From an uncultured bacterium (GTDB lineage: Bacteria; Verrucomicrobiota; Kiritimatiellia; CAIKKV01; CAITUY01): a DNA stretch of 64,000 nucleotides. Where the stretch lies: positions 1 to 64,000 of the forward strand of contig CAITUY010000160.1 of assembly GCA_903895695.1 (NCBI GenBank), given 5' to 3'. Position 1 is the first letter of the stretch, and the number at the start of each line of letters is the position of its first letter. A program made the position numbers and the translations under genes. Positions 1-64,000 of the stretch are shown here, one piece after another. The notes beneath the pieces were generated by a model. The model worked only from the letters and a program-made list of their open reading frames with translations. It did not search any database and was not told where the DNA came from.

Positions 1-159
1 CGCCGCGCTGGGCCGGTAGTCGAGCCGCACGGCCAGATCGCGTATCCGTTCGGCCGTGTCCAACGCCACGCCAATGCGGTCAGCCGTGCCCCCCAGGACG
101 CGGGACACCAACGCCTGCGAGACGTTCAACCGCTTTGCGATTTCCTTCTGCGTGATCAT
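1..159 (-). CDS. LacI-family transcriptional regulator, N-terminal part only
   Basis: The gene runs off the left edge, so only the first 53 codons are visible. They form a LacI/GalR helix-turn-helix: I-T-Q-K-E-I-A-K-R-L-N-V-S-Q followed by A-L-V-S-R-V-L-G-G, then the hinge-leading segment ending D-Y-R-P-S. The start at 159 is chosen because a GGCGGAG Shine-Dalgarno lies just upstream; an in-frame ATG at 183 is possible but lacks one. It is transcribed divergently from ilvC, and an inverted repeat about 50 bases upstream may be its operator. The effector and regulon cannot be read because the sensor domain is outside the window. Confidence 0.85.
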   Translation of the reverse strand, partial: MITQKEIAKRLNVSQALVSRVLGGTADRIGVALDTAERIRDLAVRLDYRPSAA

Positions 160-206
160 GCCGACTCCGCCGTAAGAGCCCATAAGATGCCCAACGCAGA
201 CCAGCA

Positions 207-235
207 TGTCAATCTCATACGCATGAGATATGACA
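207..235. promoter_or_regulatory. Candidate operator, 29-bp inverted repeat
   Basis: TGTCA-ATCTCAT, a 4-base ACGC centre, then ATGAGAT-ATGACA: the inner 7-bp arms are perfect and the outer TGTCA/TGACA arms match with a one-base offset. It sits in the non-coding gap between the divergent LacI-type regulator and ilvC, so autoregulation or control of ilvC is plausible. The centre is not the CG dyad typical of LacI operators, which lowers confidence. Confidence 0.4.
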
Positions 236-328
236 AATTGCAGAGAGCAACCGATGAAGCGGCCTTCCGGATGACCCTTTGCCTCCAGCCGGAACAGGCT
301 CCGAACGCGATTTGCCCGGCTTTTGAGA

Positions 329-356
329 TTGACCGCCGGCCGAGTTTCCCTAGACT
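329..356 (+). promoter_or_regulatory. Promoter of ilvC (sigma70-like)
   Basis: A -35 box TTGACC (329-334) and a -10 box TAGACT (351-356) are separated by 16 bases. Transcription would start near 363, giving a leader of only about 20 bases that contains the AAGGAGG ribosome-binding site at 371-377. No attenuator or leader peptide is visible between this promoter and ilvC. Confidence 0.55.
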
Positions 357-384
357 GTTTCGGTTTCAACAAGGAGGACAAGAC

Positions 385-1485
385 ATGGCATTGATCGATT
401 TTGGCGGCGAAAAAGAAACCGTCGTCACGCGTAAAGAGTTCCCGATCGCGAAGGCACGCAAGGTCCTGAAGAAGGAAACCATTGCCATTATCGGCTATGG
501 CGTCCAGGGACCCGCGCAGGCCCTGAACCTGAAGGACAACGGCTTCAACGTCATCATCGGCCAGGCGCCCGACTTCAAGCGCGACTGGGACCGCGCCTGC
601 AAGGACGGCTGGGTGCCGGGCAAGACCCTGTTTGATATCGCCGGGGCGGTCAAGCGCGGCACGATCATTGAGATCCTCGTCTCCGACGCCGCCCAGCGCA
701 AGGTGTGGCCCACGATCAAGGCCAACCTGAAGCCCGGCGACGCGGTCTACTTCTCGCACGGTTTCTCGATTGTCTACAAGGAACAGACCGGCGTGATCCC
801 GCCGAAGAACGTCGACGTCATCATGGTCGCCCCCAAGGGGTCGGGCCTGAACGTGCGCCGCAATTTCCTCTCGGGCGCGGGCATCAACTCCAGCTATGCC
901 GTCGGCCAGGACGCCACAGGCCGCGCGGAGGAGCGTTGCCTGGCCCTGGGCATCGGAATTGGCTCCGGCTATCTCTTCCCGACGACCTTCAAGAAGGAAG
1001 TGTACAGTGACCTGACCGGCGAACGCGGCGTGCTGATGGGCGCCCTGGCCGGCATGATGCAGGCCCAGTACGACGTGCTGCGCGCCAACGGCCATTCGCC
1101 CAGCGAGGCCTTCAACGAGACGTCCGAGGAACTCACCCAGAGCCTCATCCGACTCGTTGACGAGAACGGCATGGACTGGATGTACCAGAACTGCTCGGCC
1201 ACGGCCCAGCATGGTGCGCTGAAATGGCGCCCGATCTTCCGCAAGGCCAACCTGCCGGTCTTCAAGAAGTTGTACAAGTCGGTCAAGGTCGGCCAGGAAA
1301 CGCGCGAAGTCATCCGCGACTGCGGCGGCAAGGACTACCAGAAGTTCCTTGGCAAGAAGTTGGCCGAGATCCACAACACGGAAATGTGGCAGGCCGGTGC
1401 CGCGGTTCGCGCGTTGCGCCCGAAGGAAGGCGCCAAGGCCCTGCTCAAGGACGCCAAGGGAGTGGGCGGCCGCACGTCCAACTGA
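385..1485 (+). CDS. ilvC: Ketol-acid reductoisomerase (fungal/Bacteroidetes-type)
   Basis: This enzyme makes 2,3-dihydroxy-isovalerate or -methylvalerate from acetohydroxy acids in valine, leucine and isoleucine synthesis, using Mg2+ and a nicotinamide cofactor. The start at 385 follows AAGGAGG by 7 bases; the open frame extends further upstream but without a ribosome site or conservation. The 366-residue protein has the nucleotide-binding G37-Y-G-V-Q-G42 motif, the D-L-T-G-E metal-ligand segment and the N-G-H-S-P-S-E-A-F-N-E-T stretch. The extended match from G-W-V-P-G-K onward resembles yeast Ilv5 and Bacteroidetes enzymes more than the 330-residue class I type. The specificity loop (residues 59-67) ends in Asp67 just before Trp68, where NADPH enzymes usually carry Ser. 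No other branched-chain gene is adjacent. Confidence 0.93.
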   Translation: MALIDFGGEKETVVTRKEFPIAKARKVLKKETIAIIGYGVQGPAQALNLKDNGFNVIIGQAPDFKRDWDRACKDGWVPGKTLFDIAGAVKRGTIIEILVSDAAQRKVWPTIKANLKPGDAVYFSHGFSIVYKEQTGVIPPKNVDVIMVAPKGSGLNVRRNFLSGAGINSSYAVGQDATGRAEERCLALGIGIGSGYLFPTTFKKEVYSDLTGERGVLMGALAGMMQAQYDVLRANGHSPSEAFNETSEELTQSLIRLVDENGMDWMYQNCSATAQHGALKWRPIFRKANLPVFKKLYKSVKVGQETREVIRDCGGKDYQKFLGKKLAEIHNTEMWQAGAAVRALRPKEGAKALLKDAKGVGGRTSN

Positions 1486-1507
1486 CGTTCGGTTCTCCGT
1501 GAGGACG

Positions 1508-1546
1508 ACGGGCAGGAGCGGGTAACCGCGACTGCCCGTTTTCTTT
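1508..1546 (+). terminator. Rho-independent terminator after ilvC
   Basis: Perfect 8-bp arms ACGGGCAG (1508-1515) and CTGCCCGT (1532-1539) enclose a loop with its own GCGG/CCGC stem. The hairpin is followed directly by TTTCTTT. It lies 23 bases after the ilvC stop and separates it from mntP. Confidence 0.8.
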
Positions 1547-1567
1547 GCTGCCGCGGTGGGAGGAGTC

Positions 1568-2131
1568 ATGCGCCCCTTTGAGTTAGTGTTGCTCGCCGTC
1601 GGCCTGGCCATGGATACCTTCGCGGTATCGATCGCCAGCGGGATCGCTTACAAGAACTTCCGCTTCCATCACGCCCTGCGCATGGCCGCCGCCTTCGGGT
1701 TCTTTCAGGCCGTGATGCCGGTGATCGGCTGGCTGTTGGGCCGAAGCCTCCAGCACTGGATGGCGGGCATTGACCACTGGATCGCGTTCGCCCTGCTGAG
1801 TTTCGTCGGCGGCAAGATGATCTACGAGGCCCTGCGAATCGAAAAGGCGGAGGAACCCACCAATCCCTTCGGGGCTTCCGTCCTACTCGTGCTGGCCCTG
1901 GCCACTAGCATCGATGCCCTCATCGTGGGTGTCACCTTCGCCGTGCTCCAAACCGCGATCGTCGGGCCCGTGGTCGTGATTGGTTCGGTGACCTTCGCGC
2001 TCTCTTTGGCCGGTGTCTACGTCGGCGAAGCCTTTGGGCACTTCTTCGAGAAGAAGATCGAGGTTCTCGGCGGCCTCGTGCTGATCGGCATGGGCCTGAA
2101 GATCATCATCCAGCACCTGTTCTTCTCGTGA
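1568..2131 (+). CDS. mntP: Manganese efflux pump MntP
   Basis: This is a small inner-membrane Mn2+ exporter of the MntP/YebN family. It has 187 residues, close to the 188 of the E. coli protein. About six hydrophobic helices are arranged as two homologous halves. Each half carries the family's acidic signature: A-M-D-T-F (Asp16) in helix 1 and T-S-I-D-A-L (Asp116) in the second half. The ATG at 1568 is preceded by GGGAGGA; an in-frame GTG at 1556 would place that ribosome site inside the gene. The 5' region is under 70 bases and follows a terminator, so a yybP-type manganese riboswitch does not fit here. Confidence 0.93.
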   Translation: MRPFELVLLAVGLAMDTFAVSIASGIAYKNFRFHHALRMAAAFGFFQAVMPVIGWLLGRSLQHWMAGIDHWIAFALLSFVGGKMIYEALRIEKAEEPTNPFGASVLLVLALATSIDALIVGVTFAVLQTAIVGPVVVIGSVTFALSLAGVYVGEAFGHFFEKKIEVLGGLVLIGMGLKIIIQHLFFS

Positions 2132-2147
2132 CAGGCTTTGTTCCCGA

Positions 2148-2175
2148 TTGACAGCCCGCCCCCGCCCGCTACTCT
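2148..2175 (+). promoter_or_regulatory. Promoter for the secreted protein gene at 2183
   Basis: TTGACA (2148-2153), a 16-base spacer and TACTCT (2170-2175). The predicted start of transcription falls at about 2182, next to the ATG at 2183, and no Shine-Dalgarno is visible, so the message may be leaderless. Confidence 0.5.
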
Positions 2176-2182
2176 GTGGCTC

Positions 2183-3100
2183 ATGTCTAGAGCACGCATC
2201 GTTGCCGCCATCCTGATGTTGACTGTGGCCGCCGCCGTGGCCGGTCCGCTGCCCAAGGCCCAGATCCCCGTCACGGCCAAATGGGTCGTTCATATCGACA
2301 TCGATTGCCTGTCGGGCACCAAGACGTGCGCGGCTTTGGCCAATAACCCGGCGACGGGCAAGTCGTTCCAGAATGCCCTGGCGCATTATCGGGCGCTGCT
2401 CGGGGTCGACCCGCTCAAGGACTTGCGCAGCGTCACCCTCTACGGCGAGGACGTGACAGGCGGTCGCGGCGTGGCGCTGATATCCGGCAACCTGAATGCG
2501 GACACGGTGACGCGAACCCTGTCCGCGTATCCCCAGCATCGCACGACGCCTTGGGGGGCGGCAACGGTGCATCACTGGCGCGATGCCGCCAGCGGCACCG
2601 AGATGTGCGCCAGCCTCTATTCGAGCCGCCTGCTCGTCATCGGGTCCGACGATTCCGCGGTGGCCGGGGCGCTCAACGTTCTCAGCGGCGTCAAGCAGAA
2701 CCTGGCCCAAAAGAGTGGTAGCCTGGTGTTGCCCAAGGCGCGGGACGATGTGTTCCTCACCGCCGCCAGCCGCGGGTACACCGGTTCCGAGCAACAACCG
2801 CTCAAGGCCATGATTCTGCGCAATACGGAGTCCGCTATGCTTCAGGTTGGCGAGAAAGCGGGCGCCGTCAGCGCCGGGATGGTGCTCAATGCCATCTCGC
2901 CCGATGCCGCGTTCCAGATCGAACAAGTGCTGAACGGGTTGATCGTCACAGCCAATCTGACGAATGACGACAGCGGCCTGGCGGCCTTGGCGGCCCTGTG
3001 CACGGTCGTCCGCCAGGACCGCGCCGTGACGGTGCAGCTCAATTGCCCCGCCGCCCAGGCGGCTGGCCTCCTCGCCCAGGCCTTCATGCCGTCACGGTGA
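2183..3100 (+). CDS. Secreted protein of unknown function
   Basis: The 305-residue product begins with a typical signal peptide (M-S-R-A-R then a hydrophobic stretch ending A-A-A-V-A-G). The rest is soluble, with alternating beta strands and helices and no transmembrane segment. I do not recognise a catalytic motif; the layout is vaguely like the DUF3352-type soluble proteins of Gram-negatives, but that is a weak impression. The ATG at 2183 is preferred over an in-frame upstream codon because it starts the signal peptide. The 3' end overlaps the convergent larE by 9 bases. It follows mntP by 51 bases but appears to have its own promoter. Confidence 0.75.
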   Translation: MSRARIVAAILMLTVAAAVAGPLPKAQIPVTAKWVVHIDIDCLSGTKTCAALANNPATGKSFQNALAHYRALLGVDPLKDLRSVTLYGEDVTGGRGVALISGNLNADTVTRTLSAYPQHRTTPWGAATVHHWRDAASGTEMCASLYSSRLLVIGSDDSAVAGALNVLSGVKQNLAQKSGSLVLPKARDDVFLTAASRGYTGSEQQPLKAMILRNTESAMLQVGEKAGAVSAGMVLNAISPDAAFQIEQVLNGLIVTANLTNDDSGLAALAALCTVVRQDRAVTVQLNCPAAQAAGLLAQAFMPSR

Positions 3101-3931
3101 CGCCGTCCCCTTCCGCTCCTGCGCGGCGAGGACGGCATTCATGCTTCCCGTCCGGTAGCCGTCGAGATCGGCCGACACGTAGATGAACCCGGCAGCCTTG
3201 GCGGCGGCGACTACCCGGGGCCGCACGTCGGGCGCCGTCAGGCGGGGGAGTTCGGCGACCGGCACCTCGAGACGCGCCGTATCGCCATGGTGACGCACGC
3301 GCACCTGGGAAAACCCGAGCTGCCGCAGCTCATTCTCCACGTGATCTACCGCCCGCAGTTTTTCGGGCGTGATCGGCGTGCCGTAAGGAATGCGGGAGGC
3401 AAGGCAGGCCAGCGACGGCTTGTCGGCCGTGGGCAGGCCGAGTTGGCGCGAACGCGCGCGCACTTCATCCTTGGTGAAGCCGGCTTCCAGCAACGGACTG
3501 CGCACGCCCATCTCGCAGGCCGCGCGGCGCCCCGGCCGATGATCGCCCAAGTCATCCACGGTTGTCCCGTCCACAACGATCTTCAGGCCGTGCTCCTGCG
3601 CGACCTTGCTCACCAGTTCGATCAACTCGTGCTTGCAGTAGTAGCAACGGTCCGGCGGATTGGCGATAAAGCGGGCGTCCTCCGTCTCGTGGGTAACGAT
3701 CTCGATCTGCCGGATACCGATTCGCCGGGCCAGCGCGGCGGCTTCGCGTTGCTCCCACTCGGGGTAAGTCGGCGATAGCGCCGTCACGGCCAGCGCGCGG
3801 TCGCCCAGCACTCGCACGGCCTCGGCCGCCAGCAGCGTGCTGTCCACGCCGCCCGAAAACGCCACCACGACGCCGTCCGCCTCCCGCAGCATCGTCTCAA
3901 GTTTTGCTGTCTTCTGTTCCAGTGATGTCAT
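3092..3931 (-). CDS. larE: ATP-dependent sulfur transferase LarE-like
   Basis: LarE adenylates and sulfurates the pyridinium dicarboxylate precursor of the nickel-pincer cofactor of lactate racemase and related enzymes. The 279-residue protein has the PP-loop S26-G-G-V-D-S31 and the family stretch K-P-S-L-A-C176-L-A-S-R. Cys176 falls at the number of the sacrificial cysteine in Lactobacillus plantarum LarE. A C96-Y-Y-C99 pair is also present, giving three candidate cysteines as in cluster-carrying LarE proteins; whether they bind iron-sulfur is inference. No larA, larB or larC is in the window. It is the last gene of the lptD-polB-gspG-gspI run, three bases after gspI. Confidence 0.85.
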   Translation of the reverse strand: MTSLEQKTAKLETMLREADGVVVAFSGGVDSTLLAAEAVRVLGDRALAVTALSPTYPEWEQREAAALARRIGIRQIEIVTHETEDARFIANPPDRCYYCKHELIELVSKVAQEHGLKIVVDGTTVDDLGDHRPGRRAACEMGVRSPLLEAGFTKDEVRARSRQLGLPTADKPSLACLASRIPYGTPITPEKLRAVDHVENELRQLGFSQVRVRHHGDTARLEVPVAELPRLTAPDVRPRVVAAAKAAGFIYVSADLDGYRTGSMNAVLAAQERKGTASP

Positions 3932-3934
3932 AGT

Positions 3935-4321
3935 TCAGTGCCCCGTTTGCCCGGGCCCGGCCGGGGTCAGATAGACGGATACAACAGACCAGGGCTGCCC
4001 GGAGGGACTCAGGCGCCACGCCTCCCACAACGCCTCGCCGCCGCCACCCAATAAATCCCGCTCGGCCATCCAGCCCTGCTGCCGCAGATCATCCGTCACG
4101 AGTTGCGGGTCCAGGCCTGCCATGCCGCTCGTGACCAGATGCTCCAGCGGGCCCAACCCCGTCTGGATGACCGCGACGTGCCGCGCCGCCTTGAGCGTCT
4201 GGAGGTGGACAAGCGAGACGGTCGACACGACCACCGCAAGAATGGCCAGCGCGACCAGCACCTCGATCAAGGTAAAGGCGACGCTACAGCGCCGAGCTCG
4301 TAATGTCGGCCGCCTCGCCAT
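3935..4321 (-). CDS. Type II secretion minor pseudopilin, GspI-like
   Basis: The 128-residue product has a prepilin N-terminus: basic leader, then V-A/F-T-L-I-E with Glu at +5, followed by a hydrophobic helix. The residue before the cleavage site is Ala rather than the usual Gly. The start at 4321 has an AGGAGG ribosome site and overlaps the end of gspG by 38 bases, which implies translational coupling. Assignment to GspI rather than GspH or a PulG-like protein rests on size and position after gspG. No secretin, ATPase or prepilin peptidase gene is nearby, so the machinery must be encoded elsewhere. Confidence 0.75.
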   Translation of the reverse strand: MARRPTLRARRCSVAFTLIEVLVALAILAVVVSTVSLVHLQTLKAARHVAVIQTGLGPLEHLVTSGMAGLDPQLVTDDLRQQGWMAERDLLGGGGEALWEAWRLSPSGQPWSVVSVYLTPAGPGQTGH

Positions 4322-4715
4322 TGCCGCCCTCCTGGCCGTCGCTGCCATAGCTGATCACTTCATAGGGTTCGCCCTGCCGGCCGGGTATCACGTAAACATA
4401 GGGGTTACCCCAGGGATCCTTCGGGATCACGCGGCTTTCCAAATAGCCTTCCGGCGGATACTGCTTCGGCACCGGCTCGGAGGTCGGCGCCTGGCATAAC
4501 GCCTCCAGCCCCTGCTCCTGCGTCGGTAACTGCCCCTGGTCTGCGCGGTACATCTGCAGGGCCGTCTGGAACGTTTTAATCTGCGACCGGGCCGCCTCGA
4601 CCTTGGCCCGCCTCAGCCACTGGTACAACGACAGGCCCACGACGCCCGACAGGATGCTGATGATCAGCATCGCGATCAGGATTTCCATGAATGTGAATCC
4701 GCTTTTCCGGTTCAT
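4284..4715 (-). CDS. gspG: Type II secretion major pseudopilin GspG
   Basis: This is a 143-residue pseudopilin that would form the periplasmic piston of a type II secretion system. It has the prepilin peptidase site S-G6/F-T-F-M-E11 followed by a hydrophobic helix. The GspG hallmarks are present too: the Y-P-P-E-G-Y-L and P-K-D-P-W-G-N-P-Y motif and the C-terminal calcium-loop type segment Y-G-S-D-G-Q-E-G-G. It begins 9 bases after the polB stop and is overlapped by the next pseudopilin gene. With so many secreted proteins in the window, an active type II system is plausible. Confidence 0.92.
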   Translation of the reverse strand: MNRKSGFTFMEILIAMLIISILSGVVGLSLYQWLRRAKVEAARSQIKTFQTALQMYRADQGQLPTQEQGLEALCQAPTSEPVPKQYPPEGYLESRVIPKDPWGNPYVYVIPGRQGEPYEVISYGSDGQEGGNGEAADITSSAL

Positions 4716-4724
4716 TGGCTTCCC

Positions 4725-6977
4725 TCACTCCTCGTCGCCAGGCCCCGGGCCGCCCAAAGTTCCGCCGCAGAACTTTTCGTAGAGCGCGTCCAGTTTTTCC
4801 ACATAGTAGGCCACGTTCTCGTCCCGCTGTTCCGGATTCCAGTCGCCGACCCGCTTCGCATGGGAGTGCACCGGCACCGACTTCTTTGTTCCCGTCACGT
4901 AGTAGGATACCTGATCGCCTGCCCGGTAGTCGCGTCCGGATCGCAGGGCCAGCTCGTAGGCCGCATTCCGGCCCCGCCCGCCCTGGCCGATCTTCGCCGC
5001 GTACGTGGCCGGGGAATCCTGCAGCGTTTCGGTCTTGGCCAACGTCTGGATCGGCCACTGGCGCGTCACGATTGCCGTCTCGCAGTCCTGTTTCAGCCGC
5101 GGCAGTTCAGCGTTGCGCCCCTCGAGCTTGAGGCGGATCAGGTCGCGCAGGAACTTGCGCTGGAACGGCTCCAGCCCTCGCGACTTGAGCGCGCCGCCCT
5201 TGATGACGATCTCGCCGTTGTCCGAGAGCAGGGCGTAGTTTTTCATCTTGTAGCTGAACATCGCCTTGTACTCGCCGTCGAACTCGACCTCGATCCCCTC
5301 GGGCAGCGCGGCCGCGAACGCCTGGCGGAAAGCCGCCTGCACGCCGGCGCCGGTGTGCGGCGGCGGCACGAAGTAGATGCCGTCCGTGTCGATTTCCACG
5401 GGCTGGGCTCCATGGGCGCGCAGCCAGTCAATCATGGCCTTGAGCAGGTCGCGGCCGGCTGCGGTAATGCGCTCAGCCGCGTCGAAATCGCTGAACCGCG
5501 CCTGGTCGAAACCCAGGTACCCATAGAAGGAGTTGATCAGGATCTTGAACGTCGTCTGCAAGGCCTCGTCGTTCTGGCGCGCGGCGGCATTGCCGGCGTG
5601 CCGGGCCCGATCGCGCGCCGCCAATCGGAATTCCCGCAACCGCGCCAGCATGCGCAGGAAGCAGCCCAGTTCGTCGGTGCGCGGCCCGATCCGCTGCGCC
5701 AGCATGAGCGACGGATAGAGCGACCGCACGTCGCAGTGGTGCACCGTACCCACCACGCCTTCCACGAACATGTCGGTGTAGCCCCCGGCGAAGGCCCGGC
5801 CCTTGTCGGGGTACGGGAGGGCCTGTCCCTGGCGCAGGTACTCCCGCACGAGCAGGGCATCGATCTTCGTCGCGTTGCCCCTGACGGCGATATTCTGGTA
5901 GGCAAACGGAACCACTTGCGCCTGCAGGAAGGCGCTGCGGGAAAGCAAACGGCTCAACGCTTCCGTTTCCCTCACATCGTGGCCGGCATACCGCATAACT
6001 TTGGCCGGATCGCGCCTGAATTCGGCCGAGATTTCGGCGCCGTCAATGTACGTGCGGTCCGCAGCCGCCAAGCCGAAATGCTTCGCCACTTCCTTCAACC
6101 CGTAGCCGTCAAGCGACCGGTGCGTGATGTCGTAGGCATGGACGAGAAACAACGTGTCGATGACATGCCGCCCGAAAAGATCGAACCGGCTGTAGGCGAT
6201 CGTTCGTTCACCGACCGAGAACCGGCTCGGTCTCACGGCCGGTGGGGAACCGTCCCGCCCCAGGGCCAGCGTCACGCCGTGCTGTTTCGCCCGCTCCACC
6301 AGGTAGGGAAGGTCGAAGTTGAAAATATTGTGGCCCTCGATAACGTCCGGGTCGCGTTCGCGCACCGTGGCCACGAACCGCTCCAGGAGCGTGCGTTCGT
6401 CCAACTCGACGCCCGACAGTACCTGATGCCAGCCCGTGTGGTCGGCCATGGCGATGGCGATGAGGCGATCCGACTCCCGTGCCGCGTTGCAGAACTCGTA
6501 GCCCTCGCCTGTCAGGCACTCGATATCCACCTGGAATCGATGGAGCGACTCAAAGGGCACCCCCTTGAACAGCGTGCGCCCGGACCGCACCAAGTATTGC
6601 TGCACGGGATCGCCGATCAGCAGGTACGGCGCCATGGGGTTCCCGGCCGTGAACCCGGTGCGTTTTGAAAGCCAGGACCGGGCCTTCTGGGCCACCTTCC
6701 AGGCGGGGATTTCGACCAGGAATTTGAGCGCCCCGCCGCCGGTAAGTTCACGGCGCGGCAGGCCCTTGAGCGGACCGTCGCATAGGTCCGCGTCGGCCAG
6801 GAGCACGAAGGGGAAGAAGGGCTCACGAGTCTCGTCAACGTGCGCGCCGTCGCGCCGATAGCACAGCATGCGGTCGCCGTCGCGGCCCTCGACATGCTCG
6901 ACGGCCACGATTCCAGGAGTGTCGTCACACCCGGTCAGCAACGGGTCGTTCAATGCCTCTGAAGCCCCGCGAGTCAT
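4725..6977 (-). CDS. polB: Family B DNA polymerase (Pol II type)
   Basis: The 750-residue DNA polymerase has an intact proofreading domain: Exo I D151-I-E153, Exo II N-I-F-N-F-D222 and Exo III Y330-A-G-H-D334. The polymerase motifs are motif A D416 with S-L-Y-P, motif B K478 with N-S-F-Y-G, and motif C D530-T-D-G. A K-x-Y element (K-M-K-N-Y) follows. It is chromosomal in context, between lptD and gspG, and resembles bacterial Pol II involved in replication restart or translesion repair rather than a protein-primed phage polymerase. The ATG at 6977 follows an AAGGTG ribosome site and lies 39 bases from the lptD stop. Confidence 0.93.
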   Translation of the reverse strand: MTRGASEALNDPLLTGCDDTPGIVAVEHVEGRDGDRMLCYRRDGAHVDETREPFFPFVLLADADLCDGPLKGLPRRELTGGGALKFLVEIPAWKVAQKARSWLSKRTGFTAGNPMAPYLLIGDPVQQYLVRSGRTLFKGVPFESLHRFQVDIECLTGEGYEFCNAARESDRLIAIAMADHTGWHQVLSGVELDERTLLERFVATVRERDPDVIEGHNIFNFDLPYLVERAKQHGVTLALGRDGSPPAVRPSRFSVGERTIAYSRFDLFGRHVIDTLFLVHAYDITHRSLDGYGLKEVAKHFGLAAADRTYIDGAEISAEFRRDPAKVMRYAGHDVRETEALSRLLSRSAFLQAQVVPFAYQNIAVRGNATKIDALLVREYLRQGQALPYPDKGRAFAGGYTDMFVEGVVGTVHHCDVRSLYPSLMLAQRIGPRTDELGCFLRMLARLREFRLAARDRARHAGNAAARQNDEALQTTFKILINSFYGYLGFDQARFSDFDAAERITAAGRDLLKAMIDWLRAHGAQPVEIDTDGIYFVPPPHTGAGVQAAFRQAFAAALPEGIEVEFDGEYKAMFSYKMKNYALLSDNGEIVIKGGALKSRGLEPFQRKFLRDLIRLKLEGRNAELPRLKQDCETAIVTRQWPIQTLAKTETLQDSPATYAAKIGQGGRGRNAAYELALRSGRDYRAGDQVSYYVTGTKKSVPVHSHAKRVGDWNPEQRDENVAYYVEKLDALYEKFCGGTLGGPGPGDEE

Positions 6978-7016
6978 CGTTGCACCTTACGCCCCGGCGG
7001 GCGGCCCGGGCAATCC

Positions 7017-9242
7017 CTAGTTGCGCGGGGTGGTGCCCACGCGGACATTGGGGAACGCCGTTAACGACAGTTCGAACAGGATCCGGATTTCCTGCTGGCG
7101 CTGGGTTCCGTCCGATCGGGTGTAGGCGGGCAATTCGTCGATGCCGATACGATACGTAAGGCAGTCCAGGTTTCGCCCGATGTAGTACCGTTGCTCCTCG
7201 AGTTGGGAATCCTTCATCTCGTAGCGTTCGTAGATACCGTAGGTCCAGCGCTTATTGGGAGACCAGGCAACATCCGTCGACACCAAGCTCGAATCCCCGA
7301 CCCGGTAATAATACTCCAGCGTGAGCTTCCAGATGTCGCCGTTGATCACGGTCCTCAAATCGCTGCTGTGCATCTCCGAGTCATACGTGCCGTACGCGAC
7401 CGAGGCGTAGACGGTGAACCAGTCGGCGGGGCGGAAGTCCGCCACGGCGTTGATGTCCTCGAACGGTTGGCTGCCGGCGTTCTCGAACTGGTATGTGGTA
7501 TTCACGTCGATATCGAAGAAATCGAACACCTTCTGGTCGCGCTTGGTTTGCAGGCGATTCCGCAGGCCGAAGAGAACGGAATCATTCTGGCCCAACGCGT
7601 CGATCGAGTCGAACTGGTAGAGTTCATCCGGTGTCAGGTTGGGTTTGGGCACATAGGTGTAGTTGGCGTAGGGTTCGACAACATGCCGCAATCCTGTTCC
7701 GAAGACGGTCTCGTCGGCATCCAACACCTTGAACGCCTTGAACGAACTCTCAAGCCCGAGCGATGGCAACGAACGAACGCCGCTGCCCTGAGGCTCCAAG
7801 ACCGTTACGCCCGACGTCGTGGCGCCGCCGCCGGCCAGCGCCATGACGGCTGTGTTGGTGACGGCCTTGATGGTCTCGGAGTAGAAGGTGGCCTCGTACC
7901 CGACCCGGGGCGTCACGCCGAGAAACCCGAAGAACCGGTTCGGATAATACACAGTGTGGGCCGTGTCGAATCGGGCCGCCGCGTAGTCGGTCGAATTGGA
8001 TTCGTCCGTCGAGAAGACCTTCTGCAAGTAACTGGCCGAATTGCGGCTCTCGTAGAAGAAAGGCGAATCGCCGAGTTCCTGGCGGGTCAGGTTCAACTCG
8101 GCTTCCGGCAACCGATCGACGGCCGTATAGAAGTCGTTGAGGCGCTTGTGGACGGAAAACGACGCGGTGAACGCATCGCCGCGGTGCGTCAACGACGCAT
8201 AGTTGTCCGGCTGGAACTCTCCGCGAAACTCGCGGTTGAAGTAGTCTTCCACAATATACGGGTCGCTCAAGTAGTTGGCGTCCGCCAGAAGGTAATCCCT
8301 GTCGGAAAACGTCTGGGTTTCGCTGAAGCGCAGGCGGTAACGCGACGGATCGACCACCGTACCGCGATTTCCATTGTTGTAGTCGGACCCGACCCCCTGG
8401 TCATCGATGTAGTAACCATAAACGCGGCCGTGATTGACCCGGTTGTCGGAGTACCAGCCGATCTCCTGCCCCAAACCCAGGCCGCGCTCGCTTCGCACAT
8501 CGACTTGCGTGATGCCGCGTAGATTGGGTGTCATCCAGTACTTGGCCGACGTCAGCAGAAAGGCCCCCATCCGCTGGCTGTAACCGGCCTCGGCCGTGAA
8601 ACCGACGGTCCGATCCCCGAGCGAGCGGTACAACCAGGGAAGATAGAAGATGGGTACCGACCCCATGTAGACGACGGCACTGGTTCCGCGCATGCGGTCA
8701 CCGGGCCAGATGCGAAGGGTCTTGCAGACAATGTGGTAGTGCGCGTTCGGGTACTCGTTCGTGCAGGTGGTCAAGTACGCGTCCTTCAGCACGAATTCCT
8801 GGTTGGTCTTGGCGGACGTATCTGCCCGGACAAAGAAAGGATCAAAGAAAGACGCAAAGGCCCCGGTGTTCCAAGCGCCCGTCCTGAAATTGTACCGCAG
8901 GTAGTCCCCCCTCCAGACACTGCCGGGCCGGGTGAACATGACGTGCCCCCTCGCCTCGACTTCGCTCGTGGCCAGATTGACGTGCGCCGAATCGGCCCGC
9001 ACCTCTTCGGTCCCCCGCCGGACGACCACGTTGCTGGTGGCCACGACCGTCTTGTTCGAACGGTCGTAGTCCATGATCTTGGCGTCGACATCGATCGGCG
9101 CCGCCGTGGTCGAGATACCAGAGAGACCCGGAATGCCCAGGGAATGGGATGCGGACCCTTTGGGATGGGTCTGCGCCCACCCCCCGGCGGCTATCAGCAC
9201 CACTGCCCCGATGACCCACGCTTTGACTGTCCGCATGCGCAT
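7017..9242 (-). CDS. lptD: LPS-assembly protein LptD
   Basis: This outer-membrane beta-barrel inserts lipopolysaccharide into the outer leaflet together with LptE. The 741-residue protein has a signal peptide (ending G-G-W-A-Q). An OstA/LptA-like N-domain follows (I-D-V-D-A-K-I-M-D-Y-D, then A-T-S-N-V-V-V-R and D-S-A-H-V-N), then the long LptD barrel with repeated aromatic-rich strands. The characteristic P-I-F-Y-L-P-W segment is present. The start at 9242 has GGAGG five bases upstream; an open extension to 9272 lacks one. It heads a five-gene minus-strand run and implies a diderm with LPS. Confidence 0.9.
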   Translation of the reverse strand: MRMRTVKAWVIGAVVLIAAGGWAQTHPKGSASHSLGIPGLSGISTTAAPIDVDAKIMDYDRSNKTVVATSNVVVRRGTEEVRADSAHVNLATSEVEARGHVMFTRPGSVWRGDYLRYNFRTGAWNTGAFASFFDPFFVRADTSAKTNQEFVLKDAYLTTCTNEYPNAHYHIVCKTLRIWPGDRMRGTSAVVYMGSVPIFYLPWLYRSLGDRTVGFTAEAGYSQRMGAFLLTSAKYWMTPNLRGITQVDVRSERGLGLGQEIGWYSDNRVNHGRVYGYYIDDQGVGSDYNNGNRGTVVDPSRYRLRFSETQTFSDRDYLLADANYLSDPYIVEDYFNREFRGEFQPDNYASLTHRGDAFTASFSVHKRLNDFYTAVDRLPEAELNLTRQELGDSPFFYESRNSASYLQKVFSTDESNSTDYAAARFDTAHTVYYPNRFFGFLGVTPRVGYEATFYSETIKAVTNTAVMALAGGGATTSGVTVLEPQGSGVRSLPSLGLESSFKAFKVLDADETVFGTGLRHVVEPYANYTYVPKPNLTPDELYQFDSIDALGQNDSVLFGLRNRLQTKRDQKVFDFFDIDVNTTYQFENAGSQPFEDINAVADFRPADWFTVYASVAYGTYDSEMHSSDLRTVINGDIWKLTLEYYYRVGDSSLVSTDVAWSPNKRWTYGIYERYEMKDSQLEEQRYYIGRNLDCLTYRIGIDELPAYTRSDGTQRQQEIRILFELSLTAFPNVRVGTTPRN

Positions 9243-9406
9243 AGACCTCCGTAAATCTGCAACGCCGCGCACTGTACACCATGCCCCCCCGGCACGCCAG
9301 CGTGAACCCGCCCCTGTCTGCGGCGCAACTGCCCCTGCCTTCTTTGCCTCTCACGTGAAGAAACGGCGCCTTGTCTTCCTGTTTGGCCTATGAGACCTTT
9401 TCTGCC

Positions 9407-11725
9407 ATGAAAACACTGTTCACCGGTGTCGGCGGGCTCGCATGGGCAGGCCTGCTGAGTCTGACGATCCCGGCAAGCGCGGGACAGTTGGATAGCAAGT
9501 GGAACGGATCGATCGAATGGAACGACGACTCGTATTACAATATTACTTCCGATTGTTCTTCTCGACATACCGTGATTAGCCAGACTCACGTCGACACGCA
9601 GTATCTCCACGACTACGCGTGGGAGAATCGTTACAACAGAGTCATCTCCGTGGATCTGGCCAACGGCGGCTGGACCGTTGGCATGCGTGGAAATTTCCAC
9701 ATTGTTGCCAGCGATGCGGTGAATCATGCCTCCTTTCAGCCTCCGCGATCCTCCGTGGATTGCCAATGGCTCCTGGATTCGGAGCCGCCGATCGAGATCG
9801 GCACGACGGGGGGAAAACTATCCGTAGATACGGGGAACGATTGCAGCTACACGATCGCACTCAATGGGCTTCAAGGGAGTTGTGGGGGAAACTATCTTTT
9901 GGAGGCGTGTTTCGACACGCAGGCCTGCGGCTACGTCTCCGTTTCCGGGGCGCTCCCCACGACCTTTGCAGGAGACCCGCCCCCCATCACGGAGAAAACG
10001 GCAGACAAGGACAATTTGCAGGGAAATGATACTGGTTACACGCAGGGAGCGCCGGCCTGGTGTGCGACGCTCGCGAACAACATGGTCCAGACCATCTGCG
10101 CCGCGACGCCCGACTCGGAAAGCGCGTCGATTGCGGCCGGGGCTCGACTCAGCCCCTTCGTTGCTGGTTACTATTCCAACCGGAAATGGAACCTGCACCG
10201 GTCGCCATCCGGCCATTGGGCGGGGACGGTCAACTACACCCTGAACTACGTGAATGGAGGACCGAGCGCCTTCACGAACACGATACCCGTCAACGACGGG
10301 GATCTCGTCGGCACAAGCACGACGCGCGCGTGGAAAGACGGTTCCCTCGGCTATGTGATCACCCTCCCCGAAGACGGACAGCCGCAATCGGCTCATATCT
10401 TCGAACACGTCAAAAGCCACTACACCGTCTCGACGATCGGGCAAAAATCCTGCCAAGGCACAACGTCGCCTTACAACTATACTTATGTGAGTCAGGTTGC
10501 GCTGGAGTCCGACGACACCGTCCAATCGGGCGTAACTGTGACCATTACAAATCTGGGGTACCTGAGCCTAGGCATACTCGAAGTCGAGACGCCCGGCATC
10601 GCCGAAAACAACACCGCGACCTATGGGTTGACCATTGTCGATGACTGCGACGGCGGCACCGTTGAAGACGGCAGCACCCCTGCGCACGACACCTTCTTCG
10701 TCGATGAATATGGCCAGCAAGACTGGATGATCACCCTGAACTGCGGCTCGACCTCAAACGGCTCCAACTCGCAGAACAAGAAAGGCACGCAGGAAACGTG
10801 GACGTGGGACTTGCATTTCGTGGCAGACGATACGCCCAACCCGGGCACGGCCGGCTCGAAGGCCTCCGCGAAGACGACGGCCGTCGGGGCGCTCGACGAT
10901 CCCCAGTTGGGCGTCGCCATCCCCGTGACGGGCACCATTCAATGCGGGTTCGCCTATTTCGACACCGCAACGAACACGGTCCCGGACGACCAACCCGGGG
11001 CCGGGTCGACCTTCCAGACCCAGGATTCCTTCCAGTACGCGGCCAGTCTCGTGTACTCGGCGACGGGCGGATTCCAAGCCGTCGTTGAGGCCGGCGAGTG
11101 GCAGACCAATCGCATCGCCACACTGGAGACGGAGATCTGCACGGAGTCCAACGACGCGTCCGAAATCACGAGTACCAATGTCGTGCCGATCACCCGTCTG
11201 GAGACGCTGGCAGCCCGTTTGACGAACACGGTTCAAGCCACGGTCTCCGCCACGGTCACGAACGATCAATACCACGTGCATGTGGAAATCCCATCCGCCC
11301 AAGGCGGGCACAGCACGAAACTCCTGTCGGTCAACCGGCTGCCCGCATGTGCCGCCATTCCCACGAATACGGAGGACGCCGTCGCCTCCGATGACTGGGG
11401 CACCGGCACCAGGGTCCTGGACTTCCATGGCACTCTGGATCCCGCGGACCCGGCGACCTTATCCGGACAGATCCAGATGGATCACGGGTGGATCACATGG
11501 AACCTGAAGACAAGCGTGTCGCCCAGCCTGTTCCTGCATGTCCAGAGCGTGACCGGCGGAACGTTTCGTGTATGGTGGAACGCCGGCGCCAACGTGCGGC
11601 TGCAACGGAGCGACTTGCTGACTAACCCAGCATGGCAGGACGTACCTGACACGCTGGGTTCGAGCAATACGATGCTGTCGCCGGCGGAGCAGTCGCTCTT
11701 CTTCAGACTGATGATGAATCCTTGA
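9407..11725 (+). CDS. Large secreted protein of unknown function with a PVC-style C-terminal domain
   Basis: The 772-residue protein starts with a signal peptide (ends P-A-S-A-G). It is then beta-rich, Thr/Asn-rich and unusually cysteine-rich for a secreted protein. I recognise no enzyme motif. The last 60 residues (V-W-W-N, then R-L-Q-R-S-D-L-L, W-Q-D-V-P and a final F-F-R-L) match the short C-terminal module seen in many secreted proteins of Verrucomicrobia-like bacteria; its role in anchoring or binding is not settled. The start at 9407 is chosen because it begins the signal peptide; its ribosome site is poor. It is convergent with rng, with only 16 bases between stops. Confidence 0.75.
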   Translation: MKTLFTGVGGLAWAGLLSLTIPASAGQLDSKWNGSIEWNDDSYYNITSDCSSRHTVISQTHVDTQYLHDYAWENRYNRVISVDLANGGWTVGMRGNFHIVASDAVNHASFQPPRSSVDCQWLLDSEPPIEIGTTGGKLSVDTGNDCSYTIALNGLQGSCGGNYLLEACFDTQACGYVSVSGALPTTFAGDPPPITEKTADKDNLQGNDTGYTQGAPAWCATLANNMVQTICAATPDSESASIAAGARLSPFVAGYYSNRKWNLHRSPSGHWAGTVNYTLNYVNGGPSAFTNTIPVNDGDLVGTSTTRAWKDGSLGYVITLPEDGQPQSAHIFEHVKSHYTVSTIGQKSCQGTTSPYNYTYVSQVALESDDTVQSGVTVTITNLGYLSLGILEVETPGIAENNTATYGLTIVDDCDGGTVEDGSTPAHDTFFVDEYGQQDWMITLNCGSTSNGSNSQNKKGTQETWTWDLHFVADDTPNPGTAGSKASAKTTAVGALDDPQLGVAIPVTGTIQCGFAYFDTATNTVPDDQPGAGSTFQTQDSFQYAASLVYSATGGFQAVVEAGEWQTNRIATLETEICTESNDASEITSTNVVPITRLETLAARLTNTVQATVSATVTNDQYHVHVEIPSAQGGHSTKLLSVNRLPACAAIPTNTEDAVASDDWGTGTRVLDFHGTLDPADPATLSGQIQMDHGWITWNLKTSVSPSLFLHVQSVTGGTFRVWWNAGANVRLQRSDLLTNPAWQDVPDTLGSSNTMLSPAEQSLFFRLMMNP

Positions 11726-11741
11726 GCGAAGAAGGCGCCTG

Positions 11742-13331
11742 TCAACTTGCCTTGGGCGCGGCGAAACATATCTCGCCCGTGTCAGGGTTCCGGATTTCAA
11801 AATCCTCGACATGGCGCATGGGGTCGGCCTTGAAACTCAGGTAGCCGGCAAACCGGTGCTCCAGGTCGACCAGCACCGCTTCGTCCTCGGTGCGCAATCG
11901 CTCGAGCACCATGGGGTGCACGATGACCTGCAGTTTGCCGGTGCGTCCCTGCTCCTTCTGACGCCGCATTAACGCCCCGATCTGGCGCTGGATCTCGACG
12001 CTCATGGACAGGGGTGACTTCACGCTGCCGCGGCCCTTGCAGTACGGACAGTCGACGTACATGGACGACAACACGCCTTCATCCACGCGTTGGCGCGTCA
12101 TCTCGAGCAGACCGAGATGCGAGATCTGCAGCACGTTGGTCTTGGCCTTGTCGCGGTGCAGCGCATCCTTGATCGTCTTGTAGACCGCATTGCGGTTCTT
12201 CTTCTGCTTCATGTCGATGAAGTCGATCACGATCAGCCCGCCGACATTGCGCAGCCGAAGCTGGCGAGCCACCTCATCGGCAGCCTCGGTGTTGACCTCG
12301 AGGATGACTTCCTCCTGCGTCGAGGCCCCTTTGTGGCGGCCGGTATTGACGTCCACCGAGATCAGGGCCTCGGTTTCCTCGAAGATGATGTAGCCGCCCG
12401 ACTTGAGCATGACCTTGCGCGCAAACGCATTCTCGAGCTGGCGTTCGATGTTGAAATGTTCGAAAACCGGCACCGCGCCCTCGTACTGCTGGATGCGCGA
12501 CCTCACGCGCCGCGAGATACGCGCGGCCAGATCCTTCACACGCTCGAACGTCTTGGCCTCATCCACGACGATGCGGTCGACTTCCTCGGTCAGCCAGTCC
12601 CGCACGACCCGCTCGACCAGGTCGAGTTCGTTGTACAGGCAGCAGGGCGCCGGCTTCTCCCGCATGCCGCGCTGGATGTCGTCCCAGCCCGCCAGGAGCC
12701 CGCGGATATCGCGGACGAAACTGCGCTGCTTGGCGCCCTGGCCGGCCGTGCGCACGATCAGGCCGACGCCCGGCGGGGTCGGCAGCCGCGCCAGGACTTT
12801 CTTCAGCCGGTCGCGCTCCTTGTCGTCCTCAATCTTCCGCGACACGCCTTTCAGGTCGCTGCCGGGCAGCATGACCAGGTATCGGCCGGGAATACTGAGA
12901 TTGGCTGTCACCCGCGGCCCCTTGGTGCTGATCGGGCCCTTGGTCACCTGCACGATGATTTCCGAATCCACCGGGAACATCTTGGCGATCTCCTCGCCGG
13001 AGACGCGCTTCTTGTTGCGCTGTGTGCTGCGCGGGGCCGAATCCTCGACTTGTTCCAGCCGCGCCGCATCTTCCGGGATCATGTCCCAGTAGTGCAGGAA
13101 CGCATTCTTTTTGAGGCCGATGTCGACGAAGGCCGCCTGCAGGCCGTCCTCGAGATTCTTGATGCGGCCCTTGTAGATCCCCCCGACAATGCGCTCCTCG
13201 CTGGGGTGCTCGACCTGGAACTCCTCCAGCTTCCCGTTTTCGAGCACCGCCACGCGGGTCTCGAGGCTCTCCGCGTTGATGATGAGCTCGCGTTTGAACT
13301 GCTTGGGCTTTAGAAACCTGAATCCGAACAT
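11742..13331 (-). CDS. rng: Ribonuclease G/E family endoribonuclease
   Basis: This single-strand-specific endoribonuclease acts in rRNA and mRNA processing. The 529-residue protein has an N-terminal S1-type RNA-binding region (about 38-130) and the RNase E/G catalytic domain. The metal-binding aspartates are in S-V-D327-V-N-T-G and V-I-D370-F-I-D-M. The zinc-link C428-P-Y-C431-K-G is used for dimerisation. The length matches RNase G rather than the scaffold-tailed RNase E. It directly follows rodA on the minus strand, 24 bases apart, a placement common downstream of mre genes. Confidence 0.93.
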   Translation of the reverse strand: MFGFRFLKPKQFKRELIINAESLETRVAVLENGKLEEFQVEHPSEERIVGGIYKGRIKNLEDGLQAAFVDIGLKKNAFLHYWDMIPEDAARLEQVEDSAPRSTQRNKKRVSGEEIAKMFPVDSEIIVQVTKGPISTKGPRVTANLSIPGRYLVMLPGSDLKGVSRKIEDDKERDRLKKVLARLPTPPGVGLIVRTAGQGAKQRSFVRDIRGLLAGWDDIQRGMREKPAPCCLYNELDLVERVVRDWLTEEVDRIVVDEAKTFERVKDLAARISRRVRSRIQQYEGAVPVFEHFNIERQLENAFARKVMLKSGGYIIFEETEALISVDVNTGRHKGASTQEEVILEVNTEAADEVARQLRLRNVGGLIVIDFIDMKQKKNRNAVYKTIKDALHRDKAKTNVLQISHLGLLEMTRQRVDEGVLSSMYVDCPYCKGRGSVKSPLSMSVEIQRQIGALMRRQKEQGRTGKLQVIVHPMVLERLRTEDEAVLVDLEHRFAGYLSFKADPMRHVEDFEIRNPDTGEICFAAPKAS

Positions 13332-13355
13332 GGTTATCCCTATCCTTCCCAGCGG

Positions 13356-14534
13356 CTAGATTCCCTGCCGCCTGACATATACGCTCTGTATCAATCCCAG
13401 GGAGAACAGCGTGATGACCATGAAGGTGCCGCCATAGCTGATCAGCGGTAACGGAATGCCGACAATCGGCACCAACCCCATGGTCATCGCCACGTTCACG
13501 AATACGTGCGTGAAGAGGAGCGCGACAATCCCCACGCACAATATCCGTCCCATCTTGTCCCGCGCCACCATGGCCGAGTAAAGCCCGGCCACAACCAGCA
13601 CGGCATACGCCGCGAGCACACCCGCCGCCCCGGCAAAACCCCATTCCTCCGCGATCACCGCGAAGATGAAGTCCGTCGGGGCCACGGTCTTCGGCAAGAA
13701 GCCGAGGATATTCTGCGTGCCCTTGAGATACCCTTTACCCGTAAGGCCACCCGACCCCACGGCAATCTGCGACTGTCGCTTGTTCCAACCGGTCCCCATC
13801 GGGTCCTTGCCCGGCTGCAGAAAAACCTCGATCCGGTCTCGCTGGTAGGCGCTGACCCTGATCGTCCTGAAGAAACGGTCCTGCGTCTCGGCGCTGACCC
13901 CGAGCTTTTCCGGCAGGGCCACCGCCGCGAGCACGACCGTGACCGCCAACACGCCGGTCACCACCAGCGCGACCATCGGCCGCACCGGGGCTCCGGCCGC
14001 GAACAACATGGCCATGATCAGCGGCACACAGACCAGCGCGCTGCCGAGGTCGGGTTCCTTCATGATCAAAAGCATCGGCACCCCGGCGAGCAGGAAGCTC
14101 CACCCCATGCGCGGACGGCCCTCGAACTTGTCGGCCGGCGGCGCCATTAAACACGTCCCGGCCAGGATAACCGCGATCTTGCCGAGCTCGGATGGCTGTA
14201 CGCCAACGCCGAAAAGCATCAGCCAACGCCGGGCCCCGTAGATGCGCGTGCCGAAGAACAACACGGCCACGAGCAGGATGAGCGCCATCGCGTAGAATCC
14301 CCACGCCATGTCCCTCAGGTGCCGGTAGTCCGTCAATGCCGTGACCACGTAGCAGAGCAGGCCCGCCGCCGCCCACACCACCTGCTGCCGCCACAGGCCG
14401 ACGGTGGAGTCCTCGCGGGCATGCGTGGCGCTGAAAATAAACAGCACGCCGGTGGCGATCAGCAGGAGGACGGCCAGGTTCATCACCCAGTTCATCCGGC
14501 CCACCCGCCCCACGTTTTCCCGGATAGCGCTCAT
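13356..14534 (-). CDS. rodA: Peptidoglycan glycosyltransferase RodA (SEDS family)
   Basis: RodA is the SEDS glycan polymerase that works with PBP2 in lateral wall growth. The 392-residue protein has about ten hydrophobic helices. Family signatures include the Q-P-S-E-L-G-K segment, K-E-P-D-L-G-S, the G-W-N-K-R-Q-S-Q-I-A-V-G-S-G-G loop and the C-terminal G-I-P-L-P-L-I-S-Y-G-G motif. The ATG at 14534 overlaps the mrdA stop as ATGA, indicating coupled translation with its partner. The frame is open further upstream but inside mrdA. Confidence 0.93.
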   Translation of the reverse strand: MSAIRENVGRVGRMNWVMNLAVLLLIATGVLFIFSATHAREDSTVGLWRQQVVWAAAGLLCYVVTALTDYRHLRDMAWGFYAMALILLVAVLFFGTRIYGARRWLMLFGVGVQPSELGKIAVILAGTCLMAPPADKFEGRPRMGWSFLLAGVPMLLIMKEPDLGSALVCVPLIMAMLFAAGAPVRPMVALVVTGVLAVTVVLAAVALPEKLGVSAETQDRFFRTIRVSAYQRDRIEVFLQPGKDPMGTGWNKRQSQIAVGSGGLTGKGYLKGTQNILGFLPKTVAPTDFIFAVIAEEWGFAGAAGVLAAYAVLVVAGLYSAMVARDKMGRILCVGIVALLFTHVFVNVAMTMGLVPIVGIPLPLISYGGTFMVITLFSLGLIQSVYVRRQGI

Positions 14535-16348
14535 CCCCCGGCGCCCTCCCCGTGGAAGATCCCATTCATGAGGACCCGCATCCGGGGGGCGACCGTCAGC
14601 CCGCCCGATACGGCCTCGTCCACGACCATGGCCACGGCATAGCGCGGCTGGTCGAATGGCGCAAAGATCAGCATCCACCCGTGCTTATTGCCCGACCCTT
14701 TTTCGCCGAACTCCGCCGTCCCCGTCTTGCCGGCCATTTCCACGCCCTCGATGCACGCCCGGCGGCCCGTGCCCGTCGGCGCCATCACCACGTCGTGCAT
14801 GCCGCCCCGCACGGCACGCAGCGCCGCCGCCGGCCACCCCATCTGGCGGACCACGACCGGCGGCATGTTGGTCTGGTACGGACCACCGCCGTCATCCACG
14901 CTCAACACCAGCCGCGGCCGGTACAGCGTGCCGCCGTTCGCGAGCGTCGCCGCCACGACGGCCATCTGGAGTGGCGTCACCGTCAGGGCGCCCTGCCCGA
15001 TCGACACGTTGCAGGTGTCGCCGAAACGCCATCCCTCGTGCAGCACCCGGCGTTTCCAGGCATCGCCCGGCACGAGGCCGCGGGCCTCGTGATCGAGCGC
15101 AATGCCGGTCTTGCTTCCCAGTCCGGCGCGGATCGCCATGGCTTCGATCCCCTCGTAACCGCACAGGGTCCCGATGGAGGCGAAGTAGACGTTGCACGAC
15201 TGCTCGATGCCCCGGCGCATGTTCACGATGCCGTGCCCCTGCAGATTCCAACACCCCAGCCGGAAGCCGCTGCGCTCGAAATGGCCGGTGCAGTCGAACG
15301 TCATCTCGGGCGTCACGCGCCCCGACTCGAGCGCCGCCAGGGCCACCAGAGGCTTGAACACGCTGCCCGGCGCGTAGACCTCGGCCGAGGCCCGGTTCAG
15401 CAGCGGCTTGGCCGGATCGTTGTTGGCCTGATCCCACATGGCCGAGGTCAGCACGGGCACGAACCGGTTCGGATTCACAGTGGGCGAACTGGCGAGCGCC
15501 AGCACGTCGCCGTTGCGCGGATCCAGCACTACCACGGCGCCGGCCGTCCCCTTGAGGGCGCCTTCGGCCAGTTCCTGGATGCGCGCATCCACGGCGAGGA
15601 CAACCGTGGCGCCGGTCCGCGGCTCGCGTTCCACGCTTTCCGCATGCTTGAAGCCGGACGCATCGATGCGCACGAGCCGGCCGCCGGCCTCCCCGGCCAG
15701 CGCGGCATTGAAGACGCGTTCGATGCCAACCTTCCCATCCATCTCGGGCAGGTAGAACTGGAAGTCGCTGTCCTCGCCAGGGTCCGAGAAATCGGCCTTG
15801 CCCACGTAGCCCATCACGTGCGCGGCCAGTTCGCCTTTCGGGTAACAGCGCACCGGTTCCACGTACACGTCCACGCCGTCCAGGTCGGTGGGACTCTCCG
15901 CCAGCCGCGCCAGCGCGCCCTGGTCGAGGTCGCGCCAGGCCACGAGCGGCAACGGAAGGCGCAGGCGGATATGCGCCCAGATGTCGTCCTCGGTAATCAG
16001 CGGCTTGCGGCCGACGATCGCGGTGAGCGTCGTGAGCGTCTGCTTCACCCCGGCCACGGTATTCGTCCAGCGGCCCGGCCGCCGCATCTCCTCCAGGTAC
16101 AGCGCCAGGCAGTAGCAGGGCTGATTGTCGCCCAGGCAGACCTCATGGCGGTCGAGGATCCGGCCCCGGGCCGCGGGCAGGCGGATCCGGCGCATGCTCT
16201 GGTTCCGCAGGCTGCGCTCGTAGTCGTGCCCATGCACGACCTGCAGCAGGAACAACGCGCCCACCAGCACGCCGAACGCCCCCAGCATCACGAACAGGAT
16301 CGTCCGGATGCGGCGCAGTTCGAGATTGATGGCTTCGCCCGTCACCAT
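14531..16348 (-). CDS. mrdA: Penicillin-binding protein 2 (elongasome transpeptidase)
   Basis: This class B PBP cross-links peptidoglycan during rod elongation. The 605-residue protein has one N-terminal membrane helix (about 17-38), the PBP dimer or pedestal domain with the R-G-R-I-L-D-R motif, and a transpeptidase domain. The three active-site motifs are intact: S329-V-F-K332, S384-C-N386 and K541-T-G-T544. The start at 16348 lies one base after the mreD stop and begins the short cytoplasmic tail before the helix. Confidence 0.94.
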   Translation of the reverse strand: MVTGEAINLELRRIRTILFVMLGAFGVLVGALFLLQVVHGHDYERSLRNQSMRRIRLPAARGRILDRHEVCLGDNQPCYCLALYLEEMRRPGRWTNTVAGVKQTLTTLTAIVGRKPLITEDDIWAHIRLRLPLPLVAWRDLDQGALARLAESPTDLDGVDVYVEPVRCYPKGELAAHVMGYVGKADFSDPGEDSDFQFYLPEMDGKVGIERVFNAALAGEAGGRLVRIDASGFKHAESVEREPRTGATVVLAVDARIQELAEGALKGTAGAVVVLDPRNGDVLALASSPTVNPNRFVPVLTSAMWDQANNDPAKPLLNRASAEVYAPGSVFKPLVALAALESGRVTPEMTFDCTGHFERSGFRLGCWNLQGHGIVNMRRGIEQSCNVYFASIGTLCGYEGIEAMAIRAGLGSKTGIALDHEARGLVPGDAWKRRVLHEGWRFGDTCNVSIGQGALTVTPLQMAVVAATLANGGTLYRPRLVLSVDDGGGPYQTNMPPVVVRQMGWPAAALRAVRGGMHDVVMAPTGTGRRACIEGVEMAGKTGTAEFGEKGSGNKHGWMLIFAPFDQPRYAVAMVVDEAVSGGLTVAPRMRVLMNGIFHGEGAGG

Positions 16349-16349
16349 G

Positions 16350-16856
16350 TCATTCGTCTCCCGACGGCTCGATACCCGCGTGCCGTTCGGTCCACCCGGC
16401 CGCCACCCACACAACCGGCGCCGCCAGCAGGCCGAGCAGCCCGCTGCCCGCCATCTTCAGCAGCAACCACCACCACGGCACGCTGATGGCTTCCGTCCCC
16501 AGCAGCAGCATCACGTAGAGCGCCAGCGTCATCAGCGCCCCCGACACCGCGCCCACGACGGCCACCGTGAGCGCGCTATCACGGAACAACACGCCGCGCC
16601 AGTGATGCACCACGAACGCGATAACCGCGAGACAGAACGCCGAGTAGCCCACGGGAATCAGGCTCAACGAGTCCTGCAGGACCCCGGCCAGCACGGCCGC
16701 GGCGACCGTCACGCCCCGGCTGTGCGTGAAGGCGTAGTAGACCGTCACGCCCAGCAAGAACGGCGTCTTGGCGGAGGCCAGCCAGACCGCCGCCGGGGTC
16801 AGGCTTTGCAGCACGCCCGCCAACAACAGCAGGAATATCATCACCACGGCTGTCAC
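16350..16856 (-). CDS. mreD: Rod-shape determining protein MreD
   Basis: The 168-residue, very hydrophobic protein has five to six predicted membrane helices, as in the MreD family, with the G-V-L-Q-D and P-V-G-Y region typical of its second half. Sequence conservation in MreD is low, so the call rests mainly on size, hydropathy and position between mreC (10 bases upstream) and mrdA (1 base downstream). It is part of the membrane scaffold linking MreB to the wall synthases. Confidence 0.88.
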   Translation of the reverse strand: MTAVVMIFLLLLAGVLQSLTPAAVWLASAKTPFLLGVTVYYAFTHSRGVTVAAAVLAGVLQDSLSLIPVGYSAFCLAVIAFVVHHWRGVLFRDSALTVAVVGAVSGALMTLALYVMLLLGTEAISVPWWWLLLKMAGSGLLGLLAAPVVWVAAGWTERHAGIEPSGDE

Positions 16857-16866
16857 ACGTTGTTCC

Positions 16867-17700
16867 TCATCGCCCGGTCACCACCAACACATACCGCAGT
16901 CGCGCCAGGTCGGCCGCCGGCGCCACCTCCGCGTGCTGGTAAAGGCCGCTCTCATCCAGGTACGTCCGTATCACACGGCCCACCACGAGCCCGGCGGGAA
17001 ACGCGCTCCCCAGCCCGGAGGTCGTCACCAATTCGTCCGGTTTGATCGCCAGGTCTTTGCGGATGTAGTCCACCTGGCGGGGCGCCGGCGGACACAAGAC
17101 GTCCAGATTGTGGGCCGACTGCAGCGCGACGCCGCCCTGCATGACCCCAAAGGATCCCTCCTGCTCGAAACGCACGCTGGCCCGGAAATTGTGATCGGAG
17201 ATCAGCAGGACGTCGCAGGCGTTTTCGGATACCTCGGTCGTGCGCCCAACCAGTCCGTCGGGCGTGATCACGGGCATGTTCTCGCGGATACCCGCGTCGC
17301 GCCCCTGGTCGAGCCGCACCGTCTGCCACCAACCGTAACCGTCATCGCGAGCGATGACTTCGCACGCCACGGTGACCAGGCTGGTCCGGCTGCGCAGCGC
17401 GAGCAGTTTGCGCAGTTCGTCGTTGTCCCGCGCCATGGATCCCAAGGCGCGAACTTGGCCGCGAAGGGCGGCATTCTCGCGCTCGAAACGGTCACGTTCC
17501 TGGACGACGTCGGCGAAACTGCCCACGGCCGAGGAGGTGCGCTGGATGCCGGAAACGGCCCGCGTGGCCGCCCGCTGGTAGGTCGCCATGCCTTCGCGGA
17601 ACAGGCCGCGCAGGAATGACGAGACGGACGATGGCAGGTTGAATACGACCAGGAAGAACGTTCCCAGTACGATTACCAAGAGATAACGACGCTCCCTCAC
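16867..17700 (-). CDS. mreC: Rod-shape determining protein MreC
   Basis: This bitopic protein of the elongasome activates PBP2. The 277-residue product has one N-terminal membrane helix (about 5-24) and a coiled-coil region (about 60-100, E-R-D-R-F-E-R-E-N-A-A-L). The MreC beta domain follows, with D-G-Y-G-W-W, the D-Q-G-R-D-A-G-I-R-E-N-M-P-V turn and G-L-V-G-R-T. A 109-base gap separates it from mreB, the largest gap in the cluster. Confidence 0.92.
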   Translation of the reverse strand: MRERRYLLVIVLGTFFLVVFNLPSSVSSFLRGLFREGMATYQRAATRAVSGIQRTSSAVGSFADVVQERDRFERENAALRGQVRALGSMARDNDELRKLLALRSRTSLVTVACEVIARDDGYGWWQTVRLDQGRDAGIRENMPVITPDGLVGRTTEVSENACDVLLISDHNFRASVRFEQEGSFGVMQGGVALQSAHNLDVLCPPAPRQVDYIRKDLAIKPDELVTTSGLGSAFPAGLVVGRVIRTYLDESGLYQHAEVAPAADLARLRYVLVVTGR

Positions 17701-17809
17701 CGAACTCCAAACCCTTTACGGGTGCGCCGGGCACTTCGTGCGCGGACACACCGGTTGCGTATGGGTGGAGTGACAGGCCTTCCGACCCGTCTGGACGCGT
17801 GGTCTCGGA

Positions 17810-18871
<1,062 letters not shown>

Positions 18872-19039
18872 TCATAACCCGTTGAGGCCACGACATGATC
18901 CGTCGTACTGTGCGGGATGCCCCCCTGCTCCGTCAAGTAGCAAATAGGAAACGGACGGTTCGGTCCGCCTCTGCTATTGAACTGGCCTTGTCGCCACTGC
19001 GATGCGGAGAACGTTCCCGCCGCTAGTCTCGTCAGGGCG

Positions 19040-19450
19040 TCAGCCCCCTACACGGATGTCCGTGCATCGGACCCGGCGGGGAAGCGACTTGAAATGGTGG
19101 TCGCAATGAAACAGCCCGAGGTCGTGGCAGGCGGCGCAGGCGGCGATGCACGCATCGGCCAACGGCAAGCGGTCGGTTGACTCGCGCTGCAGTTGCGTTG
19201 CCAGGGCCGCGACCGGTTCGTCCACGGCAAGCACGTCAACGAGCACGTCGCGGTAGAGTTCCCAGACGCGGGCCACGGTCTTGGGTTCCACGGACAGTCG
19301 CTTCAGCAAGGCCGCGAACTCGACGGTCGTGAGGGCACACACAGCCGCGCCCTCATCGAGACAGGCGCCCACGGCGCGATCGCCGGGCGCATGCAGGAAA
19401 TGCGCCGCCAGGGCGGAGGTGTCGAGCAAGTGCCGCGCCTTCTTCTTCAT
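19040..19450 (-). CDS. vapC: PIN-domain toxin (VapC-type ribonuclease)
   Basis: The 136-residue PIN nuclease has the expected acidic quartet: D10-T-S at the N-terminus, E44, D99 in L-A-D-A, and D117 in H-C-D-H-H-F. VapC toxins cleave tRNA or rRNA; the target here is unknown. The start overlaps the antitoxin stop by four bases (ATGA), the usual arrangement. Its 3' end is about 200 bases from mreB, with no further gene between. Confidence 0.88.
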   Translation of the reverse strand: MKKKARHLLDTSALAAHFLHAPGDRAVGACLDEGAAVCALTTVEFAALLKRLSVEPKTVARVWELYRDVLVDVLAVDEPVAALATQLQRESTDRLPLADACIAACAACHDLGLFHCDHHFKSLPRRVRCTDIRVGG

Positions 19451-19725
19451 GGGGTCCGTTTCTTCCTCGCGGGCCGGTCGGCATCGTCCTCGTCGCGCAT
19501 CCGCTCCAGTTCGCGCAGGGCCTCGCCCGCTTTAGTCCGGTAAGTCGCGCCAACTTCCCGCACTTGCAGGAGGATGTCCGCCGGAGACGGCCGCACGTGC
19601 AGGCAGATCGTATCCGCGGTTGTCCCCCGGCTCCACTCCACCTCCGAACCGGCCACAATGTGGAGCTCCCTGGCCAAGACGGCCGGAATAGTCAACTGGT
19701 TCTTCCCTGTCACGCGACTCTTCAT
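19447..19725 (-). CDS. vapB: AbrB/MazE-type antitoxin
   Basis: The 92-residue protein has a swapped-hairpin AbrB DNA-binding domain at its N-terminus (K-S-R-V-T-G-K-N-Q-L-T-I-P, then E-L-H-I-V-A-G-S-E-V). A charged C-terminal tail rich in Glu, Asp and Arg would bind the PIN toxin encoded immediately downstream. The promoter upstream is covered by repeated TCAAGG half-sites, consistent with autorepression by this protein. Confidence 0.85.
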   Translation of the reverse strand: MKSRVTGKNQLTIPAVLARELHIVAGSEVEWSRGTTADTICLHVRPSPADILLQVREVGATYRTKAGEALRELERMRDEDDADRPARKKRTP

Positions 19726-19728
19726 AGG

Positions 19729-19789
19729 TCAAGTCCTTGATAGCATAACTTCAAGGAATAATATACACCTTGAATTGTTAGGATCAAGG
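19729..19789 (-). promoter_or_regulatory. Antitoxin promoter with five TCAAGG-type half-sites
   Basis: The half-sites read TCAAG (19729-19733), CTTGA (19736-19740), TTCAAGG (19750-19756), CCTTGAA (19768-19774) and TCAAGG (19784-19789). The middle pair is a perfect 7-bp inverted repeat with an 11-base spacer. On the minus strand a -35 TTGATC (19787-19782) and -10 TATATT (19765-19760), spaced 16, overlap these sites. The antitoxin is the likely repressor. Confidence 0.6.
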
Positions 19790-19801
19790 CATTTCACGCC
19801 G

Positions 19802-19830
19802 TTGACGCTACCGAGACGGCGTGCTACGTT
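19802..19830 (+). promoter_or_regulatory. Promoter of the RHH/PIN toxin-antitoxin pair
   Basis: TTGACG (19802-19807) and TACGTT (19825-19830) are separated by 17 bases. The predicted start is near 19837, ahead of a GGAAAGGA ribosome site and the ATG at 19857. It is only about 40 bases from the operator array of the divergent AbrB/PIN pair, so cross-regulation is possible. Confidence 0.55.
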
Positions 19831-19856
19831 GTCTTACAGATGGAAAGGATGTGGCC

Positions 19857-20072
19857 ATGGCAACGTTAACCATTCGACTTCCCGAGCAACTGCGCACAGA
19901 CCTGAGGAAATTGAGCCGTCAAGAGCACAAGGCCGTGAGCGACATCGTGCGCGAGTCGCTCCGCAGGCACGTGGCCGTTCAGCAATTCCGGTCCCTGCGC
20001 CGCAGAATCCTTCCGTTTGCTGAGGCGCAAGGGCTTGTAACCGACGAGGATGTCTTCAAGGCATTGTCATGA
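19857..20072 (+). CDS. Ribbon-helix-helix antitoxin
   Basis: The 71-residue protein has an N-terminal ribbon-helix-helix fold: strand T-L-T-I-R-L-P, helix E-Q-L-R-T-D-L-R-K-L, then S-D-I-V-R-E-S-L-R-R-H. It resembles CopG/ParD-type antitoxins. The C-terminal half (F-A-E-A-Q-G-L-V-T-D-E-D-V-F) would contact the toxin. The ATG at 19857 starts the ribbon strand and follows GGAAAGGA. It overlaps the downstream PIN toxin by four bases (ATGA). Confidence 0.85.
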   Translation: MATLTIRLPEQLRTDLRKLSRQEHKAVSDIVRESLRRHVAVQQFRSLRRRILPFAEAQGLVTDEDVFKALS

Positions 20073-20470
20073 GGGTCATTCTTGACTCCAACGTGCTGAT
20101 CGCGGCCGTCGCAGGCCGCGGGCTGTGCGAGTCCCTGCTGGAACTCTGCCTGGAGGAGCACGATCTGGTTGTCTCGGAGCAGTTACTAGACGAAGTGCAT
20201 CGCAATCTGGTGAAGCGGATCAAACTCCCCGATGCCGCAGCTTCCGATTTCTGTGACCTGCTGCGGAACAACGCGATCGTGGCCACGCCAGTGCCCGTTT
20301 CACCAGACGCTTGCCGCGATCCCAAGGACATCTACCTGCTCGGCCTGTCTGAGTCTACCGCCGCGAAGTTCCTGATCACCGGCGACAAGGACTTGATCGA
20401 GTCAGGATTGCGCGGCGCCACAAAGATCGTCACCCCACGCCAATTCTGGGAAAACTGCCGGCAGAAATGA
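20069..20470 (+). CDS. PIN-domain toxin, COG1569-type
   Basis: The 133-residue PIN-family nuclease has D6-S-N8 at the N-terminus, E42, the R-D-P-K-D87 motif and G-D106-K-D108 as its acidic set. The R-D-P-K-D and I-T-G-D-K-D-L wording is characteristic of the putative toxin family COG1569 rather than classical VapC. It is translationally coupled to the RHH antitoxin. It is the second PIN toxin within 1 kb, of a different subfamily from the first. Confidence 0.85.
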   Translation: MRVILDSNVLIAAVAGRGLCESLLELCLEEHDLVVSEQLLDEVHRNLVKRIKLPDAAASDFCDLLRNNAIVATPVPVSPDACRDPKDIYLLGLSESTAAKFLITGDKDLIESGLRGATKIVTPRQFWENCRQK

Positions 20471-20496
20471 GATCGGCTGACGTTCGACTCTCGCCC

Positions 20497-20805
20497 CTAC
20501 CGCAGAACGTTCTCGATCTGGAACTCGCTCGAAACCTCGGCCCAATCCGTCTTTTGCAGGGAATCCAGCGTGACCTTCAGGCCGCGCACAAAAGCCGGGT
20601 CACCATCGTTCACCGTGCTGAACGAAGACTGGGAGTAGTCCCAGACGTACAGCGGCACGTCCTGAACCGTCGCGAATAGTTTCAGGTGCTCCAGTCCGGC
20701 CGGCCCCCTGACGCGGATCTTGTATTCGGCATTCTCGCCGGGCAGTTCGACCGTCCGGCCCGCCGCGACTTTGTTGTTGGGTTGGAACTTGTTGGGGAAT
20801 GTTTC
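20497..20805 (-). pseudogene. C-terminal fragment of a DUF4384-domain protein
   Basis: Reading the minus strand in one frame up to the stop at 20497-20499 gives F-P-N-K-F-Q-P-N-N-K-V-A-A-G-R. It continues with V-E-L-P-G-E-N-A-E-Y-K-I-R-V, then R-G-P-A-G-L-E-H-L-K. That is the end of a DUF4384 domain, usually found on larger kinase-like or caspase-like proteins. Upstream of about 20805 the resemblance stops and no start or N-terminal domain follows, so this is a truncated relic. It occupies most of the 420-base gap between the PIN toxin and hicB. Confidence 0.55.
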
Positions 20806-20891
20806 CCGGCGGCAAGTTACGCCGCGCCTATTTGCGGACGTTTCGGACTCAATCGAGGTTGGCTCTTCACGGCCGGTTATGGCAACGTATA

Positions 20892-21107
20892 GTGATTAAG
20901 GAGCTCATCTTCGAAGTGCGCGAGGACGATGTCGACGGCGGGTACGCCGCTTCCGCTCTAGGCTACGGCATTCACACGCAAGGCGATACGCTGGATGAGC
21001 TTCGCCGCAACGTGCGAGAGGCCATCGAATGCCATTTCGACAAGCCGGAAGATGTACCTGGCATCGTGAGGTTGCATTTTGTCCGCGATGAGGTGCTCGC
21101 GGTGTGA
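20892..21107 (+). CDS. hicB: HicB-family antitoxin
   Basis: The 71-residue product has the partial RNase-H-like fold of HicB antitoxins: a start I-K-E-L-I-F-E-V-R-E-D, then G-G-Y-A-A-S-A-L-G, T-Q-G-D-T-L-D-E-L and A-I-E-C-H-F-D. It starts with GTG at 20892 and has no clear ribosome site, so expression may be weak or the start may be altered. It overlaps hicA by four bases (GTGA), the usual coupling. Because hicA is broken, this antitoxin probably no longer guards a functional toxin. Confidence 0.8.
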   Translation: MIKELIFEVREDDVDGGYAASALGYGIHTQGDTLDELRRNVREAIECHFDKPEDVPGIVRLHFVRDEVLAV

Positions 21108-21278
21108 GATTGCCGCGCGATCTGTCGGGCGCCGATCTCATCAAAGCGCTTCGCGCTCTTGGATACGAGGTGACGCGGCAGAAGGGTCCCCATGTACGCG
21201 TCACCACCGCCCGAGACGGCGAACACCATGACGGCCCACACCCCCCTCAGAGCCGGTGCCCTAAACCTCGTTTGCTGA
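21104..21278 (+). pseudogene. hicA: hicA toxin, frameshifted and truncated
   Basis: The first 42 or so codons encode a normal HicA double-stranded-RNA-binding-like fold: L-P-R-D-L-S-G-A-D-L-I-K-A-L, G-Y-E-V-T-R-Q-K-G and the catalytic His in P-H-V-R-V. After D-G-E-H-H the conserved continuation appears in the next frame, starting at 21231 (T-A-H-T-P-L-R-A-G-A-L-N-L-V-C, stop at 21276-21278). So there is an indel at about 21230, and the C-terminal helix is replaced by the junction with the nitroreductase gene. Toxin activity is unlikely. Confidence 0.7.
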
Positions 21279-21651
21279 CCAGTACGTCCTCCAGCCGCCG
21301 CTTAGGCACGTGGTGAACCCCATCTGGCGTGCGGTAGTATCGCGGATCGCTGCCCGGCAGCAACTCCTCAAGGACGACCGTTTCCGCCGGACGGCCCAAG
21401 GCGACGACCAGATGAACGGCCCACTCCTGCGGGATCTCAAGCACACGGTGAATCTCATCGCGCTTGATCGCGCCCATCATGCAGGCGCCATAGCCGAGTT
21501 CAGCCGCTGCCAGTTGGATGGTTTGCGCCGCAATACCGATGTCCGTCAGCGGCGCCTGGGGTCTGTCTGCGGCGGCGAGAATAGCCACAAAACCCGTGGG
21601 CCGCTCGCCAGGCCTGGGTCCACCCCACTCCTTCAGCATCGCCGCCCATGC
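21247..21651 (-). pseudogene. Nitroreductase-family protein lacking its N-terminal half
   Basis: The conserved part covers the middle and C-terminal segments of a nitroreductase (FMN-dependent NAD(P)H oxidase fold). It includes A-A-M-L-K-E-W, T-D-I-G-I-A-A-Q-T-I-Q-L-A-A, L-G-Y-G-A-C-M-M-G-A-I and L-V-V-A-L-G-R-P-A-E-T. The family normally begins with about 60-70 residues containing the R-R-S-x-R-x-F FMN-phosphate motif; these are absent. The open frame continues to 21792 only by reading through a palindromic element. The 3' end meets the broken hicA. A short translated product is possible but is unlikely to bind FMN. Confidence 0.75.
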
Positions 21652-21763
21652 GACTTTGGACCCCGGCGACCTTGCGTCGCCGGTGAACCCGACTGGCTGG
21701 AAAAGCTGGCTTTTCCAGCCAGTCGTCCGTCCCTGCCGCGCAAGGCGGCAGGTGACTAGAGTC
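21652..21763. repeat. Symmetric three-hairpin palindromic element (REP/MITE-like)
   Basis: Three perfect hairpins share one dyad axis at 21707/21708. The left one has 8-bp arms (21663-21670, 21676-21683) with loop CTTGC. The central one has 16-bp arms (21691-21706, 21709-21724) with a 2-base loop. The right one has 8-bp arms (21732-21739, 21745-21752) with loop GCAAG. Both spacers are 7 bases. The left and right hairpins are inverted relatives whose differences are compensated in the stems. It sits exactly where the nitroreductase loses homology. Confidence 0.75.
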
Positions 21764-21921
21764 ATGACGAGAATTCCTGACCAGCCGAACAAGGGACTTG
21801 CACCGCATCTGCAACTCGCCCATTATGAAACCTTGTTAGGGTGGTGGCTATTCGGCGCCCGTTGCGAAGTCATCGAAAGCACACCTCGGTCGCGCGGCAT
21901 AGAACTATAAGGAACTGGCAA

Positions 21922-22383
21922 ATGAAGATGCTGAATACTCTGATGAACCGGAAGACTGTCGTGAGTTGTCTCTCAGCCTTGCTCGCAGGTGGAACATGCG
22001 TGGTGCTGGGATCGGCCGTTTCGACAGCCTTTGCCGCATCCGACTCGGCTGCCGTCAAGCCTGCCGAGATCACTTCGATCAAGGGCACATGCATGTTCGG
22101 GGGCAAGGAGAGCAACTGGTCGGCGAAGCTCACGGCGAAAGGCGATGGCACCTATGACGCGGTCTATGATTCCATTTGGGGCGGCGCGACCCTGAAGTAT
22201 ACCGGAACGATCAAGACCGATCTGAAGACGGAGATCAGCGGTGACGGCAAGGCGAGCGGTGGCAGGGCCAATGGCACCTTTGAGTTCACCGGCAAGTACG
22301 GCACCAACGGCGTTGCCCAGTGCACTTACAAGGAAGTCGGAGGTCACCGCAAAGGGACCATGACCGCCGAAATGCCCAAGTAA
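21922..22383 (+). CDS. Small secreted protein of unknown function
   Basis: The 153-residue protein has a long signal peptide (K-T-V-V-S-C-L-S-A-L-L and onward, cleavage likely at A-F-A/A). A compact beta-rich domain of about 110 residues follows, with one internal Cys pair (C-M-F-G-G-K and A-Q-C-T-Y). I recognise no family. The start at 21922 follows AAGGAA. It is convergent with the URO-D-like gene and 27 bases from its stop. There is no obvious partner gene; its neighbours are the decayed region and the catabolic cluster. Confidence 0.65.
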   Translation: MKMLNTLMNRKTVVSCLSALLAGGTCVVLGSAVSTAFAASDSAAVKPAEITSIKGTCMFGGKESNWSAKLTAKGDGTYDAVYDSIWGGATLKYTGTIKTDLKTEISGDGKASGGRANGTFEFTGKYGTNGVAQCTYKEVGGHRKGTMTAEMPK

Positions 22384-22410
22384 AGGACGGGGACGACCGG
22401 ACCGGTAAGT

Positions 22411-23484
22411 TTACCGCCAGGCGAGAAACTTCTTCTCGATCGTCGCGAAGTGTTCGCGGCTTTGCACGCCGCCAAGGCTGATCCACAGACCCTCGGGGTG
22501 CAGGTTTTCCATGAAGAAGTCCAGTTCCCCCACATCCAGCCCGATCTGCAGTCCCTTGCCGGCGGCCTGGCATTTCTTGTAGACGGGCATCCAGTCGGAG
22601 GCGCGACCATGACCGGCGCCATAGACCCATTGGATGGCGTTGAGTTCCCGGATCTCCAGCAGGCTGTCCAAATGCTGTAATGCCTGCGGACCGTCCAAGT
22701 GGTAGATGCTGGCTTCGGCGTGGCGGCACTCCTCGGCAATGCCAGGCAGGAACATGTCGTCGAACATCTTCTTCGAAATCATGCAGGAAAAGTCGTTGGA
22801 AGGAACCCACCAGCGCTTCGACGAGACAATGCCCGGCCAACTGGTTATGGCCTGTCCCGCTGCCTGCAGTCTGTCGCAGTAGTAATCGAACAGCTCGCGG
22901 AACACGACGTCGATCATGGCCAGGAGTCGTTTCAACTCATCCGCCGCCTCGATCATGTCCAGGTTCATGTTCAGCGGGTCGCGGAAGGCCACGATGGCAT
23001 CGCCGCCCGGGTGCAGATCGGTGTAGCCGGTGTAGAATTTCCCCTTGCCCGCCGCCAGCAGGACGTCCGTGAAGGCATCAATCTTGCGGAAGTAATCGTT
23101 GTCCCGCGAGAACCGGATCTGCCCGACCCGTGCCCAGTCTTCAAGGTTGGGGATGGACCAGGAGGTGCTCTCGCCAAACTCCAGTTCGCAGCCGAAGAAT
23201 GCGCTGAAGATCTCGGGCCCCAAGTTGGGGGTCGCGGCAGGCAGAGCGTCCCCCAGAAAATCGTTGTTCATGGCCGAGGCCACGGCATGCCGGGCTATGT
23301 GCTCAAAATCCATCCATCGGTCACGCAACGCGGGATAGGTCTTTGCCGCCGGCCAGGGGTAGTCCGGGTTCGGTCGACTGGCCCAGGCCAGCACCACGGG
23401 CCGGTCGATGATCGCCCGACTCCAAAAGGCATCCTGACGCGCGATTCGCTTTTCCCAGTCCGGAATGTGTTCAATGGGCATCAT
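22411..23484 (-). CDS. URO-D-fold protein (uroporphyrinogen decarboxylase/methyltransferase-like)
   Basis: The 357-residue TIM-barrel protein belongs to the URO-D superfamily, as shown by the Y261-H-L-D-G-P266 motif, then A-L-Q-H-L-D-S-L-L and I-Q-W-V-Y-G-A-G-H-G near the C-terminus. The arginine-rich N-terminus of true HemE is absent, so haem synthesis is unlikely. Relatives include MtaA/CmuA-type corrinoid methyltransferases and uncharacterised proteins that accompany sugar-catabolism genes in PVC bacteria. It is the last gene of the 19-kb minus-strand cluster, 47 bases after the GH4 gene. The substrate is unknown. Confidence 0.7.
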   Translation of the reverse strand: MMPIEHIPDWEKRIARQDAFWSRAIIDRPVVLAWASRPNPDYPWPAAKTYPALRDRWMDFEHIARHAVASAMNNDFLGDALPAATPNLGPEIFSAFFGCELEFGESTSWSIPNLEDWARVGQIRFSRDNDYFRKIDAFTDVLLAAGKGKFYTGYTDLHPGGDAIVAFRDPLNMNLDMIEAADELKRLLAMIDVVFRELFDYYCDRLQAAGQAITSWPGIVSSKRWWVPSNDFSCMISKKMFDDMFLPGIAEECRHAEASIYHLDGPQALQHLDSLLEIRELNAIQWVYGAGHGRASDWMPVYKKCQAAGKGLQIGLDVGELDFFMENLHPEGLWISLGGVQSREHFATIEKKFLAWR

Positions 23485-23531
23485 CTTCGGTCGTCTCCTT
23501 CACGTTGCATTGAATCTCTTCGTGGTGCTTC

Positions 23532-24821
23532 CTACTCGAACGCCGGCAGGAAGTCGGCCTGCAGGCGAAGCATGTCGTCGAGCAGGCGCTCCGCACGGAC
23601 GATGCTGTTGACGTTGGGATCCAGCAAGAGCGCCTGCAACAGCAGGCGCCGCGAGTGGGTCCGATAGGCCTCGGTCAGAAGATCGTGAATCGTGCAATGC
23701 GGCCGCATGAACGCCGCGAACGCCTCTGGGATGGCCCCCACCTTCACGGGGTGAATGCCGGCCGCATCCACGCGCGCCGGCACTTCCACCGCTGCGTCGC
23801 GCGGCAGGTTCTCGATCCAGCCCTCCGTGTTCAGCACGTTCACGGCCGGGCGGAAGGCGTTCCGGTTAAAGGCGACGTCGCAGATGATCGGCACGGCATG
23901 CTCGCCGCTCGGTTGCAGCGCGCCGGGCGCGTCGGCCGAACACCGGCCCGCCGCATAGTCATCGACAATGTCCCGCGCCGCGGGTTCCTGCCGCAGCAAG
24001 GTGCGGCTCTCCAGGCCGTAGGGCCACTTTGCCCCGTGGAATTCAGCGCCAAACGATACGTACTCGCCGATATGATCCTCACTGGGAAAGGTGAAGACCC
24101 CGAAGATCTCGGCGAACTTGCGGAACAGCGGCGACGCCGCGGTGTCGGCCGTCGCCCGGGCCAGCGCCAGCGGCAACAGGTCTTCGCCGCTCTTGCGGTC
24201 GCGGACCCGTTGGATGCAGTAGAAATGGTTCATGCCCGCCGAAAGGATGTCCATGGCCTCAACCGGCCGATCGAGGTAGCGGCTCAGATATTCCAGCGCC
24301 GTGAAGACACCGTGGCAGATGCCGGCCGCCCGAACGCGCGTGAGATGGCAGATCGCGTGCAGGACGCGCGCCTCCGGGTTCGTAAAGTTCAGCACCAACG
24401 CCTGCGGGCAGAGTCGCTCCACGTCGCGGCAGATCGGGATCACAAGCTCGAGACTGCGCAGGGCATGGAACAGGGCGCCGGGACCGCCGTTCTCCCCGAG
24501 GACATGGTGGAAGCCGTAAGCCAGCGGCACGCGGTAGTCCTGCTCCCACAGCTCGTAGCGCCGGCAGGCCACGGCGACGATCACATAGTCGGCGCCGGGC
24601 AACGCCGCACACCGGTCGGTCTCGCTCTCGATGAGCACGTCCGAGCCCGTGTGCCCGCCCATCCGCCGGGCAAAGCGCGTCATGCGCTCCAGGGCCGCTT
24701 CGTCCTGATCCACCAGGACCAGTTTCACACCGCGACCGCGCAGTTCCGGTGCCTGCAGGATATCCGCAATCTGGCCCCGCCCGAAGCTCCGGCTTCCCGC
24801 GCCAATCAGTACGATCTTCAT
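23532..24821 (-). CDS. Glycoside hydrolase family 4 (alpha-glucosidase/galactosidase type)
   Basis: GH4 enzymes cleave alpha- or beta-glycosides through an NAD+- and Mn2+-dependent oxidation-elimination mechanism. The 429-residue protein has the Rossmann start I-G-A-G-S-R-S-F-G, N-F-T-N-P, the metal-binding C169-H170-G and G-M-N-H199-F. The wording is closest to the MelA/AglA group, so alpha-galactosidase, alpha-glucosidase or alpha-glucuronidase activity are all possible. No signal peptide is present: the enzyme is cytoplasmic. The start at 24821 follows GGAAGGAAAC; the upstream extension overlaps a pseudogene. Confidence 0.87.
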   Translation of the reverse strand: MKIVLIGAGSRSFGRGQIADILQAPELRGRGVKLVLVDQDEAALERMTRFARRMGGHTGSDVLIESETDRCAALPGADYVIVAVACRRYELWEQDYRVPLAYGFHHVLGENGGPGALFHALRSLELVIPICRDVERLCPQALVLNFTNPEARVLHAICHLTRVRAAGICHGVFTALEYLSRYLDRPVEAMDILSAGMNHFYCIQRVRDRKSGEDLLPLALARATADTAASPLFRKFAEIFGVFTFPSEDHIGEYVSFGAEFHGAKWPYGLESRTLLRQEPAARDIVDDYAAGRCSADAPGALQPSGEHAVPIICDVAFNRNAFRPAVNVLNTEGWIENLPRDAAVEVPARVDAAGIHPVKVGAIPEAFAAFMRPHCTIHDLLTEAYRTHSRRLLLQALLLDPNVNSIVRAERLLDDMLRLQADFLPAFE

Positions 24822-24990
24822 GGTTTGTTTCCTTCCGCGCGTCGGCGCACGTTCCCCTGCGCCAAGGCGGGAGTCATCCCACCCAGGACACGTGCCGGAA
24901 TCTCGTCGAGGAGAATGTGCGCCTTGTTGATGTTGTAGCACACATGGAAACGGCCATCCCGTTCAAAAAATGAGGCATGCTGATGCCCGT
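24818..24990 (-). pseudogene. 3' fragment of a sialidase/BNR-repeat gene
   Basis: The minus strand here encodes T-G-I-S-M-P-H-F and then, after a one-base shift, E-R-D-G-R-F-H-V-C-Y-N-I-N-K and D-E-I-P-A-R-V-L. This is nearly identical to the last 45 residues of the intact gene at 60340-61722. The 5' part is missing, and a run of six T where seven are needed breaks the frame. The stop overlaps the GH4 start as ATGA, so the lost gene once coupled translation to GH4. Confidence 0.8.
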
Positions 24991-25000
24991 CTGAGAGACT

Positions 25001-28000
25001 TCACGTCACCACACGCAGGCTGAGCAGTTGATGCGCGCCGACCTTGCATTCGATGACGTTCGGCTGGAGGCGTTGCAGGCCGCCATGGCTCTGCGGCCTT
25101 TCCAGCAAATCCACCACCTCAATGGTCCGGGGCGGCTGTGCGAATTCCATGCGTACCGCACCCGAACACCCGACTGTTTCGTGCAGGCGTACGATGAAGC
25201 CTTCGCCGGTTGCCGGCAAGACCCAGGCAGGCATCACCGAAGCGAGGCCGCTCAGATGGAACGGCGGCACAGGCCGTTTGCGCGCCACGCCCGGAACGAC
25301 GACCGGCGGCACAAACAACGCCTCCGCGCGGGCCGCGGGGGACGATTCCAGACCCGTGAAACGCGCCACGGCCAGGCGAATGCAATGGGTGCCGTTGTCG
25401 GGGGATCCAAGCGGCCTGCGCTCGGCCACGCATTGGGCAGGCCACTCGTGAGCCGGGTCTCGCGGGGCCCGCAGGAGACTCAAGCCGATAAACCCATCGC
25501 GGCAGCTCACGCCGCTGGTGCGCTCCAGCAGCAGCAACAATCCATTGCGGCCCGTGTCATCACCCGTGGCAACCCAGCGCGTAGCCGGGACTTCCCATGC
25601 GGCTTCATCCCGAGGCAGCCCTGGAACCTGGGAGCGCGCCACCACGCCATAAGGCGCGCCGAAGAAAGCCTGCCGCCCGCGTGCCGATCCTGACACGGCA
25701 AACTTGAGCAACCGCGCCTGTTCGTGCCAGTCCACGGTGATGTCGAGGCGCAGACTATCGGAGCCGGCTTCGAGCACATAGTCCACCTGTACGCGACTGT
25801 GCTCGCCAAGCGGTGCCTCCCCGCGCAAAATCGCCCGCACCGGCCCGTGTTCCACGACCCGGAGCGTCATCGGACCGGCCGTTCCGATCCTGCGTTGCAC
25901 GGCGCAATGGTCGATGTCCCAGGCATCGAAATTGGGTGGGAAATCGGGATGCAGCGTGAAGTCGCAGGGAGCCGCCAGCGGCCATGCGCCGGCCGCATCG
26001 TCCACACCGATCAACCGCCCGGCCGCGTCGAACCCGGCTCGAACGACGCCGTTGTCGAGAACGTTTGCGCCAACCGGCCACGTCACGCCAGACGCCCCCC
26101 CGCCCGCCGTCGGCGTCACCACGACGGTCTCCAGCGCGCGCAAGGTCACCGACACGGGTTGTGGCTGCGCCCCGCCCGGCACGTCCACCACCGCGGTCCG
26201 CGAATACCCCAACGGGTTGAAGACCGTGCATCCGGGCCGCGACGTGTCGACATCCGCAGCTTCGGCAAGTTCGCGCTGCGCCGTGGACAGGCAGTCCACC
26301 GTGCGGCGACCCAGTTCGACACCGAGTTGCTCGTAGGCCAGGGCGATGGAGCTTCCCGGAAGCACGTCGTGAAACTGGCTGAACGCCAGGCGTTGCCACT
26401 GTTCCTCCGGCACCGGGCCGCCGCCAGTTACAACGCGCACGGCCTCCCAGGCCTGCAGGGCGGCTTCCAGGCGGCGGTGTGTCAACTTGAAGGCGGCTTG
26501 GGACGTAAAGACGCCGCGGTGGAACTCGAGGTAGAGTTCGCCTTCGTAGGTCGGCAGACTCGCGCGTTTCGCCGTAAGACGCCCGAAGAATTCCTCAGCA
26601 TTTCCCCATTTCGCCCGGGGGGTCTGCGCCAGGTTTTCCAGGCGGCGTATCTGCTCGAGCGAGGCGATGGTCGTGCCCCCGCCGCCGTCACCGACCCCCA
26701 CGTAACCCATGAGTTCGCGGCTGGCATCGCTCTGCCGGTAGTTCCGCGCGCTCCCGGCCAACGTGCCGGGAGCATCGCCTGCGGCGAACGTATGCGCGAG
26801 CACCTCCGTGCCGTCGCCCGAGCGCCAGTTGAACGAGTGATAGGGAAACACCGACGTGTCATTCCACCCCATCTTACTTGTTGCGAAATAGCGAAGCCCG
26901 GCCAGTTGCATAAGCTGGGGCAGGTTGGCAGAGAAGCCGAAGCAGTCGGGCAGCCACAGGATGCGGCTCGGCTCGCCGCGGATTTCCATGAACTTGCGCT
27001 GCCCCAGCACGAGTGCCCGTGCCAGCGACTCGCCACCGGCCAGCATGGTTTCGGTTTCAACCCATGCGCCGCCCGTCGCCTCCCAGCGCCCTTCGGCGAT
27101 GGCCTGTCGAACGTCTTCCAGAAGCGCCGGCGCGCGTCGCTGCAACACGTCGTAACTCACCGGGGACGTCCAGAGGAACCGGTATTCCGGATACTGCTCC
27201 AGCAACCGCAGCGCGGTGGCGATCGTGTGCACCGTCTTGCGCTCTCCGACCGCTTCAGGCCACAACCACACGAGGTCAAGATGCGAGTGCCCGATCAGCG
27301 TCGCCGTCATCTGCCAGCTTTCGGCCGGGTACGCGGCAAAAATCGCCTTGAGATGCTGCCCCAGTTCCGCCAGGCCCCGAAGCTCCCAGGCTTCATGCGC
27401 CTCATTGAGCAAGCGAAGCAGGTGACGCAGGATCGGATTGACCGTGCCGATCTCGGGATAGGGACCCCACGCCTTGATTGTGTCGGCCAGATTGTCCTGC
27501 CGCAAGAGATGCTCCATCCACTGAGCCAGCACTTCCAGATCCCAGTAAACTGCCCACGCCTGCTCGTCACGGGTACCTAACCTGGCGCTGTCAAAGCGCA
27601 AACCGTAGGTGTCGATCCCCCGCCCCGGATGCCATACGCAGGTCTGATAGGTGCCGCAGTCGAGCCACAGAGTGCAAGCCTGTGTGGGCACGGGAATGAT
27701 CGTGTGGGCCACGTCGAGCCCCGCGTAGGGCTTCCCGTCCAGGTACACCGTCGTTTCGCCGTTACAATCCCAGTGCAGGTACCGCGTTGCGGGCGTTTTC
27801 GCCACCGGGACATCAAGGCGAAACCAGCGCTGTTGCCAGGCGCCGGTCGGCTGCCCGAACAGTTCCCCCGCCGGAACCTCGCGCATGGACTGCCGGGTGC
27901 CTTCGTCCAGCGACAGGAACTCCACATTCACCGGGCCGCCGAACACCGGGACGGGCTCAAAATCGCGCCAAAGTCTGACGGCGAGTTGCTGCCGCAGTTT

Positions 28001-28096
28001 GGTGATACGATTTGGAACGAGATGAAGCAACGGGTTATAGGTTGGGCCATCGGGGTTGTCGCATCCGATGCGGCGGGCATTCTCCTGGGCATTCAT
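25001..28096 (-). CDS. Glycoside hydrolase family 38 alpha-mannosidase
   Basis: The 1031-residue zinc-dependent retaining alpha-mannosidase has the GH38 features in order. An N-terminal beta-domain comes first (about 1-255). The G269-H-S-H-L-D274 zinc motif follows, then G-G-A-W-V-E-T-E and the nucleophile D384 in W-L-P-D-C-F-G-F-S. A three-helix region and the long C-terminal beta-sandwich complete it. There is no signal peptide, suggesting action on imported mannosides. The start overlaps the aminotransferase stop by four bases. Downstream lies the sialidase-like fragment. Confidence 0.92.
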   Translation of the reverse strand: MNAQENARRIGCDNPDGPTYNPLLHLVPNRITKLRQQLAVRLWRDFEPVPVFGGPVNVEFLSLDEGTRQSMREVPAGELFGQPTGAWQQRWFRLDVPVAKTPATRYLHWDCNGETTVYLDGKPYAGLDVAHTIIPVPTQACTLWLDCGTYQTCVWHPGRGIDTYGLRFDSARLGTRDEQAWAVYWDLEVLAQWMEHLLRQDNLADTIKAWGPYPEIGTVNPILRHLLRLLNEAHEAWELRGLAELGQHLKAIFAAYPAESWQMTATLIGHSHLDLVWLWPEAVGERKTVHTIATALRLLEQYPEYRFLWTSPVSYDVLQRRAPALLEDVRQAIAEGRWEATGGAWVETETMLAGGESLARALVLGQRKFMEIRGEPSRILWLPDCFGFSANLPQLMQLAGLRYFATSKMGWNDTSVFPYHSFNWRSGDGTEVLAHTFAAGDAPGTLAGSARNYRQSDASRELMGYVGVGDGGGGTTIASLEQIRRLENLAQTPRAKWGNAEEFFGRLTAKRASLPTYEGELYLEFHRGVFTSQAAFKLTHRRLEAALQAWEAVRVVTGGGPVPEEQWQRLAFSQFHDVLPGSSIALAYEQLGVELGRRTVDCLSTAQRELAEAADVDTSRPGCTVFNPLGYSRTAVVDVPGGAQPQPVSVTLRALETVVVTPTAGGGASGVTWPVGANVLDNGVVRAGFDAAGRLIGVDDAAGAWPLAAPCDFTLHPDFPPNFDAWDIDHCAVQRRIGTAGPMTLRVVEHGPVRAILRGEAPLGEHSRVQVDYVLEAGSDSLRLDITVDWHEQARLLKFAVSGSARGRQAFFGAPYGVVARSQVPGLPRDEAAWEVPATRWVATGDDTGRNGLLLLLERTSGVSCRDGFIGLSLLRAPRDPAHEWPAQCVAERRPLGSPDNGTHCIRLAVARFTGLESSPAARAEALFVPPVVVPGVARKRPVPPFHLSGLASVMPAWVLPATGEGFIVRLHETVGCSGAVRMEFAQPPRTIEVVDLLERPQSHGGLQRLQPNVIECKVGAHQLLSLRVVT

Positions 28097-29205
28097 CTTG
28101 TCATGTACTCCTCGAACCTCGCGAGCGCGTCAGGCAGGTTCCTGCGGCCGTAGCCCACGCGAAATGCGCGATACCCTTTTCCATAGAGAGTTCCCGGCAA
28201 CAGCAGAACCCCCGTCTCCGCAATGAGACCGGCGCAAAACGTGTTGACCGCGCCCTTCAGCAGCGCGGGAAACGCGATGGAACCGGCCTTGGGACGATAC
28301 CAGCCGAACCTGTCCTTGTGTGAGCCGAAAAAGGCATCAAGCCTGTCGAGATTGTCCCGGATGATAGCCAGGTTGCGGCCTGCAATGGCGTCGGCATGGT
28401 GTAACGCGAGTGTTGCCAGAAACTCGCTCGGCGCACTGTTGCAGAGCGTCGTGTAGTCTTTAAACGTTGCCAGTTGGCGGTGGAGTCTTCTGTCGCGTGT
28501 GGCAGTCCAACCGATCCGCAGCCCGGCGAGGCCGTACGTCTTTGACATTACCCCCAGCGACACGGCGCGCGGGTTCACATCGGCCATGGCAGGCAGACGG
28601 TCGGCCGGGTCGAGTTCCAGACCACGGTACACCTCGTCGGAAAGGATGACGAAACCATGATGTTCGGAAAGTGCCGAAAGCTCGCTCACAAACTTAGGCG
28701 ACGGCAGAAACCCGGTCGGATTGTGAGGAAAATTGACGACCACCACTTTGGTGCGCGCGGTGAGCGACTTCTCAAGGACCCCAAGATCCAGTTCCCACGC
28801 ACGCGCCGGGTCGCCGCGCCATTCCGTCACCTGCGCGCCAAGGCTGCGAGCGACTTCGCCAAGCGATTGGTAGAAAGGCGAATGCACGACGACGTGGTCG
28901 CACGACTGAAGCGCGACGTTCATGAAGTTGAAAATGGCCTCTTCAGCCCCGGCGTGCACGAGAACCTGATCGGCTGCTACGTGCTCGTACAACGTGGCGA
29001 TGGCCTGTCGAAGCGCGGGGTTGCCGGGTGTCTCGGTGTAACCGAGTCGAAGACCCAGGAACTGCTCCTGGGCTCCCGGTTCGAACGCCAGAAGGTCCTG
29101 CAGCGCCATGCTCTCGCAGTCCGACGAGCACAACAAATACGGAGCAGAGAACTCGTGCTTGGCGAAGTAACGTTCGAGCCTGAATGGAGGAAGGATGATC
29201 TTCAT
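28093..29205 (-). CDS. PLP-dependent aminotransferase, class I/II
   Basis: The 370-residue fold-type I enzyme has the Schiff-base lysine in S-K222-T-Y-G-L-A-G-L-R-I-G-W, Asp190 in S-D-E-V-Y and the N-P-T-G segment (162-165). Substrate specificity cannot be told from sequence; position in a polysaccharide cluster hints at an amino sugar or keto-acid step, but that is inference. It ends in ATGA overlap with the GH38 gene and starts 48 bases after GH28. Confidence 0.85.
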   Translation of the reverse strand: MKIILPPFRLERYFAKHEFSAPYLLCSSDCESMALQDLLAFEPGAQEQFLGLRLGYTETPGNPALRQAIATLYEHVAADQVLVHAGAEEAIFNFMNVALQSCDHVVVHSPFYQSLGEVARSLGAQVTEWRGDPARAWELDLGVLEKSLTARTKVVVVNFPHNPTGFLPSPKFVSELSALSEHHGFVILSDEVYRGLELDPADRLPAMADVNPRAVSLGVMSKTYGLAGLRIGWTATRDRRLHRQLATFKDYTTLCNSAPSEFLATLALHHADAIAGRNLAIIRDNLDRLDAFFGSHKDRFGWYRPKAGSIAFPALLKGAVNTFCAGLIAETGVLLLPGTLYGKGYRAFRVGYGRRNLPDALARFEEYMTR

Positions 29206-29253
29206 ACTCCGCTTAGTTGAACCGGATGATACGGAACGCGTTCGCCTTGGCGT

Positions 29254-30744
29254 TCATCGTGATCTATCATCTCTCCACAGGATCGACGAGGCCGCATCGG
29301 CATCGCATGCCGGGCATCCCAGTTCGCTGGCGCAAAGACCGCGCCCGCTGACCGTCACCTCGGCATCGCGCGCCCACAGGACGGAGAATGGCACCCGGCG
29401 CGTTCCGTTGCGGACCTCCGCCTCATGCCCTTTCCAGAAGGCCGACATCAGCCGGTGGGGAGATTCGAACAAGGCCCATGTCCCGACCGGGAATGACGGC
29501 CAGCGCACGCGCAGCCCATCAACGACGACATCCCGCGCATGTTGAATCACGAACGCCGCGTTGGCCGCGCGGGCCTCCGGGTAGTCGCCCGGGATGAAGC
29601 CCGTCGATTGGGCGTCCCGGAACGGCGTGGCGTCGTCGATCACCGGGAAACGCAGCCTGACGTCACTGAACCGGATACTCTCCACCGGACAGCCGGGCTT
29701 GCCGACGACCGTGATGCGGCCATCCGTGGCGATGTCCAGCCCCGTGAACGAGACGTCGCGGATGACACTGGGCCGCGCCAGCGGCCGATCCTTGCCATAG
29801 TCGGGATGGCCGGCGTGCAACGACGCCTTGAAGACGTTCGGCCGATCGACCTGAATAACCTCGATGGCCCGATTCGCCGGCCAGCCACTGTCGGTGCAGG
29901 CCACGACGTTCGTGACGCGCACGCGTTCGATCGTGCAACCCTCGACGGCGCGCAGATCGATCACGCGCGAACACCGCGGAATGACCAGGTTGGTAATGAC
30001 GATATCGCGGAAGTCCTCGCGCGACTCGTAGCCGATTCGCACGCCGACGCAACTCGTGCGCAGGATGCAGTCGCTGATGGCGATCCGCTCGCAGGACCGG
30101 CTGTACTCACTGGTCTTGAGGGCAATGGCATCGTCGGCCGTGTCGATGTCGCAACCGTGGATGATCACGTCATGGCAGCCGGTCATATCGATCCCGTCGC
30201 AGTTCGGCCCGAACCAGGTGTTACGGATCACGATGCCCTCGATGCGGCTATGGTCGCAATCATGCAGGTGCAAGGTCCAGCCGGCCGATTCCTCGATCCG
30301 CACGCGCTCGACTAACACGTGCTTGCAGCGCACGAGTTCGATCATGGGACTGACGCGTTCGAGCTTTGCCGTCCAGAAATGCCAGTCGGAGGGACGGTTC
30401 GGTTCCCAGAACGCCGGCCCGTTCCCACGGATGGTACCGGCGCCGGTGATCGCAATCCGGTCGCAGTTCTCGGCCAGTATCAGATGCCACGGCGTGATGT
30501 CGTTGTGGTGCCCCCACACCCGGGTGGCATAGTCCGTCAGATGCGTGGACCCGAGCAGCACGGCTCCTTCATCGAGCTGCAGGGTCACGCCGGACTTCAA
30601 CTCGACTGTGCCGGTGAGGAACGTGCCCCGCGGCACGACCACGCGTCCGCCCCCCGCGGCAGATGCCGTGGCAACGGCCTGATTGATGGCCCGGGTGTTG
30701 AGCGTCGAACCGTCAGCCACGGCACCATATTCAGTTATCAGCAC
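29254..30744 (-). CDS. Glycoside hydrolase family 28 (polygalacturonase-like)
   Basis: GH28 enzymes hydrolyse polygalacturonan or rhamnogalacturonan with a right-handed beta-helix fold. The 496-residue protein has the N-terminal pectate-lyase-like start (Y-G-A-V-A-D-G), N181-C-D-G-I-D186 in place of the usual N-T-D, and the catalytic pair D204-D205 in A-D-D-A-I-A-L-K. The usual G-H-G motif is not obvious; C-V-G-V-R-I-G stands there, so exo- or unsaturated-galacturonide specificity is possible. There is no signal peptide. It starts with GTG inside a short heptamer repeat and lacks a clear ribosome site. Confidence 0.85.
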   Translation of the reverse strand: MLITEYGAVADGSTLNTRAINQAVATASAAGGGRVVVPRGTFLTGTVELKSGVTLQLDEGAVLLGSTHLTDYATRVWGHHNDITPWHLILAENCDRIAITGAGTIRGNGPAFWEPNRPSDWHFWTAKLERVSPMIELVRCKHVLVERVRIEESAGWTLHLHDCDHSRIEGIVIRNTWFGPNCDGIDMTGCHDVIIHGCDIDTADDAIALKTSEYSRSCERIAISDCILRTSCVGVRIGYESREDFRDIVITNLVIPRCSRVIDLRAVEGCTIERVRVTNVVACTDSGWPANRAIEVIQVDRPNVFKASLHAGHPDYGKDRPLARPSVIRDVSFTGLDIATDGRITVVGKPGCPVESIRFSDVRLRFPVIDDATPFRDAQSTGFIPGDYPEARAANAAFVIQHARDVVVDGLRVRWPSFPVGTWALFESPHRLMSAFWKGHEAEVRNGTRRVPFSVLWARDAEVTVSGRGLCASELGCPACDADAASSILWRDDRSR

Positions 30745-30765
30745 TGTTCACCGTTCACTGTTCAC
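30745..30765. repeat. Tandem heptamer repeat, three copies
   Basis: Three consecutive 7-mers of the form (T/C)GTTCAC (TGTTCAC, CGTTCAC, TGTTCAC) fill most of the 28-base gap between the GH10 stop and the GH28 GTG start. They take the place where a ribosome-binding site for GH28 would be expected. Confidence 0.7.
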
Positions 30766-30772
30766 TTCCTCT

Positions 30773-32113
30773 TCACGCCAGCACCAGCATCCCCTCCTGG
30801 CTACGGCCGGGCTCCACGCGCAATGGGCGGGAATGCGGTGTCCCGTCCGCGGCGGTCCAGCGCACCACGTGGTCACCGTGGAAGACACGCATCCGAAGCA
30901 AGCCGTCGTTGTCACTCGCGGCCTCGACATCGGTCCACCACTGCCGGCGGATCAGGTCGTACAGCGCGGCATAGGACGGGGTCGTGGTCCAGCCGCCGCG
31001 GGCGAAGAAGGTATCGTGGCCCCAGTAGTTAATCTGCTCGACCTGTGGCGTCCCGAACGCGACGGTGTAGTAAGCGGCGATATAGGCGGCCTTGTCGGCC
31101 TCAAGCTGCTCTGGCGAACGCCCTTCGGGGCTCGGATGATTGTGCGGCTCAGCCCAGAACTCCGTCACGTGAATCGGCACGCCGGCCTTCGCCAGGTCGG
31201 CGAACGTCCGCGTCACGACGGCCATCGGGAACCACTTGCCGGCATGGGCCTGGGTGCCCACGGCATCCGGCGCCGCGCCCTGCGCGCGGAGGGCCTGGAT
31301 GAGCTCGACCATCCGGCGCCGCTGCTGGGCGGCCGTCACGCCCTTCATCTCCGTGAACGTCGATTCCAGACCGTAGTCGTTGAGACAATAGCAGGCGTCC
31401 GGATCCTCCTCGCGCGCCCAGCGGGTGGCGGGTTCAATGTAATTCACCATCTCGTCGATGGCCTCCAAGTGCGGCCAATCGCGTTGCGGGAGATGGCGCA
31501 AACTTGGTTCCCAGAGCATCTCGTTCACAAGGTCCCAGGTGCGGATGCGCCTGCCGGTGGACGCGATCAGGCTGCGCACGTGGTGTTCAAGGAACCGCAA
31601 CTGCTGTTCGTAGCTGTACTTCCGCATCCACTTCGGCACCGCCTTCTCGACCGTCCAGACCAATGGGTGGCCGCGTACCGCCAGGCCGTAGGCGCAACCC
31701 CAATCCACCTCTGCGAGAAACTCGCGGAGCTCACGCTGCCCCTGGTGCGTCTCGATGGGTTGATGCCATTTCTCGTCCCAGTAGCACTTGGCGTGCGTGC
31801 CGTTGAACAAGGCCAGAAAATGCTCTGCCCGCGCCGCCTCGGCCGGATTGGCGGCCACGCGAGCAAAGGTCGATCCCGCACAGTTCCCAAAAACCATATG
31901 ATGCCGGGTCTGCACGATGCGGACCGAACGACCGCGCAGAGGCTGTCCCGTAGCATCGACCAGCCGCAGGGCCAAGTCGGACTTTCGATGCCGCTCGATC
32001 CCATCGCGCGCTTCGGCCAGCACCTCGTCATCGGACGGCAGGGAAGCGTATTCCGCCCGATCCAAGTCATGGATGCGCCGCCATTCCTCGCCGCGAATTA
32101 ATGGTTCAGTCAC
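30773..32113 (-). CDS. Glycoside hydrolase family 10 xylanase
   Basis: The 446-residue retaining endo-xylanase-like enzyme has the acid/base E198 in W-D-L-V-N-E, the nucleophile E318 in H-V-T-E-F-W, and the substrate-binding R-G-H-P-L-V-W. An extra N-terminal domain of about 60 residues (V-D-A-T-G-Q-P-L) precedes the barrel. No signal peptide is visible, which is unusual for an endo-xylanase and suggests intracellular hydrolysis of imported xylo-oligosaccharides. The start overlaps the stop of the heparinase-like gene (ATGA). Confidence 0.9.
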   Translation of the reverse strand: MTEPLIRGEEWRRIHDLDRAEYASLPSDDEVLAEARDGIERHRKSDLALRLVDATGQPLRGRSVRIVQTRHHMVFGNCAGSTFARVAANPAEAARAEHFLALFNGTHAKCYWDEKWHQPIETHQGQRELREFLAEVDWGCAYGLAVRGHPLVWTVEKAVPKWMRKYSYEQQLRFLEHHVRSLIASTGRRIRTWDLVNEMLWEPSLRHLPQRDWPHLEAIDEMVNYIEPATRWAREEDPDACYCLNDYGLESTFTEMKGVTAAQQRRRMVELIQALRAQGAAPDAVGTQAHAGKWFPMAVVTRTFADLAKAGVPIHVTEFWAEPHNHPSPEGRSPEQLEADKAAYIAAYYTVAFGTPQVEQINYWGHDTFFARGGWTTTPSYAALYDLIRRQWWTDVEAASDNDGLLRMRVFHGDHVVRWTAADGTPHSRPLRVEPGRSQEGMLVLA

Positions 32114-33978
32114 GGAGAACCCCTTTCGTCATCATCCCGCAAGTCTCCGCCCGGATAACGGCACAATGTACCACCGCGCTTAGGGTCGAACACTGAAGGA
32201 ATGGCGGCACCGTAGGGCCGACGCCAGAAGAGATGCGACCCGAGACGCACATCGAGTCCGCCCGCTGACTCCGGCGTGGGCGGAGTGCCGCGCGCGATAG
32301 TCATGACGGCGTAGATGACCGTATGGGCGGTATGCGGAAATCGTGCCTGAACAAACGGGCCGCCAGGATAAAGCTCCGTGCTGCCACCCTGGTAAGTCCG
32401 GCGAGAGTCGCGCATGCGGTGCAGAGTCAGGTCAGCAGGACGCGGCCCCAGAAAGCGAACCATCCCGCGCGCGCCGTCCGCCGCCGCCAAATCGAAGCCC
32501 GCGCCATCCGCGTGCAGGCTGGCAGCCAGGTCGGTGCCGAACGCCAGGTTCCAATGCCAGTCACGCGAGAGGTGGTCGTCGATGGCGTCCAGGATGGCCA
32601 GCGTCACGGTCGCTCCGCCGACGCCGCTGAAATCCACCGCCAGCCAGCGTTCGGCGTAGCCGATCGTCGGCCGGCGCAGATCCATGCCGAACACCCCACC
32701 AGCCGAGCCCGACTCGTCCGCGATGACGGCCCCGCAGCCGAAGGGTTTGGCCCGAGGGCTGTCGACAGCGGTGACGATGCTCTGGTACTCAGCCTCACCG
32801 CGCCCCTGCCCGCCTCCAACAATCCAGTCATGGCTCAGCGCCATGCAACGCAGCGAGCCGGCATCATCGTGGGCGTGTCCGCCGACGTGCGTCACCCGCG
32901 CGTACGCGCCGACGATGGCATCGTCGCCATCCTGGTAACGGTTGCGGAACAGTCCCAATCCCTGGCGCGAATCCGTGAAATGCGTCGGCAAAATGCCATT
33001 GGGTTCGCAAGCGGGCACATCGTAGGGGTAATAGAGCAGAGAGAAGAAGAGGCCCGCGTGATCCGGGTTGAAGAGGCCGTCGCCTTGAATGCCGTTGAGC
33101 CGGTCATACATCCAACGCAGAGCGCCGACCTGTTCCCGGGGCGCCACCGCCAGCAGCAGCACGCTGGAGTTACGGTTGCACCAGTCATCGCCGTCATCGT
33201 TCCATGACAACTTGACACCGACTCGGCCATCCCGCCGGCGGGCGGCTACGCTGGCATAGAGCGAGGCCGCGGCCTGGCGGAGGCCCGGGAATTCGGCGAG
33301 CCAGTCGGTTCCAAGCACGTTGCGGACGGCAAGCAGGCACGGCAGCCAGAACGCGGCCGGGTACAGTTGATAGCCGAGCCCCTCGTGATAGAGCCCGCGA
33401 TCGCCATGGTGCATGAGGAAGGGTTTCACGCGCCCGACAGCCCAGGCCATGTCGTCGGCCAGGTCATACGCACCGTCGGGCGTCGCACCCGGCAGGCCAT
33501 GGATCGCCAGAGCCGCCATCGCCGCACCCGCGTACGACACGGCCCAGTGGTTGTTCGTGACCGTGTGCGGATCGCCATGTTTGAGGTCAGCGACGCGGAA
33601 TCCGCGGCACAAGGCGAAGAGCGCGCGATTCAGGGCCAACCGGCGCGCCTCGTCGAGTTGCGCATAGCAGGCGTCATGGACAGCGCAACCGATCAGCGCC
33701 ACGTTGGCCCGGCCCAAGTTGCCGCTGTCGGGATCGACCATTGCCAGAAAGGCATCGCACGCGGTCAAGGCGTGCGCGGGTGCCCCAGTAGCGATGGCGA
33801 GCACGGCGTGAGCGATAGTGCGCTCGCCCTGCACGGTATCCGCGGACCCGGCGGCAACGACGCGTTCCGCCCGAGCAACAATCGCCCTCGCCGTGGGCTC
33901 GCCCGCGGCAAGGTGCCGTGCCACCGTCTCACGGCGTCCGGGCGTCAGCCAAAGCGGCGTTGACAGATCCGTCGGCAT
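32110..33978 (-). CDS. Heparinase II/III-like polysaccharide lyase
   Basis: The 622-residue protein has an alpha/alpha-toroid N-terminal half, with N142-N-H-W and the Tyr203 region (E-G-L-G-Y). A beta-sheet C-terminal half follows, with H364-V-G-G-H-A-H370-D-D-A-G-S. That histidine cluster is the metal and catalytic signature of heparinase II/III and PL15/PL17-type alginate lyases. Such enzymes beta-eliminate uronic-acid-containing glycans. There is no signal peptide. It overlaps its neighbours by one base (TGATG) upstream and four bases downstream. Confidence 0.78.
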   Translation of the reverse strand: MPTDLSTPLWLTPGRRETVARHLAAGEPTARAIVARAERVVAAGSADTVQGERTIAHAVLAIATGAPAHALTACDAFLAMVDPDSGNLGRANVALIGCAVHDACYAQLDEARRLALNRALFALCRGFRVADLKHGDPHTVTNNHWAVSYAGAAMAALAIHGLPGATPDGAYDLADDMAWAVGRVKPFLMHHGDRGLYHEGLGYQLYPAAFWLPCLLAVRNVLGTDWLAEFPGLRQAAASLYASVAARRRDGRVGVKLSWNDDGDDWCNRNSSVLLLAVAPREQVGALRWMYDRLNGIQGDGLFNPDHAGLFFSLLYYPYDVPACEPNGILPTHFTDSRQGLGLFRNRYQDGDDAIVGAYARVTHVGGHAHDDAGSLRCMALSHDWIVGGGQGRGEAEYQSIVTAVDSPRAKPFGCGAVIADESGSAGGVFGMDLRRPTIGYAERWLAVDFSGVGGATVTLAILDAIDDHLSRDWHWNLAFGTDLAASLHADGAGFDLAAADGARGMVRFLGPRPADLTLHRMRDSRRTYQGGSTELYPGGPFVQARFPHTAHTVIYAVMTIARGTPPTPESAGGLDVRLGSHLFWRRPYGAAIPSVFDPKRGGTLCRYPGGDLRDDDERGSP

Positions 33979-36836
33979 CAGTTCCTGGCCGCCAGCGGCG
34001 CGAGATCGACCTCGGCCAGCACCTTGTTGGCGTTCACGTCGGCGTTGACCAGCGAGTAGCCGTACGTCTTGTCGCCGAACGTGCAGCCGTAGAACAGGTA
34101 CGGATGCACCCAGCCGTTCGGCGGCGCCAATTCGTGCGCCGCCGGGTTCGTGTCCCAGTTCAAGTTCACCTTCCCGTCCTCCTTGACCTTGACGGTGCCG
34201 TCAGGCTTCGGCATGTCCGCGGAAGGAGCGTTCTTGCCCTCCTGGTACCGCTGCAGCGTCTTCCGGTACATCTCGTTCTGCGAGTTCGCATCGTTTATCC
34301 ATGCCACCGGCCCGTTGGCGTGGACGTTCATCAGGATGTGGCCGTTCGCACGCGCCGTCTGCACGTTGCGAACCCCTCTCAGCACGACCGGTGCTCCGGC
34401 GGGGTCGGCCAGCGCCACGTCAACAGTGACGTCCTGTACCTGTTGGGCCGCGCCCGTGTAGCCGCACTTCACCTTCTTGCCCTTGGTCACGATCTTCGTC
34501 CGCAACAGGGCCGCCAGTTCACAATAGCCGTAGTCGACCGCCGGCTGCGTGGCGTTCCCGCATTCCAGGAACTCGCACTGATCCACCATCACGATATACG
34601 GCCTGAAGGCCAGCGTCGAGTTACCGCCCATGAAGTCAATGCCCGGCCCGTCGATGTTCCTGAAGGAGCAGTTGTAGAGCCCGCCGTGGATCAGGTTGTT
34701 GTGCTTGATCGAGATACCCGCCTTCTTCTGCCCCACGAACTCGGCGTTCAGGCAAAGCCATTTGTCCAGCATCCCGTTGTTCATGAAGATGCCGTAGTCG
34801 CCGGTGTTGTAGAATCTCAGGTTGACGTATTTGTTCTGGTCGTGCTCGGCGCCGCCCATGACCTCAGGGTCGTCGAAGCCAACGTGCATGCCGGCGAAGG
34901 TCTGGTCGCGGAAGGTGATGTTATAGTAGTTCTGACCGGCAATGTACGATTTGGCCAGCAGCCCGTCCGGGGCCCCGTGGTCGACGCCGGTGACGGCGAT
35001 GCCCACGCGGCCGCCTTGAACCGCGAAGTTCGCCAGGCCGCACGCGCCGATCTGCTTGATGGCCGTGATATCGCCCGTGAACTTCAGCACGGTCTTGTCT
35101 GGACCGGCGCCCAGCAGGCCCCCGTTGCCGTCAAAGTAGAGCGTGTGGCTCAAGAGAAACGTGCCGGCCGGCACGTCGAGTCGGGGCCGGCGGACCCTGG
35201 TCTCGCGTTTGGCAACAGTGGGATCGATGGGATACAGCCGGTCGTACGCCGCCTTATCGTTGCTCTTCAGAACCGCCTCGTGCAGCCGGGCCACCTCGTC
35301 CGCCTTGAGCCCGAACATGACCTGGGCGAACGCGTCATCGGACGGTTTCTTCCCGGTTGGATCCGCACCCGCGTCCAGAAGGGCTTTCCCGAAATCGGGC
35401 TCCCACGTAAAGTACAGCGGCCGAAACGTCTTGGGCGCATCCGTGGCCGGGATCGAGGGCGGCGGGGGCAACTTGCCCTTCACACCGTCGGTACCCTTGG
35501 TCAGGTCCTGACCGGCGAACATGAAGGTCTCCTCGTGTGTGGCGTTGATCGGCCACCAGTTATCGCGCCCGGCCTTGATCAAGGCCTTCAGTTTGTCGAC
35601 GTTTTCGGGCGTGTCCGGCAAGCCTGACCGCTTGTTCCGGTCCTTGACCCACTTGGCGGCGTTCTTATCGGCAAAAGCCGCGGCGGCCTCGATGTTGGCG
35701 CCAGCCGGCATGTTGTTGAGCGGCGTGTACGCGAACCTAAGTATGTCCTTCCCGTCCGCGCCCTTGGTCTCGTAGTCGAACTCGGCGCCCCACATCTGAA
35801 GTTTAGGGTCGCTGTTGACGAACGATTCCTCGTACGAATTCGCGAAGTCGGTGAACAGGTGCACGATATTGCCGCTGCCGCCCTCGATCGTGAGCGCGTG
35901 GGAAGGCATCGCCGCCTGCGCCCCACCGCGCGTGCCGGGGAAGATGCGCCGCAGGCCAAGCTGTACGTTGCGGCAATTCTTCAGGTAGTAACAGCCCGGG
36001 CCTTGCGACGAACCGCGCTCGGTCGCGCCGTGATACATGGCCAGGCCGTCGCAGTTCTCCAGCATGACGCCCGTACCGGGGTTGCCGTAATTCGTCTCGA
36101 TCATCAGATAGACGCGGGTGTTCTTGCCCCCACCCTTCAAGTCGAAAACGCACTGGCAATTCTTCTTCCACCACTCCGTAGCCGGGTCTTTTAGATGGGC
36201 GTTGTAATCGGCGAACGTCCAGTTGTACGAGAACCAGAGGAACAGCGTGTTATCGACGCGAGCCGACGCCTTAAACGCATAGGAAGCCCAGCCGTTGACG
36301 GCCGCGATGAACGCCGAGTCCGCCACGTCCCCATTGATGCGGCTGATATTGCCGAACAGCATGGTCAGGTTCCGCAAGGGCTCGTTGCCGGCTGCGCCGG
36401 GTTCGATTGTGACGCCGGTGTTGTACGTCTCCAGGCCCTTCTGACCACCGCCCAGAATGACGTTCCCGCCGCTGATGGCGACATTGTTTCGCACCCGTCG
36501 CAAATCCAGCTTCATATCGTGCGCGCCACCCCAGCCCAGGTGGATCGCCCCGCCCTCGGGCAACCGCTCGGCAAGCGCCACCACCAAGTCGGCGAGTTGC
36601 GGGTTCAGTTTGCTCTCGCGGCCGTCAGCCGACTTGCTCTCGTACTGGTCGCCCAGGATCGACCGGGCCGCCTTGTCGGCATTGAGGTAGACTGTGCCAT
36701 CCGCCAACTTCTGGAACGCGTACTGATTGACCTTGGACGCCAGGCCGCCGTCCAGTGCCGCCGCCGCCGTCCCCAAAGTAAGTGCCAGCGCCAGCGCGCC
36801 CGCTATAGCCATCCCGCCTGCACCCATCTTCTTCAT
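33978..36836 (-). CDS. Secreted parallel beta-helix protein
   Basis: The 952-residue protein is the only one in this cluster with a clear signal peptide (M-K-K-M, hydrophobic core, T-A-A-A-A). The middle and C-terminal parts read as a pectate-lyase-superfamily right-handed beta-helix: P-A-G-T-F-L-L-S-H-T, then repeated short strands such as L-A-N-F-A-V-Q-G-G and F-R-N-I-D-G-P-G-I-D-F. A glycan-cleaving or glycan-binding role is inferred; no catalytic triad can be named. It overlaps both neighbouring genes and so is fixed within the operon. Confidence 0.72.
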   Translation of the reverse strand: MKKMGAGGMAIAGALALALTLGTAAAALDGGLASKVNQYAFQKLADGTVYLNADKAARSILGDQYESKSADGRESKLNPQLADLVVALAERLPEGGAIHLGWGGAHDMKLDLRRVRNNVAISGGNVILGGGQKGLETYNTGVTIEPGAAGNEPLRNLTMLFGNISRINGDVADSAFIAAVNGWASYAFKASARVDNTLFLWFSYNWTFADYNAHLKDPATEWWKKNCQCVFDLKGGGKNTRVYLMIETNYGNPGTGVMLENCDGLAMYHGATERGSSQGPGCYYLKNCRNVQLGLRRIFPGTRGGAQAAMPSHALTIEGGSGNIVHLFTDFANSYEESFVNSDPKLQMWGAEFDYETKGADGKDILRFAYTPLNNMPAGANIEAAAAFADKNAAKWVKDRNKRSGLPDTPENVDKLKALIKAGRDNWWPINATHEETFMFAGQDLTKGTDGVKGKLPPPPSIPATDAPKTFRPLYFTWEPDFGKALLDAGADPTGKKPSDDAFAQVMFGLKADEVARLHEAVLKSNDKAAYDRLYPIDPTVAKRETRVRRPRLDVPAGTFLLSHTLYFDGNGGLLGAGPDKTVLKFTGDITAIKQIGACGLANFAVQGGRVGIAVTGVDHGAPDGLLAKSYIAGQNYYNITFRDQTFAGMHVGFDDPEVMGGAEHDQNKYVNLRFYNTGDYGIFMNNGMLDKWLCLNAEFVGQKKAGISIKHNNLIHGGLYNCSFRNIDGPGIDFMGGNSTLAFRPYIVMVDQCEFLECGNATQPAVDYGYCELAALLRTKIVTKGKKVKCGYTGAAQQVQDVTVDVALADPAGAPVVLRGVRNVQTARANGHILMNVHANGPVAWINDANSQNEMYRKTLQRYQEGKNAPSADMPKPDGTVKVKEDGKVNLNWDTNPAAHELAPPNGWVHPYLFYGCTFGDKTYGYSLVNADVNANKVLAEVDLAPLAARN

Positions 36837-38875
36837 CGGTCGCTTCCTTCCTTTCGTACCTGCGCCGCCGTGTACTCCAATCCGCTCTCGTCAGCCCGCA
36901 TTTCATAGCCGTCGCGGCCGTCCGTCACGACCATTCGGCCATGCCCGATTTTGAGATAGGGACTGTTGTACACGCCGCCCCGGCACCAATCGTCCCAATC
37001 CACGCGCCGCCCGTCAACGGCCGCCCGACACCGTAGTCCGCGGGCATCGTGCGTCACCTCCAGCTCCGTTCCGTCCATGGTGCGGTAGACGACCCGCCCC
37101 GAGGGCGCGAAATCGTTACGGTCGAGCCGTGCCTGGCTGCGGAGTGCGGTCTCGAATGCATCCAGTGTTCCCCATGCCGTGGACGGAAGGACTTCGACGA
37201 CAAACCCAGTGGGCAGTCCCGGGAATACGACGATGTCGTACTGGTTCAGGACGGCCCGGTCTGGCCCGTTTCCGGTGACGGGTGCCAGCAGAAAGGGCGT
37301 GCCGCCGAGGGGCCAGACCGCCACATGAGCCGAGCCGGCATCGATCAGCACGAGGTCGTCTCTCACGCGCAACGATGCCGCCCTTCTGGGCACGAAGAGC
37401 CACGTCTCCGCCGCTTGCGGTGCTGCCGCCCAGCGGCTCTCCACGGTCAACTCCCGTGGCAGCCGTTCGAGCGGGCCGTCGGCCGCCGCCGTGGGCGCGG
37501 TGATCAGTATGAGGCCGTTACGGTGCTGGAACACCTGGTCGTACGGGCTGTGTCCTTGCGGCGAACGAAACCGCGGCTGGGCTCCGCCGATGACGATCGG
37601 CCCGTCGCCTCCCCGCGTTGCCAAAGACCACACGGTCTGCTGCGCGGGATTGTCGGACTCCGTCAGCGCCACGCTGCCCAATGCGAAATCCCGATCGCAG
37701 TAGAAGGTCTCCTGGAACCGGTTGGGCCGGTCCATGTGATACGACGGCCGCACCATGCGCGCCTCGAAGGGCAACGGCACGTTCTTGGCGATAAGATTGC
37801 AGAGCACGCGGTTCGGCCGGTAGCGAGTGGTGGCCTGATGCAGGGACAACTGCCGGCGGTCCGGGACGGGGCACGGCCCGGCGGGACAGAATGCCTCCAG
37901 GAGCAGATCCGTCCCGCCCCGGCACGAGCCATCGCTGAAACCCCGTTTCGACGCCCCGGCCAAAACGCCCGCGAACGACTTGAGCCCGTAGGTCGCGAAG
38001 TAGTAGTCGAGCGTCATGCGGGCCAGTTCGCGGGTCTCCGGCAGAGGCGCAAAGTCGAACAGATTCCAGTAGGCCAGCATGTTGTACTGGTAGTAGGTGA
38101 CTGAATCGTACTCGCCGTTGCCGGTCACGAGCAATCGTCGCAGGTAGTCGCGTAGCGCGCCGGCGGTCCGGGCCGCGGCCTCGGACGCGGGGTGGCCGGA
38201 GACACGCGCGTCTGCGCCGAAGAGTTGGGCGTAGAGCAATCCCGTGGTCCGCCACATAGTCTTGTGATTCTCCGTCCCGCCGTTGGTCGGATTGCCGCCG
38301 AGCAGGAAGCCCTCTTCGCCCACGAGGTCGAACGGAACGGCGGGCGGGTTCGCATGTTCCCGTGGCCCGTCGGACGGATGCCGCGATTCGCGGTAAGCGC
38401 CCACGGCGGCGCGGAACGCAGCGTGCCAGTCGGGGCTCATTTTCGGTCCCACCAGCCCGAGGAAACGCGCCCAGTTAACGGCGGCGAAGTGGTACTGCTG
38501 GTTGAGATTGCCGGGAATCGCGACGAACGCCCGGGCGGCCGCGTCGTCGGGATGCAGCATGAGTCGTGCGGTCACGACCGGAAGGTCGTACTTGAGAGGG
38601 TCGCCCCCGAACCGCGTAACGCGCCCCTCGGCGTCGCGCTCTTTGGGCCCGAAGTAGCCCGTCGGCCCCTGCCGGTACGGCCGGCCGGTGTACGGCGAGC
38701 GGATATCGTCGCCTTCCACGGACCACGTGCGCACGGGACGGCCGGTATCGGGGCACACGGACGCGGCCTGCGATCGCCGCGCGTACGGTTCCGCCGCCCA
38801 GGCTTCGATCACGCCTGCCATACGTTCCCGGAACCCCGCCTCGTCCGGATACGTCTCGATGTCCCAAGGGTTCAT
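36833..38875 (-). CDS. Unrecognised 680-residue protein, possible carbohydrate-active enzyme
   Basis: I do not recognise a named family. The N-terminal 450 residues are helical with aromatic-rich turns. A motif N-P-T-N-G-G-T201-E-N-H204-K-T-M resembles the T-E-N-H element of (alpha/alpha)6-barrel glycosidases and lyases. The C-terminal 230 residues are beta-rich with a final G-R-V-V-Y-R segment. That two-part layout parallels heparinase-like lyases. There is no signal peptide. It is overlapped by the beta-helix gene (ATGA) and lies 7 bases from GH130, so it is part of the catabolic operon. Confidence 0.6.
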   Translation of the reverse strand: MNPWDIETYPDEAGFRERMAGVIEAWAAEPYARRSQAASVCPDTGRPVRTWSVEGDDIRSPYTGRPYRQGPTGYFGPKERDAEGRVTRFGGDPLKYDLPVVTARLMLHPDDAAARAFVAIPGNLNQQYHFAAVNWARFLGLVGPKMSPDWHAAFRAAVGAYRESRHPSDGPREHANPPAVPFDLVGEEGFLLGGNPTNGGTENHKTMWRTTGLLYAQLFGADARVSGHPASEAAARTAGALRDYLRRLLVTGNGEYDSVTYYQYNMLAYWNLFDFAPLPETRELARMTLDYYFATYGLKSFAGVLAGASKRGFSDGSCRGGTDLLLEAFCPAGPCPVPDRRQLSLHQATTRYRPNRVLCNLIAKNVPLPFEARMVRPSYHMDRPNRFQETFYCDRDFALGSVALTESDNPAQQTVWSLATRGGDGPIVIGGAQPRFRSPQGHSPYDQVFQHRNGLILITAPTAAADGPLERLPRELTVESRWAAAPQAAETWLFVPRRAASLRVRDDLVLIDAGSAHVAVWPLGGTPFLLAPVTGNGPDRAVLNQYDIVVFPGLPTGFVVEVLPSTAWGTLDAFETALRSQARLDRNDFAPSGRVVYRTMDGTELEVTHDARGLRCRAAVDGRRVDWDDWCRGGVYNSPYLKIGHGRMVVTDGRDGYEMRADESGLEYTAAQVRKEGSDR

Positions 38876-38882
38876 GTGTCGT

Positions 38883-39827
38883 CTACCAGTTCCTGCACGC
38901 GTGAATGAGGTCGCTCAGCCGCCCCGTCGCCACGCATTGCACCGTGTCGGCGGCCCCGTAGTGCACGAGCACCGTCTCGTCGTCCGCGACAATCATGCTG
39001 CAGGGAAAACATACATGCTCCACGAGGCCGCGCAGCTCGTAGTCGGCCTCGGGATAGAGAATGGGATGCTTCGTGCAGTGGAGCACCTTCCAGGGTTCGT
39101 CACGGTCCAGAAGGGCCGCACCGACACTGTACTCGCGCGTCGTACAGTTGTTCATGATGCCATGGAACAGGATCAGCCAGCCCTCGGCGGTGAGGAATGG
39201 AACCGTCGACGCCCCCAACCCGCTGTAGCAGAAGTTCCACAGATCGGTCGACTTCAGCACTTCGTAGGAATCCCCCCAATGGATCAAGTCCGGCGAATGC
39301 GACAGCCAGATGTTGCCCTTGCCGCTGCCCGGGATGTTGGGCCGCTCCAGCCGCATGTACCGGCCGTCGGCACGCTTTCGCGGAAAGATCACCATGTTGC
39401 GGTTGTCGGGGACGTTGACAAAGTTGACGAACTCCAGCGACTTCAGGTCGGCGGACCGAAACAACGCCACCCGGCAGTTCTGGTCGCCCTCGCAGGCAAT
39501 CAACACCTTGTACTCGCCGTCGATCCACGTGATGCGCGGGTCGTAGTAGACGGACCGACTGACACTCTGCCAAAGCTCATCGACAGGCATCTCGAATGGC
39601 TCCGGGCGCGGCGCGAAATGAATGCCGTCGGTGCTGTCCGCTCCCCAGAGCAACGTCTTGTGATTGAGCTGATTGACGCGGCAGAGCATCACGTAACGGC
39701 CAGCCGCGGTCTTGATCGCGGCGCTGTTGTACACGGCGCGCATCCTGACTGGGAAATCGGCCGCCGTGAGGACCGGGTTATCGGGATGGCGGGTAAGTAC
39801 GGCCCTGTCGATTCTGGCATAGTCCAT
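38883..39827 (-). CDS. Glycoside hydrolase family 130 (mannoside phosphorylase type)
   Basis: The 314-residue five-bladed propeller enzyme has the GH130 wording Y-Y-D96-P-R-I-T-W-I-D-G-E-Y-K-V, R-L-E-R-P-N-I-P and W-N-F-C-Y-S-G. Most GH130 enzymes phosphorolyse beta-1,2- or beta-1,4-mannosides to mannose 1-phosphate; some are hydrolases, and the two cannot be separated here. Together with GH38 it points to mannose-containing substrates. It is cytoplasmic, with 7 and 12 bases to its neighbours. Confidence 0.87.
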   Translation of the reverse strand: MDYARIDRAVLTRHPDNPVLTAADFPVRMRAVYNSAAIKTAAGRYVMLCRVNQLNHKTLLWGADSTDGIHFAPRPEPFEMPVDELWQSVSRSVYYDPRITWIDGEYKVLIACEGDQNCRVALFRSADLKSLEFVNFVNVPDNRNMVIFPRKRADGRYMRLERPNIPGSGKGNIWLSHSPDLIHWGDSYEVLKSTDLWNFCYSGLGASTVPFLTAEGWLILFHGIMNNCTTREYSVGAALLDRDEPWKVLHCTKHPILYPEADYELRGLVEHVCFPCSMIVADDETVLVHYGAADTVQCVATGRLSDLIHACRNW

Positions 39828-39839
39828 GTCGGTATTCCT

Positions 39840-41789
39840 CTAAGTCAACATGCGCTGCGCCCGCAGCGCCAACTCCGGGCTGGGCGGCGTGCCGAAAATG
39901 CGCTGCCGCAACGGGAGATACCACTCACGCCATCGCGGATGATCCGGTCCCGCCAGATGCAGGTCCCACAGCCCCTGCGTGGCGGCAACCACCGCCGCCA
40001 CAGTTTCCGCCCGCACGGCTCCGGCGCGGTCTTCGTCCCGGCAGGCGACCAGCGCTCGGTAGAGCTCCGCCGCCGCCGCAAACAGGCGCGCCGGGAACGC
40101 CACGGCATCATCGAACACGGCTGCCTGCCCCGATGAGATCATGACCGCGCCGACGGCGTCCGCCGCCGCGACCGTGCGCCGGGCCGCCGCCACCACGACC
40201 TCGGCATGGGCAGCCGAGGATCCGAGATCCGGGAAACAACGCAGAATGCTGTCGGTATCGCGGAGGCGCACCAGATCATCAGGCGCAGGCGCGTCGTCAT
40301 CGGAGATCTCCCGGAGCAATGGGTAGATATGATAGAGCAGCAACTTGACGTAACCTCGTTCCTTGCCGGACGTAAAGGTGGCCTCGTTGAGCGCCAGTAG
40401 CGCATCCATATAGGCGGCGAACGGTTTGGCTGTGCCGGACCCCAAATGCTCCTCGGCCCAGGCCTCGACGAAGGCGCCGGCGTCAAAGGTTTCGGGCGAC
40501 CAGGCCGCCGCCGCCGCGGCCTCCACCATGAGCATAAAGGGCCGGAACGACTGGCCGTTCACGCGCACCCACTGCGTGGCGTTCCGACCTGCCAGATGGC
40601 GCAGGGCATCGCCCAAACGCTGCACGTAGGGATTCTGCACGGTGTGGTCGAGCCAGTAACCGGCGTGAATATACACGGCGCCCTGCTGGCCGGGCGGCAG
40701 CTCCAAGCCGGCTTCGAACACCGCGTACCCGCGATCCGCGTGCTCCAGCACCGCCCGTGCTGCATCGCCGGAGTCAAACTCGGCCAGCGACCGGCCGTAC
40801 GTGTTCAGAGCGATGCGCTTGGCCGGCGCCAATTCGCAAATGATGGATGCCAAGGCGATGGCGATCTCCTTCTCGATCGCCACGCGTCCGCGCGGGGCGC
40901 ACTGCTCGCAGCGGCAGCGGTAGTTGCCATCCCAGAGCGGGTCGCAGATCCCGATTTCCAGCACGTCCGCGTGGCGCAGCGGCGTGGCGGTCAGGTAATA
41001 ACGCCAGATCTCTTTCCATTCGGCGGCATACCTCGACCAGCACGTATGGTCCGTCGGCAGCCGCCGGAACGGCCAGGCCAGGCCCATCGGTGCCGTCAGC
41101 ATCAAGCCCCGCTCGTGGGCGTAGTCCAGTACGCGCCCCAGGAGTTCGGCGTCCAACTCGTACCGGGCATTGGCGCGGTAGTAGTCCCAGTACACAAACT
41201 CCGACCGACCGGCCGAGTCGAACACCTGCAAGCCGCTGTAGCCCAGCGCCACCAGTGTATCGATGAGTTCCTTCCAGTGCGGCCACTCCAGTTGCAGGCG
41301 CCGGCCGGACCAATTAATGAGTTCGTCCGCGTCGTTTTCGTAAAACACGCGCTCCCGGAAGACAGGTGCCGGCACGGTCACGTCGCCCGCCACCAGGGCG
41401 GGGTCGGCCGGCGTGATCGGCACCCCCAGCCAGTACGCCAGTGGGTCGAGCCGCAGCCACTGCCGCCGGAAACGCTCCACGGCATACGCCACGCCCAGTG
41501 TTCCATGGCCCAGCAGCGTAACACGCCCGGCTTCAACGACCACCCGGTGCGCCTGAGCGCCGTCCAAGCCGTGGGACTGAAAACGCGCCAGTTCCGCCGG
41601 CAACGGCCGCGTGACATCGGCCAGATCGATGCGCAACCGGGGCGGAACGCCATAGGCCAGTGCAAGTCCCGCCTGCAAACGGTCCACGGCATGCCGCACG
41701 CCCGGGATGACTTCGAGGCCGGCGGCCCGGAGGTCGACACCCGGATGAAGATTCATACAAGGAGTGGATTCGTTGATCATCTGTAGCAT
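39840..41789 (-). CDS. GH67/GH115-type alpha-glucuronidase-like protein
   Basis: The 649-residue protein has an N-terminal GH20b-like alpha/beta domain (A-V-D-R-L-Q-A-G-L-A-L-A-Y-G, G-H-G-T-L-G-V-A-Y-A-V-E). A TIM barrel follows from about residue 145 (E-R-V-F-Y-E-N-D, W-K-E-L-I-D-T-L-V-A-L-G-Y). The layout is that of alpha-glucuronidases and GH20/GH84 relatives, and a xylanase is encoded nearby. A C292-x-C-x-x-C297 cluster is an odd addition. The first gene of the cluster, it has no clear ribosome site; ATGs at 41789, 41780 and 41756 are all possible. Family assignment is tentative. Confidence 0.55.
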   Translation of the reverse strand: MLQMINESTPCMNLHPGVDLRAAGLEVIPGVRHAVDRLQAGLALAYGVPPRLRIDLADVTRPLPAELARFQSHGLDGAQAHRVVVEAGRVTLLGHGTLGVAYAVERFRRQWLRLDPLAYWLGVPITPADPALVAGDVTVPAPVFRERVFYENDADELINWSGRRLQLEWPHWKELIDTLVALGYSGLQVFDSAGRSEFVYWDYYRANARYELDAELLGRVLDYAHERGLMLTAPMGLAWPFRRLPTDHTCWSRYAAEWKEIWRYYLTATPLRHADVLEIGICDPLWDGNYRCRCEQCAPRGRVAIEKEIAIALASIICELAPAKRIALNTYGRSLAEFDSGDAARAVLEHADRGYAVFEAGLELPPGQQGAVYIHAGYWLDHTVQNPYVQRLGDALRHLAGRNATQWVRVNGQSFRPFMLMVEAAAAAAWSPETFDAGAFVEAWAEEHLGSGTAKPFAAYMDALLALNEATFTSGKERGYVKLLLYHIYPLLREISDDDAPAPDDLVRLRDTDSILRCFPDLGSSAAHAEVVVAAARRTVAAADAVGAVMISSGQAAVFDDAVAFPARLFAAAAELYRALVACRDEDRAGAVRAETVAAVVAATQGLWDLHLAGPDHPRWREWYLPLRQRIFGTPPSPELALRAQRMLT

Positions 41790-41999
41790 TAAGATATTCC
41801 AGCCAGGCCACCCCGCCTAGGGAAGTAAGTCGCCCATTCGCCCAGGTATGGAACCTGTGCGGAGAGTTCTGGAAGGCGTGGACGATTCAGGTGGGTTATC
41901 ATTCCGTTTCATGGGCTCAGGTTCCGTTACTATTCTGGGGACCTGGTACACCGGCATCCGGGCCTATACGGTCGTCGCAAGCGGTAACACTACAGGAGT

Positions 42000-44900
42000 T
42001 TACCGGAATGTGAACACAGCGCCGCGGGGCGGCGGCGGGCCGAATGATTCGATCGATGCCGTATAATTGGTTCCCGTCAGGTCCGGCCGGAACAAGATGA
42101 ACGTGCCCGGCGCCGTTGGCAGAAGCCCCTTCGTGAGGGACGTGATCGTGCCATCCGCCGTGCCCGGGGCGCCGGTATAGTGTCCGGCGGCATTGATGCC
42201 ATCGCATATCCCCACGATCGCCTTGTTGCCATTGTAGAAGGCCGCGGTGTTGATGTAGTCGTAGGAAAACGCCACATCACCCGGACGGAAGACGAACGCA
42301 TTGCCATCGGCGTTCATCACCTCCACGCCCGTCGTACCGCCGATCAGGGCGACTTGGAAACGCATATGGTTATTGGCATCGGTCCAAGCATAGGAATCCG
42401 GGTAGGTGATCACGTAGACGTCGCCATAGGTCATGCCACCGATCTTACCTTTGCCAACATAGGGACCCGTGACGGTGTTCAGGTCACTCCAGGCAGGGGC
42501 AATCTTACAGGCACCCGCGCCCCAGTTGTACCAGGGTGTCTTCGTCGTGTTGTACTCGGTTGCCATCGGGTCCGGCCAACCCAGGACACCATTAGATGTG
42601 AGGCCGAGATTCGTGTGTGTGACGCCATAGAACCTGAACACGAGTCCCATGTCCGGAATGCTCGCCGCGACATCGTCGCCGGCGGCCTTGGAACCCGACG
42701 AACTGTCGATATCGAAAATCATGCCGCCGGAGGTCCTAAATGTAGTGCTCGTGCTCCATGAACTGCCCGCCGTGTTGGTCGCGAACCACCGGTAACAGTA
42801 GATCCCCGCCCGTATCAATCCCGCGATATTCGTGGCGACGAGACCGACGCTCTGAGGCCCGAAGACGTTTGTGTGCGCCCAGTTCTGCGCCACCAGACCG
42901 GCATCGTTGGTGCCCCAGTACAGGGTCACGGACGTGACCGCTCCGTTGCTTGCCGCCAGGCTGCCCTGCATCGTCGCCGAGGTTGGCTGCAGATTCGTGG
43001 GACTTAACGCCGTGATGACGGGTGGCAGGGCCAAGGCCGAGAAGCTCAGGGCCGGCGTCCCAAACGTTACGCCCACGGCATTCGAGGCGTACAGGACGTA
43101 GTAGCAGGTCGCACCCGGCGACAGGCTGATCAGGTTTGCCGAAACCGGCCCCGCGCTAACCGCCGTGGCCGGCGTCGCATTCGCCCACAATGCCAGATTC
43201 GTGCCTTGATCCGCCGGTCCCCAGAGGAAGGACACGGTCGTAGGAGCTGTACCCGTAGACACCGTTCCGTGCAGCATGGCGCCGTTGGTCGTGATACCGT
43301 CCGCCGGCAGCGTGCCGGCGGTTGGGGCCAGCCCCAACGTTGTGAACGAGGCCGCCTGCCCGCTTGCATTCGTGCCGTAGCTCGCGCTCGCGCTGTTCGT
43401 GCCATACAGCATGAAGTAGTAAGTCGTGGCCGGGTTCAAACCGCCAATGCTGGCGGCAATCGCCCCCTCGCCCACCACAACCGGAGCAGTCGCCTGCGGC
43501 CAGGCGGCACGGTTTGCCCCATGATCCACCGTGTCCCACAGAAACCGCACCGTTGTCGGCGACGCGCCCGTGGATCCCACGCTGCCATTCAAGACCGCGG
43601 CATACGGCGTCACACCCGTGGCCGCTGCTGTGTTGACGCTCGGGTTGGTGGACAACGTCAATGTCGTGAAGGATTGTGCCGGCATCCCGTAACTCTCGCC
43701 GTTCACGTTCGTCGCGTACAGCAGGCAAAAGTAGGTGCTTTGGGCCGTCAGATTCGCAAGGTTCGTCATGACCCCACCCGCCCCGACCACGCCGAGCGAA
43801 TTCGTGTGCGCCCAGGCCGTACGGTCCGGGCCGCGGTCGGCCGTATCCCACAGGAACCAGACCGTGGTGGGCGCGGTTCCCGTGGTCACGCTTCCGTTCA
43901 GGGTGGCCCCCGCCACGGTCAGCGCCGTCGCTGGCGTGGTCGTTGCCGTGGGTGCCGCGGGCACCGTGAAGGACTGCGCCGGCAACCCATAACTCGCGCC
44001 CGCCGAGCTCACGGCATAGACAATGTAATAGTAAGTCGCGCCGCTGGTCAGCCCCGTCAAGTTGGTCGAAACCGCGCCCGGTCCAGCAACAACGCCCACG
44101 GCATTGCTGTGGGCCCACAAGGCCACGTTCGTGCCCTGATCTGCCGGCCCCCACAGGAAGTAAACGCTGGTCGGGGCATTACCGGTTGAGGTGATGCTGC
44201 CGTTGAGTGTCGCCGAAACAGTCGTCAGCGCCGTGGCCGCCGCCGTGGTGCAGGTCGGCGCAATGGGCTCGACATAGAAGTTGGTGATAACCGACGTGTA
44301 GTTCGTACCCGTCGCATCCGGGCGGAACAGCACGAATTGCTCGCCGCTGGTTGGCAGCAGACCGCGATTGGCGGAGGCGAGTACCCCCGAAGCCGTGCCG
44401 GGCATGCCGACGAAGTGTCCGGCAGCGTTAACGCCGTCACCGATGCCGACAACACATTGCCCATCCTTGAAAGCGGTCAGTTTGTTGTCGGCGTAGCAGA
44501 ACATGATATCGCCGCTTTGGAATGCGAAGATGTGCCCGCTAGCCAGACGCACGGAGGCGTTAGTACCGAATAGCGACATCTGGAAAACAATGGAAACCGC
44601 GGAGTCGTTATTGCCATAGCTCCAGGCGCCGGGCACGGTCAGCGTATAGGTATTCGTGTACGTCACTCCGGCCACGGATGACAAGCCGCCGTAGGTACCG
44701 TTGCCCGTACCCGTGTTCAGGTCGTCCCACAACGGCGCCAGGATTGGATAGCCCGTGTTGTACCAGGGCGATGGAGAGGAGTCGTAGGTCGAACTGCCGA
44801 TGCTGGCGTCCTTCAGGCTATAGCCACCATTCGACGTCACCCGCAGGAGGTTGGTCGTCACGCCGTAAAACGTGAAGGAGAATGGTAACGTCACATTGTT

Positions 44901-47900
44901 GACGGAATCGTCCCACGGCCCCTGCACCTGAGTAGCGGGCCGGTCGAACAACAACCCGCGACTCGTGCTGAACGTGATGCCCGTGCTCCAGGTGCCACCC
45001 GCGCTGTTGCTCGCGAACCAGCGATACGTATACGAGGTCAAGGGCGTGAGTCCCGTGATGTTGGTCGTCAATGATTCGACTGCCTGCTGCCCGAATGTGT
45101 TGGTGTGCGACCAACCTGCCGCCCCAGTACCCGCATCGTTCGTGCCCCAGTAGAGCGTGACGGTCGTCGCGGCGCCGTTCGTCGCGGTCAGGTTGCCGTT
45201 CATGCAGGCCGACGATGACCACACGTTCGTCGCCGCCAACGCGTCGATGGTTGGCGGCAGCGCCAGTGTCGTGAACAATTGCGCCGGCGTACCGAAAGCC
45301 AGCCCGACCGAGTTCGAGGCGTACAGGACGTAGTAGTAGGTCGTCGCCAGCGCCAGGCCGGTCAGGTTCGTTGACAAACCCTGTCCCGAACCGGCCGCGA
45401 GCGGTGCGGTTGCGTGTGCCCACAACGAAAGGTTGGTTCCGCGGTCGGTTGTGTCATACAGGAAGTACGCCGTCGTGGGCGCCGTTCCTGTGGACACCAC
45501 ACTGCCGTGCAAGGTCGCGCCCGCGGCTGCCTGCCCGTCCGCCGCGAGCGTACTCACGGTCGGCGCCAGTCCCAACGTCGCGAACGACACGGCGTTGGTG
45601 CCAAAGCTCTCGCCGTCGGCATTGGTGCCGTAGAACACATAATAATAAGTCGTCGCCGGGATCAACCCGCTGATCGGCGCCGTTACGGGACCCAGGGCAG
45701 AGACCACGACCGGCGTGGTTGTACTCGCCCATCCCCCATGACTGGCGCCATGGTCGGCGGTGTCATAGAGGAAGAATACCGTCGTAGCGGTCGATCCTGT
45801 GGACCCCACGTTGCCGTTCAACGTCGCGGCATAGGGCGCCTGACCCGATGCTGGTGCCGTGCTCACGCTCGGTCCAAGCGTTGGCGTTAACGTCGCGAAC
45901 GAGTGAGCTGTGCCGTCGCTGTTTGTCCCATAGCTCACGCCGTATTGGTTGGTGGCATAGAGAATGTAGTAGTAGGTCGTTGAACTCGACAACCCGATCA
46001 AGTTGGTCGAGACGGCTCCGGCACTCGCGACGGCAAGCGGCGTTGTGGTGTGCGCCCACGCGACTGGATTGCCGACGTGGTCGCTCGTGTCCCACAGGAA
46101 CGCGATCGTCGTCGGCGCCGAACCCGTGTAAACATTGCCGCTCACCGTCGCGGAGTTCAGTGTTTGCGCGCTCGCCGCCAATGTGGTCGCGACCGGCGGC
46201 GCGGGCGTTGTGAAAGACTGCGCCGGCGTGCCGAAACTGGAGCCGCCTGAATTCGCAGCATAAAGGATGTAGAAGTAAGTCGTTCCAGCGGATAGGCCCG
46301 TCACATTCGTGGATACGGCCCCGGTTCCGACAACGCCGACCACATTGGTATGCGCCCACAGTGTCAGATTCGTTCCGCGGTCTGCGGTGTCCCACAGGAA
46401 TGAAACGGTCGCAGGCGCCCCACCCGTCGATAGAACGTTGCCATTAAACACCGCCGAATATGCTGCAATTGACGTGGCGTTCGAGGTCGCGACCGAAGGC
46501 GGCAAGGCCGCCTCCACGGTTAAGTCGAGGACCGCGGCCTCGTTGGTTGTCATGGCCCCAATGTAGACCTGTATCCGATCGACGGAGCCCGTGGTATTGT
46601 CGCCATACCCCGCGCGGAAGAACTCAATTCTTTCGTCGTTGGCCTTGAGCGCAAAGGCGCCGGAACCAGGCGTCAAGCCGACATACGTGGCACTTTTGGC
46701 GCTGCCGCCGCTACCGATCATGCCAAACAAATCCACCTTGGTGGGGTCGGAGGCATTCTGTTTCACCGAGTAGATCAGTTGGGTCCATGTACTGTCTGCT
46801 ATCGTGGCATTCTGAGCACCAACATTGTTGGCCGCGCCACCATACCACATGCTAAGGCGTCTCTCTTCAATGAAGAAACCGTCGTCGGTATTCTGTGTGT
46901 TCGGAGAGCCGTATGCCATGGCATTCCACTGACTCGCGTTAGGGACCTTTACCCGCATCGCAACAGTGTAGTTGGTACAATTCGCCAGTCCGAGGACGTT
47001 GCTGGCGACCAACTCGAACCCAGTCTGGATGCCAAATGTGGCAATGCCATTCACGGACAGGTCGAGTGGTGTGGTACCCGCCCCGCGCCCCGAGTAATAG
47101 CCCGGGAACACGAGATCGGGCGCGCCGGCCACACTGCTCTTTAAGTCGCCGTTGAAACGGTAGTCCGCGACCAAAGTGGCCGGCTTCGACCACGTCGTAA
47201 ACGACTGCGAGGGCGAGCCAAAGGCGGTCCCGTAGATATTCGTAACGCAAAAGATGTAATAGTAGTTCGTATTCGTCGTCAGGCCGCTCAGGTTACTCGA
47301 GACCGACCCGGTGCCGGAGACCACGCCGACCCAATTGGTGTTGGCCCACTGGGCCAGGTTCGTGCCGCCATCCGTGGTGCCCCACAGAAACAGAGCGGTA
47401 GTCGGCGCCGCTCCCACTGAATCCACGCTGCCGTTCATTGTCGCGCTGTAAGAACGAACACTCGAGGCGGCCGCGGTGCTGCCCGTGGGCGACCCGACTA
47501 GCGTCGTGAACGAACGCGATGGCGCTCCCACGGACGTGCCATAACTGTTGGTGGCATAGCAAACGTAGTAGTAAGTCGTCGCTGGCGACAAGCCGGACAG
47601 ATTTGTCGAGACGCCTCCCGGACCGTTCACCATACCCACGGCATTTGTGTTCGCCCACGCGGACACGTTCGTGCCCTGGTCGGTCGGCCCCCACAAGAAC
47701 GATACAAAGGTAGGTGCTGCGCCCGTTGAAGCGACACTGCCGTTCAAAGTGACAGACACGGCCGTTGTGTTCGATGCCGCCAGGGTGCTGACCGACGGGA
47801 CTACCGCCGGGGCAAAACCCTCAATGGTCGCGGAGTAGTTGGTTCCCGTTGCGTCCGGACGGAAAAGCATAAACGTACCGGAATTCGTCGGCAAGAGTGA

Positions 47901-48590
47901 CACATCCGCATTGGCGACCAACCCGTCTGTTTTGCCGGGCAGACTCTTGTAGTAGCCGGTTCCATTTGCATTGCCGCCGCTCTTGCCATCCAAGATCCCG
48001 ACGGTCGCGTTACCCCCATCGAAAGTCCCGACGGATGACCCCTGACTGACATAGTCATACGCGATAGCAATATCGCCGGGTTTGAAGGTGAAAACTCTGG
48101 TGGCATCGTTGGTCTGCGCAACCGTCTGGCTGGTTCCCCCGCCGAAGAGACAGATCTGAAACCTATGCTTACGCGCGGACGTCGAATACGAATGGGTTAG
48201 CGTCCATGTGACAGCATAACAGTTGTTCGTCTTGCCACCATAGATCCCGGAGTCGCCGTTCAGGTCATCCCACAAGGCGGCAATGAAAGGCGGCCAGGTG
48301 CTGACGCCCATCGAACTGAGTGCAGTGTTGTTATAATCGTTGTGGTTACCCGACCCTAACTCGATGAAACCGTTATTCTCCACACATCCAAGGCTCGTGT
48401 AAGTGTTCGTGTAGAAGGTGAAGCTGATGCCCATATCCGCAACCGATCCCGACCCTTCATCGGATCCACCCGTGATCAGCGTCGCCCCTGGCGGGAATAT
48501 GAGATCCGCCTTCGCCGCCGCCGCCCCGATCACCCATACGACAGCCGCTGCTGCGACGCTCATCCATGTCCATTTTGAAATTGGCTTCAT
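42000..48590 (-). CDS. Giant secreted mosaic protein: nidogen-like, FN3-like and LamG-like domains
   Basis: The 2196-residue protein starts at 48590 with a signal peptide (ends A-A-A-A-K-A-D). Reading domains by eye gives: nidogen-like 30-265; FN3-like x2 (266-470); LamG-like 471-707 (A-D-Y-R-F-N-G-D to A-V-L-D-L); FN3-like x5 (708-1220); nidogen-like 1221-1455; FN3-like x5 (1456-1968); nidogen-like 1969-2196. FN3 units are about 100 residues with a recurring F-L-W-D-T-A-D-x-G-T-N and T-T-Y-Y-Y-x-L-Y-A-T-N core. There is no sorting signal or membrane segment at the C-terminus. An adhesive or matrix role is inferred. Confidence 0.75.
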   Translation of the reverse strand: MKPISKWTWMSVAAAAVVWVIGAAAAKADLIFPPGATLITGGSDEGSGSVADMGISFTFYTNTYTSLGCVENNGFIELGSGNHNDYNNTALSSMGVSTWPPFIAALWDDLNGDSGIYGGKTNNCYAVTWTLTHSYSTSARKHRFQICLFGGGTSQTVAQTNDATRVFTFKPGDIAIAYDYVSQGSSVGTFDGGNATVGILDGKSGGNANGTGYYKSLPGKTDGLVANADVSLLPTNSGTFMLFRPDATGTNYSATIEGFAPAVVPSVSTLAASNTTAVSVTLNGSVASTGAAPTFVSFLWGPTDQGTNVSAWANTNAVGMVNGPGGVSTNLSGLSPATTYYYVCYATNSYGTSVGAPSRSFTTLVGSPTGSTAAASSVRSYSATMNGSVDSVGAAPTTALFLWGTTDGGTNLAQWANTNWVGVVSGTGSVSSNLSGLTTNTNYYYIFCVTNIYGTAFGSPSQSFTTWSKPATLVADYRFNGDLKSSVAGAPDLVFPGYYSGRGAGTTPLDLSVNGIATFGIQTGFELVASNVLGLANCTNYTVAMRVKVPNASQWNAMAYGSPNTQNTDDGFFIEERRLSMWYGGAANNVGAQNATIADSTWTQLIYSVKQNASDPTKVDLFGMIGSGGSAKSATYVGLTPGSGAFALKANDERIEFFRAGYGDNTTGSVDRIQVYIGAMTTNEAAVLDLTVEAALPPSVATSNATSIAAYSAVFNGNVLSTGGAPATVSFLWDTADRGTNLTLWAHTNVVGVVGTGAVSTNVTGLSAGTTYFYILYAANSGGSSFGTPAQSFTTPAPPVATTLAASAQTLNSATVSGNVYTGSAPTTIAFLWDTSDHVGNPVAWAHTTTPLAVASAGAVSTNLIGLSSSTTYYYILYATNQYGVSYGTNSDGTAHSFATLTPTLGPSVSTAPASGQAPYAATLNGNVGSTGSTATTVFFLYDTADHGASHGGWASTTTPVVVSALGPVTAPISGLIPATTYYYVFYGTNADGESFGTNAVSFATLGLAPTVSTLAADGQAAAGATLHGSVVSTGTAPTTAYFLYDTTDRGTNLSLWAHATAPLAAGSGQGLSTNLTGLALATTYYYVLYASNSVGLAFGTPAQLFTTLALPPTIDALAATNVWSSSACMNGNLTATNGAATTVTLYWGTNDAGTGAAGWSHTNTFGQQAVESLTTNITGLTPLTSYTYRWFASNSAGGTWSTGITFSTSRGLLFDRPATQVQGPWDDSVNNVTLPFSFTFYGVTTNLLRVTSNGGYSLKDASIGSSTYDSSPSPWYNTGYPILAPLWDDLNTGTGNGTYGGLSSVAGVTYTNTYTLTVPGAWSYGNNDSAVSIVFQMSLFGTNASVRLASGHIFAFQSGDIMFCYADNKLTAFKDGQCVVGIGDGVNAAGHFVGMPGTASGVLASANRGLLPTSGEQFVLFRPDATGTNYTSVITNFYVEPIAPTCTTAAATALTTVSATLNGSITSTGNAPTSVYFLWGPADQGTNVALWAHSNAVGVVAGPGAVSTNLTGLTSGATYYYIVYAVSSAGASYGLPAQSFTVPAAPTATTTPATALTVAGATLNGSVTTGTAPTTVWFLWDTADRGPDRTAWAHTNSLGVVGAGGVMTNLANLTAQSTYFCLLYATNVNGESYGMPAQSFTTLTLSTNPSVNTAAATGVTPYAAVLNGSVGSTGASPTTVRFLWDTVDHGANRAAWPQATAPVVVGEGAIAASIGGLNPATTYYFMLYGTNSASASYGTNASGQAASFTTLGLAPTAGTLPADGITTNGAMLHGTVSTGTAPTTVSFLWGPADQGTNLALWANATPATAVSAGPVSANLISLSPGATCYYVLYASNAVGVTFGTPALSFSALALPPVITALSPTNLQPTSATMQGSLAASNGAVTSVTLYWGTNDAGLVAQNWAHTNVFGPQSVGLVATNIAGLIRAGIYCYRWFATNTAGSSWSTSTTFRTSGGMIFDIDSSSGSKAAGDDVAASIPDMGLVFRFYGVTHTNLGLTSNGVLGWPDPMATEYNTTKTPWYNWGAGACKIAPAWSDLNTVTGPYVGKGKIGGMTYGDVYVITYPDSYAWTDANNHMRFQVALIGGTTGVEVMNADGNAFVFRPGDVAFSYDYINTAAFYNGNKAIVGICDGINAAGHYTGAPGTADGTITSLTKGLLPTAPGTFILFRPDLTGTNYTASIESFGPPPPRGAVFTFR

Positions 48591-48646
48591 TGCCCCCCCC
48601 TGCTGGACCTCCGCAGTCCTTTCGAGCTTACGGCGCATTTCTCCGC

Positions 48647-50464
48647 TCACTTCAAAATCATCAAGCTCCCCAGCGCCGGCCTGTCCACCCCCAACGACCA
48701 CCCGTCGAACCCGCCCGAATCGCTAACGGCCAGATCTTCGGCTATCAGGCTCCAAGTTCCCTGCGCCTGTCGGCCGACAAATGCAGCGTTGAACGAATGG
48801 GCGGTCCTGTAAGTGCCGGAAGGCCATGACACCGTCGGCAGGACACCGCCGTTGTCGGCGAATGCATACTCGTTGCCGGCAATCAGGCAAGGCCGCCCCG
48901 ACGTTGTGGGCTGATTCAAGAACACGACGCGCGTGCCGTCCGGGCTAATCAATGTGAAGCGAAGATCCCCTGCCCACGGGTGATGAAGATTGGTGAACCG
49001 AATCAACACCCCTTTCGGACCAATCCTGAAGGCCTCCGCCACCTGCACTGTCGTCGTGACGGCGCCCGGATCCGGGATGGCCGCAGGCCCCCCGCCTGCG
49101 TAGTAAGACAGCGACGGCAACGTCTGGAACGAAATGCTGGAGGTAGTCCACATGTCTCCCACGGCGTTCACGGCGTGGAACCGATAGTAGTAGGTCGTAT
49201 CGGGAACCAACGGCGAAACAGGGACCGCCACGCTTCCCGGGCCCAAAACGCCCAACGCATTTGTGTAAGCCCAAGCGGTTGTGCCGGTGCCTCCATCGCC
49301 CGACCCCCAGTACAAGGTCACAGCCGTGTCAGCGACTCCGGTTGAAACCAAAGTCGCGTTCGCGACGGCCGAGGTCAATCCGATAGACGAGGCCGCGCGC
49401 CATTGGATGATGGGTGAGCCCAGCGTGAGGAACGTAACCGAGGCAGACCCCCAATCGTCGCCCGATGCGTTCACAGCGCGATACCGGTAGTAGTAATGAG
49501 TGTTGGGTGCCAGACCCGTCAGGTTCGTCGCCAGGCTACCCACTCCCACCACACCGAAGTCGTTGGTGTGCGCCCAAACATGAGTATTCGTCCCACCATC
49601 ATCAGTCCCCCAGTAGAGCGACACGGTGGTGGACTGCAGCCCGTCTGAGCTCAGGTCAGCGTTCAGGATGGCCGAACCGGTGGTCACGCTGCCGGCCGGC
49701 AAAGAATCGATCGTGGGAATGGTCACCGCAGGCGGCCCGAAATTGGTCACGACAGACGCATAGTTACTGCCAGTTGCGTCGGGCCGGAACAGGATGAACG
49801 TCTCGGGAGCGGTCGGCAGCAGCGCTTTGTTCGTCGCGACAACCCGTCCGTCCGGAGCGCCGGGAATCCCCGTATAGGTTTGGGTGCGCCCCCCGTCCTT
49901 AAGCCCCACGGTAATCGTCTTTTGGGTGAACGACATGAACCCGTAGGAGAAGGCAATGTCGCCCGCCTTGAAATCGAATACATTCCCCGTGTTCGTGCGC
50001 AACAGTTGCACCGCCGCGCCGAACAAAGCCACTTGGAACTGGTTCGAGTTCGCGTTCCCGCTGTCACCGTAGATGTATGCGTTGGGGAAGGTGACCGCAT
50101 AGACGCTGCCTGTCTGGAACCCGAAGATTGCCCCGTTTCCCGAGTTCAAGTCCTGCCAGAACGGAGCAATAGCCTGCTGCCCGTAGCTGTTGGCCAAGGA
50201 CCCGCCACCGTAGTCGCCGACGCCAGGCGTCCAGCCGACAACCCCATTGAACGTGATTCCGAGTCCCGTGTGAGGAACCCCGTAGAACGTGAACGCAAAA
50301 CCCGGATTGAACGTGATGGAAAAATTTCCGTCATCCCCGCCGTACGATATCCTGTTCCCGAGCGGCAGAAGCAAGTCCGCCTGTGCCAACCCGGCCCCGC
50401 ACGCCATCAAACTCGCCGCCACCAGCAGCGTCGCCACCCGTCGCGTATGACGTGCCCGATACAT
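48647..50464 (-). CDS. Secreted nidogen-like/FN3-like protein with a proprotein-convertase P-domain
   Basis: The 605-residue companion of the giant protein downstream starts at 50464 after a GGGAGGG ribosome site. The signal peptide ends G-L-A-Q-A-D. A nidogen-like domain (31-245) matches those of the neighbour, two FN3-like units follow (about 250-348, 351-449), and residues about 455-595 form a P-domain (V-L-I-R-F-T-N-L-H-H-P-W-A-G-D-L, L-I-S-P-D-G-T, G-T-W-S-L-I-A-E-D). P-domains usually accompany subtilisin-like proteases, but no protease domain is present. It is 56 bases upstream of the giant gene and probably co-transcribed. Confidence 0.75.
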   Translation of the reverse strand: MYRARHTRRVATLLVAASLMACGAGLAQADLLLPLGNRISYGGDDGNFSITFNPGFAFTFYGVPHTGLGITFNGVVGWTPGVGDYGGGSLANSYGQQAIAPFWQDLNSGNGAIFGFQTGSVYAVTFPNAYIYGDSGNANSNQFQVALFGAAVQLLRTNTGNVFDFKAGDIAFSYGFMSFTQKTITVGLKDGGRTQTYTGIPGAPDGRVVATNKALLPTAPETFILFRPDATGSNYASVVTNFGPPAVTIPTIDSLPAGSVTTGSAILNADLSSDGLQSTTVSLYWGTDDGGTNTHVWAHTNDFGVVGVGSLATNLTGLAPNTHYYYRYRAVNASGDDWGSASVTFLTLGSPIIQWRAASSIGLTSAVANATLVSTGVADTAVTLYWGSGDGGTGTTAWAYTNALGVLGPGSVAVPVSPLVPDTTYYYRFHAVNAVGDMWTTSSISFQTLPSLSYYAGGGPAAIPDPGAVTTTVQVAEAFRIGPKGVLIRFTNLHHPWAGDLRFTLISPDGTRVVFLNQPTTSGRPCLIAGNEYAFADNGGVLPTVSWPSGTYRTAHSFNAAFVGRQAQGTWSLIAEDLAVSDSGGFDGWSLGVDRPALGSLMILK

Positions 50465-50744
50465 GGAACAAACCCTCCCCTGTTCAACCGACCGTTCGGT
50501 CAACACGGCCAACGATTGCCATCCGAACCGAACCGTGATCCCCGCGATCTTCCCCGGCGCCCGAGGAGGATTTGAAGGCTGGTGCTTCTTCCTCCGCTGT
50601 GTCCACAAGCCTAGTACAATTGCCGGGAATCCCGCAGCGTATTCGGTCGCTTTATCGCTGGAATACGGAAAGAAGAAAAGGCATCGAACAGGCCTGGCGC
50701 CCGTGAGGTGCCGCGCCGATTCCGGGCGGGGTAACGCCCCAGTT

Positions 50745-51857
50745 CTACGCGAGTGAACCGGACTTGCGTTTGCATGAAGCCACGTCGGCCTCATGGATGC
50801 GACGTATGGCCCCCTCAAAGACGCCGGCCATTTGAAGATAGTCGCGCCGGTTGGCGCGGTCGCAAGCCGCCCTGAGCGGGGCCGGTATCGCGCTCGTGCC
50901 GAAGAGTGCTCCATAGAGTCCACAGGCCATGCCGGCGATCGAATCGCAGTCCCGTCCGTAGCAGACGGCGGCCCGAATGGTTTTGATGAAATCGCCATCG
51001 CCATACACCAAGGCCGCAAGCGCAACCGGCACCTCCTCGATTGACAATAACCGCGAAGGTTGGTCCGCATTGCCGCGGCCACCCCCGGGCGCATTCGCGG
51101 TCTTGGGGTCGAACGGCTCCACGGCTTCCCGGACGTTCCGAATGAACGTCGGCAGATCGTCGCCGGCCCTCGCCGCTGCCAACGCGCTTTCAATAGCATC
51201 CTGCGTGCCGTCGCGCGCGGCCGTGCGGGCGCAAGCGCAAACCGTTCCGATGTCCGAATCCTGCGCAAATCCCTCCGCATAAGCCGCCGCCAGGACCGCG
51301 GCCGCCTCCACGGCATAGGAGTCCGTTTCGGCCATGGCGATGGCAATCGCCTCCCGGAAGGCACCCGCCGAGTCGCCTGCGTTCACCGCTCCCACCGGCA
51401 TGATATACATGGCCACGCCGCAGTTGATGGAGTTGCCGATCCCGGCGTGGCGCGGATACGCCCCAAACCCCGTGAGGCGCATTACCGTGTACCTCTCGAT
51501 CCAGTTCAGCCGCCCCAGAAGAGCCATCTCCTTCCCGTGCTCGGGAACCCAAACGAGGGTCTGCGTAAACTCCGGCACGAAGTAGTCGCGAAAGCCATAG
51601 GCATCCAGATGGTGCCCGCATCGACCGTAAGCGCGAATCAACGCCTCCGTCATCAGCGTGTCATCCGTGATGCGCCCGTCTCCCTTGCCCAATAAAGGAT
51701 CGCCGTTGTGCGTCACGGGCAGAAACGCCGTAAAGTCATGGAGGGGAAACCGTTCCCTGATTTGCCCGGACGACCAGCCCTCGACGGGTGCCCCCATGCC
51801 GTCGCCGATCGCCACGCCGTAAAGCGCGCCACGTAGTTTGTCCGGAAATGACGTCAT
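50745..51857 (-). CDS. ADP-ribosylglycohydrolase-family protein
   Basis: The 370-residue all-alpha protein has the DraG/ARH-type metal sites: G-D-G-M-G-A-P-V-E-G at the N-terminus, T64-D-D-T in G-R-I-T-D-D-T-L-M, and a C-terminal G-R-D-C-D-S-I-A-G-M. Family members remove ADP-ribose from proteins or related ligands; many bacterial relatives next to sugar genes may act on other N- or O-glycosides. The ATG at 51857 follows GAGGAG by eight bases; a GTG at 51866 would overlap that site. Its 3' end is 280 bases from the secreted protein gene, a gap in which I see no gene. Confidence 0.85.
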   Translation of the reverse strand: MTSFPDKLRGALYGVAIGDGMGAPVEGWSSGQIRERFPLHDFTAFLPVTHNGDPLLGKGDGRITDDTLMTEALIRAYGRCGHHLDAYGFRDYFVPEFTQTLVWVPEHGKEMALLGRLNWIERYTVMRLTGFGAYPRHAGIGNSINCGVAMYIMPVGAVNAGDSAGAFREAIAIAMAETDSYAVEAAAVLAAAYAEGFAQDSDIGTVCACARTAARDGTQDAIESALAAARAGDDLPTFIRNVREAVEPFDPKTANAPGGGRGNADQPSRLLSIEEVPVALAALVYGDGDFIKTIRAAVCYGRDCDSIAGMACGLYGALFGTSAIPAPLRAACDRANRRDYLQMAGVFEGAIRRIHEADVASCKRKSGSLA

Positions 51858-51894
51858 TCGCCGCACTCCTCATCTACCCAGAAAACCAGGCCAA

Positions 51895-52021
51895 CTACGT
51901 AACACGCGAAACACACGAAAACCGGAATTCCATAATCAGCAAGCTACACCGCTCGATTCCATCGGAGCACGTTGCGTCCGATTGGTTTCAATACTTTTCG
52001 CGCCTTTCGCGTGTTTCGTAG
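51895..52021. repeat. MITE-like element with 27-bp terminal inverted repeats
   Basis: The left end (51895-51921) and the reverse complement of the right end (51995-52021) match at 23 of 27 positions. Both start CTACG and share AACACGCGAAA and CGAAAA. The 73-base core holds no gene. It fills the gap between two minus-strand genes. No transposase is present, so it would be non-autonomous or a dispersed repeat. Confidence 0.65.
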
Positions 52022-52074
52022 TGGCCTCAGCTACTCACTCCGAGTTCAACCTTGAACAAGCTGCCGGAGCCGCT

Positions 52075-53328
52075 CTACGCGGCGCCGGGCTCAATGCCGC
52101 CGGTCCAGGACTCGGTCCGGATCGTGATGTCGAGGCCCCGCTCGCGCAACGCGGCGACGAACGGCTCGTAGGGCACTTGGGACGGCTCGACGATACCGCG
52201 CCGGGAAATCCTGCCGTTCATGATCATTTGTGCGCCGATGGACATGGGGTAAGCGACCGTTCGCTGCATGGCCGTATGGCCGGTCGCCAGGTCCCGATAA
52301 TCCACAAGTTGTCCGATGGTCCGAACCGGCTTGCCACCCTTGGTCCCGCGCGCATCCGCCCGAATCAGGGCCACATCGCGCTCGCCCACGCCATAGTGAA
52401 ACTGGGCTTGAGAACCCAACAACGCCGCGCAGAACTCCGCCGGCACGACATCCACGCCGCGGACCTTCACGGGTTCGGCGCGAACGAACCCGCTCTTCAC
52501 CATCTTCTCCCAGAACGCCGCGTGGCCCGGCCGGCGGCAGATGAAACGTCCGAGCGTTGTCGCACTGCCGGCTATCGCCGGGAATAGCGTGGCAAGCGTC
52601 GCCCCGTCCCCGTTGACAAAGCATTCCAGCGGCCCGCCCATTTCCTTCAGATCCAGAATGTGCCAGTTGCCGCTGGAAAACATGCCGTCGCTCGGAACTT
52701 CGTGCTTTGCGCCGTTCCTGACGACGCTCCCGGGAATGGCATAAGAGTACATCGTGTCCACAATGGACCAGGTGAATTTGTAGCCAATGGGGTTGGCGGT
52801 CGCCAGACGATGCTCAGGGAAGCCCGCGCCGTAGGTGTAGAGCACCTTGACCTCGTCAAGCTGACGGATCGTCTGCCCGGCGACGATCAGGTCCAGGCCG
52901 GGATCCATGCCGAACTCCTTCAGGACGGTCAGGCCTTTCTGACGAGCCACGCGGTCGATTTCGGCCATCTGCTCCTGCTGACGCTGGATGCCGGCAGGGT
53001 CCCGAATGCTCCAATCGATGATGAAAACGGAACTGATCAGATGCACGCCGGCTTCCACGGCCGCCTGGGCCACCTGCATGGTGAATCGTATCGGGAGCAA
53101 TTCGACGACGACGGCGGCGCCTTTCATCAGCGCCAGCAACGCCGGCTTGTCGTCGACGTCGAGGGCCACGGCCTTTACGCGCGGGTCCTGAATCGCGGCA
53201 ATCTCGGACCTGAAATTCGGCCCGGCATCAGCGACTACCAATTCGTCGAAATCCGCTGTCCGGAGCAGGTCCTCCAGGACGACCTTGCCCATCTTACCGT
53301 AGCCGAGTTGCACAATCTTTCTGTTCAT
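52075..53328 (-). CDS. Saccharopine dehydrogenase-like oxidoreductase
   Basis: The 417-residue NAD(P)-dependent enzyme has the Rossmann motif G9-Y-G-K-M-G14 and the saccharopine-dehydrogenase wording V-V-V-E-L-L-P-I-R, F-G-M-D-P-G-L-D, and P-x-E-F central region. Relatives are lysine 6-dehydrogenases and saccharopine reductases; the substrate here is not known. The start at 53328 is preferred for spacing from GGGGGT; an ATG at 53337 is an alternative. It is divergent from the dual-winged-helix regulator, so it may be one of its targets. Confidence 0.8.
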   Translation of the reverse strand: MNRKIVQLGYGKMGKVVLEDLLRTADFDELVVADAGPNFRSEIAAIQDPRVKAVALDVDDKPALLALMKGAAVVVELLPIRFTMQVAQAAVEAGVHLISSVFIIDWSIRDPAGIQRQQEQMAEIDRVARQKGLTVLKEFGMDPGLDLIVAGQTIRQLDEVKVLYTYGAGFPEHRLATANPIGYKFTWSIVDTMYSYAIPGSVVRNGAKHEVPSDGMFSSGNWHILDLKEMGGPLECFVNGDGATLATLFPAIAGSATTLGRFICRRPGHAAFWEKMVKSGFVRAEPVKVRGVDVVPAEFCAALLGSQAQFHYGVGERDVALIRADARGTKGGKPVRTIGQLVDYRDLATGHTAMQRTVAYPMSIGAQMIMNGRISRRGIVEPSQVPYEPFVAALRERGLDITIRTESWTGGIEPGAA

Positions 53329-53375
53329 CGCTCGCATTACCCCCAAGCACACTGGCCCAACTGAAGAGCAATGAT

Positions 53376-53390
53376 GCGCCCAAAGGGCGC
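53376..53390. promoter_or_regulatory. Candidate operator between divergent genes
   Basis: A perfect inverted repeat GCGCCC-AAA-GGGCGC lies midway between the starts of the oxidoreductase gene (53328) and the regulator gene (53442). Its location suits binding by the regulator; its high GC content makes chance occurrence possible. Confidence 0.3.
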
Positions 53391-53441
53391 CCGACGGCAA
53401 CGATTCCAGTCGCTTCTTCGCCGTACGATGAAAGAAATGCA

Positions 53442-54965
53442 ATGGACAGCGTGCGGCACCTGTGGAAGAATGAATGGGAGGTGAAGATCAACTCGCTCAT
53501 CCCGAATCTGGTCGAGGCCCTGCGGGGCGAACTTGCTGCTGCCAAGGGCGGCCGGTTGCCGTCCCTGACCCGTTTGTGCCGCAAGTACGACGTGTCCCTG
53601 CCGACCATGCGCAAGGCGGCGAACCAGTTGCGCGACCGAGGCGAGTTGACATTCAGCCGCGGCCGCACTCCCCGAGCCCCCGGGCCGGTGCCCGAGCTGC
53701 CGCCCCGGCCGCCGCCGACCTTGGACCGGATTGTAGCCTTCGTGCGGGAACGCATCGCCACCGGCGATTGGCCCGTGGGGCAGGCGCTCCCAAAGATTCT
53801 CGCCCTCGCCGGCCAGTTCCACGCCTCGGATCACACGGTCACCACGGCTCTCGCCCGCCTGGAACACGGGAGCGTCATTCATCGCCGCGGCCGCAGCCGC
53901 TACGTGGGCCCCCAACCTGCTGCCCGTGCGTCCGCCGCGCACTGGTCGCCGCCCCACTTCATCTTGATTGTGCAGGGCGCCTGGAACGAGTGGCAAGGCC
54001 TATGCGACTCCAATCGCACGGAACAATTTGCCGGCGCCTTCTCCGCCGAGGCGGAACGAATGGGTATTGAATTGCTGCCGGTCGTCGCCACCGAGAAGGA
54101 TCCCTACGTACGGAGCCGTCGCGCCTATGTGGCTGGGGAACGAGCAATCCTCGATCACCTGAAACGGCATCGCGACCGTTATCTGGGCGCCTTGCTGTGC
54201 GGCGTCGTCGATACGCGTCTCGACGCAGCTCATTGGCACCGAAGGTTGCTGGAATACCGAAGACCCCAGGTGCTGCTCGATATCGGCGACAAGGGCCCGC
54301 TGCAGGATATCCGGCACCCCTTGTTCACGCGTTGCGGTCCGAGCGAATCCGCGGTCGCCGCCTGTGCGGTGGAGGCGCTCGTGCGGGCCGGTCATCGCCG
54401 TGTCGGCTATCCTTACAATGAAACCGTCGCCTGGGAGGTCCGCCGTCTCCACTTGCTGCGCGAAAGCGTGGCGAAACAAAGACTCGACCTCACGTTCGTC
54501 ACCGGCGACGTGCGGCTGTCTCGCCCCCTGAATGCGGACGATACGGCCCGACTCGTGGAACGAGTCCGGGTGCTGACGGAGCTGCCGCCCGCCGACGTCC
54601 CGGCCACAGTGGCCGACGTGATGCCCAATCAATGGAGCAGCCCTTGGATGGGACGCCTGCTGCTCGATCCCGCTCTCACGGCCATCGCGGTCCCCAATGA
54701 CAGCCGGGCCCGATACGTCTACGAATGGCTGTCGGCGTTGCGCGTGGGACTGCCCGACCGATTCTCGCTGGTGTCGTTCGACAACTATCGCACGGGCAAG
54801 GCCCTGCCCATAACCAGCGTGGATTTCGGCTACGGACGACTGGGTTACTGCGCCTTCCATGCCATTTTGCGGACGATCCCGACCCCGCGCGACCATACGG
54901 GCGCCATCCACGCCCAGCCATTCATGGCCCATCGCGGTTCACTCGGGCCGGCGTTTCATCCGTAA
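53442..54965 (+). CDS. Transcriptional regulator: two winged-helix domains plus LacI-type sensor
   Basis: The 507-residue protein has a first winged helix at about 15-75 (R-L-P-S-L-T-R-L-C-R-K-Y, V-S-L-P-T-M-R-K-A). A Pro-rich linker leads to a second GntR-type winged helix at about 93-160 (I-A-T-G-D-W-P-V-G-Q-A-L-P, D-H-T-V-T-T-A-L-A-R-L). From about 170 on a periplasmic-binding-protein fold of the LacI/GalR kind follows (A-G-H-R-R-V-G-Y, V-S-F-D-N). One GntR helix with such a sensor is known from AraR-like proteins; two is unusual. A sugar ligand is likely. It could control the divergent oxidoreductase gene and the genes to its right. Confidence 0.8.
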   Translation: MDSVRHLWKNEWEVKINSLIPNLVEALRGELAAAKGGRLPSLTRLCRKYDVSLPTMRKAANQLRDRGELTFSRGRTPRAPGPVPELPPRPPPTLDRIVAFVRERIATGDWPVGQALPKILALAGQFHASDHTVTTALARLEHGSVIHRRGRSRYVGPQPAARASAAHWSPPHFILIVQGAWNEWQGLCDSNRTEQFAGAFSAEAERMGIELLPVVATEKDPYVRSRRAYVAGERAILDHLKRHRDRYLGALLCGVVDTRLDAAHWHRRLLEYRRPQVLLDIGDKGPLQDIRHPLFTRCGPSESAVAACAVEALVRAGHRRVGYPYNETVAWEVRRLHLLRESVAKQRLDLTFVTGDVRLSRPLNADDTARLVERVRVLTELPPADVPATVADVMPNQWSSPWMGRLLLDPALTAIAVPNDSRARYVYEWLSALRVGLPDRFSLVSFDNYRTGKALPITSVDFGYGRLGYCAFHAILRTIPTPRDHTGAIHAQPFMAHRGSLGPAFHP

Positions 54966-55090
54966 CTGATTATCTTTCATTGTCGAGCGACCTGGCGGAA
55001 ATCTTATGAGATGCCCCGGCAACGAACGTCTATCATGGGTACTTATCAGCCGCATGGCGTGGCGCTGACCCACGCCTGGAGACTCGACGC

Positions 55091-58000
55091 ATGACACCGT
55101 TCCAATGCTTCCGACTGACGTTGTCGTTGATCGCCGCGGGTGCCGTCACCGCTGCCGCGCAGACCGTGCTGCCGGGCACCCAGGGGGCCACAGGCATTCC
55201 TGTCTCCATGCCGTGCGACGGCAAGGCTTCGCTTGGACTCTACACGCCGGGTGGGCAACTGGTCCGTATTCTCGCCCAGGCCGTATCGCTCAAGCAGGGC
55301 GCTTACACTGCCCGCTGGGACGGCATGGACCTGTGGGGCAATCTGCTCCCAGCCGGCACGCCGCTCCAAGCCAAGCTTATCGCCGGCCCGGGTTTGAAAG
55401 CCTATTACGAATTCACCGCCGGACTCGGTGACACCGACCCGAAGGATACCCCGTGGCTGACCAAACCCGTCGGCGAGGGACTCGCCATGCGTACGGGCGG
55501 CTGGATGGGCGACCACACCGGCCCGGGCGCGGCGGCCGCTTACGGCGACAAGGTATTCCTCGGCTCCGCGCTGGTCGAATATGGGCATCCGCTCATGGCC
55601 TGCGATCTGGACGGCCACAAACTGTGGGGCGGGCGCCTGGCGGGCTGGGACGGACCGTCGCAACTGTTCGCCATGGGCACCTCCGTCTTCGCCCGTGTCA
55701 AGAACTCGGTCTTCCGCCTCGATCCCGACACCTACGAGAGCGCCCGCCTCTTCGATACCGCGACGAACGAGATCCAGGTCATGGGCGCGGGCGCCGGCAA
55801 GTTCGTCATCCTGCTGGACAACCCCGCGAGCCATGCCTCGCCTTTCCGTTACGCCGTCAAACACGACGACATCGCGTTCAACGTGGCCGTGCCATCGGCC
55901 AGCGGCGACAGCGCGGCCGACTTCCAGCTCAGCGGTACCAAACAGTTCTCGACTGTCTTCTCGGGCGATGGCGGCCATTTCCAGACCGGCTTGGCCCCAA
56001 AGGCCCAGGGCGGCGCGTGGCATGTCGTGGTGCCGTTCAAAAAACCGGTGACGTTCGGCACGATCGTGCTGGAGACCATGGACGGTGTGGGCAGCGTCGA
56101 AGCCTACACGCTCAAGGCCGGCACCACCTACGATGCCGGACGCGACTCGCCGGTCGGCGCCGCCGGCAGTTCGCCGTTGGGCACGGGCCTTGCCGGCCTC
56201 GACTCCAACTGGGAGTTATTCGCAAGGACAGGATTCTCGCAACGGGTCGTATTCCTGACCGCGCCGGCCGCCCTGCCCACGACGGGCGCCCTGTACCTGC
56301 GGTTCCTGCCGGCCCGCGGCAAATCGACGGACACCCAGCCGACCCTGGCCCTGTGCCGGTTGCTCGACGCGCGTATGGTGGCGGCCCCCGCGCCGGCCAC
56401 GGTGAGCCTCCCGGCCGGAGCTCAGGTGCGGACCAACCTGCCCGCCGGCTGGGATTTCCGTACCCCGACCCCCGTCAATGAAGACAATGCCGCCCGGATC
56501 GTCATCGACTACGGCCAACCGCTGACTTGCGACGGTGTGCTCTTCCTCAACAACACCAGCACGCGAACCGCCATCGACGTCTTCAAGGGCACCGGCGTCC
56601 CCGCGGCGGACGGCGAAGGATGGGAACAGGTGACTGAACTCAAGGTCGGGGGCGGCGGCAAGACCGGCCACCCATCGGCCAGCAAGTTGCACCGCAACAC
56701 GTTCGCGGCGTTCCCGACCACTGTGACCACCCGGGCGCTCCGGCTCCGGGTGATGGGCGCCTATGCCAGCGGCAAGGTGGGCATGGCCCGGCCGCCGGAT
56801 GATCCCCAACGGGTGGACTGCGACCTCATGCTCCCGATCCGCCTGCTGGCCGCTCGCGACACCCCGCTCCCGCAAGTCTGCCAGGTGCGCGACATCGCTG
56901 GGCAGGTGCTCTCGTCAGAGCCCGGCGACTACGGGGATATCCGCCTTATCACGGTGGCGGATGACGGCGCGATCTATACGGTTCGCGGCAGCAACGCCCT
57001 GTGCCGGACGGAGTTCAAGCAAGGCGCGGCACGCCACACCCCTCTCAACACGACCGACCTCGTGACGCCCGGCTGCCTGAGCGTGGTCCGCAATGAACTC
57101 GTACTCGGCGACGCGAATCGCGTCTGCTTCCTGGACCGCAACGGCAAACTCCTGCGCCGCATCGGAACCGGAGCGTATGCGCGCGGGCCGTGGGACCGGA
57201 ATCGGTTGGGGTACGCCAACGGGGTCGCGGTCGACAAAAATGGCAAGGTTTGGATTGCGGAATCATCCTATTCCCCAAAACGCATTTCGCGCTTCAATCA
57301 GGACGGCCACTGCGAGAAGGAGTTCTTTGGTCCGCCCCAGTATGGCGGTGGCGGCTGGCTCGACCCCAACCTGAAGAGCTTCTACTACCACGGCATGGAG
57401 TTCGAACTCGACTGGGCCAATGGCACGAGCCGTTTGAAGAACCTGAACGATCGCCAATACACCGACGAAACCCCGGCCATGGACGGCAGTAGTTTCGGTT
57501 ATACGCAGATCGGACGCCCCATCTACCTCGGCGAAAGGCGTTATGTCGTGGGCGATCCCGGCGTCCAGTTCGGCCCCGGTGTGGTCGTGTGCCTGCTCGA
57601 CGGCCCGGTCTGGAAGCCGTGCGCGGTCATGGGCTCGGCCAAGGATAACCCGTTTCTCGTGCGCAAGGCCGTGTGGAAGGACCACTGGCTGAAGCAGAAC
57701 CTGGCCGGCAAACTCTTCATCTGGCTCGACCGCAATGGCGACGGCAAGTACCAGGTCGACGAGGTGGAGGTGTTCGCCAAGGATGAAACTCCCGGAAACC
57801 CGTTTGACGGCGGCTATTGGGGCAGTTTCATCGGCCCCGACCTTACCGTGTGGAGCGGCTCGGCACGGCTCGCCCCTTCCGGGTTCACCGCCCAGGGCGT
57901 GCCGCTGTACGAACGCAAGAACATCCAGGGGTTCAAGTACGAGACACTGGCGCCTCTCTACGAGAAATCACAGTCCTACGGCAGTCGCGCCACGTCGGGG

Positions 58001-59299
58001 CCCAACTACCAAACCATCGTCTGCGCGGATGGCTCCCTCAACGTGTGCGGCCAGCCGTATCGCGTCCTGCCGGACCTGACGATCGCGGGTGGCCCGGTCA
58101 CGGCCAGGCCGTCGGACTACATCCCGCCTGTCAACGGCCGCCTGATCACACAGGCCCTGCACCCCGCCGGTTCGGCCGTCTCCACCTCGGCCGTAGGCGA
58201 AGTCGTCATGCAAGTGGGCGACAACGGCATCTGGTCGCTGTGCAGCGTGAGGGACTGCGTTATGCTCGACCAGATCTTCACCGGCTCCGACGGCAGTTGG
58301 GGGTCCGATCTGCCGCCGCAACGCGGCATCGAGGTGACCGGCCGCCGCCACGACCAGGAAACTTTCTTCGGCCACTTCATCAAGGCGCAGAACGGCAAGT
58401 ACTACACGGTGGCCGGCAAAGGATTCCACGCGATCTCGCGCATCGAGGGCCTGGACGACTTCCGCGTCGCCGCGACGCCGGTGACCGTCACGGCCGCTGA
58501 TTTCGCGGCCAACCAGAAGCTGCGCCAGCAACTCGCGAGCCGCGAGAAGGCGCGGGGCGACAACAAGACGCGCGGCATCAACCGGAAATTCGTGGCAGGG
58601 CCGCTGACCGCACTCACGGGCAAAGCGGCCGTGGACGGATCGGTTAACGAATGGACGCACTGGGAGGCACTGGACCCGCAAAGCAACCCGAACGACCCGC
58701 CCTCGACCGTGTTCTTCAGTGCCGCCTACGACGACCGCGGCCTTACCCTGGCCTACCGCGGAGCCACGCGGACAGGCAATCGCAATGACGACCCCGCCTA
58801 CCTCTTCAAGGACGGCTTCGCGCTCGACGTGCGCTACCGCATCGACAGCGACAAGAAGACCGGCGACGTCATCAAAGGCGACCGCCGCATCGTTTTCGGC
58901 AAGAACAAATCCCGGTGGATCGCCGTGCTGTACGACTACGTCAACCCCGACGCTCCGCCCGGCAGGGCCGTGGACTTCACGTCGCCGGTCGTCAGCACGC
59001 ATGTCGCGGCCGTCACTGTCCTCCCCGCCGGCGAGGTGCCACTCGTATTCCGGGACAACGCCTTGCCGGAAAGCAACCAGTGGGGCTTTGAGGCATTCCT
59101 CCCGTGGAAACTGATGGGCTTTGACGCGCGGCCGACCCGGGCGATCCGATTCGACGCCGGCATCATGATCCCCGATTCGGGCGGCATCACCGTGGAGAAG
59201 CGGATGGCCTGGGCCGATCCCGGTCCCCTGCCCATCAGCGACGTGGGCTACGAAGCGCAGATCGCGCCCGAGTTGTGGGGTACTCTGGACTGGAAGTGA
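55091..59299 (+). CDS. Large secreted multidomain protein (FlgD-like, propeller, CBM9-like)
   Basis: The 1402-residue protein has a signal peptide ending T-A-A-A-Q. A FlgD-like Ig module is at about 40-98 (L-Y-T-P-G-G-Q-L-V-R, A-R-W-D-G-M-D-L-W-G). Beta-propeller/NHL-type repeats run through the middle (V-A-V-D-K-N-G-K-V-W-I-A-E). An EF-hand-like calcium loop D-R-N-G-D-G-K-Y-Q-V-D-E is near 880. The C-terminus is CBM9-like, from about 1176 (A-A-V-D-G-S-V-N-E-W). No enzyme motif was found; glycan binding at the cell surface is the best inference. It starts 125 bases after the regulator and precedes an unknown gene by 80 bases. Confidence 0.72.
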   Translation: MTPFQCFRLTLSLIAAGAVTAAAQTVLPGTQGATGIPVSMPCDGKASLGLYTPGGQLVRILAQAVSLKQGAYTARWDGMDLWGNLLPAGTPLQAKLIAGPGLKAYYEFTAGLGDTDPKDTPWLTKPVGEGLAMRTGGWMGDHTGPGAAAAYGDKVFLGSALVEYGHPLMACDLDGHKLWGGRLAGWDGPSQLFAMGTSVFARVKNSVFRLDPDTYESARLFDTATNEIQVMGAGAGKFVILLDNPASHASPFRYAVKHDDIAFNVAVPSASGDSAADFQLSGTKQFSTVFSGDGGHFQTGLAPKAQGGAWHVVVPFKKPVTFGTIVLETMDGVGSVEAYTLKAGTTYDAGRDSPVGAAGSSPLGTGLAGLDSNWELFARTGFSQRVVFLTAPAALPTTGALYLRFLPARGKSTDTQPTLALCRLLDARMVAAPAPATVSLPAGAQVRTNLPAGWDFRTPTPVNEDNAARIVIDYGQPLTCDGVLFLNNTSTRTAIDVFKGTGVPAADGEGWEQVTELKVGGGGKTGHPSASKLHRNTFAAFPTTVTTRALRLRVMGAYASGKVGMARPPDDPQRVDCDLMLPIRLLAARDTPLPQVCQVRDIAGQVLSSEPGDYGDIRLITVADDGAIYTVRGSNALCRTEFKQGAARHTPLNTTDLVTPGCLSVVRNELVLGDANRVCFLDRNGKLLRRIGTGAYARGPWDRNRLGYANGVAVDKNGKVWIAESSYSPKRISRFNQDGHCEKEFFGPPQYGGGGWLDPNLKSFYYHGMEFELDWANGTSRLKNLNDRQYTDETPAMDGSSFGYTQIGRPIYLGERRYVVGDPGVQFGPGVVVCLLDGPVWKPCAVMGSAKDNPFLVRKAVWKDHWLKQNLAGKLFIWLDRNGDGKYQVDEVEVFAKDETPGNPFDGGYWGSFIGPDLTVWSGSARLAPSGFTAQGVPLYERKNIQGFKYETLAPLYEKSQSYGSRATSGPNYQTIVCADGSLNVCGQPYRVLPDLTIAGGPVTARPSDYIPPVNGRLITQALHPAGSAVSTSAVGEVVMQVGDNGIWSLCSVRDCVMLDQIFTGSDGSWGSDLPPQRGIEVTGRRHDQETFFGHFIKAQNGKYYTVAGKGFHAISRIEGLDDFRVAATPVTVTAADFAANQKLRQQLASREKARGDNKTRGINRKFVAGPLTALTGKAAVDGSVNEWTHWEALDPQSNPNDPPSTVFFSAAYDDRGLTLAYRGATRTGNRNDDPAYLFKDGFALDVRYRIDSDKKTGDVIKGDRRIVFGKNKSRWIAVLYDYVNPDAPPGRAVDFTSPVVSTHVAAVTVLPAGEVPLVFRDNALPESNQWGFEAFLPWKLMGFDARPTRAIRFDAGIMIPDSGGITVEKRMAWADPGPLPISDVGYEAQIAPELWGTLDWK

Positions 59300-59343
59300 C
59301 CCGCGCACGTCGGCGACGGAAACAGTTCACGATTAGCATGCTG

Positions 59344-59360
59344 GCGACGCGTTGCGTCGC
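59344..59360. other. Perfect hairpin in the spacer after the 1402-residue protein gene
   Basis: GCGACGC-GTT-GCGTCGC, 7-bp arms with a three-base loop, about 45 bases after the stop and 20 before the next ATG. No T-run follows, so it is not a standard terminator; it may protect or partly uncouple the upstream message. Confidence 0.4.
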
Positions 59361-59379
59361 AATCAACGGGTGAGAGGTC

Positions 59380-60369
59380 ATGGCAGACACGATTGACGAG
59401 GCGGAGAAACTGGTAAGGGCCTGCAAGGCGCCGGCCCGCTACCTGACGCATGTAGCGGCCTTCTCCGCTCAACAGGAATCATTCGAATTCACGGCTAACG
59501 GCAAGACCGAAACGAGACGGTTCTGGACGATCAAGGACGGAACCCATTACGTTGCCGTCGTCGAAGAGTCCATGTGCCAGCTCGACATGATCACGTTCAG
59601 CCCTACCCAGGCGCCGGACAAACCGCCCTTTGCGCCGGACGAATACACATGGGAATCGCTGCTCGGCACACGCATCACCACAACACCCTGGTACGGCGAC
59701 ATGCGGCCCACCGGTGACACGCGGGAGTTCGGATTCGGCGGCGGCGGCAGGACTCTGACGCTCACAGTTAAGGAGTCATGGACGAAGACCCGCAGAGCCG
59801 AATCGTCCTGCGTCATGGTCCTGCGAGTCGATCCCGTGCTGGGTTACGTGTGGGACATCGCCACCGCGTTGGCGACCAGCGTCGGCACGGATGCGAAAGG
59901 ACAGCCGGATCGAATTGAGTTCTTCAACTGGCAGGTCAAAGTCACCCGTCTGGGGCGGCGCAACGACCGTCCATGGCCGGTCGCCTGGACGCACGAACGC
60001 ACCGTCTTTCACCGCAGCGACGACAAGCTCGTCGGGTTCTATATGAATCCTGACGCCAATGGGCGCGGGAAGTACAGGCGGACCGAAGTCAAGGACGGGG
60101 GGTACGTCGCCATGTTGCCGGATGAGGACGGATGGGGAGTGGCGCTGGTACATCGCGAGAAGAGCGCCGCCTCCTGCGGCAACGCCACGTGCGACATGTG
60201 GGCGGATTCGCACAACTACCTCGCACTGCCCGCCAGACCCGACGCAGACGGCGTGTTTCGCCTGGCAGCCAAGTGGCGCTTCCAAGCACTGCCGCCAGAA
60301 GCCGTGGCCGAGATCCTGAGGTGGGTCGAGATGGACGAACTAGGGCACGACACGGACGTTGCCTGCTGA
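59380..60369 (+). CDS. Protein of unknown function, 329 residues
   Basis: There is no signal peptide and I recognise no family. The sequence is beta-rich with several Trp/Gly turns (F-G-F-G-G-G-G, D-V-K-type strands) and a conserved-looking C-terminal segment C-G-N-A-T-C-D-M-W-A-D-S-H-N-Y with two cysteines. The overall shape resembles galactose-mutarotase-like or DUF-type proteins that accompany glycan genes, but that is only an impression. The start at 59380 has GAGAGG upstream. It probably shares a transcript with the preceding gene; its end overlaps the convergent sialidase-like gene by 30 bases. Confidence 0.65.
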   Translation: MADTIDEAEKLVRACKAPARYLTHVAAFSAQQESFEFTANGKTETRRFWTIKDGTHYVAVVEESMCQLDMITFSPTQAPDKPPFAPDEYTWESLLGTRITTTPWYGDMRPTGDTREFGFGGGGRTLTLTVKESWTKTRRAESSCVMVLRVDPVLGYVWDIATALATSVGTDAKGQPDRIEFFNWQVKVTRLGRRNDRPWPVAWTHERTVFHRSDDKLVGFYMNPDANGRGKYRRTEVKDGGYVAMLPDEDGWGVALVHREKSAASCGNATCDMWADSHNYLALPARPDADGVFRLAAKWRFQALPPEAVAEILRWVEMDELGHDTDVAC

Positions 60370-61722
60370 GGCGGGAGTCATCGCGTCCAGAACACGCGCC
60401 GGAATCTCGTCGAGGACAATGTGTTCCTTGTTAATGTTGTAACAAACGAAAAACCGGCCATCCCGTTCAACAAACTGCGGCATGCTGATCCCCGTCTTGA
60501 GGTTCACCTCGCCGCGGTCGTCCACTTCCGCCAGGACGCGGGGCTTGCCGAACATGAGCCCGGCGTTGCGTGTCTCGCCGGGGATCTCGCACCCCACGAC
60601 AAACCACTGGGGATTGCGCGTACGGCCGTTGCCTTCCCAAACGTGTTTGGCTCGGCGCTGACTGCCATCGTTATTGGTGAAGAGCAGGACGAGCCGGCCG
60701 TCGCTGGTTCTGGCTATGGGACACATGGTCATCGGGTGCCTGATGGGTTCACCACCCGGCCCGTAGCACAGGGGCTCGACCGGCGTCCAAGTCCTGCCGC
60801 GGTCGGCCGTGACGGTGTACCCCGGCGACCCCAGAAAGGTTCTCCCCACGCCGAGCCACCGCCCACCGGCAAGCGGCACGACCGTCATTTCCTGGAAATT
60901 GAAGGCCGACTGCTCGGGCAGGCCGTCGAACACTGCGAGTAGCCGGGCCAGGGCCGGATTGTCCCGGTGCTTCCACACATCCGCACGGATCCCGCGAGGC
61001 CCGGCCGGCCAAAGGGGAAAACGCAATTTCGCCGGGTCCGTCTCGGTGAGGATATTTTCGCAACGGATCACGCTGACTTCGGCCGCATTCAACATCCAGG
61101 CTCGTCGCAGCAGACCGGTACGCTGGCAATGGGAGATCGGCAGGATCACATCGCCCTCCGGCATAATTTGCGGCGGGTGATTCAGCCAGCCGTGGAAACG
61201 GCCGGGAAAGATATTGATGTCCCGATCCGGCAGGTCCACGCGAAGCCGGTCGGACCAGGTCGCGCCGCGATCATCCGAATGGATGAACCAGAGATTGCCG
61301 CTGTCGTAAAACGGGTCCGGGAAAGCGGCCTCCTGGTTCCCCGCGTGGTAGAAGACATAAATCCGATTCGTGCCGGGCACCAGGAACGGCACCGCGTAAG
61401 CGCGCCGCTCTTCCCGCGTGGACCTGAAGATGGACTTCGGTGCAGTCCAGGTGCGGCCCCTGTCGCGGCTTGTGGCAAAGACCAGGCCTTCATCCAACGC
61501 ATGTTCGTAACTGCCTTGCGACCAGGTCGTGAACCAAGTGCCGTCTGTCAGAACAAGGGTGCAGTTCGACTCGTTTTTGCACACGGCGGCGATCCCGGGC
61601 GCAATCCCCGGCTTGAGGATGCCGTTTGCGTCAAAGGCCATACCCTCGACCGGCGGGTGGCAAAAGACATCGCTGTAGGCAAACGGCCGTTTTCGCATGA
61701 TCTTTTGAATCGCCGGATTCAT
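60340..61722 (-). CDS. Sialidase/BNR-repeat family protein
   Basis: The 460-residue six-bladed-propeller type protein has three Asp-boxes: S85-R-D-R-G-R-T-W92, S149-D-D-R-G-A-T-W156 and T305-A-D-R-G-R-T-W312. No signal peptide is present. Many PVC proteins of this type are annotated as exo-alpha-sialidase without proof; other glycosidase or lyase activity is equally possible. A degraded paralogue of its last 45 residues lies at 24818-24990. The start overlaps the stop of a 32-residue relic ORF (ATGA). Confidence 0.8.
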   Translation of the reverse strand: MNPAIQKIMRKRPFAYSDVFCHPPVEGMAFDANGILKPGIAPGIAAVCKNESNCTLVLTDGTWFTTWSQGSYEHALDEGLVFATSRDRGRTWTAPKSIFRSTREERRAYAVPFLVPGTNRIYVFYHAGNQEAAFPDPFYDSGNLWFIHSDDRGATWSDRLRVDLPDRDINIFPGRFHGWLNHPPQIMPEGDVILPISHCQRTGLLRRAWMLNAAEVSVIRCENILTETDPAKLRFPLWPAGPRGIRADVWKHRDNPALARLLAVFDGLPEQSAFNFQEMTVVPLAGGRWLGVGRTFLGSPGYTVTADRGRTWTPVEPLCYGPGGEPIRHPMTMCPIARTSDGRLVLLFTNNDGSQRRAKHVWEGNGRTRNPQWFVVGCEIPGETRNAGLMFGKPRVLAEVDDRGEVNLKTGISMPQFVERDGRFFVCYNINKEHIVLDEIPARVLDAMTPASAGNVRVVP

Positions 61723-61817
61723 AGCATTCGCCCAAGGCCCCCCTGCCGCCGCAGTGCGATGACGTCATACTCTGCCCGCACCCGGATGTCGCGGGCAGTC
61801 TCCGTGATCGCAGACAT
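61719..61817 (-). pseudogene. Small ORF, likely relic of an FAD-dependent oxidoreductase
   Basis: The 32-codon frame begins M-S-A-I-T-E-T-A-R-D-I-R-V-R-A-E-Y-D-V-I and ends Q-G-G-L-G-R-M-L. The first part matches the start of FAD-dependent oxidoreductases common in PVC bacteria, where Y-D-V-I is followed by V-V-G-G-G-P-A-G. Here the glycine-rich loop is missing and the frame jumps to a segment like the later Y-G-F-L-G-G-M region. An internal deletion is the simplest reading. It overlaps the sialidase-like start by four bases. Confidence 0.4.
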
Positions 61818-61880
61818 ACTTGCACTCTCTGTTGCGGCAAACCTTCCGGAACGATGGCGCCACGCTTCTTGAGCAAGGCC

Positions 61881-62825
61881 TTACTTACTCCACGGCGCCC
61901 TGCGACGGGGCGGTTCACGCAGGAACTCCAGGCCGTCGCGCAAGGAACCGTCGGCATTGAACCAGGCGTGAAATCCCTGATTATCCAGACCGTTGCCGTC
62001 GTAGCGGTCCCGGCGGGTCGAAATGGCTTTGCCTTCGCGCATGCCCCATCCCATCCAGCCATACCCGGCTTGCTCGAGAGCGGCGATGCTCCAACGCGCG
62101 CATTCGGCGCGGCGCCCGTCATCGAGACAACCGGGGATGCATTCGTTACACAGCATGGGCTTGGCGTGCTTGTCCTGGACGCGCTTGCAGACGGCCAGCA
62201 TCTCGTGCAGTTGCTCGGGCGTGCGGCCATAGGGGTGGCAGCAGAGCACATCGCAGAGCGGCGCATACCGGTCCATCTGTTCCTCAATCTGCATCACGCC
62301 AATCGTGATCGGCTGTCTGGCGCCGCTCTTCCGCACTGTTTCGGCCACCTGCTTCAACCACTCGAACTCCTTCTCGTTGGAGGCGGAATCCAGGCCGGGG
62401 GCTTGCGGTTCGTTGCAGAGATCCCAGATGAGGATACGTTCGTCGGCGGCCAGCGGCTCCACCAAGGCACGAACATACGCCAGCTTCGGGCGCCAATCGC
62501 GGTGCAGATCCTCAATGTAGGTGCCGCCATAGTCGTACGTCGTGTCATGCCACCGGTTGAACAGGCAGGGCATGGTCGTCATGCCCTGCTCCGCGATGGC
62601 GCCCACGGCGTCGAGGAAACGTTCCGTCACAGCGTCCGGAGCGGCCATCCACGCCGTGAACTCGATCCAGAGCCGGATGCAGTTGGCATGGGCGCCCTGT
62701 GCAAGCGCCGCCTCTTCGCGGAAGCGCGCGCCGTTGTAATCCCACCAGGCCTGCTCGATCCGCGCCCCCCAAGACGGGACGATGTTGAAACCGCGCAGCC
62801 AGCCGTATTCCGTATAGTTGTGCAT
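61881..62825 (-). CDS. GH5-like glycoside hydrolase (clan A TIM barrel)
   Basis: The 314-residue protein has the clan GH-A layout: acid/base E139 in I-W-D-L-C-N-E-P after strand 4 and a candidate nucleophile E228 in M-L-C-N-E-C after strand 7. It also has the early G-F-N-I-V-P segment and C-I-R-L-W. The exact family (GH5, GH2-like or an unclassified relative) is uncertain. The start at 62825 follows GAGAGG; the longer frame to 62882 would run into the aldolase gene. There is no signal peptide. It lies 41 bases after the aldolase gene and is likely co-transcribed with it. Confidence 0.75.
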   Translation of the reverse strand: MHNYTEYGWLRGFNIVPSWGARIEQAWWDYNGARFREEAALAQGAHANCIRLWIEFTAWMAAPDAVTERFLDAVGAIAEQGMTTMPCLFNRWHDTTYDYGGTYIEDLHRDWRPKLAYVRALVEPLAADERILIWDLCNEPQAPGLDSASNEKEFEWLKQVAETVRKSGARQPITIGVMQIEEQMDRYAPLCDVLCCHPYGRTPEQLHEMLAVCKRVQDKHAKPMLCNECIPGCLDDGRRAECARWSIAALEQAGYGWMGWGMREGKAISTRRDRYDGNGLDNQGFHAWFNADGSLRDGLEFLREPPRRRAPWSK

Positions 62826-62866
62826 CAGAAACCTCTCATGCCCGCCGCGCCTCTTAATCCGGGCGT

Positions 62867-63631
62867 TCAGCGGCGCGCGCACGCCAGGGCCTCGCGCGCG
62901 CCGGCGCTGAGGAACACAGTGTCGACACCGAGCGCCAGGAACGTAAAGCCGTCCTCAAGCGCCTGGGCGATGGCTGCGTCGGCGGGGATCACCACGTGCA
63001 TGCCCGCCGACTTGCCGGCAGCGCGGCAGGCGTCGAGCACGCGCCGGCACCCCGCCTTCACCTGCGGGTGAGCCGTCTGCCCGGGAACACCATACGAGCC
63101 GCTGAGGTCATAGGGCCCGATGAAGACGCCGTCCACGCCCTCGACGGCCAGGATGGCGTCGATGTTCTCCACTCCCTGGCGCGACTCGATCATGACCACC
63201 ACGGCTAGGTCGTCGTTGGCCGTCGCCGCGTAGGCGGCGAAGTCCGTGCCCCAGTTGTTCATGCGCGAGAAGCAGAATCCCCGCACGCCGCGCGGCGGGT
63301 ACTTGGCCGCGCTCACGGCCCGCTCGGCATCCTCGGCCGTGTGAATGAGCGGCACGATGACTCCCTGCGCGCCCAAGTCCAGCACCTGGCGGATCGCGAG
63401 GGTGTCGTTTTCGCGAACGCGCGCCAGCGGCGCTACGCCACGCCCATGCATCGCGCGCGCCAGCCCCGCAAACCCGGCGTTATCGATATCGGTGTGCTCC
63501 ATGTCGGCCGCGATCCAGTTGAAGCCGGCGTTGGCCAGCACCTCGGCCACGGCCGGGTGCCCGACCTGGATCCAGGTACCGAGCGTCACGTGGCGTTCCA
63601 GCAATGCGAGTCGTACAGGGTTGTGGGTCAC
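62867..63631 (-). CDS. HpcH/HpaI-family aldolase (RhmA-like 2-keto-3-deoxy sugar acid aldolase)
   Basis: This class II pyruvate aldolase of 254 residues has the catalytic A-A-D43-M-E-H46 segment, R71 in A-R-V-R-E-N-D, and metal ligands E149 (M-I-E-S-R-Q-G) and D175 (I-G-P-Y-D-L-S-G-S-Y-G). The overall wording fits 2-keto-3-deoxy-L-rhamnonate-type aldolases, which would split a deoxy-sugar acid into pyruvate and lactaldehyde or a similar aldehyde. The GTG at 63631 gives the usual family N-terminus (N-P-V-R-L-A-L-L); an ATG at 63679 is in frame but adds unconserved residues. Confidence 0.87.
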   Translation of the reverse strand: MTHNPVRLALLERHVTLGTWIQVGHPAVAEVLANAGFNWIAADMEHTDIDNAGFAGLARAMHGRGVAPLARVRENDTLAIRQVLDLGAQGVIVPLIHTAEDAERAVSAAKYPPRGVRGFCFSRMNNWGTDFAAYAATANDDLAVVVMIESRQGVENIDAILAVEGVDGVFIGPYDLSGSYGVPGQTAHPQVKAGCRRVLDACRAAGKSAGMHVVIPADAAIAQALEDGFTFLALGVDTVFLSAGAREALACARR

Positions 63632-63732
63632 GTCATACCGCCTTCCATGCTCGTGCCAGGCACTCCCAGCCGTCGGCAATTACGATCCCGTACTGTGCTT
63701 CCCGGTTCCCGCCTGCCCGCGGCAAACCCGGC

Positions 63733-64000
63733 TCAGCGCTTGAACACCTCGATCGACTTCACGGACGGCACGTCCGTCCAGCCGTTCAAGTCGGGCCAGA
63801 GGGTCAGACGCAGCCGGCTGGCGGTGACGGGCGGGAACTCGTGCACGGACACTTCCGTATCGTTGTCGCGCCGCTCCTCGATCAGACCATAGCGACTGCC
63901 ATCCCAGTACTCAAGCGTGTACCAGGGACGAATCTCACGACGGTTCGCCCACACGACGCGCGCGGCATCGAAGGTCGCCGGGGCCTTGTCCCACGCGAGT
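63733..64000 (-). CDS. C-terminal part of a discoidin (F5/8 type C)-domain protein
   Basis: The gene runs off the right edge; 88 codons are visible. They read as the end of a galactose-binding-like domain: R-V-V-W-A-N-R-R, W-Y-T-L-E-Y-W-D-G, V-H-E-F-P-P-V-T-A-S-R-L-R-L and P-S-V-K-S-I-E-V-F. Such modules commonly end large glycosidases such as beta-L-arabinofuranosidase or alpha-rhamnosidase types. It lies about 100 bases upstream of the aldolase gene on the same strand. Confidence 0.75.
   Translation of the reverse strand, partial: LAWDKAPATFDAARVVWANRREIRPWYTLEYWDGSRYGLIEERRDNDTEVSVHEFPPVTASRLRLTLWPDLNGWTDVPSVKSIEVFKR

Follow-up and report, generated by a model that had tools for sequence, protein, structure and literature searches.

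The element examined here lies in a 64,000-nucleotide stretch of DNA (the window), and we judge it very likely, with a probability of roughly 0.86, to be a truncated copy of a non-autonomous MITE. In its intact form, this MITE consists of a TIR, a central palindrome flanked by a pair of inverted REP-like hairpins, and an inverted TIR, and its insertion leaves a 9-bp target duplication; an ISNCY-type DDE transposase would move it in trans. This reading is based on the 19-bp TIR, the 9-bp duplications, and the occurrence of the same TIR on an IS and at homologous transposases.

The initial annotation described three perfect hairpins on one dyad with equal 7-base spacers, the outer two being inverted copies with loops CTTGC and GCAAG, and both descriptions were reproduced (Table 1). 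The common dyad of all three hairpins lies at 21707/21708, and the outer arms are complementary at 71% over 55 nt. The single-strand fold of 21640-21775 reached -46.8 kcal/mol, compared with -23.0 +/- 2.6 for shuffled sequences (z = -9.15, 0/200). The element extends further to the right than first reported, as far as the end of the right TIR; its bounds are the positions beyond which near-identical copies elsewhere diverge.

Table 1. Features of the element in the window, of the related IS, and of homologous transposases
Feature	Position	Strand	Remarks
C-terminal half of nitroreductase gene	21247..21654	-	Broken at the element's left edge
Truncated miniature inverted-repeat element	21652..21779	+	Left TIR missing, right TIR present
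Left outer hairpin, 8/5/8, CCGGCGAC-CTTGC-GTCGCCGG	21663..21683	+	Perfect; 98% of cells paired in 19 copies
Left spacer, TGAACCC, 7 bases	21684..21690	+	
Central palindrome, 16/2/16	21691..21724	+	Perfect
Right spacer, GTCCGTC, 7 bases	21725..21731	+	
Right outer hairpin, 8/5/8, CCTGCCGC-GCAAG-GCGGCAGG	21732..21752	+	Inverted relative of the left one; stem invariant in 19 copies
Right TIR, CAGGAATTCTCGTCATGAC (consensus CAGCAATTCTCATTATGGC)	21761..21779	-	3 mismatches, 0.00 expected by chance; same TIR at intact copies
IS in genome G151, apparently complete, 2589 bp	L361:639-3227		Same TIR at both ends
DruA-like (PF14236) gene of this IS	L361:788-1663		
DDE ORF of this IS	L361:1660-2997		Pfam match only below cut-off
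Gloeothece PCC 7822 transposase, WP_013335080.1			Annotated ISNCY; same TIR
Calothrix sp. PCC 7716 transposase, BDA76395.1			TIR CAGCAATTCTCATTTT; perfect 9-bp duplication GAAATATAC
Methylomagnum transposase			TIR CAGCAATTCTCATTTTGGC; perfect 9-bp duplication GAATTCTTG

The ends of the family were defined from intact copies, which are ~144 bp long, carry 19-bp TIRs (CAGCAATTCTCATTATGGC), and are flanked by 9-bp target duplications. Copies such as L050 run past the hairpins into CAGCAATTCTCATTATGG...CCATAATGAGAATTGCTG, with CAAACTGAC flanking both sides. Among the eight TIR-complete copies of the three-hairpin family, six had 8-9 of 9 flanking bases duplicated (L050 9, L099 4, L102 8, L105 9, L107 8, L136 8, L143 9, L166 5). 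Matches to the TIR pattern were common in the genomes concerned, and reversed-pattern controls gave 0-1. Flanking 9-mers were identical at 8/9 or more positions in 26 of 57 distinct short elements bounded by this TIR, and shuffled pairings gave none; the signal lay at 9 bp, with a few copies shifted by one base.

The proposal of a mobile REP/MITE-like family, originally made from the window alone, is borne out by the distribution of its copies. BLAST with the element detected four copies in its own genome that were 96-100% identical (window copy included) and sat at unrelated places, as well as six more at 78-88%; the left TIR of the four is poor or missing. Because the element recurs there at E values down to about 1e-48, it is far from a chance pattern. 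A covariance model (R1), built from 19 copies, recovered ten full doublets in this genome, along with a series of shortened or related ones. Relatives were present in genomes of the same order and, at E <= 1e-6, in at least 43 of the 288 class genomes; with few candidates scored per genome, this count is a minimum. In a pattern scan of genome contigs, public records with the exact core pattern came only from the PVC group or uncultured MAGs. The copies have unrelated flanks, occur in both orientations, and lack coding capacity; since the element is near-symmetric, many of them match the model on both strands.

Several related arrangements were also observed. A shorter doublet of about 73 nt, without the long central palindrome and with CGTC-like ends, is likewise repeated in the own genome (L087, L088, L092, L093, L095, L096, L097), and on G024:C395 the doublet is repeated in tandem about every 120 nt (L042, L048). 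In three different genomes, the loop of an outer hairpin contains an inserted repeat of at least about 33 nt (resembling ATGCCACGGCGTAGCTCTTGAGCGAAGCCGGGC) (L005 and L009 in the own genome, L143, L174, L175).

Multiple copies with varied yet paired stems were found, as the initial annotation anticipated; it further suggested that folding is selected. In alignment A1, 92% of cells pair, compared with 39-52% when the partners are slid. Both-sided changes occur at 12 of the 16 pairs of the central helix across the 19 copies; the outer stems hardly vary, and one pair of the left hairpin occurs as C-G, G-C, and A-U types. This covariation supports pairing. The central helix is fully paired in the near-identical own-genome copies, at 12-15 of 15-16 positions in the more diverged ones, and at only 8-9 of 16 in some copies from other genomes. 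Stems have decayed in the more diverged copies, so it is not obvious that selection for folding acts on each resident copy. Our reading is that pairing would matter at the point where a source copy gives rise to a new subfamily and that it then decays; the hairpin interior may be important during the movement of source copies and not at each resting site. The same covariation could arise without selection if the palindrome arms were repaired by template switching during replication.

The nitroreductase gene was reported to lose its N-terminal half precisely at the element, and the domain match agrees with this. The minus-strand ORF 21247-21792 matched only positions 87-167 of the 167 in PF00881, at about 21391-21612, and its first ~46 residues derive from the element and its flank instead of the enzyme, with the gene and element joining at about 21652-21654. 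The surviving half abuts the left side of the element, where the TIR is gone; on the other side, where the N-terminal half would be expected, lie the right TIR and unrelated DNA. It had been proposed that the element either inserted or mediated a deletion. Because the left TIR is absent, plain insertion is insufficient and a deletion must have come after it; for the same reason, the site shows no readable target duplication. The break is therefore best read as a two-step event, in which a MITE copy would have landed in or upstream of the gene and a later deletion would have removed the left TIR together with the N-terminal half.

To identify a candidate mobilizer, we examined longer elements with the same TIR. 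Eight contigs of the relative G014 end 139-141 bases into such an element. The flanks of C125/C334 and C279/C36 are reverse-complementary over 9 bases (AGTACTGCG and CATGGCGGA), which is the pattern that a single insertion with a 9-bp duplication would leave on its two sides. A homologous end in G009 encodes the start of a protein with full-length relatives in PF14236 (DruA). With this N-terminal DruA-like fragment as query, Pfam and NCBIfam returned nothing useful and a plasmid search gave no match; full proteins as queries gave informative matches. An apparently complete IS (L361) carries the TIR at both ends and a DruA-like gene upstream of a DDE ORF, with no target duplication readable at this locus. 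L369 and L362 hold homologues of this gene pair, each preceded by a matching TIR, the DDE gene of L362 being broken.

Plasmid-borne transposases of Gloeothece, Calothrix, and Methylomagnum share 42-46% identity with the DDE protein, and residues D126, D218, and E343 are invariant across four homologues. The TIR of these homologues (CAGCAATTCTCATTTT) was recovered by an unguided inverted-repeat search. Because the Calothrix element (L382:2174-4038) holds the transposase gene alone, it is the DDE protein, not the DruA-like one, that goes with the TIR. The common ends and the 9-base duplications point to a DDE transposase family of related and unrelated bacteria as the mover, and, judging from these sequences, an ISNCY-type DDE transposase probably moves the MITE in trans. 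In the own genome, searched with the DruA-like partner as query, there was no match and no intact autonomous copy was found; MAG assemblies lose multi-copy IS bodies. PF01609 transposases were also considered as partners in 18 genomes, and none of the loci examined bears the TIR.

DruA is otherwise known from Druantia defence. DruA-like (PF14236, DUF4338) genes were observed here as parts of several kinds of IS (L361:788-1663, L377:1922-4204, L363, L364, L365, L366, L367, L371, L373), either next to an ISNCY-type DDE gene, as a fusion with a Tn5-like transposase (PF14706, PF02281, PF01609), or adjacent to ORFs with IS66-like motifs. The literature searched described neither this family of TIRs nor DruA-like genes as parts of IS.

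The interiors of the 57 short TIR-bounded elements cluster into about 16 groups, one of which is the three-hairpin family. The other interiors are different, often REP-like palindromes, some of them containing hairpins tagged with GTAG (GTAGTTCACGCTTTAGCGTG, GTAGTACCTGCTTCAGCAGG) or TGTCATTCCGAG repeats. The own genome also has short TIR-bounded elements with unrelated palindromic interiors (L167, G000:C193:19394-19537, and L168, starting at G000:C199:10795), one of which shows a perfect 9-bp duplication (GCTGCTTCT). The TIR-bounded element at L279, L280, L277, and L282 of G009 contains a further palindromic repeat (TGTAGTGTCC...GGACACTACA), nested at CTAG, which L274, L278, and L285 lack, so that the two sets form a pair of filled and empty sites. 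On viral contigs, there were five matches to the TIR pattern, none of which was MITE- or IS-like on inspection.

REPINs, or REP dimers, are moved by RAYTs (PMC3116915, PMC3733652), and the inverted pair of short hairpins in the window, with stems of 8 and loops of 5, resembles them. A REPIN would be a pair of inverted REPs whose movement as single-stranded DNA depends on a hairpin-recognizing RAYT, a Y1 HUH transposase. Besides the hairpin pair, this origin is favored by five Y1_Tnp genes in the own genome, three of them of RAYT-like length, by TIR-less copies in several genomes, and by the lack of a clear left TIR in the four youngest own-genome copies. However, TIRs and 9-bp duplications are not products of RAYTs, which counts against this origin where copies are bounded by the TIR, none of the five Y1 genes is flanked by a copy, and no RAYT homologue adjoins any copy among 384 loci; in the loci examined, the Y1_Tnp genes of the own genome were the only RAYT homologues. 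The GTAG/GGAG tag is also absent next to the outer hairpins. A RAYT, which the initial annotation proposed to look for, is not the likely mobilizer, a DDE transposase sharing the TIR having been found, and we regard a REPIN as very unlikely. The CGTC REP superfamily, for which no transposase was reported, is defined by a CGTC/TGTC/CCTC tag, AT at the first stem positions, and a CCA tail (PMC3733652). It likewise has stems of 8, loops of 5, and inverted dimers, and several copies of our family have a CGTC-like stretch beside the right hairpin. In our family, however, the tag-like bases are on one side only, with the left hairpin untagged, and the stems begin with CC and not A-T, so that by these features the family is not a strict CGTC REP; a CCA tail is not established.

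Even less probable, in our assessment, is a conserved structured RNA or regulatory hairpin, such as a terminator or mRNA stabilizer, in place of mobile DNA. Strong folding and covariation would fit such an RNA, but an Rfam search of nine loci gave only a chance-level match outside the element, and the unrelated flanks, both orientations, target duplications, near-symmetry with matches on both strands, and broken stems of less similar copies all argue against it. A secondary role of the hairpin at individual sites is possible. A different question is where the doublet came from, and here there is close to an even chance that it is an older, independent REP-like family captured into TIR-bounded elements, with the DDE transposase moving the captured copies only. 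This concerns origin and is compatible with the MITE explanation. TIR-less doublets occur in G034, G072, G086, G104, and G202; copies of this kind in other families of the class leave room for such an older unit, and the range of palindromic interiors bounded by the one TIR, some with GTAG-tagged hairpins, also fits it, although decay or replacement of the TIR could look the same.

As a MITE, the family resembles the bacterial NEMIS/Correia, RUP, and ERIC elements: its members are multi-copy, small, non-coding, and TIR-bounded, duplicate their target, and are expected to be mobilized in trans by a related IS, the TIR being shared by intact copies, L361, and the IS ends in G014. Unlike in those elements, a long covarying palindrome sits between the two REP-like hairpins of the interior, and palindromic interiors of many unrelated kinds are found within the one TIR. 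Compared with the ISNCY-type IS of Gloeothece and Calothrix, which share the TIR and a related transposase (with the 9-bp duplication in Calothrix and Methylomagnum), the PVC version has a DruA-like gene in addition, located upstream of the transposase, and the element in the window is gene-free.

The 2013 REP survey left open whether REPs without a dedicated transposase use other transposases (PMC3733652). REP-like pairs inside DDE-type ends with 9-bp duplications bear on this question, which becomes directly testable because a candidate transposase with the same ends can be named. The single TIR links an orphan IS type (ISNCY) across Cyanobacteria, a gammaproteobacterium, and PVC bacteria, and DruA-like genes emerge as IS components. 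We tentatively propose, at somewhat under even odds, that in this PVC class unrelated REP-like palindrome pairs may serve as interchangeable interiors of the miniature elements of one DDE family, providing a second, non-RAYT route of dispersal, and that a palindromic interior may be favored because pairing aids transposition or survival.

Follow-up and report, generated by a model that had tools for sequence, protein, structure and literature searches.

The hemicellulose utilization locus of Geobacillus encodes an intracellular GH10 enzyme (XynA2) and AguA together with linked ABC transporters (PMC4194401, excerpt), and the pit system of Sphingomonas sp. A1 consists of a superchannel, binding proteins and an ABC importer (PMC8286568, excerpt). 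The CUT loci of freshwater Verrucomicrobia are described with a TonB receptor, inner-membrane carriers and GHs of which most are extracellular (PMC5615132, excerpt). For Verrucomicrobiota MAGs, the excerpted account reports no SusCD genes and five loci that carry putative sugar transporters (PMC8857213). How polysaccharide fragments are taken up without SusC/D in the Planctomycetes-Verrucomicrobia group is stated as open in print (excerpts of PMC8857213, PMC5520146 and PMC11131199).

Here, we describe a glycan-degrading operon on contig C160 (95,002 bases), the first 64,000 bases of which form the window analysed. With a probability of roughly 0.6, we read this operon as the cytoplasmic half of a glycan pathway, with its importer encoded at an unlinked site. 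Carrier-less, signal-less operons of this kind name enzymes that their substrates can reach only by crossing both membranes, and may thereby serve as a guide to the carrier.

Operon layout and gene content

Eleven tightly packed ORFs lie on the minus strand at 22411-41789. Neighbouring ORFs overlap by 4 bp at I/H (36833-36836), G/F (32110-32113) and D/C (28093-28096) and by 1 bp at H/G (33978), and the other gaps are about 5-60 bp, apart from one of about 180 bp between C and B if the GH4 gene starts at ATG 24821 and not at the listed GTG 24941. The packed minus-strand arrangement described in the initial annotation is thus borne out by coordinates, overlaps and short gaps. From the first gene of the run, the features are:

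Gene K, 39840..41789, minus strand: first gene of the run, 649 aa, weakly GH115-like, no export signal
Gene J, 38883..39827, minus strand: GH130 (Pfam 8.8e-43), no signal
Gene I, 36833..38875, minus strand: 680 aa, no family, no signal
Gene H, 33978..36836, minus strand: 952 aa, beta-helix-like, the sole product with a Sec-type signal (rule 2.3)
Gene G, 32110..33978, minus strand: 622 aa, putative heparinase II/III- or DUF4962-like lyase, from motifs read by eye
Gene F, 30773..32113, minus strand: GH10 (Pfam 7e-31), no signal
Gene E, 29254..30744, minus strand: GH28 (Pfam 1.9e-15; PDB 5olp, 3jur), no signal
Gene D, 28093..29205, minus strand: fold-type I PLP aminotransferase-like (Pfam 7.3e-41)
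Gene C, 25001..28096, minus strand: GH38 alpha-mannosidase, Ams1 type (Pfam 7.2e-67)
Gene B, 23532..24821, minus strand: GH4 (Pfam 7.8e-36, 8.9e-35), likely start ATG 24821, listed ORF to GTG 24941
Gene A, 22411..23484, minus strand: 357 aa, no assigned family (no Pfam and no PDB match)

Pfam confirmed six products (GH4, GH38, aminotransferase I/II, GH28, GH10 and GH130), and a firm family is missing for 5/11 (K, I, H, G and A). Among the families proposed initially, GH10, GH28, GH38, GH130 and GH4 therefore stand, but K matches GH115 only weakly, below the Pfam cut-off (E 0.0037, 17.3 bits vs 27), and G is heparinase-like by motifs only, namely NNH and GHAHDDAGS, recognised by eye. A PDB search with K returned no match. 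G had no Pfam or NCBIfam match, its best PDB match being a DUF4962 protein (E 0.039), and single-sequence structure models of K and G were unusable (mean pLDDT 37.8 and 34.3, respectively). For I, there was no Pfam match, and a PDB search with a 15-row family profile was also empty; H gave weak Pect-lyase and Beta_helix matches, below the Pfam cut-off. The best NCBIfam matches of D (GntC, PRK07324 and VioD) were all below cut-off. Nearest in PDB were TM1225, UhgbMP and mannooligosaccharide phosphorylases for J (1vkd, 4udg, 5ayd), Ams1 and other alpha-mannosidase chains for C, a GH4 set including alpha-galacturonidase 3fef for B, and xylanases, intracellular IXT6 among them, for F. The families GH4, GH130 and GH38, which are exo-type or phosphorolytic, usually act in the cytoplasm; GH4 requires NAD and GH130 phosphorylases require phosphate. 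With J near mannoside phosphorylases and C near Ams1, the term depolymerases that had been applied to the set does not suit these three. Gene A was tried as a URO-D-type protein and rejected, as hhalign against five such proteins of the same genome gave a probability of 1.15% and Pfam gave no match. Nothing convincing emerged when operator-like repeats were sought near the operon and near a GntR-type regulator (53442-54965), and a promoter scan of 22200-42100 called none, fewer than in shuffles, which makes the scan uninformative.

At 64001-95002 (L173, L174), the same contig and strand carry a carbohydrate-type cluster with signals in 6/9 proteins tested; this secreted set includes one protein with a GH42-type stretch (E 7e-11) as well as beta-helix-like and discoidin-like proteins, named by eye. 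Just upstream of the operon and on its strand, the window holds two large fn3-like-repeat proteins (42000-51364), the longer with a signal. The listed start of the 905-aa fn3-type ORF is probably incorrect, since this ORF runs in a different frame over part of one at 50745-51866 that by eye resembles ADP-ribosylglycohydrolase. At 19859-20471, there is a small plus-strand ORF pair that by eye looks like a ribbon-helix-helix antitoxin and a PIN-type toxin.

Export signals and homologue families

Sec signals were called with a rule that takes a basic residue followed by an uncharged 12-residue stretch with a mean hydropathy of at least 1.9. All ATG, GTG and TTG starts between the upstream stop and a point 39 codons into each ORF were scored, and ATG, GTG, TTG and CTG starts were listed separately with their hydropathy. 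The rule was right for 8/8 controls (secreted-type called 4/4, cytoplasmic 0/4). It is simpler than SignalP: by eye, it missed L023, L142, L153 and L154, and it called L119 inside its domain. Across the alternative starts, this rule called a signal in 1/11 products, which agrees with the initial view that the beta-helix protein (H) alone has one, and the other ten look cytoplasmic, judging by sequence. GHs that lack a signal are common, since signals are present in 61% of those of Pontiella agarivorans (PMC10880615, excerpt).

For GH10, none of the seven closest full-length homologues of F (L033, L145-L150) has a signal, and their alignments begin at query residue 7 or 8. Of the 13 loci examined for GH10, three look secreted, one by the rule and two by eye, and these three belong to a more distant group. 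For GH28, we examined the 34 best-scoring loci, a part of all matches, and the rule called 10 of these. In the GH28 tree (35 rows, with L119 relabelled as without and L142 as with a signal), E sits in a starred 13-row clade (98/99), all of whose members are without a signal, and the sister to this clade is a gene of genome G114 (99/98). As the closest homologues of F and E in the class also have no signals, the GH10 and GH28 enzymes here are best taken as inherited intracellular subfamilies. The family of I behaves differently. A signal is present in 14/16 homologous loci examined, and the two exceptions are I itself and its closest relative (58%, genome G114). Gene I thus looks like a cytoplasmic variant in a family that is otherwise mostly secreted, and it alone looks unusual among the products; a cytoplasmic protein with secreted kin falls outside a simple account of inherited cytoplasmic enzymes and counts against our preferred reading.

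Homologues were unevenly spread among 345 genomes of the class (146 for I), with the source genome included in the counts at the thresholds used. E was found in 116/345, F in 13/345, J in 4/345 and I in 17/146, and K only in its own genome (1/345, E<=1e-20). Six genomes (G034, G046, G066, G083, G109 and G114) have strong matches to all three of E, F and I. At these thresholds, F, I and K are absent from all eight other genomes of the same family, and the two same-family genomes with E homologues carry the secreted type. Copies of J that are 72-75% identical occur in four other genomes (genome_contigs records), one of which, labelled Chthoniobacter, has adjacent GH38, GH10 and GH130 genes; around the copy in L034, the neighbours do not resemble glycan genes by eye. 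This patchy distribution, with F, I and K missing from the rest of the family at these thresholds and J copies in other genomes, fits an operon that is probably accessory and horizontally assembled.

Carriers on the contig, in the genome and in relatives

Along the 95-kb contig, no sugar-carrier-like multi-pass membrane protein is encoded. Only three ORFs of at least 100 aa have four hydrophobic segments or more: MntP, a RodA-type protein and, next to MreC, a 5-TM ORF. These lie at 1.5-16.9 kb. The initial annotation had found no transporter in the cluster, and this holds for the whole contig: past the end of the window, at 64001-95002, where a transporter adjacent to the operon might have lain, there is no ORF of this kind. 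Pfam likewise gave no match to a SusC/SusD pair among the eleven products. The source genome (250 contigs, 94.56% complete) does contain carriers, with 17 BPD_transp_1 (ABC permease), 21 MFS_1 and 2 SSF matches and four SBP_bac_1 matches (three above cut-off); contigs C44 and C4 each have an SBP followed by two permeases. There are two TonB barrel matches, both on other contigs. That the route is not encoded here is therefore correct for the window, but the genome has unlinked MFS, ABC and SSF carriers. A second signal-less cluster lies on contig C122 (L093, 42001-62000), where an MFS gene is found amid three URO-D genes, GH2 and a GHL10-like gene. In L082, a URO-D-type protein also occurs near a GH4 gene.

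In relatives, some homologues have carriers nearby. G114 has a DctP-DctQ-DctM set with a GH28 homologue downstream of it on the same strand; in this genome, the nearest relative of I adjoins an AEC-type carrier and a beta-helix protein without a signal. The TRAP carrier, linked to this one GH28 homologue, is missing from the source genome (0 DctM matches), which counts against our preferred reading. Near a GH28 homologue in G046 are an MFS carrier, a GH120 match and a sulfatase; no clear counterpart of this MFS carrier was found among the carrier loci fetched from the source genome (best E 0.03). In both G046 and G083, a 10-TM protein without a Pfam family adjoins the GH10 homologue (L162 8159-9202 and L164 6677-7633), with a 4-bp overlap in G083, and this protein represents a candidate carrier family. 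Most homologue neighbourhoods examined have no obvious carrier adjacent, which also weighs against the preferred reading and indicates that carrier linkage is only occasional. The import of large fragments, as initially suggested, is not favoured by these data; F and E have closest relatives that are signal-less as well, and some homologues lie beside small-solute-type carriers. Two relatives also have sulfatases without export signals clustered with GH28 and GH43 (L171, G046:C44, 2323-7382; L172, G083:C44, 7699-17351). Sulfatases are usually secreted.

Interpretation and comparison with known systems

Our preferred reading, a cytoplasmic half-pathway, starts from what the locus and genome hold: the gene content, the missing signals, no linked carrier and carriers at unlinked sites. 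Carriers adjoining homologues in some relatives, the C122 cluster with its MFS gene and the secreted proteins further along the contig also speak for it. In the proposed scheme, secreted proteins would cut the polymer outside the cell or in the periplasm, the candidates being H, perhaps the secreted proteins at 64-95 kb, and others elsewhere. Short mannose-/uronate-containing oligosaccharides would then take a porin-like route through the outer membrane and be brought across the inner membrane by an unlinked carrier (MFS, CUT1-type ABC or SSF). In the cytoplasm, they would be trimmed by the GH10, GH28, GH115-like and lyase-like enzymes, GH38 and GH4 would remove end sugars, and GH130 would phosphorolyse beta-mannosides. 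The carrier, the direction of flow and co-regulation are what we infer within this scheme, as is the substrate; mannose-/uronate-containing oligosaccharides are a guess from the enzyme families. Most likely, the importer is sited elsewhere in the genome and the arrangement is a common one that is only mildly surprising. By itself, the operon is in line with the usual view of how oligosaccharides are processed in the cytoplasm. The GH10 and GH28 subfamilies without signals and the change of I from secreted to cytoplasmic offer concrete starting points for further work.

Several other explanations were weighed. Large fragments or whole polymer might be imported by a dedicated, unlinked, pit-like machine and cut in the cytoplasm, which would suit endo-type families without signals (GH10 and perhaps the lyase-like G) and the signal-less I in a family with 14/16 secreted loci; for Planctomycetes, polysaccharide uptake by an 'unknown mechanism' is in print (excerpts of PMC5520146 and PMC11131199). 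We consider this unlikely, given that secreted carbohydrate-type proteins are encoded on the same contig and that the linked carriers of relatives (TRAP, MFS, AEC) are of types that usually handle small solutes. About as doubtful is an operon that recycles or remodels the cell's own capsule, exopolysaccharide or glycoprotein glycan and so needs no importer. The absent linked carrier, the large fn3-type proteins encoded just upstream and a GH38 and GH130 pair reminiscent of N-glycan-type mannoside processing (J has UhgbMP among its nearest PDB matches) would all fit such a role. However, Pfam and NCBIfam detected no glycosyltransferase among the eleven genes, the GH28, GH10 and GH115-like content better fits foreign plant- or algae-type glycans, and some E homologues in relatives adjoin sulfatases, GH43 or GH120 matches.

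That the enzymes leave the cell by a Sec-independent path (non-classical secretion, lysis or vesicles) and act outside seems improbable. Such export would account for the missing transporter only; the NAD need of GH4 and the phosphate need of GH130 suit the cytoplasm, as known for these families, and no hydrophobic C-terminal sorting signal was visible by eye in the product sequences. A protein compartment enclosing the enzymes, as the initial annotation had offered, is very improbable. Verrucomicrobiota do have compartments for fucose and rhamnose metabolism (PMC8857213, excerpt), but the shell family (PF00936) has no match in this 94.6% complete genome, whereas the control search was positive in E. 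coli and Synechococcus. Returning to a cytoplasmic role, a bolder extension, which we find rather unlikely, is that the class has an inherited cytoplasmic glycan-cutting set, comprising the GH10 and GH28 subfamilies and, in two relatives, the signal-less sulfatases with GH28 and GH43. This set would act on sizeable sulfated or uronated oligosaccharides brought in by an undescribed importer; the present operon would be the most complete such cluster seen here, and I would mark a secreted enzyme that has been recruited to the cytoplasm.

As co-directional GH genes with a phosphorylase-type enzyme and without signals, the eleven-gene set resembles an intracellular oligosaccharide-processing GH cluster, for which the candidate importers are unlinked, and with no SusC/SusD pair in the locus it is not a PUL of the Bacteroidota type. 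A literature search on an intracellular Thermotoga exopolygalacturonase returned no useful match. Compared with the described systems, as far as the excerpted accounts go, the locus shares clustered glycan-degradation genes with the CUT loci of freshwater Verrucomicrobia and is their opposite on three points, having no TonB receptor, no linked carrier and signals in 1/11 products. Co-located GHs without SusC/D are also a feature of the Verrucomicrobiota clusters of PMC8857213, but, unlike the five loci noted there, this operon has no sugar transporter. It resembles the Sphingomonas sp. A1 pit system in that polysaccharide-cutting enzymes are predicted to reside in the cytoplasm, whereas no superchannel, binding protein or ABC importer was found alongside the present genes. 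Unlike the Geobacillus locus, which has ABC transporters inside it, none is linked here and the enzymes are of mixed mannose/uronate type, but the operon is like the intracellular arm of that locus, in which a signal-less GH10 and accessory glycosidases process imported oligosaccharides in the cytoplasm, as they probably do here.
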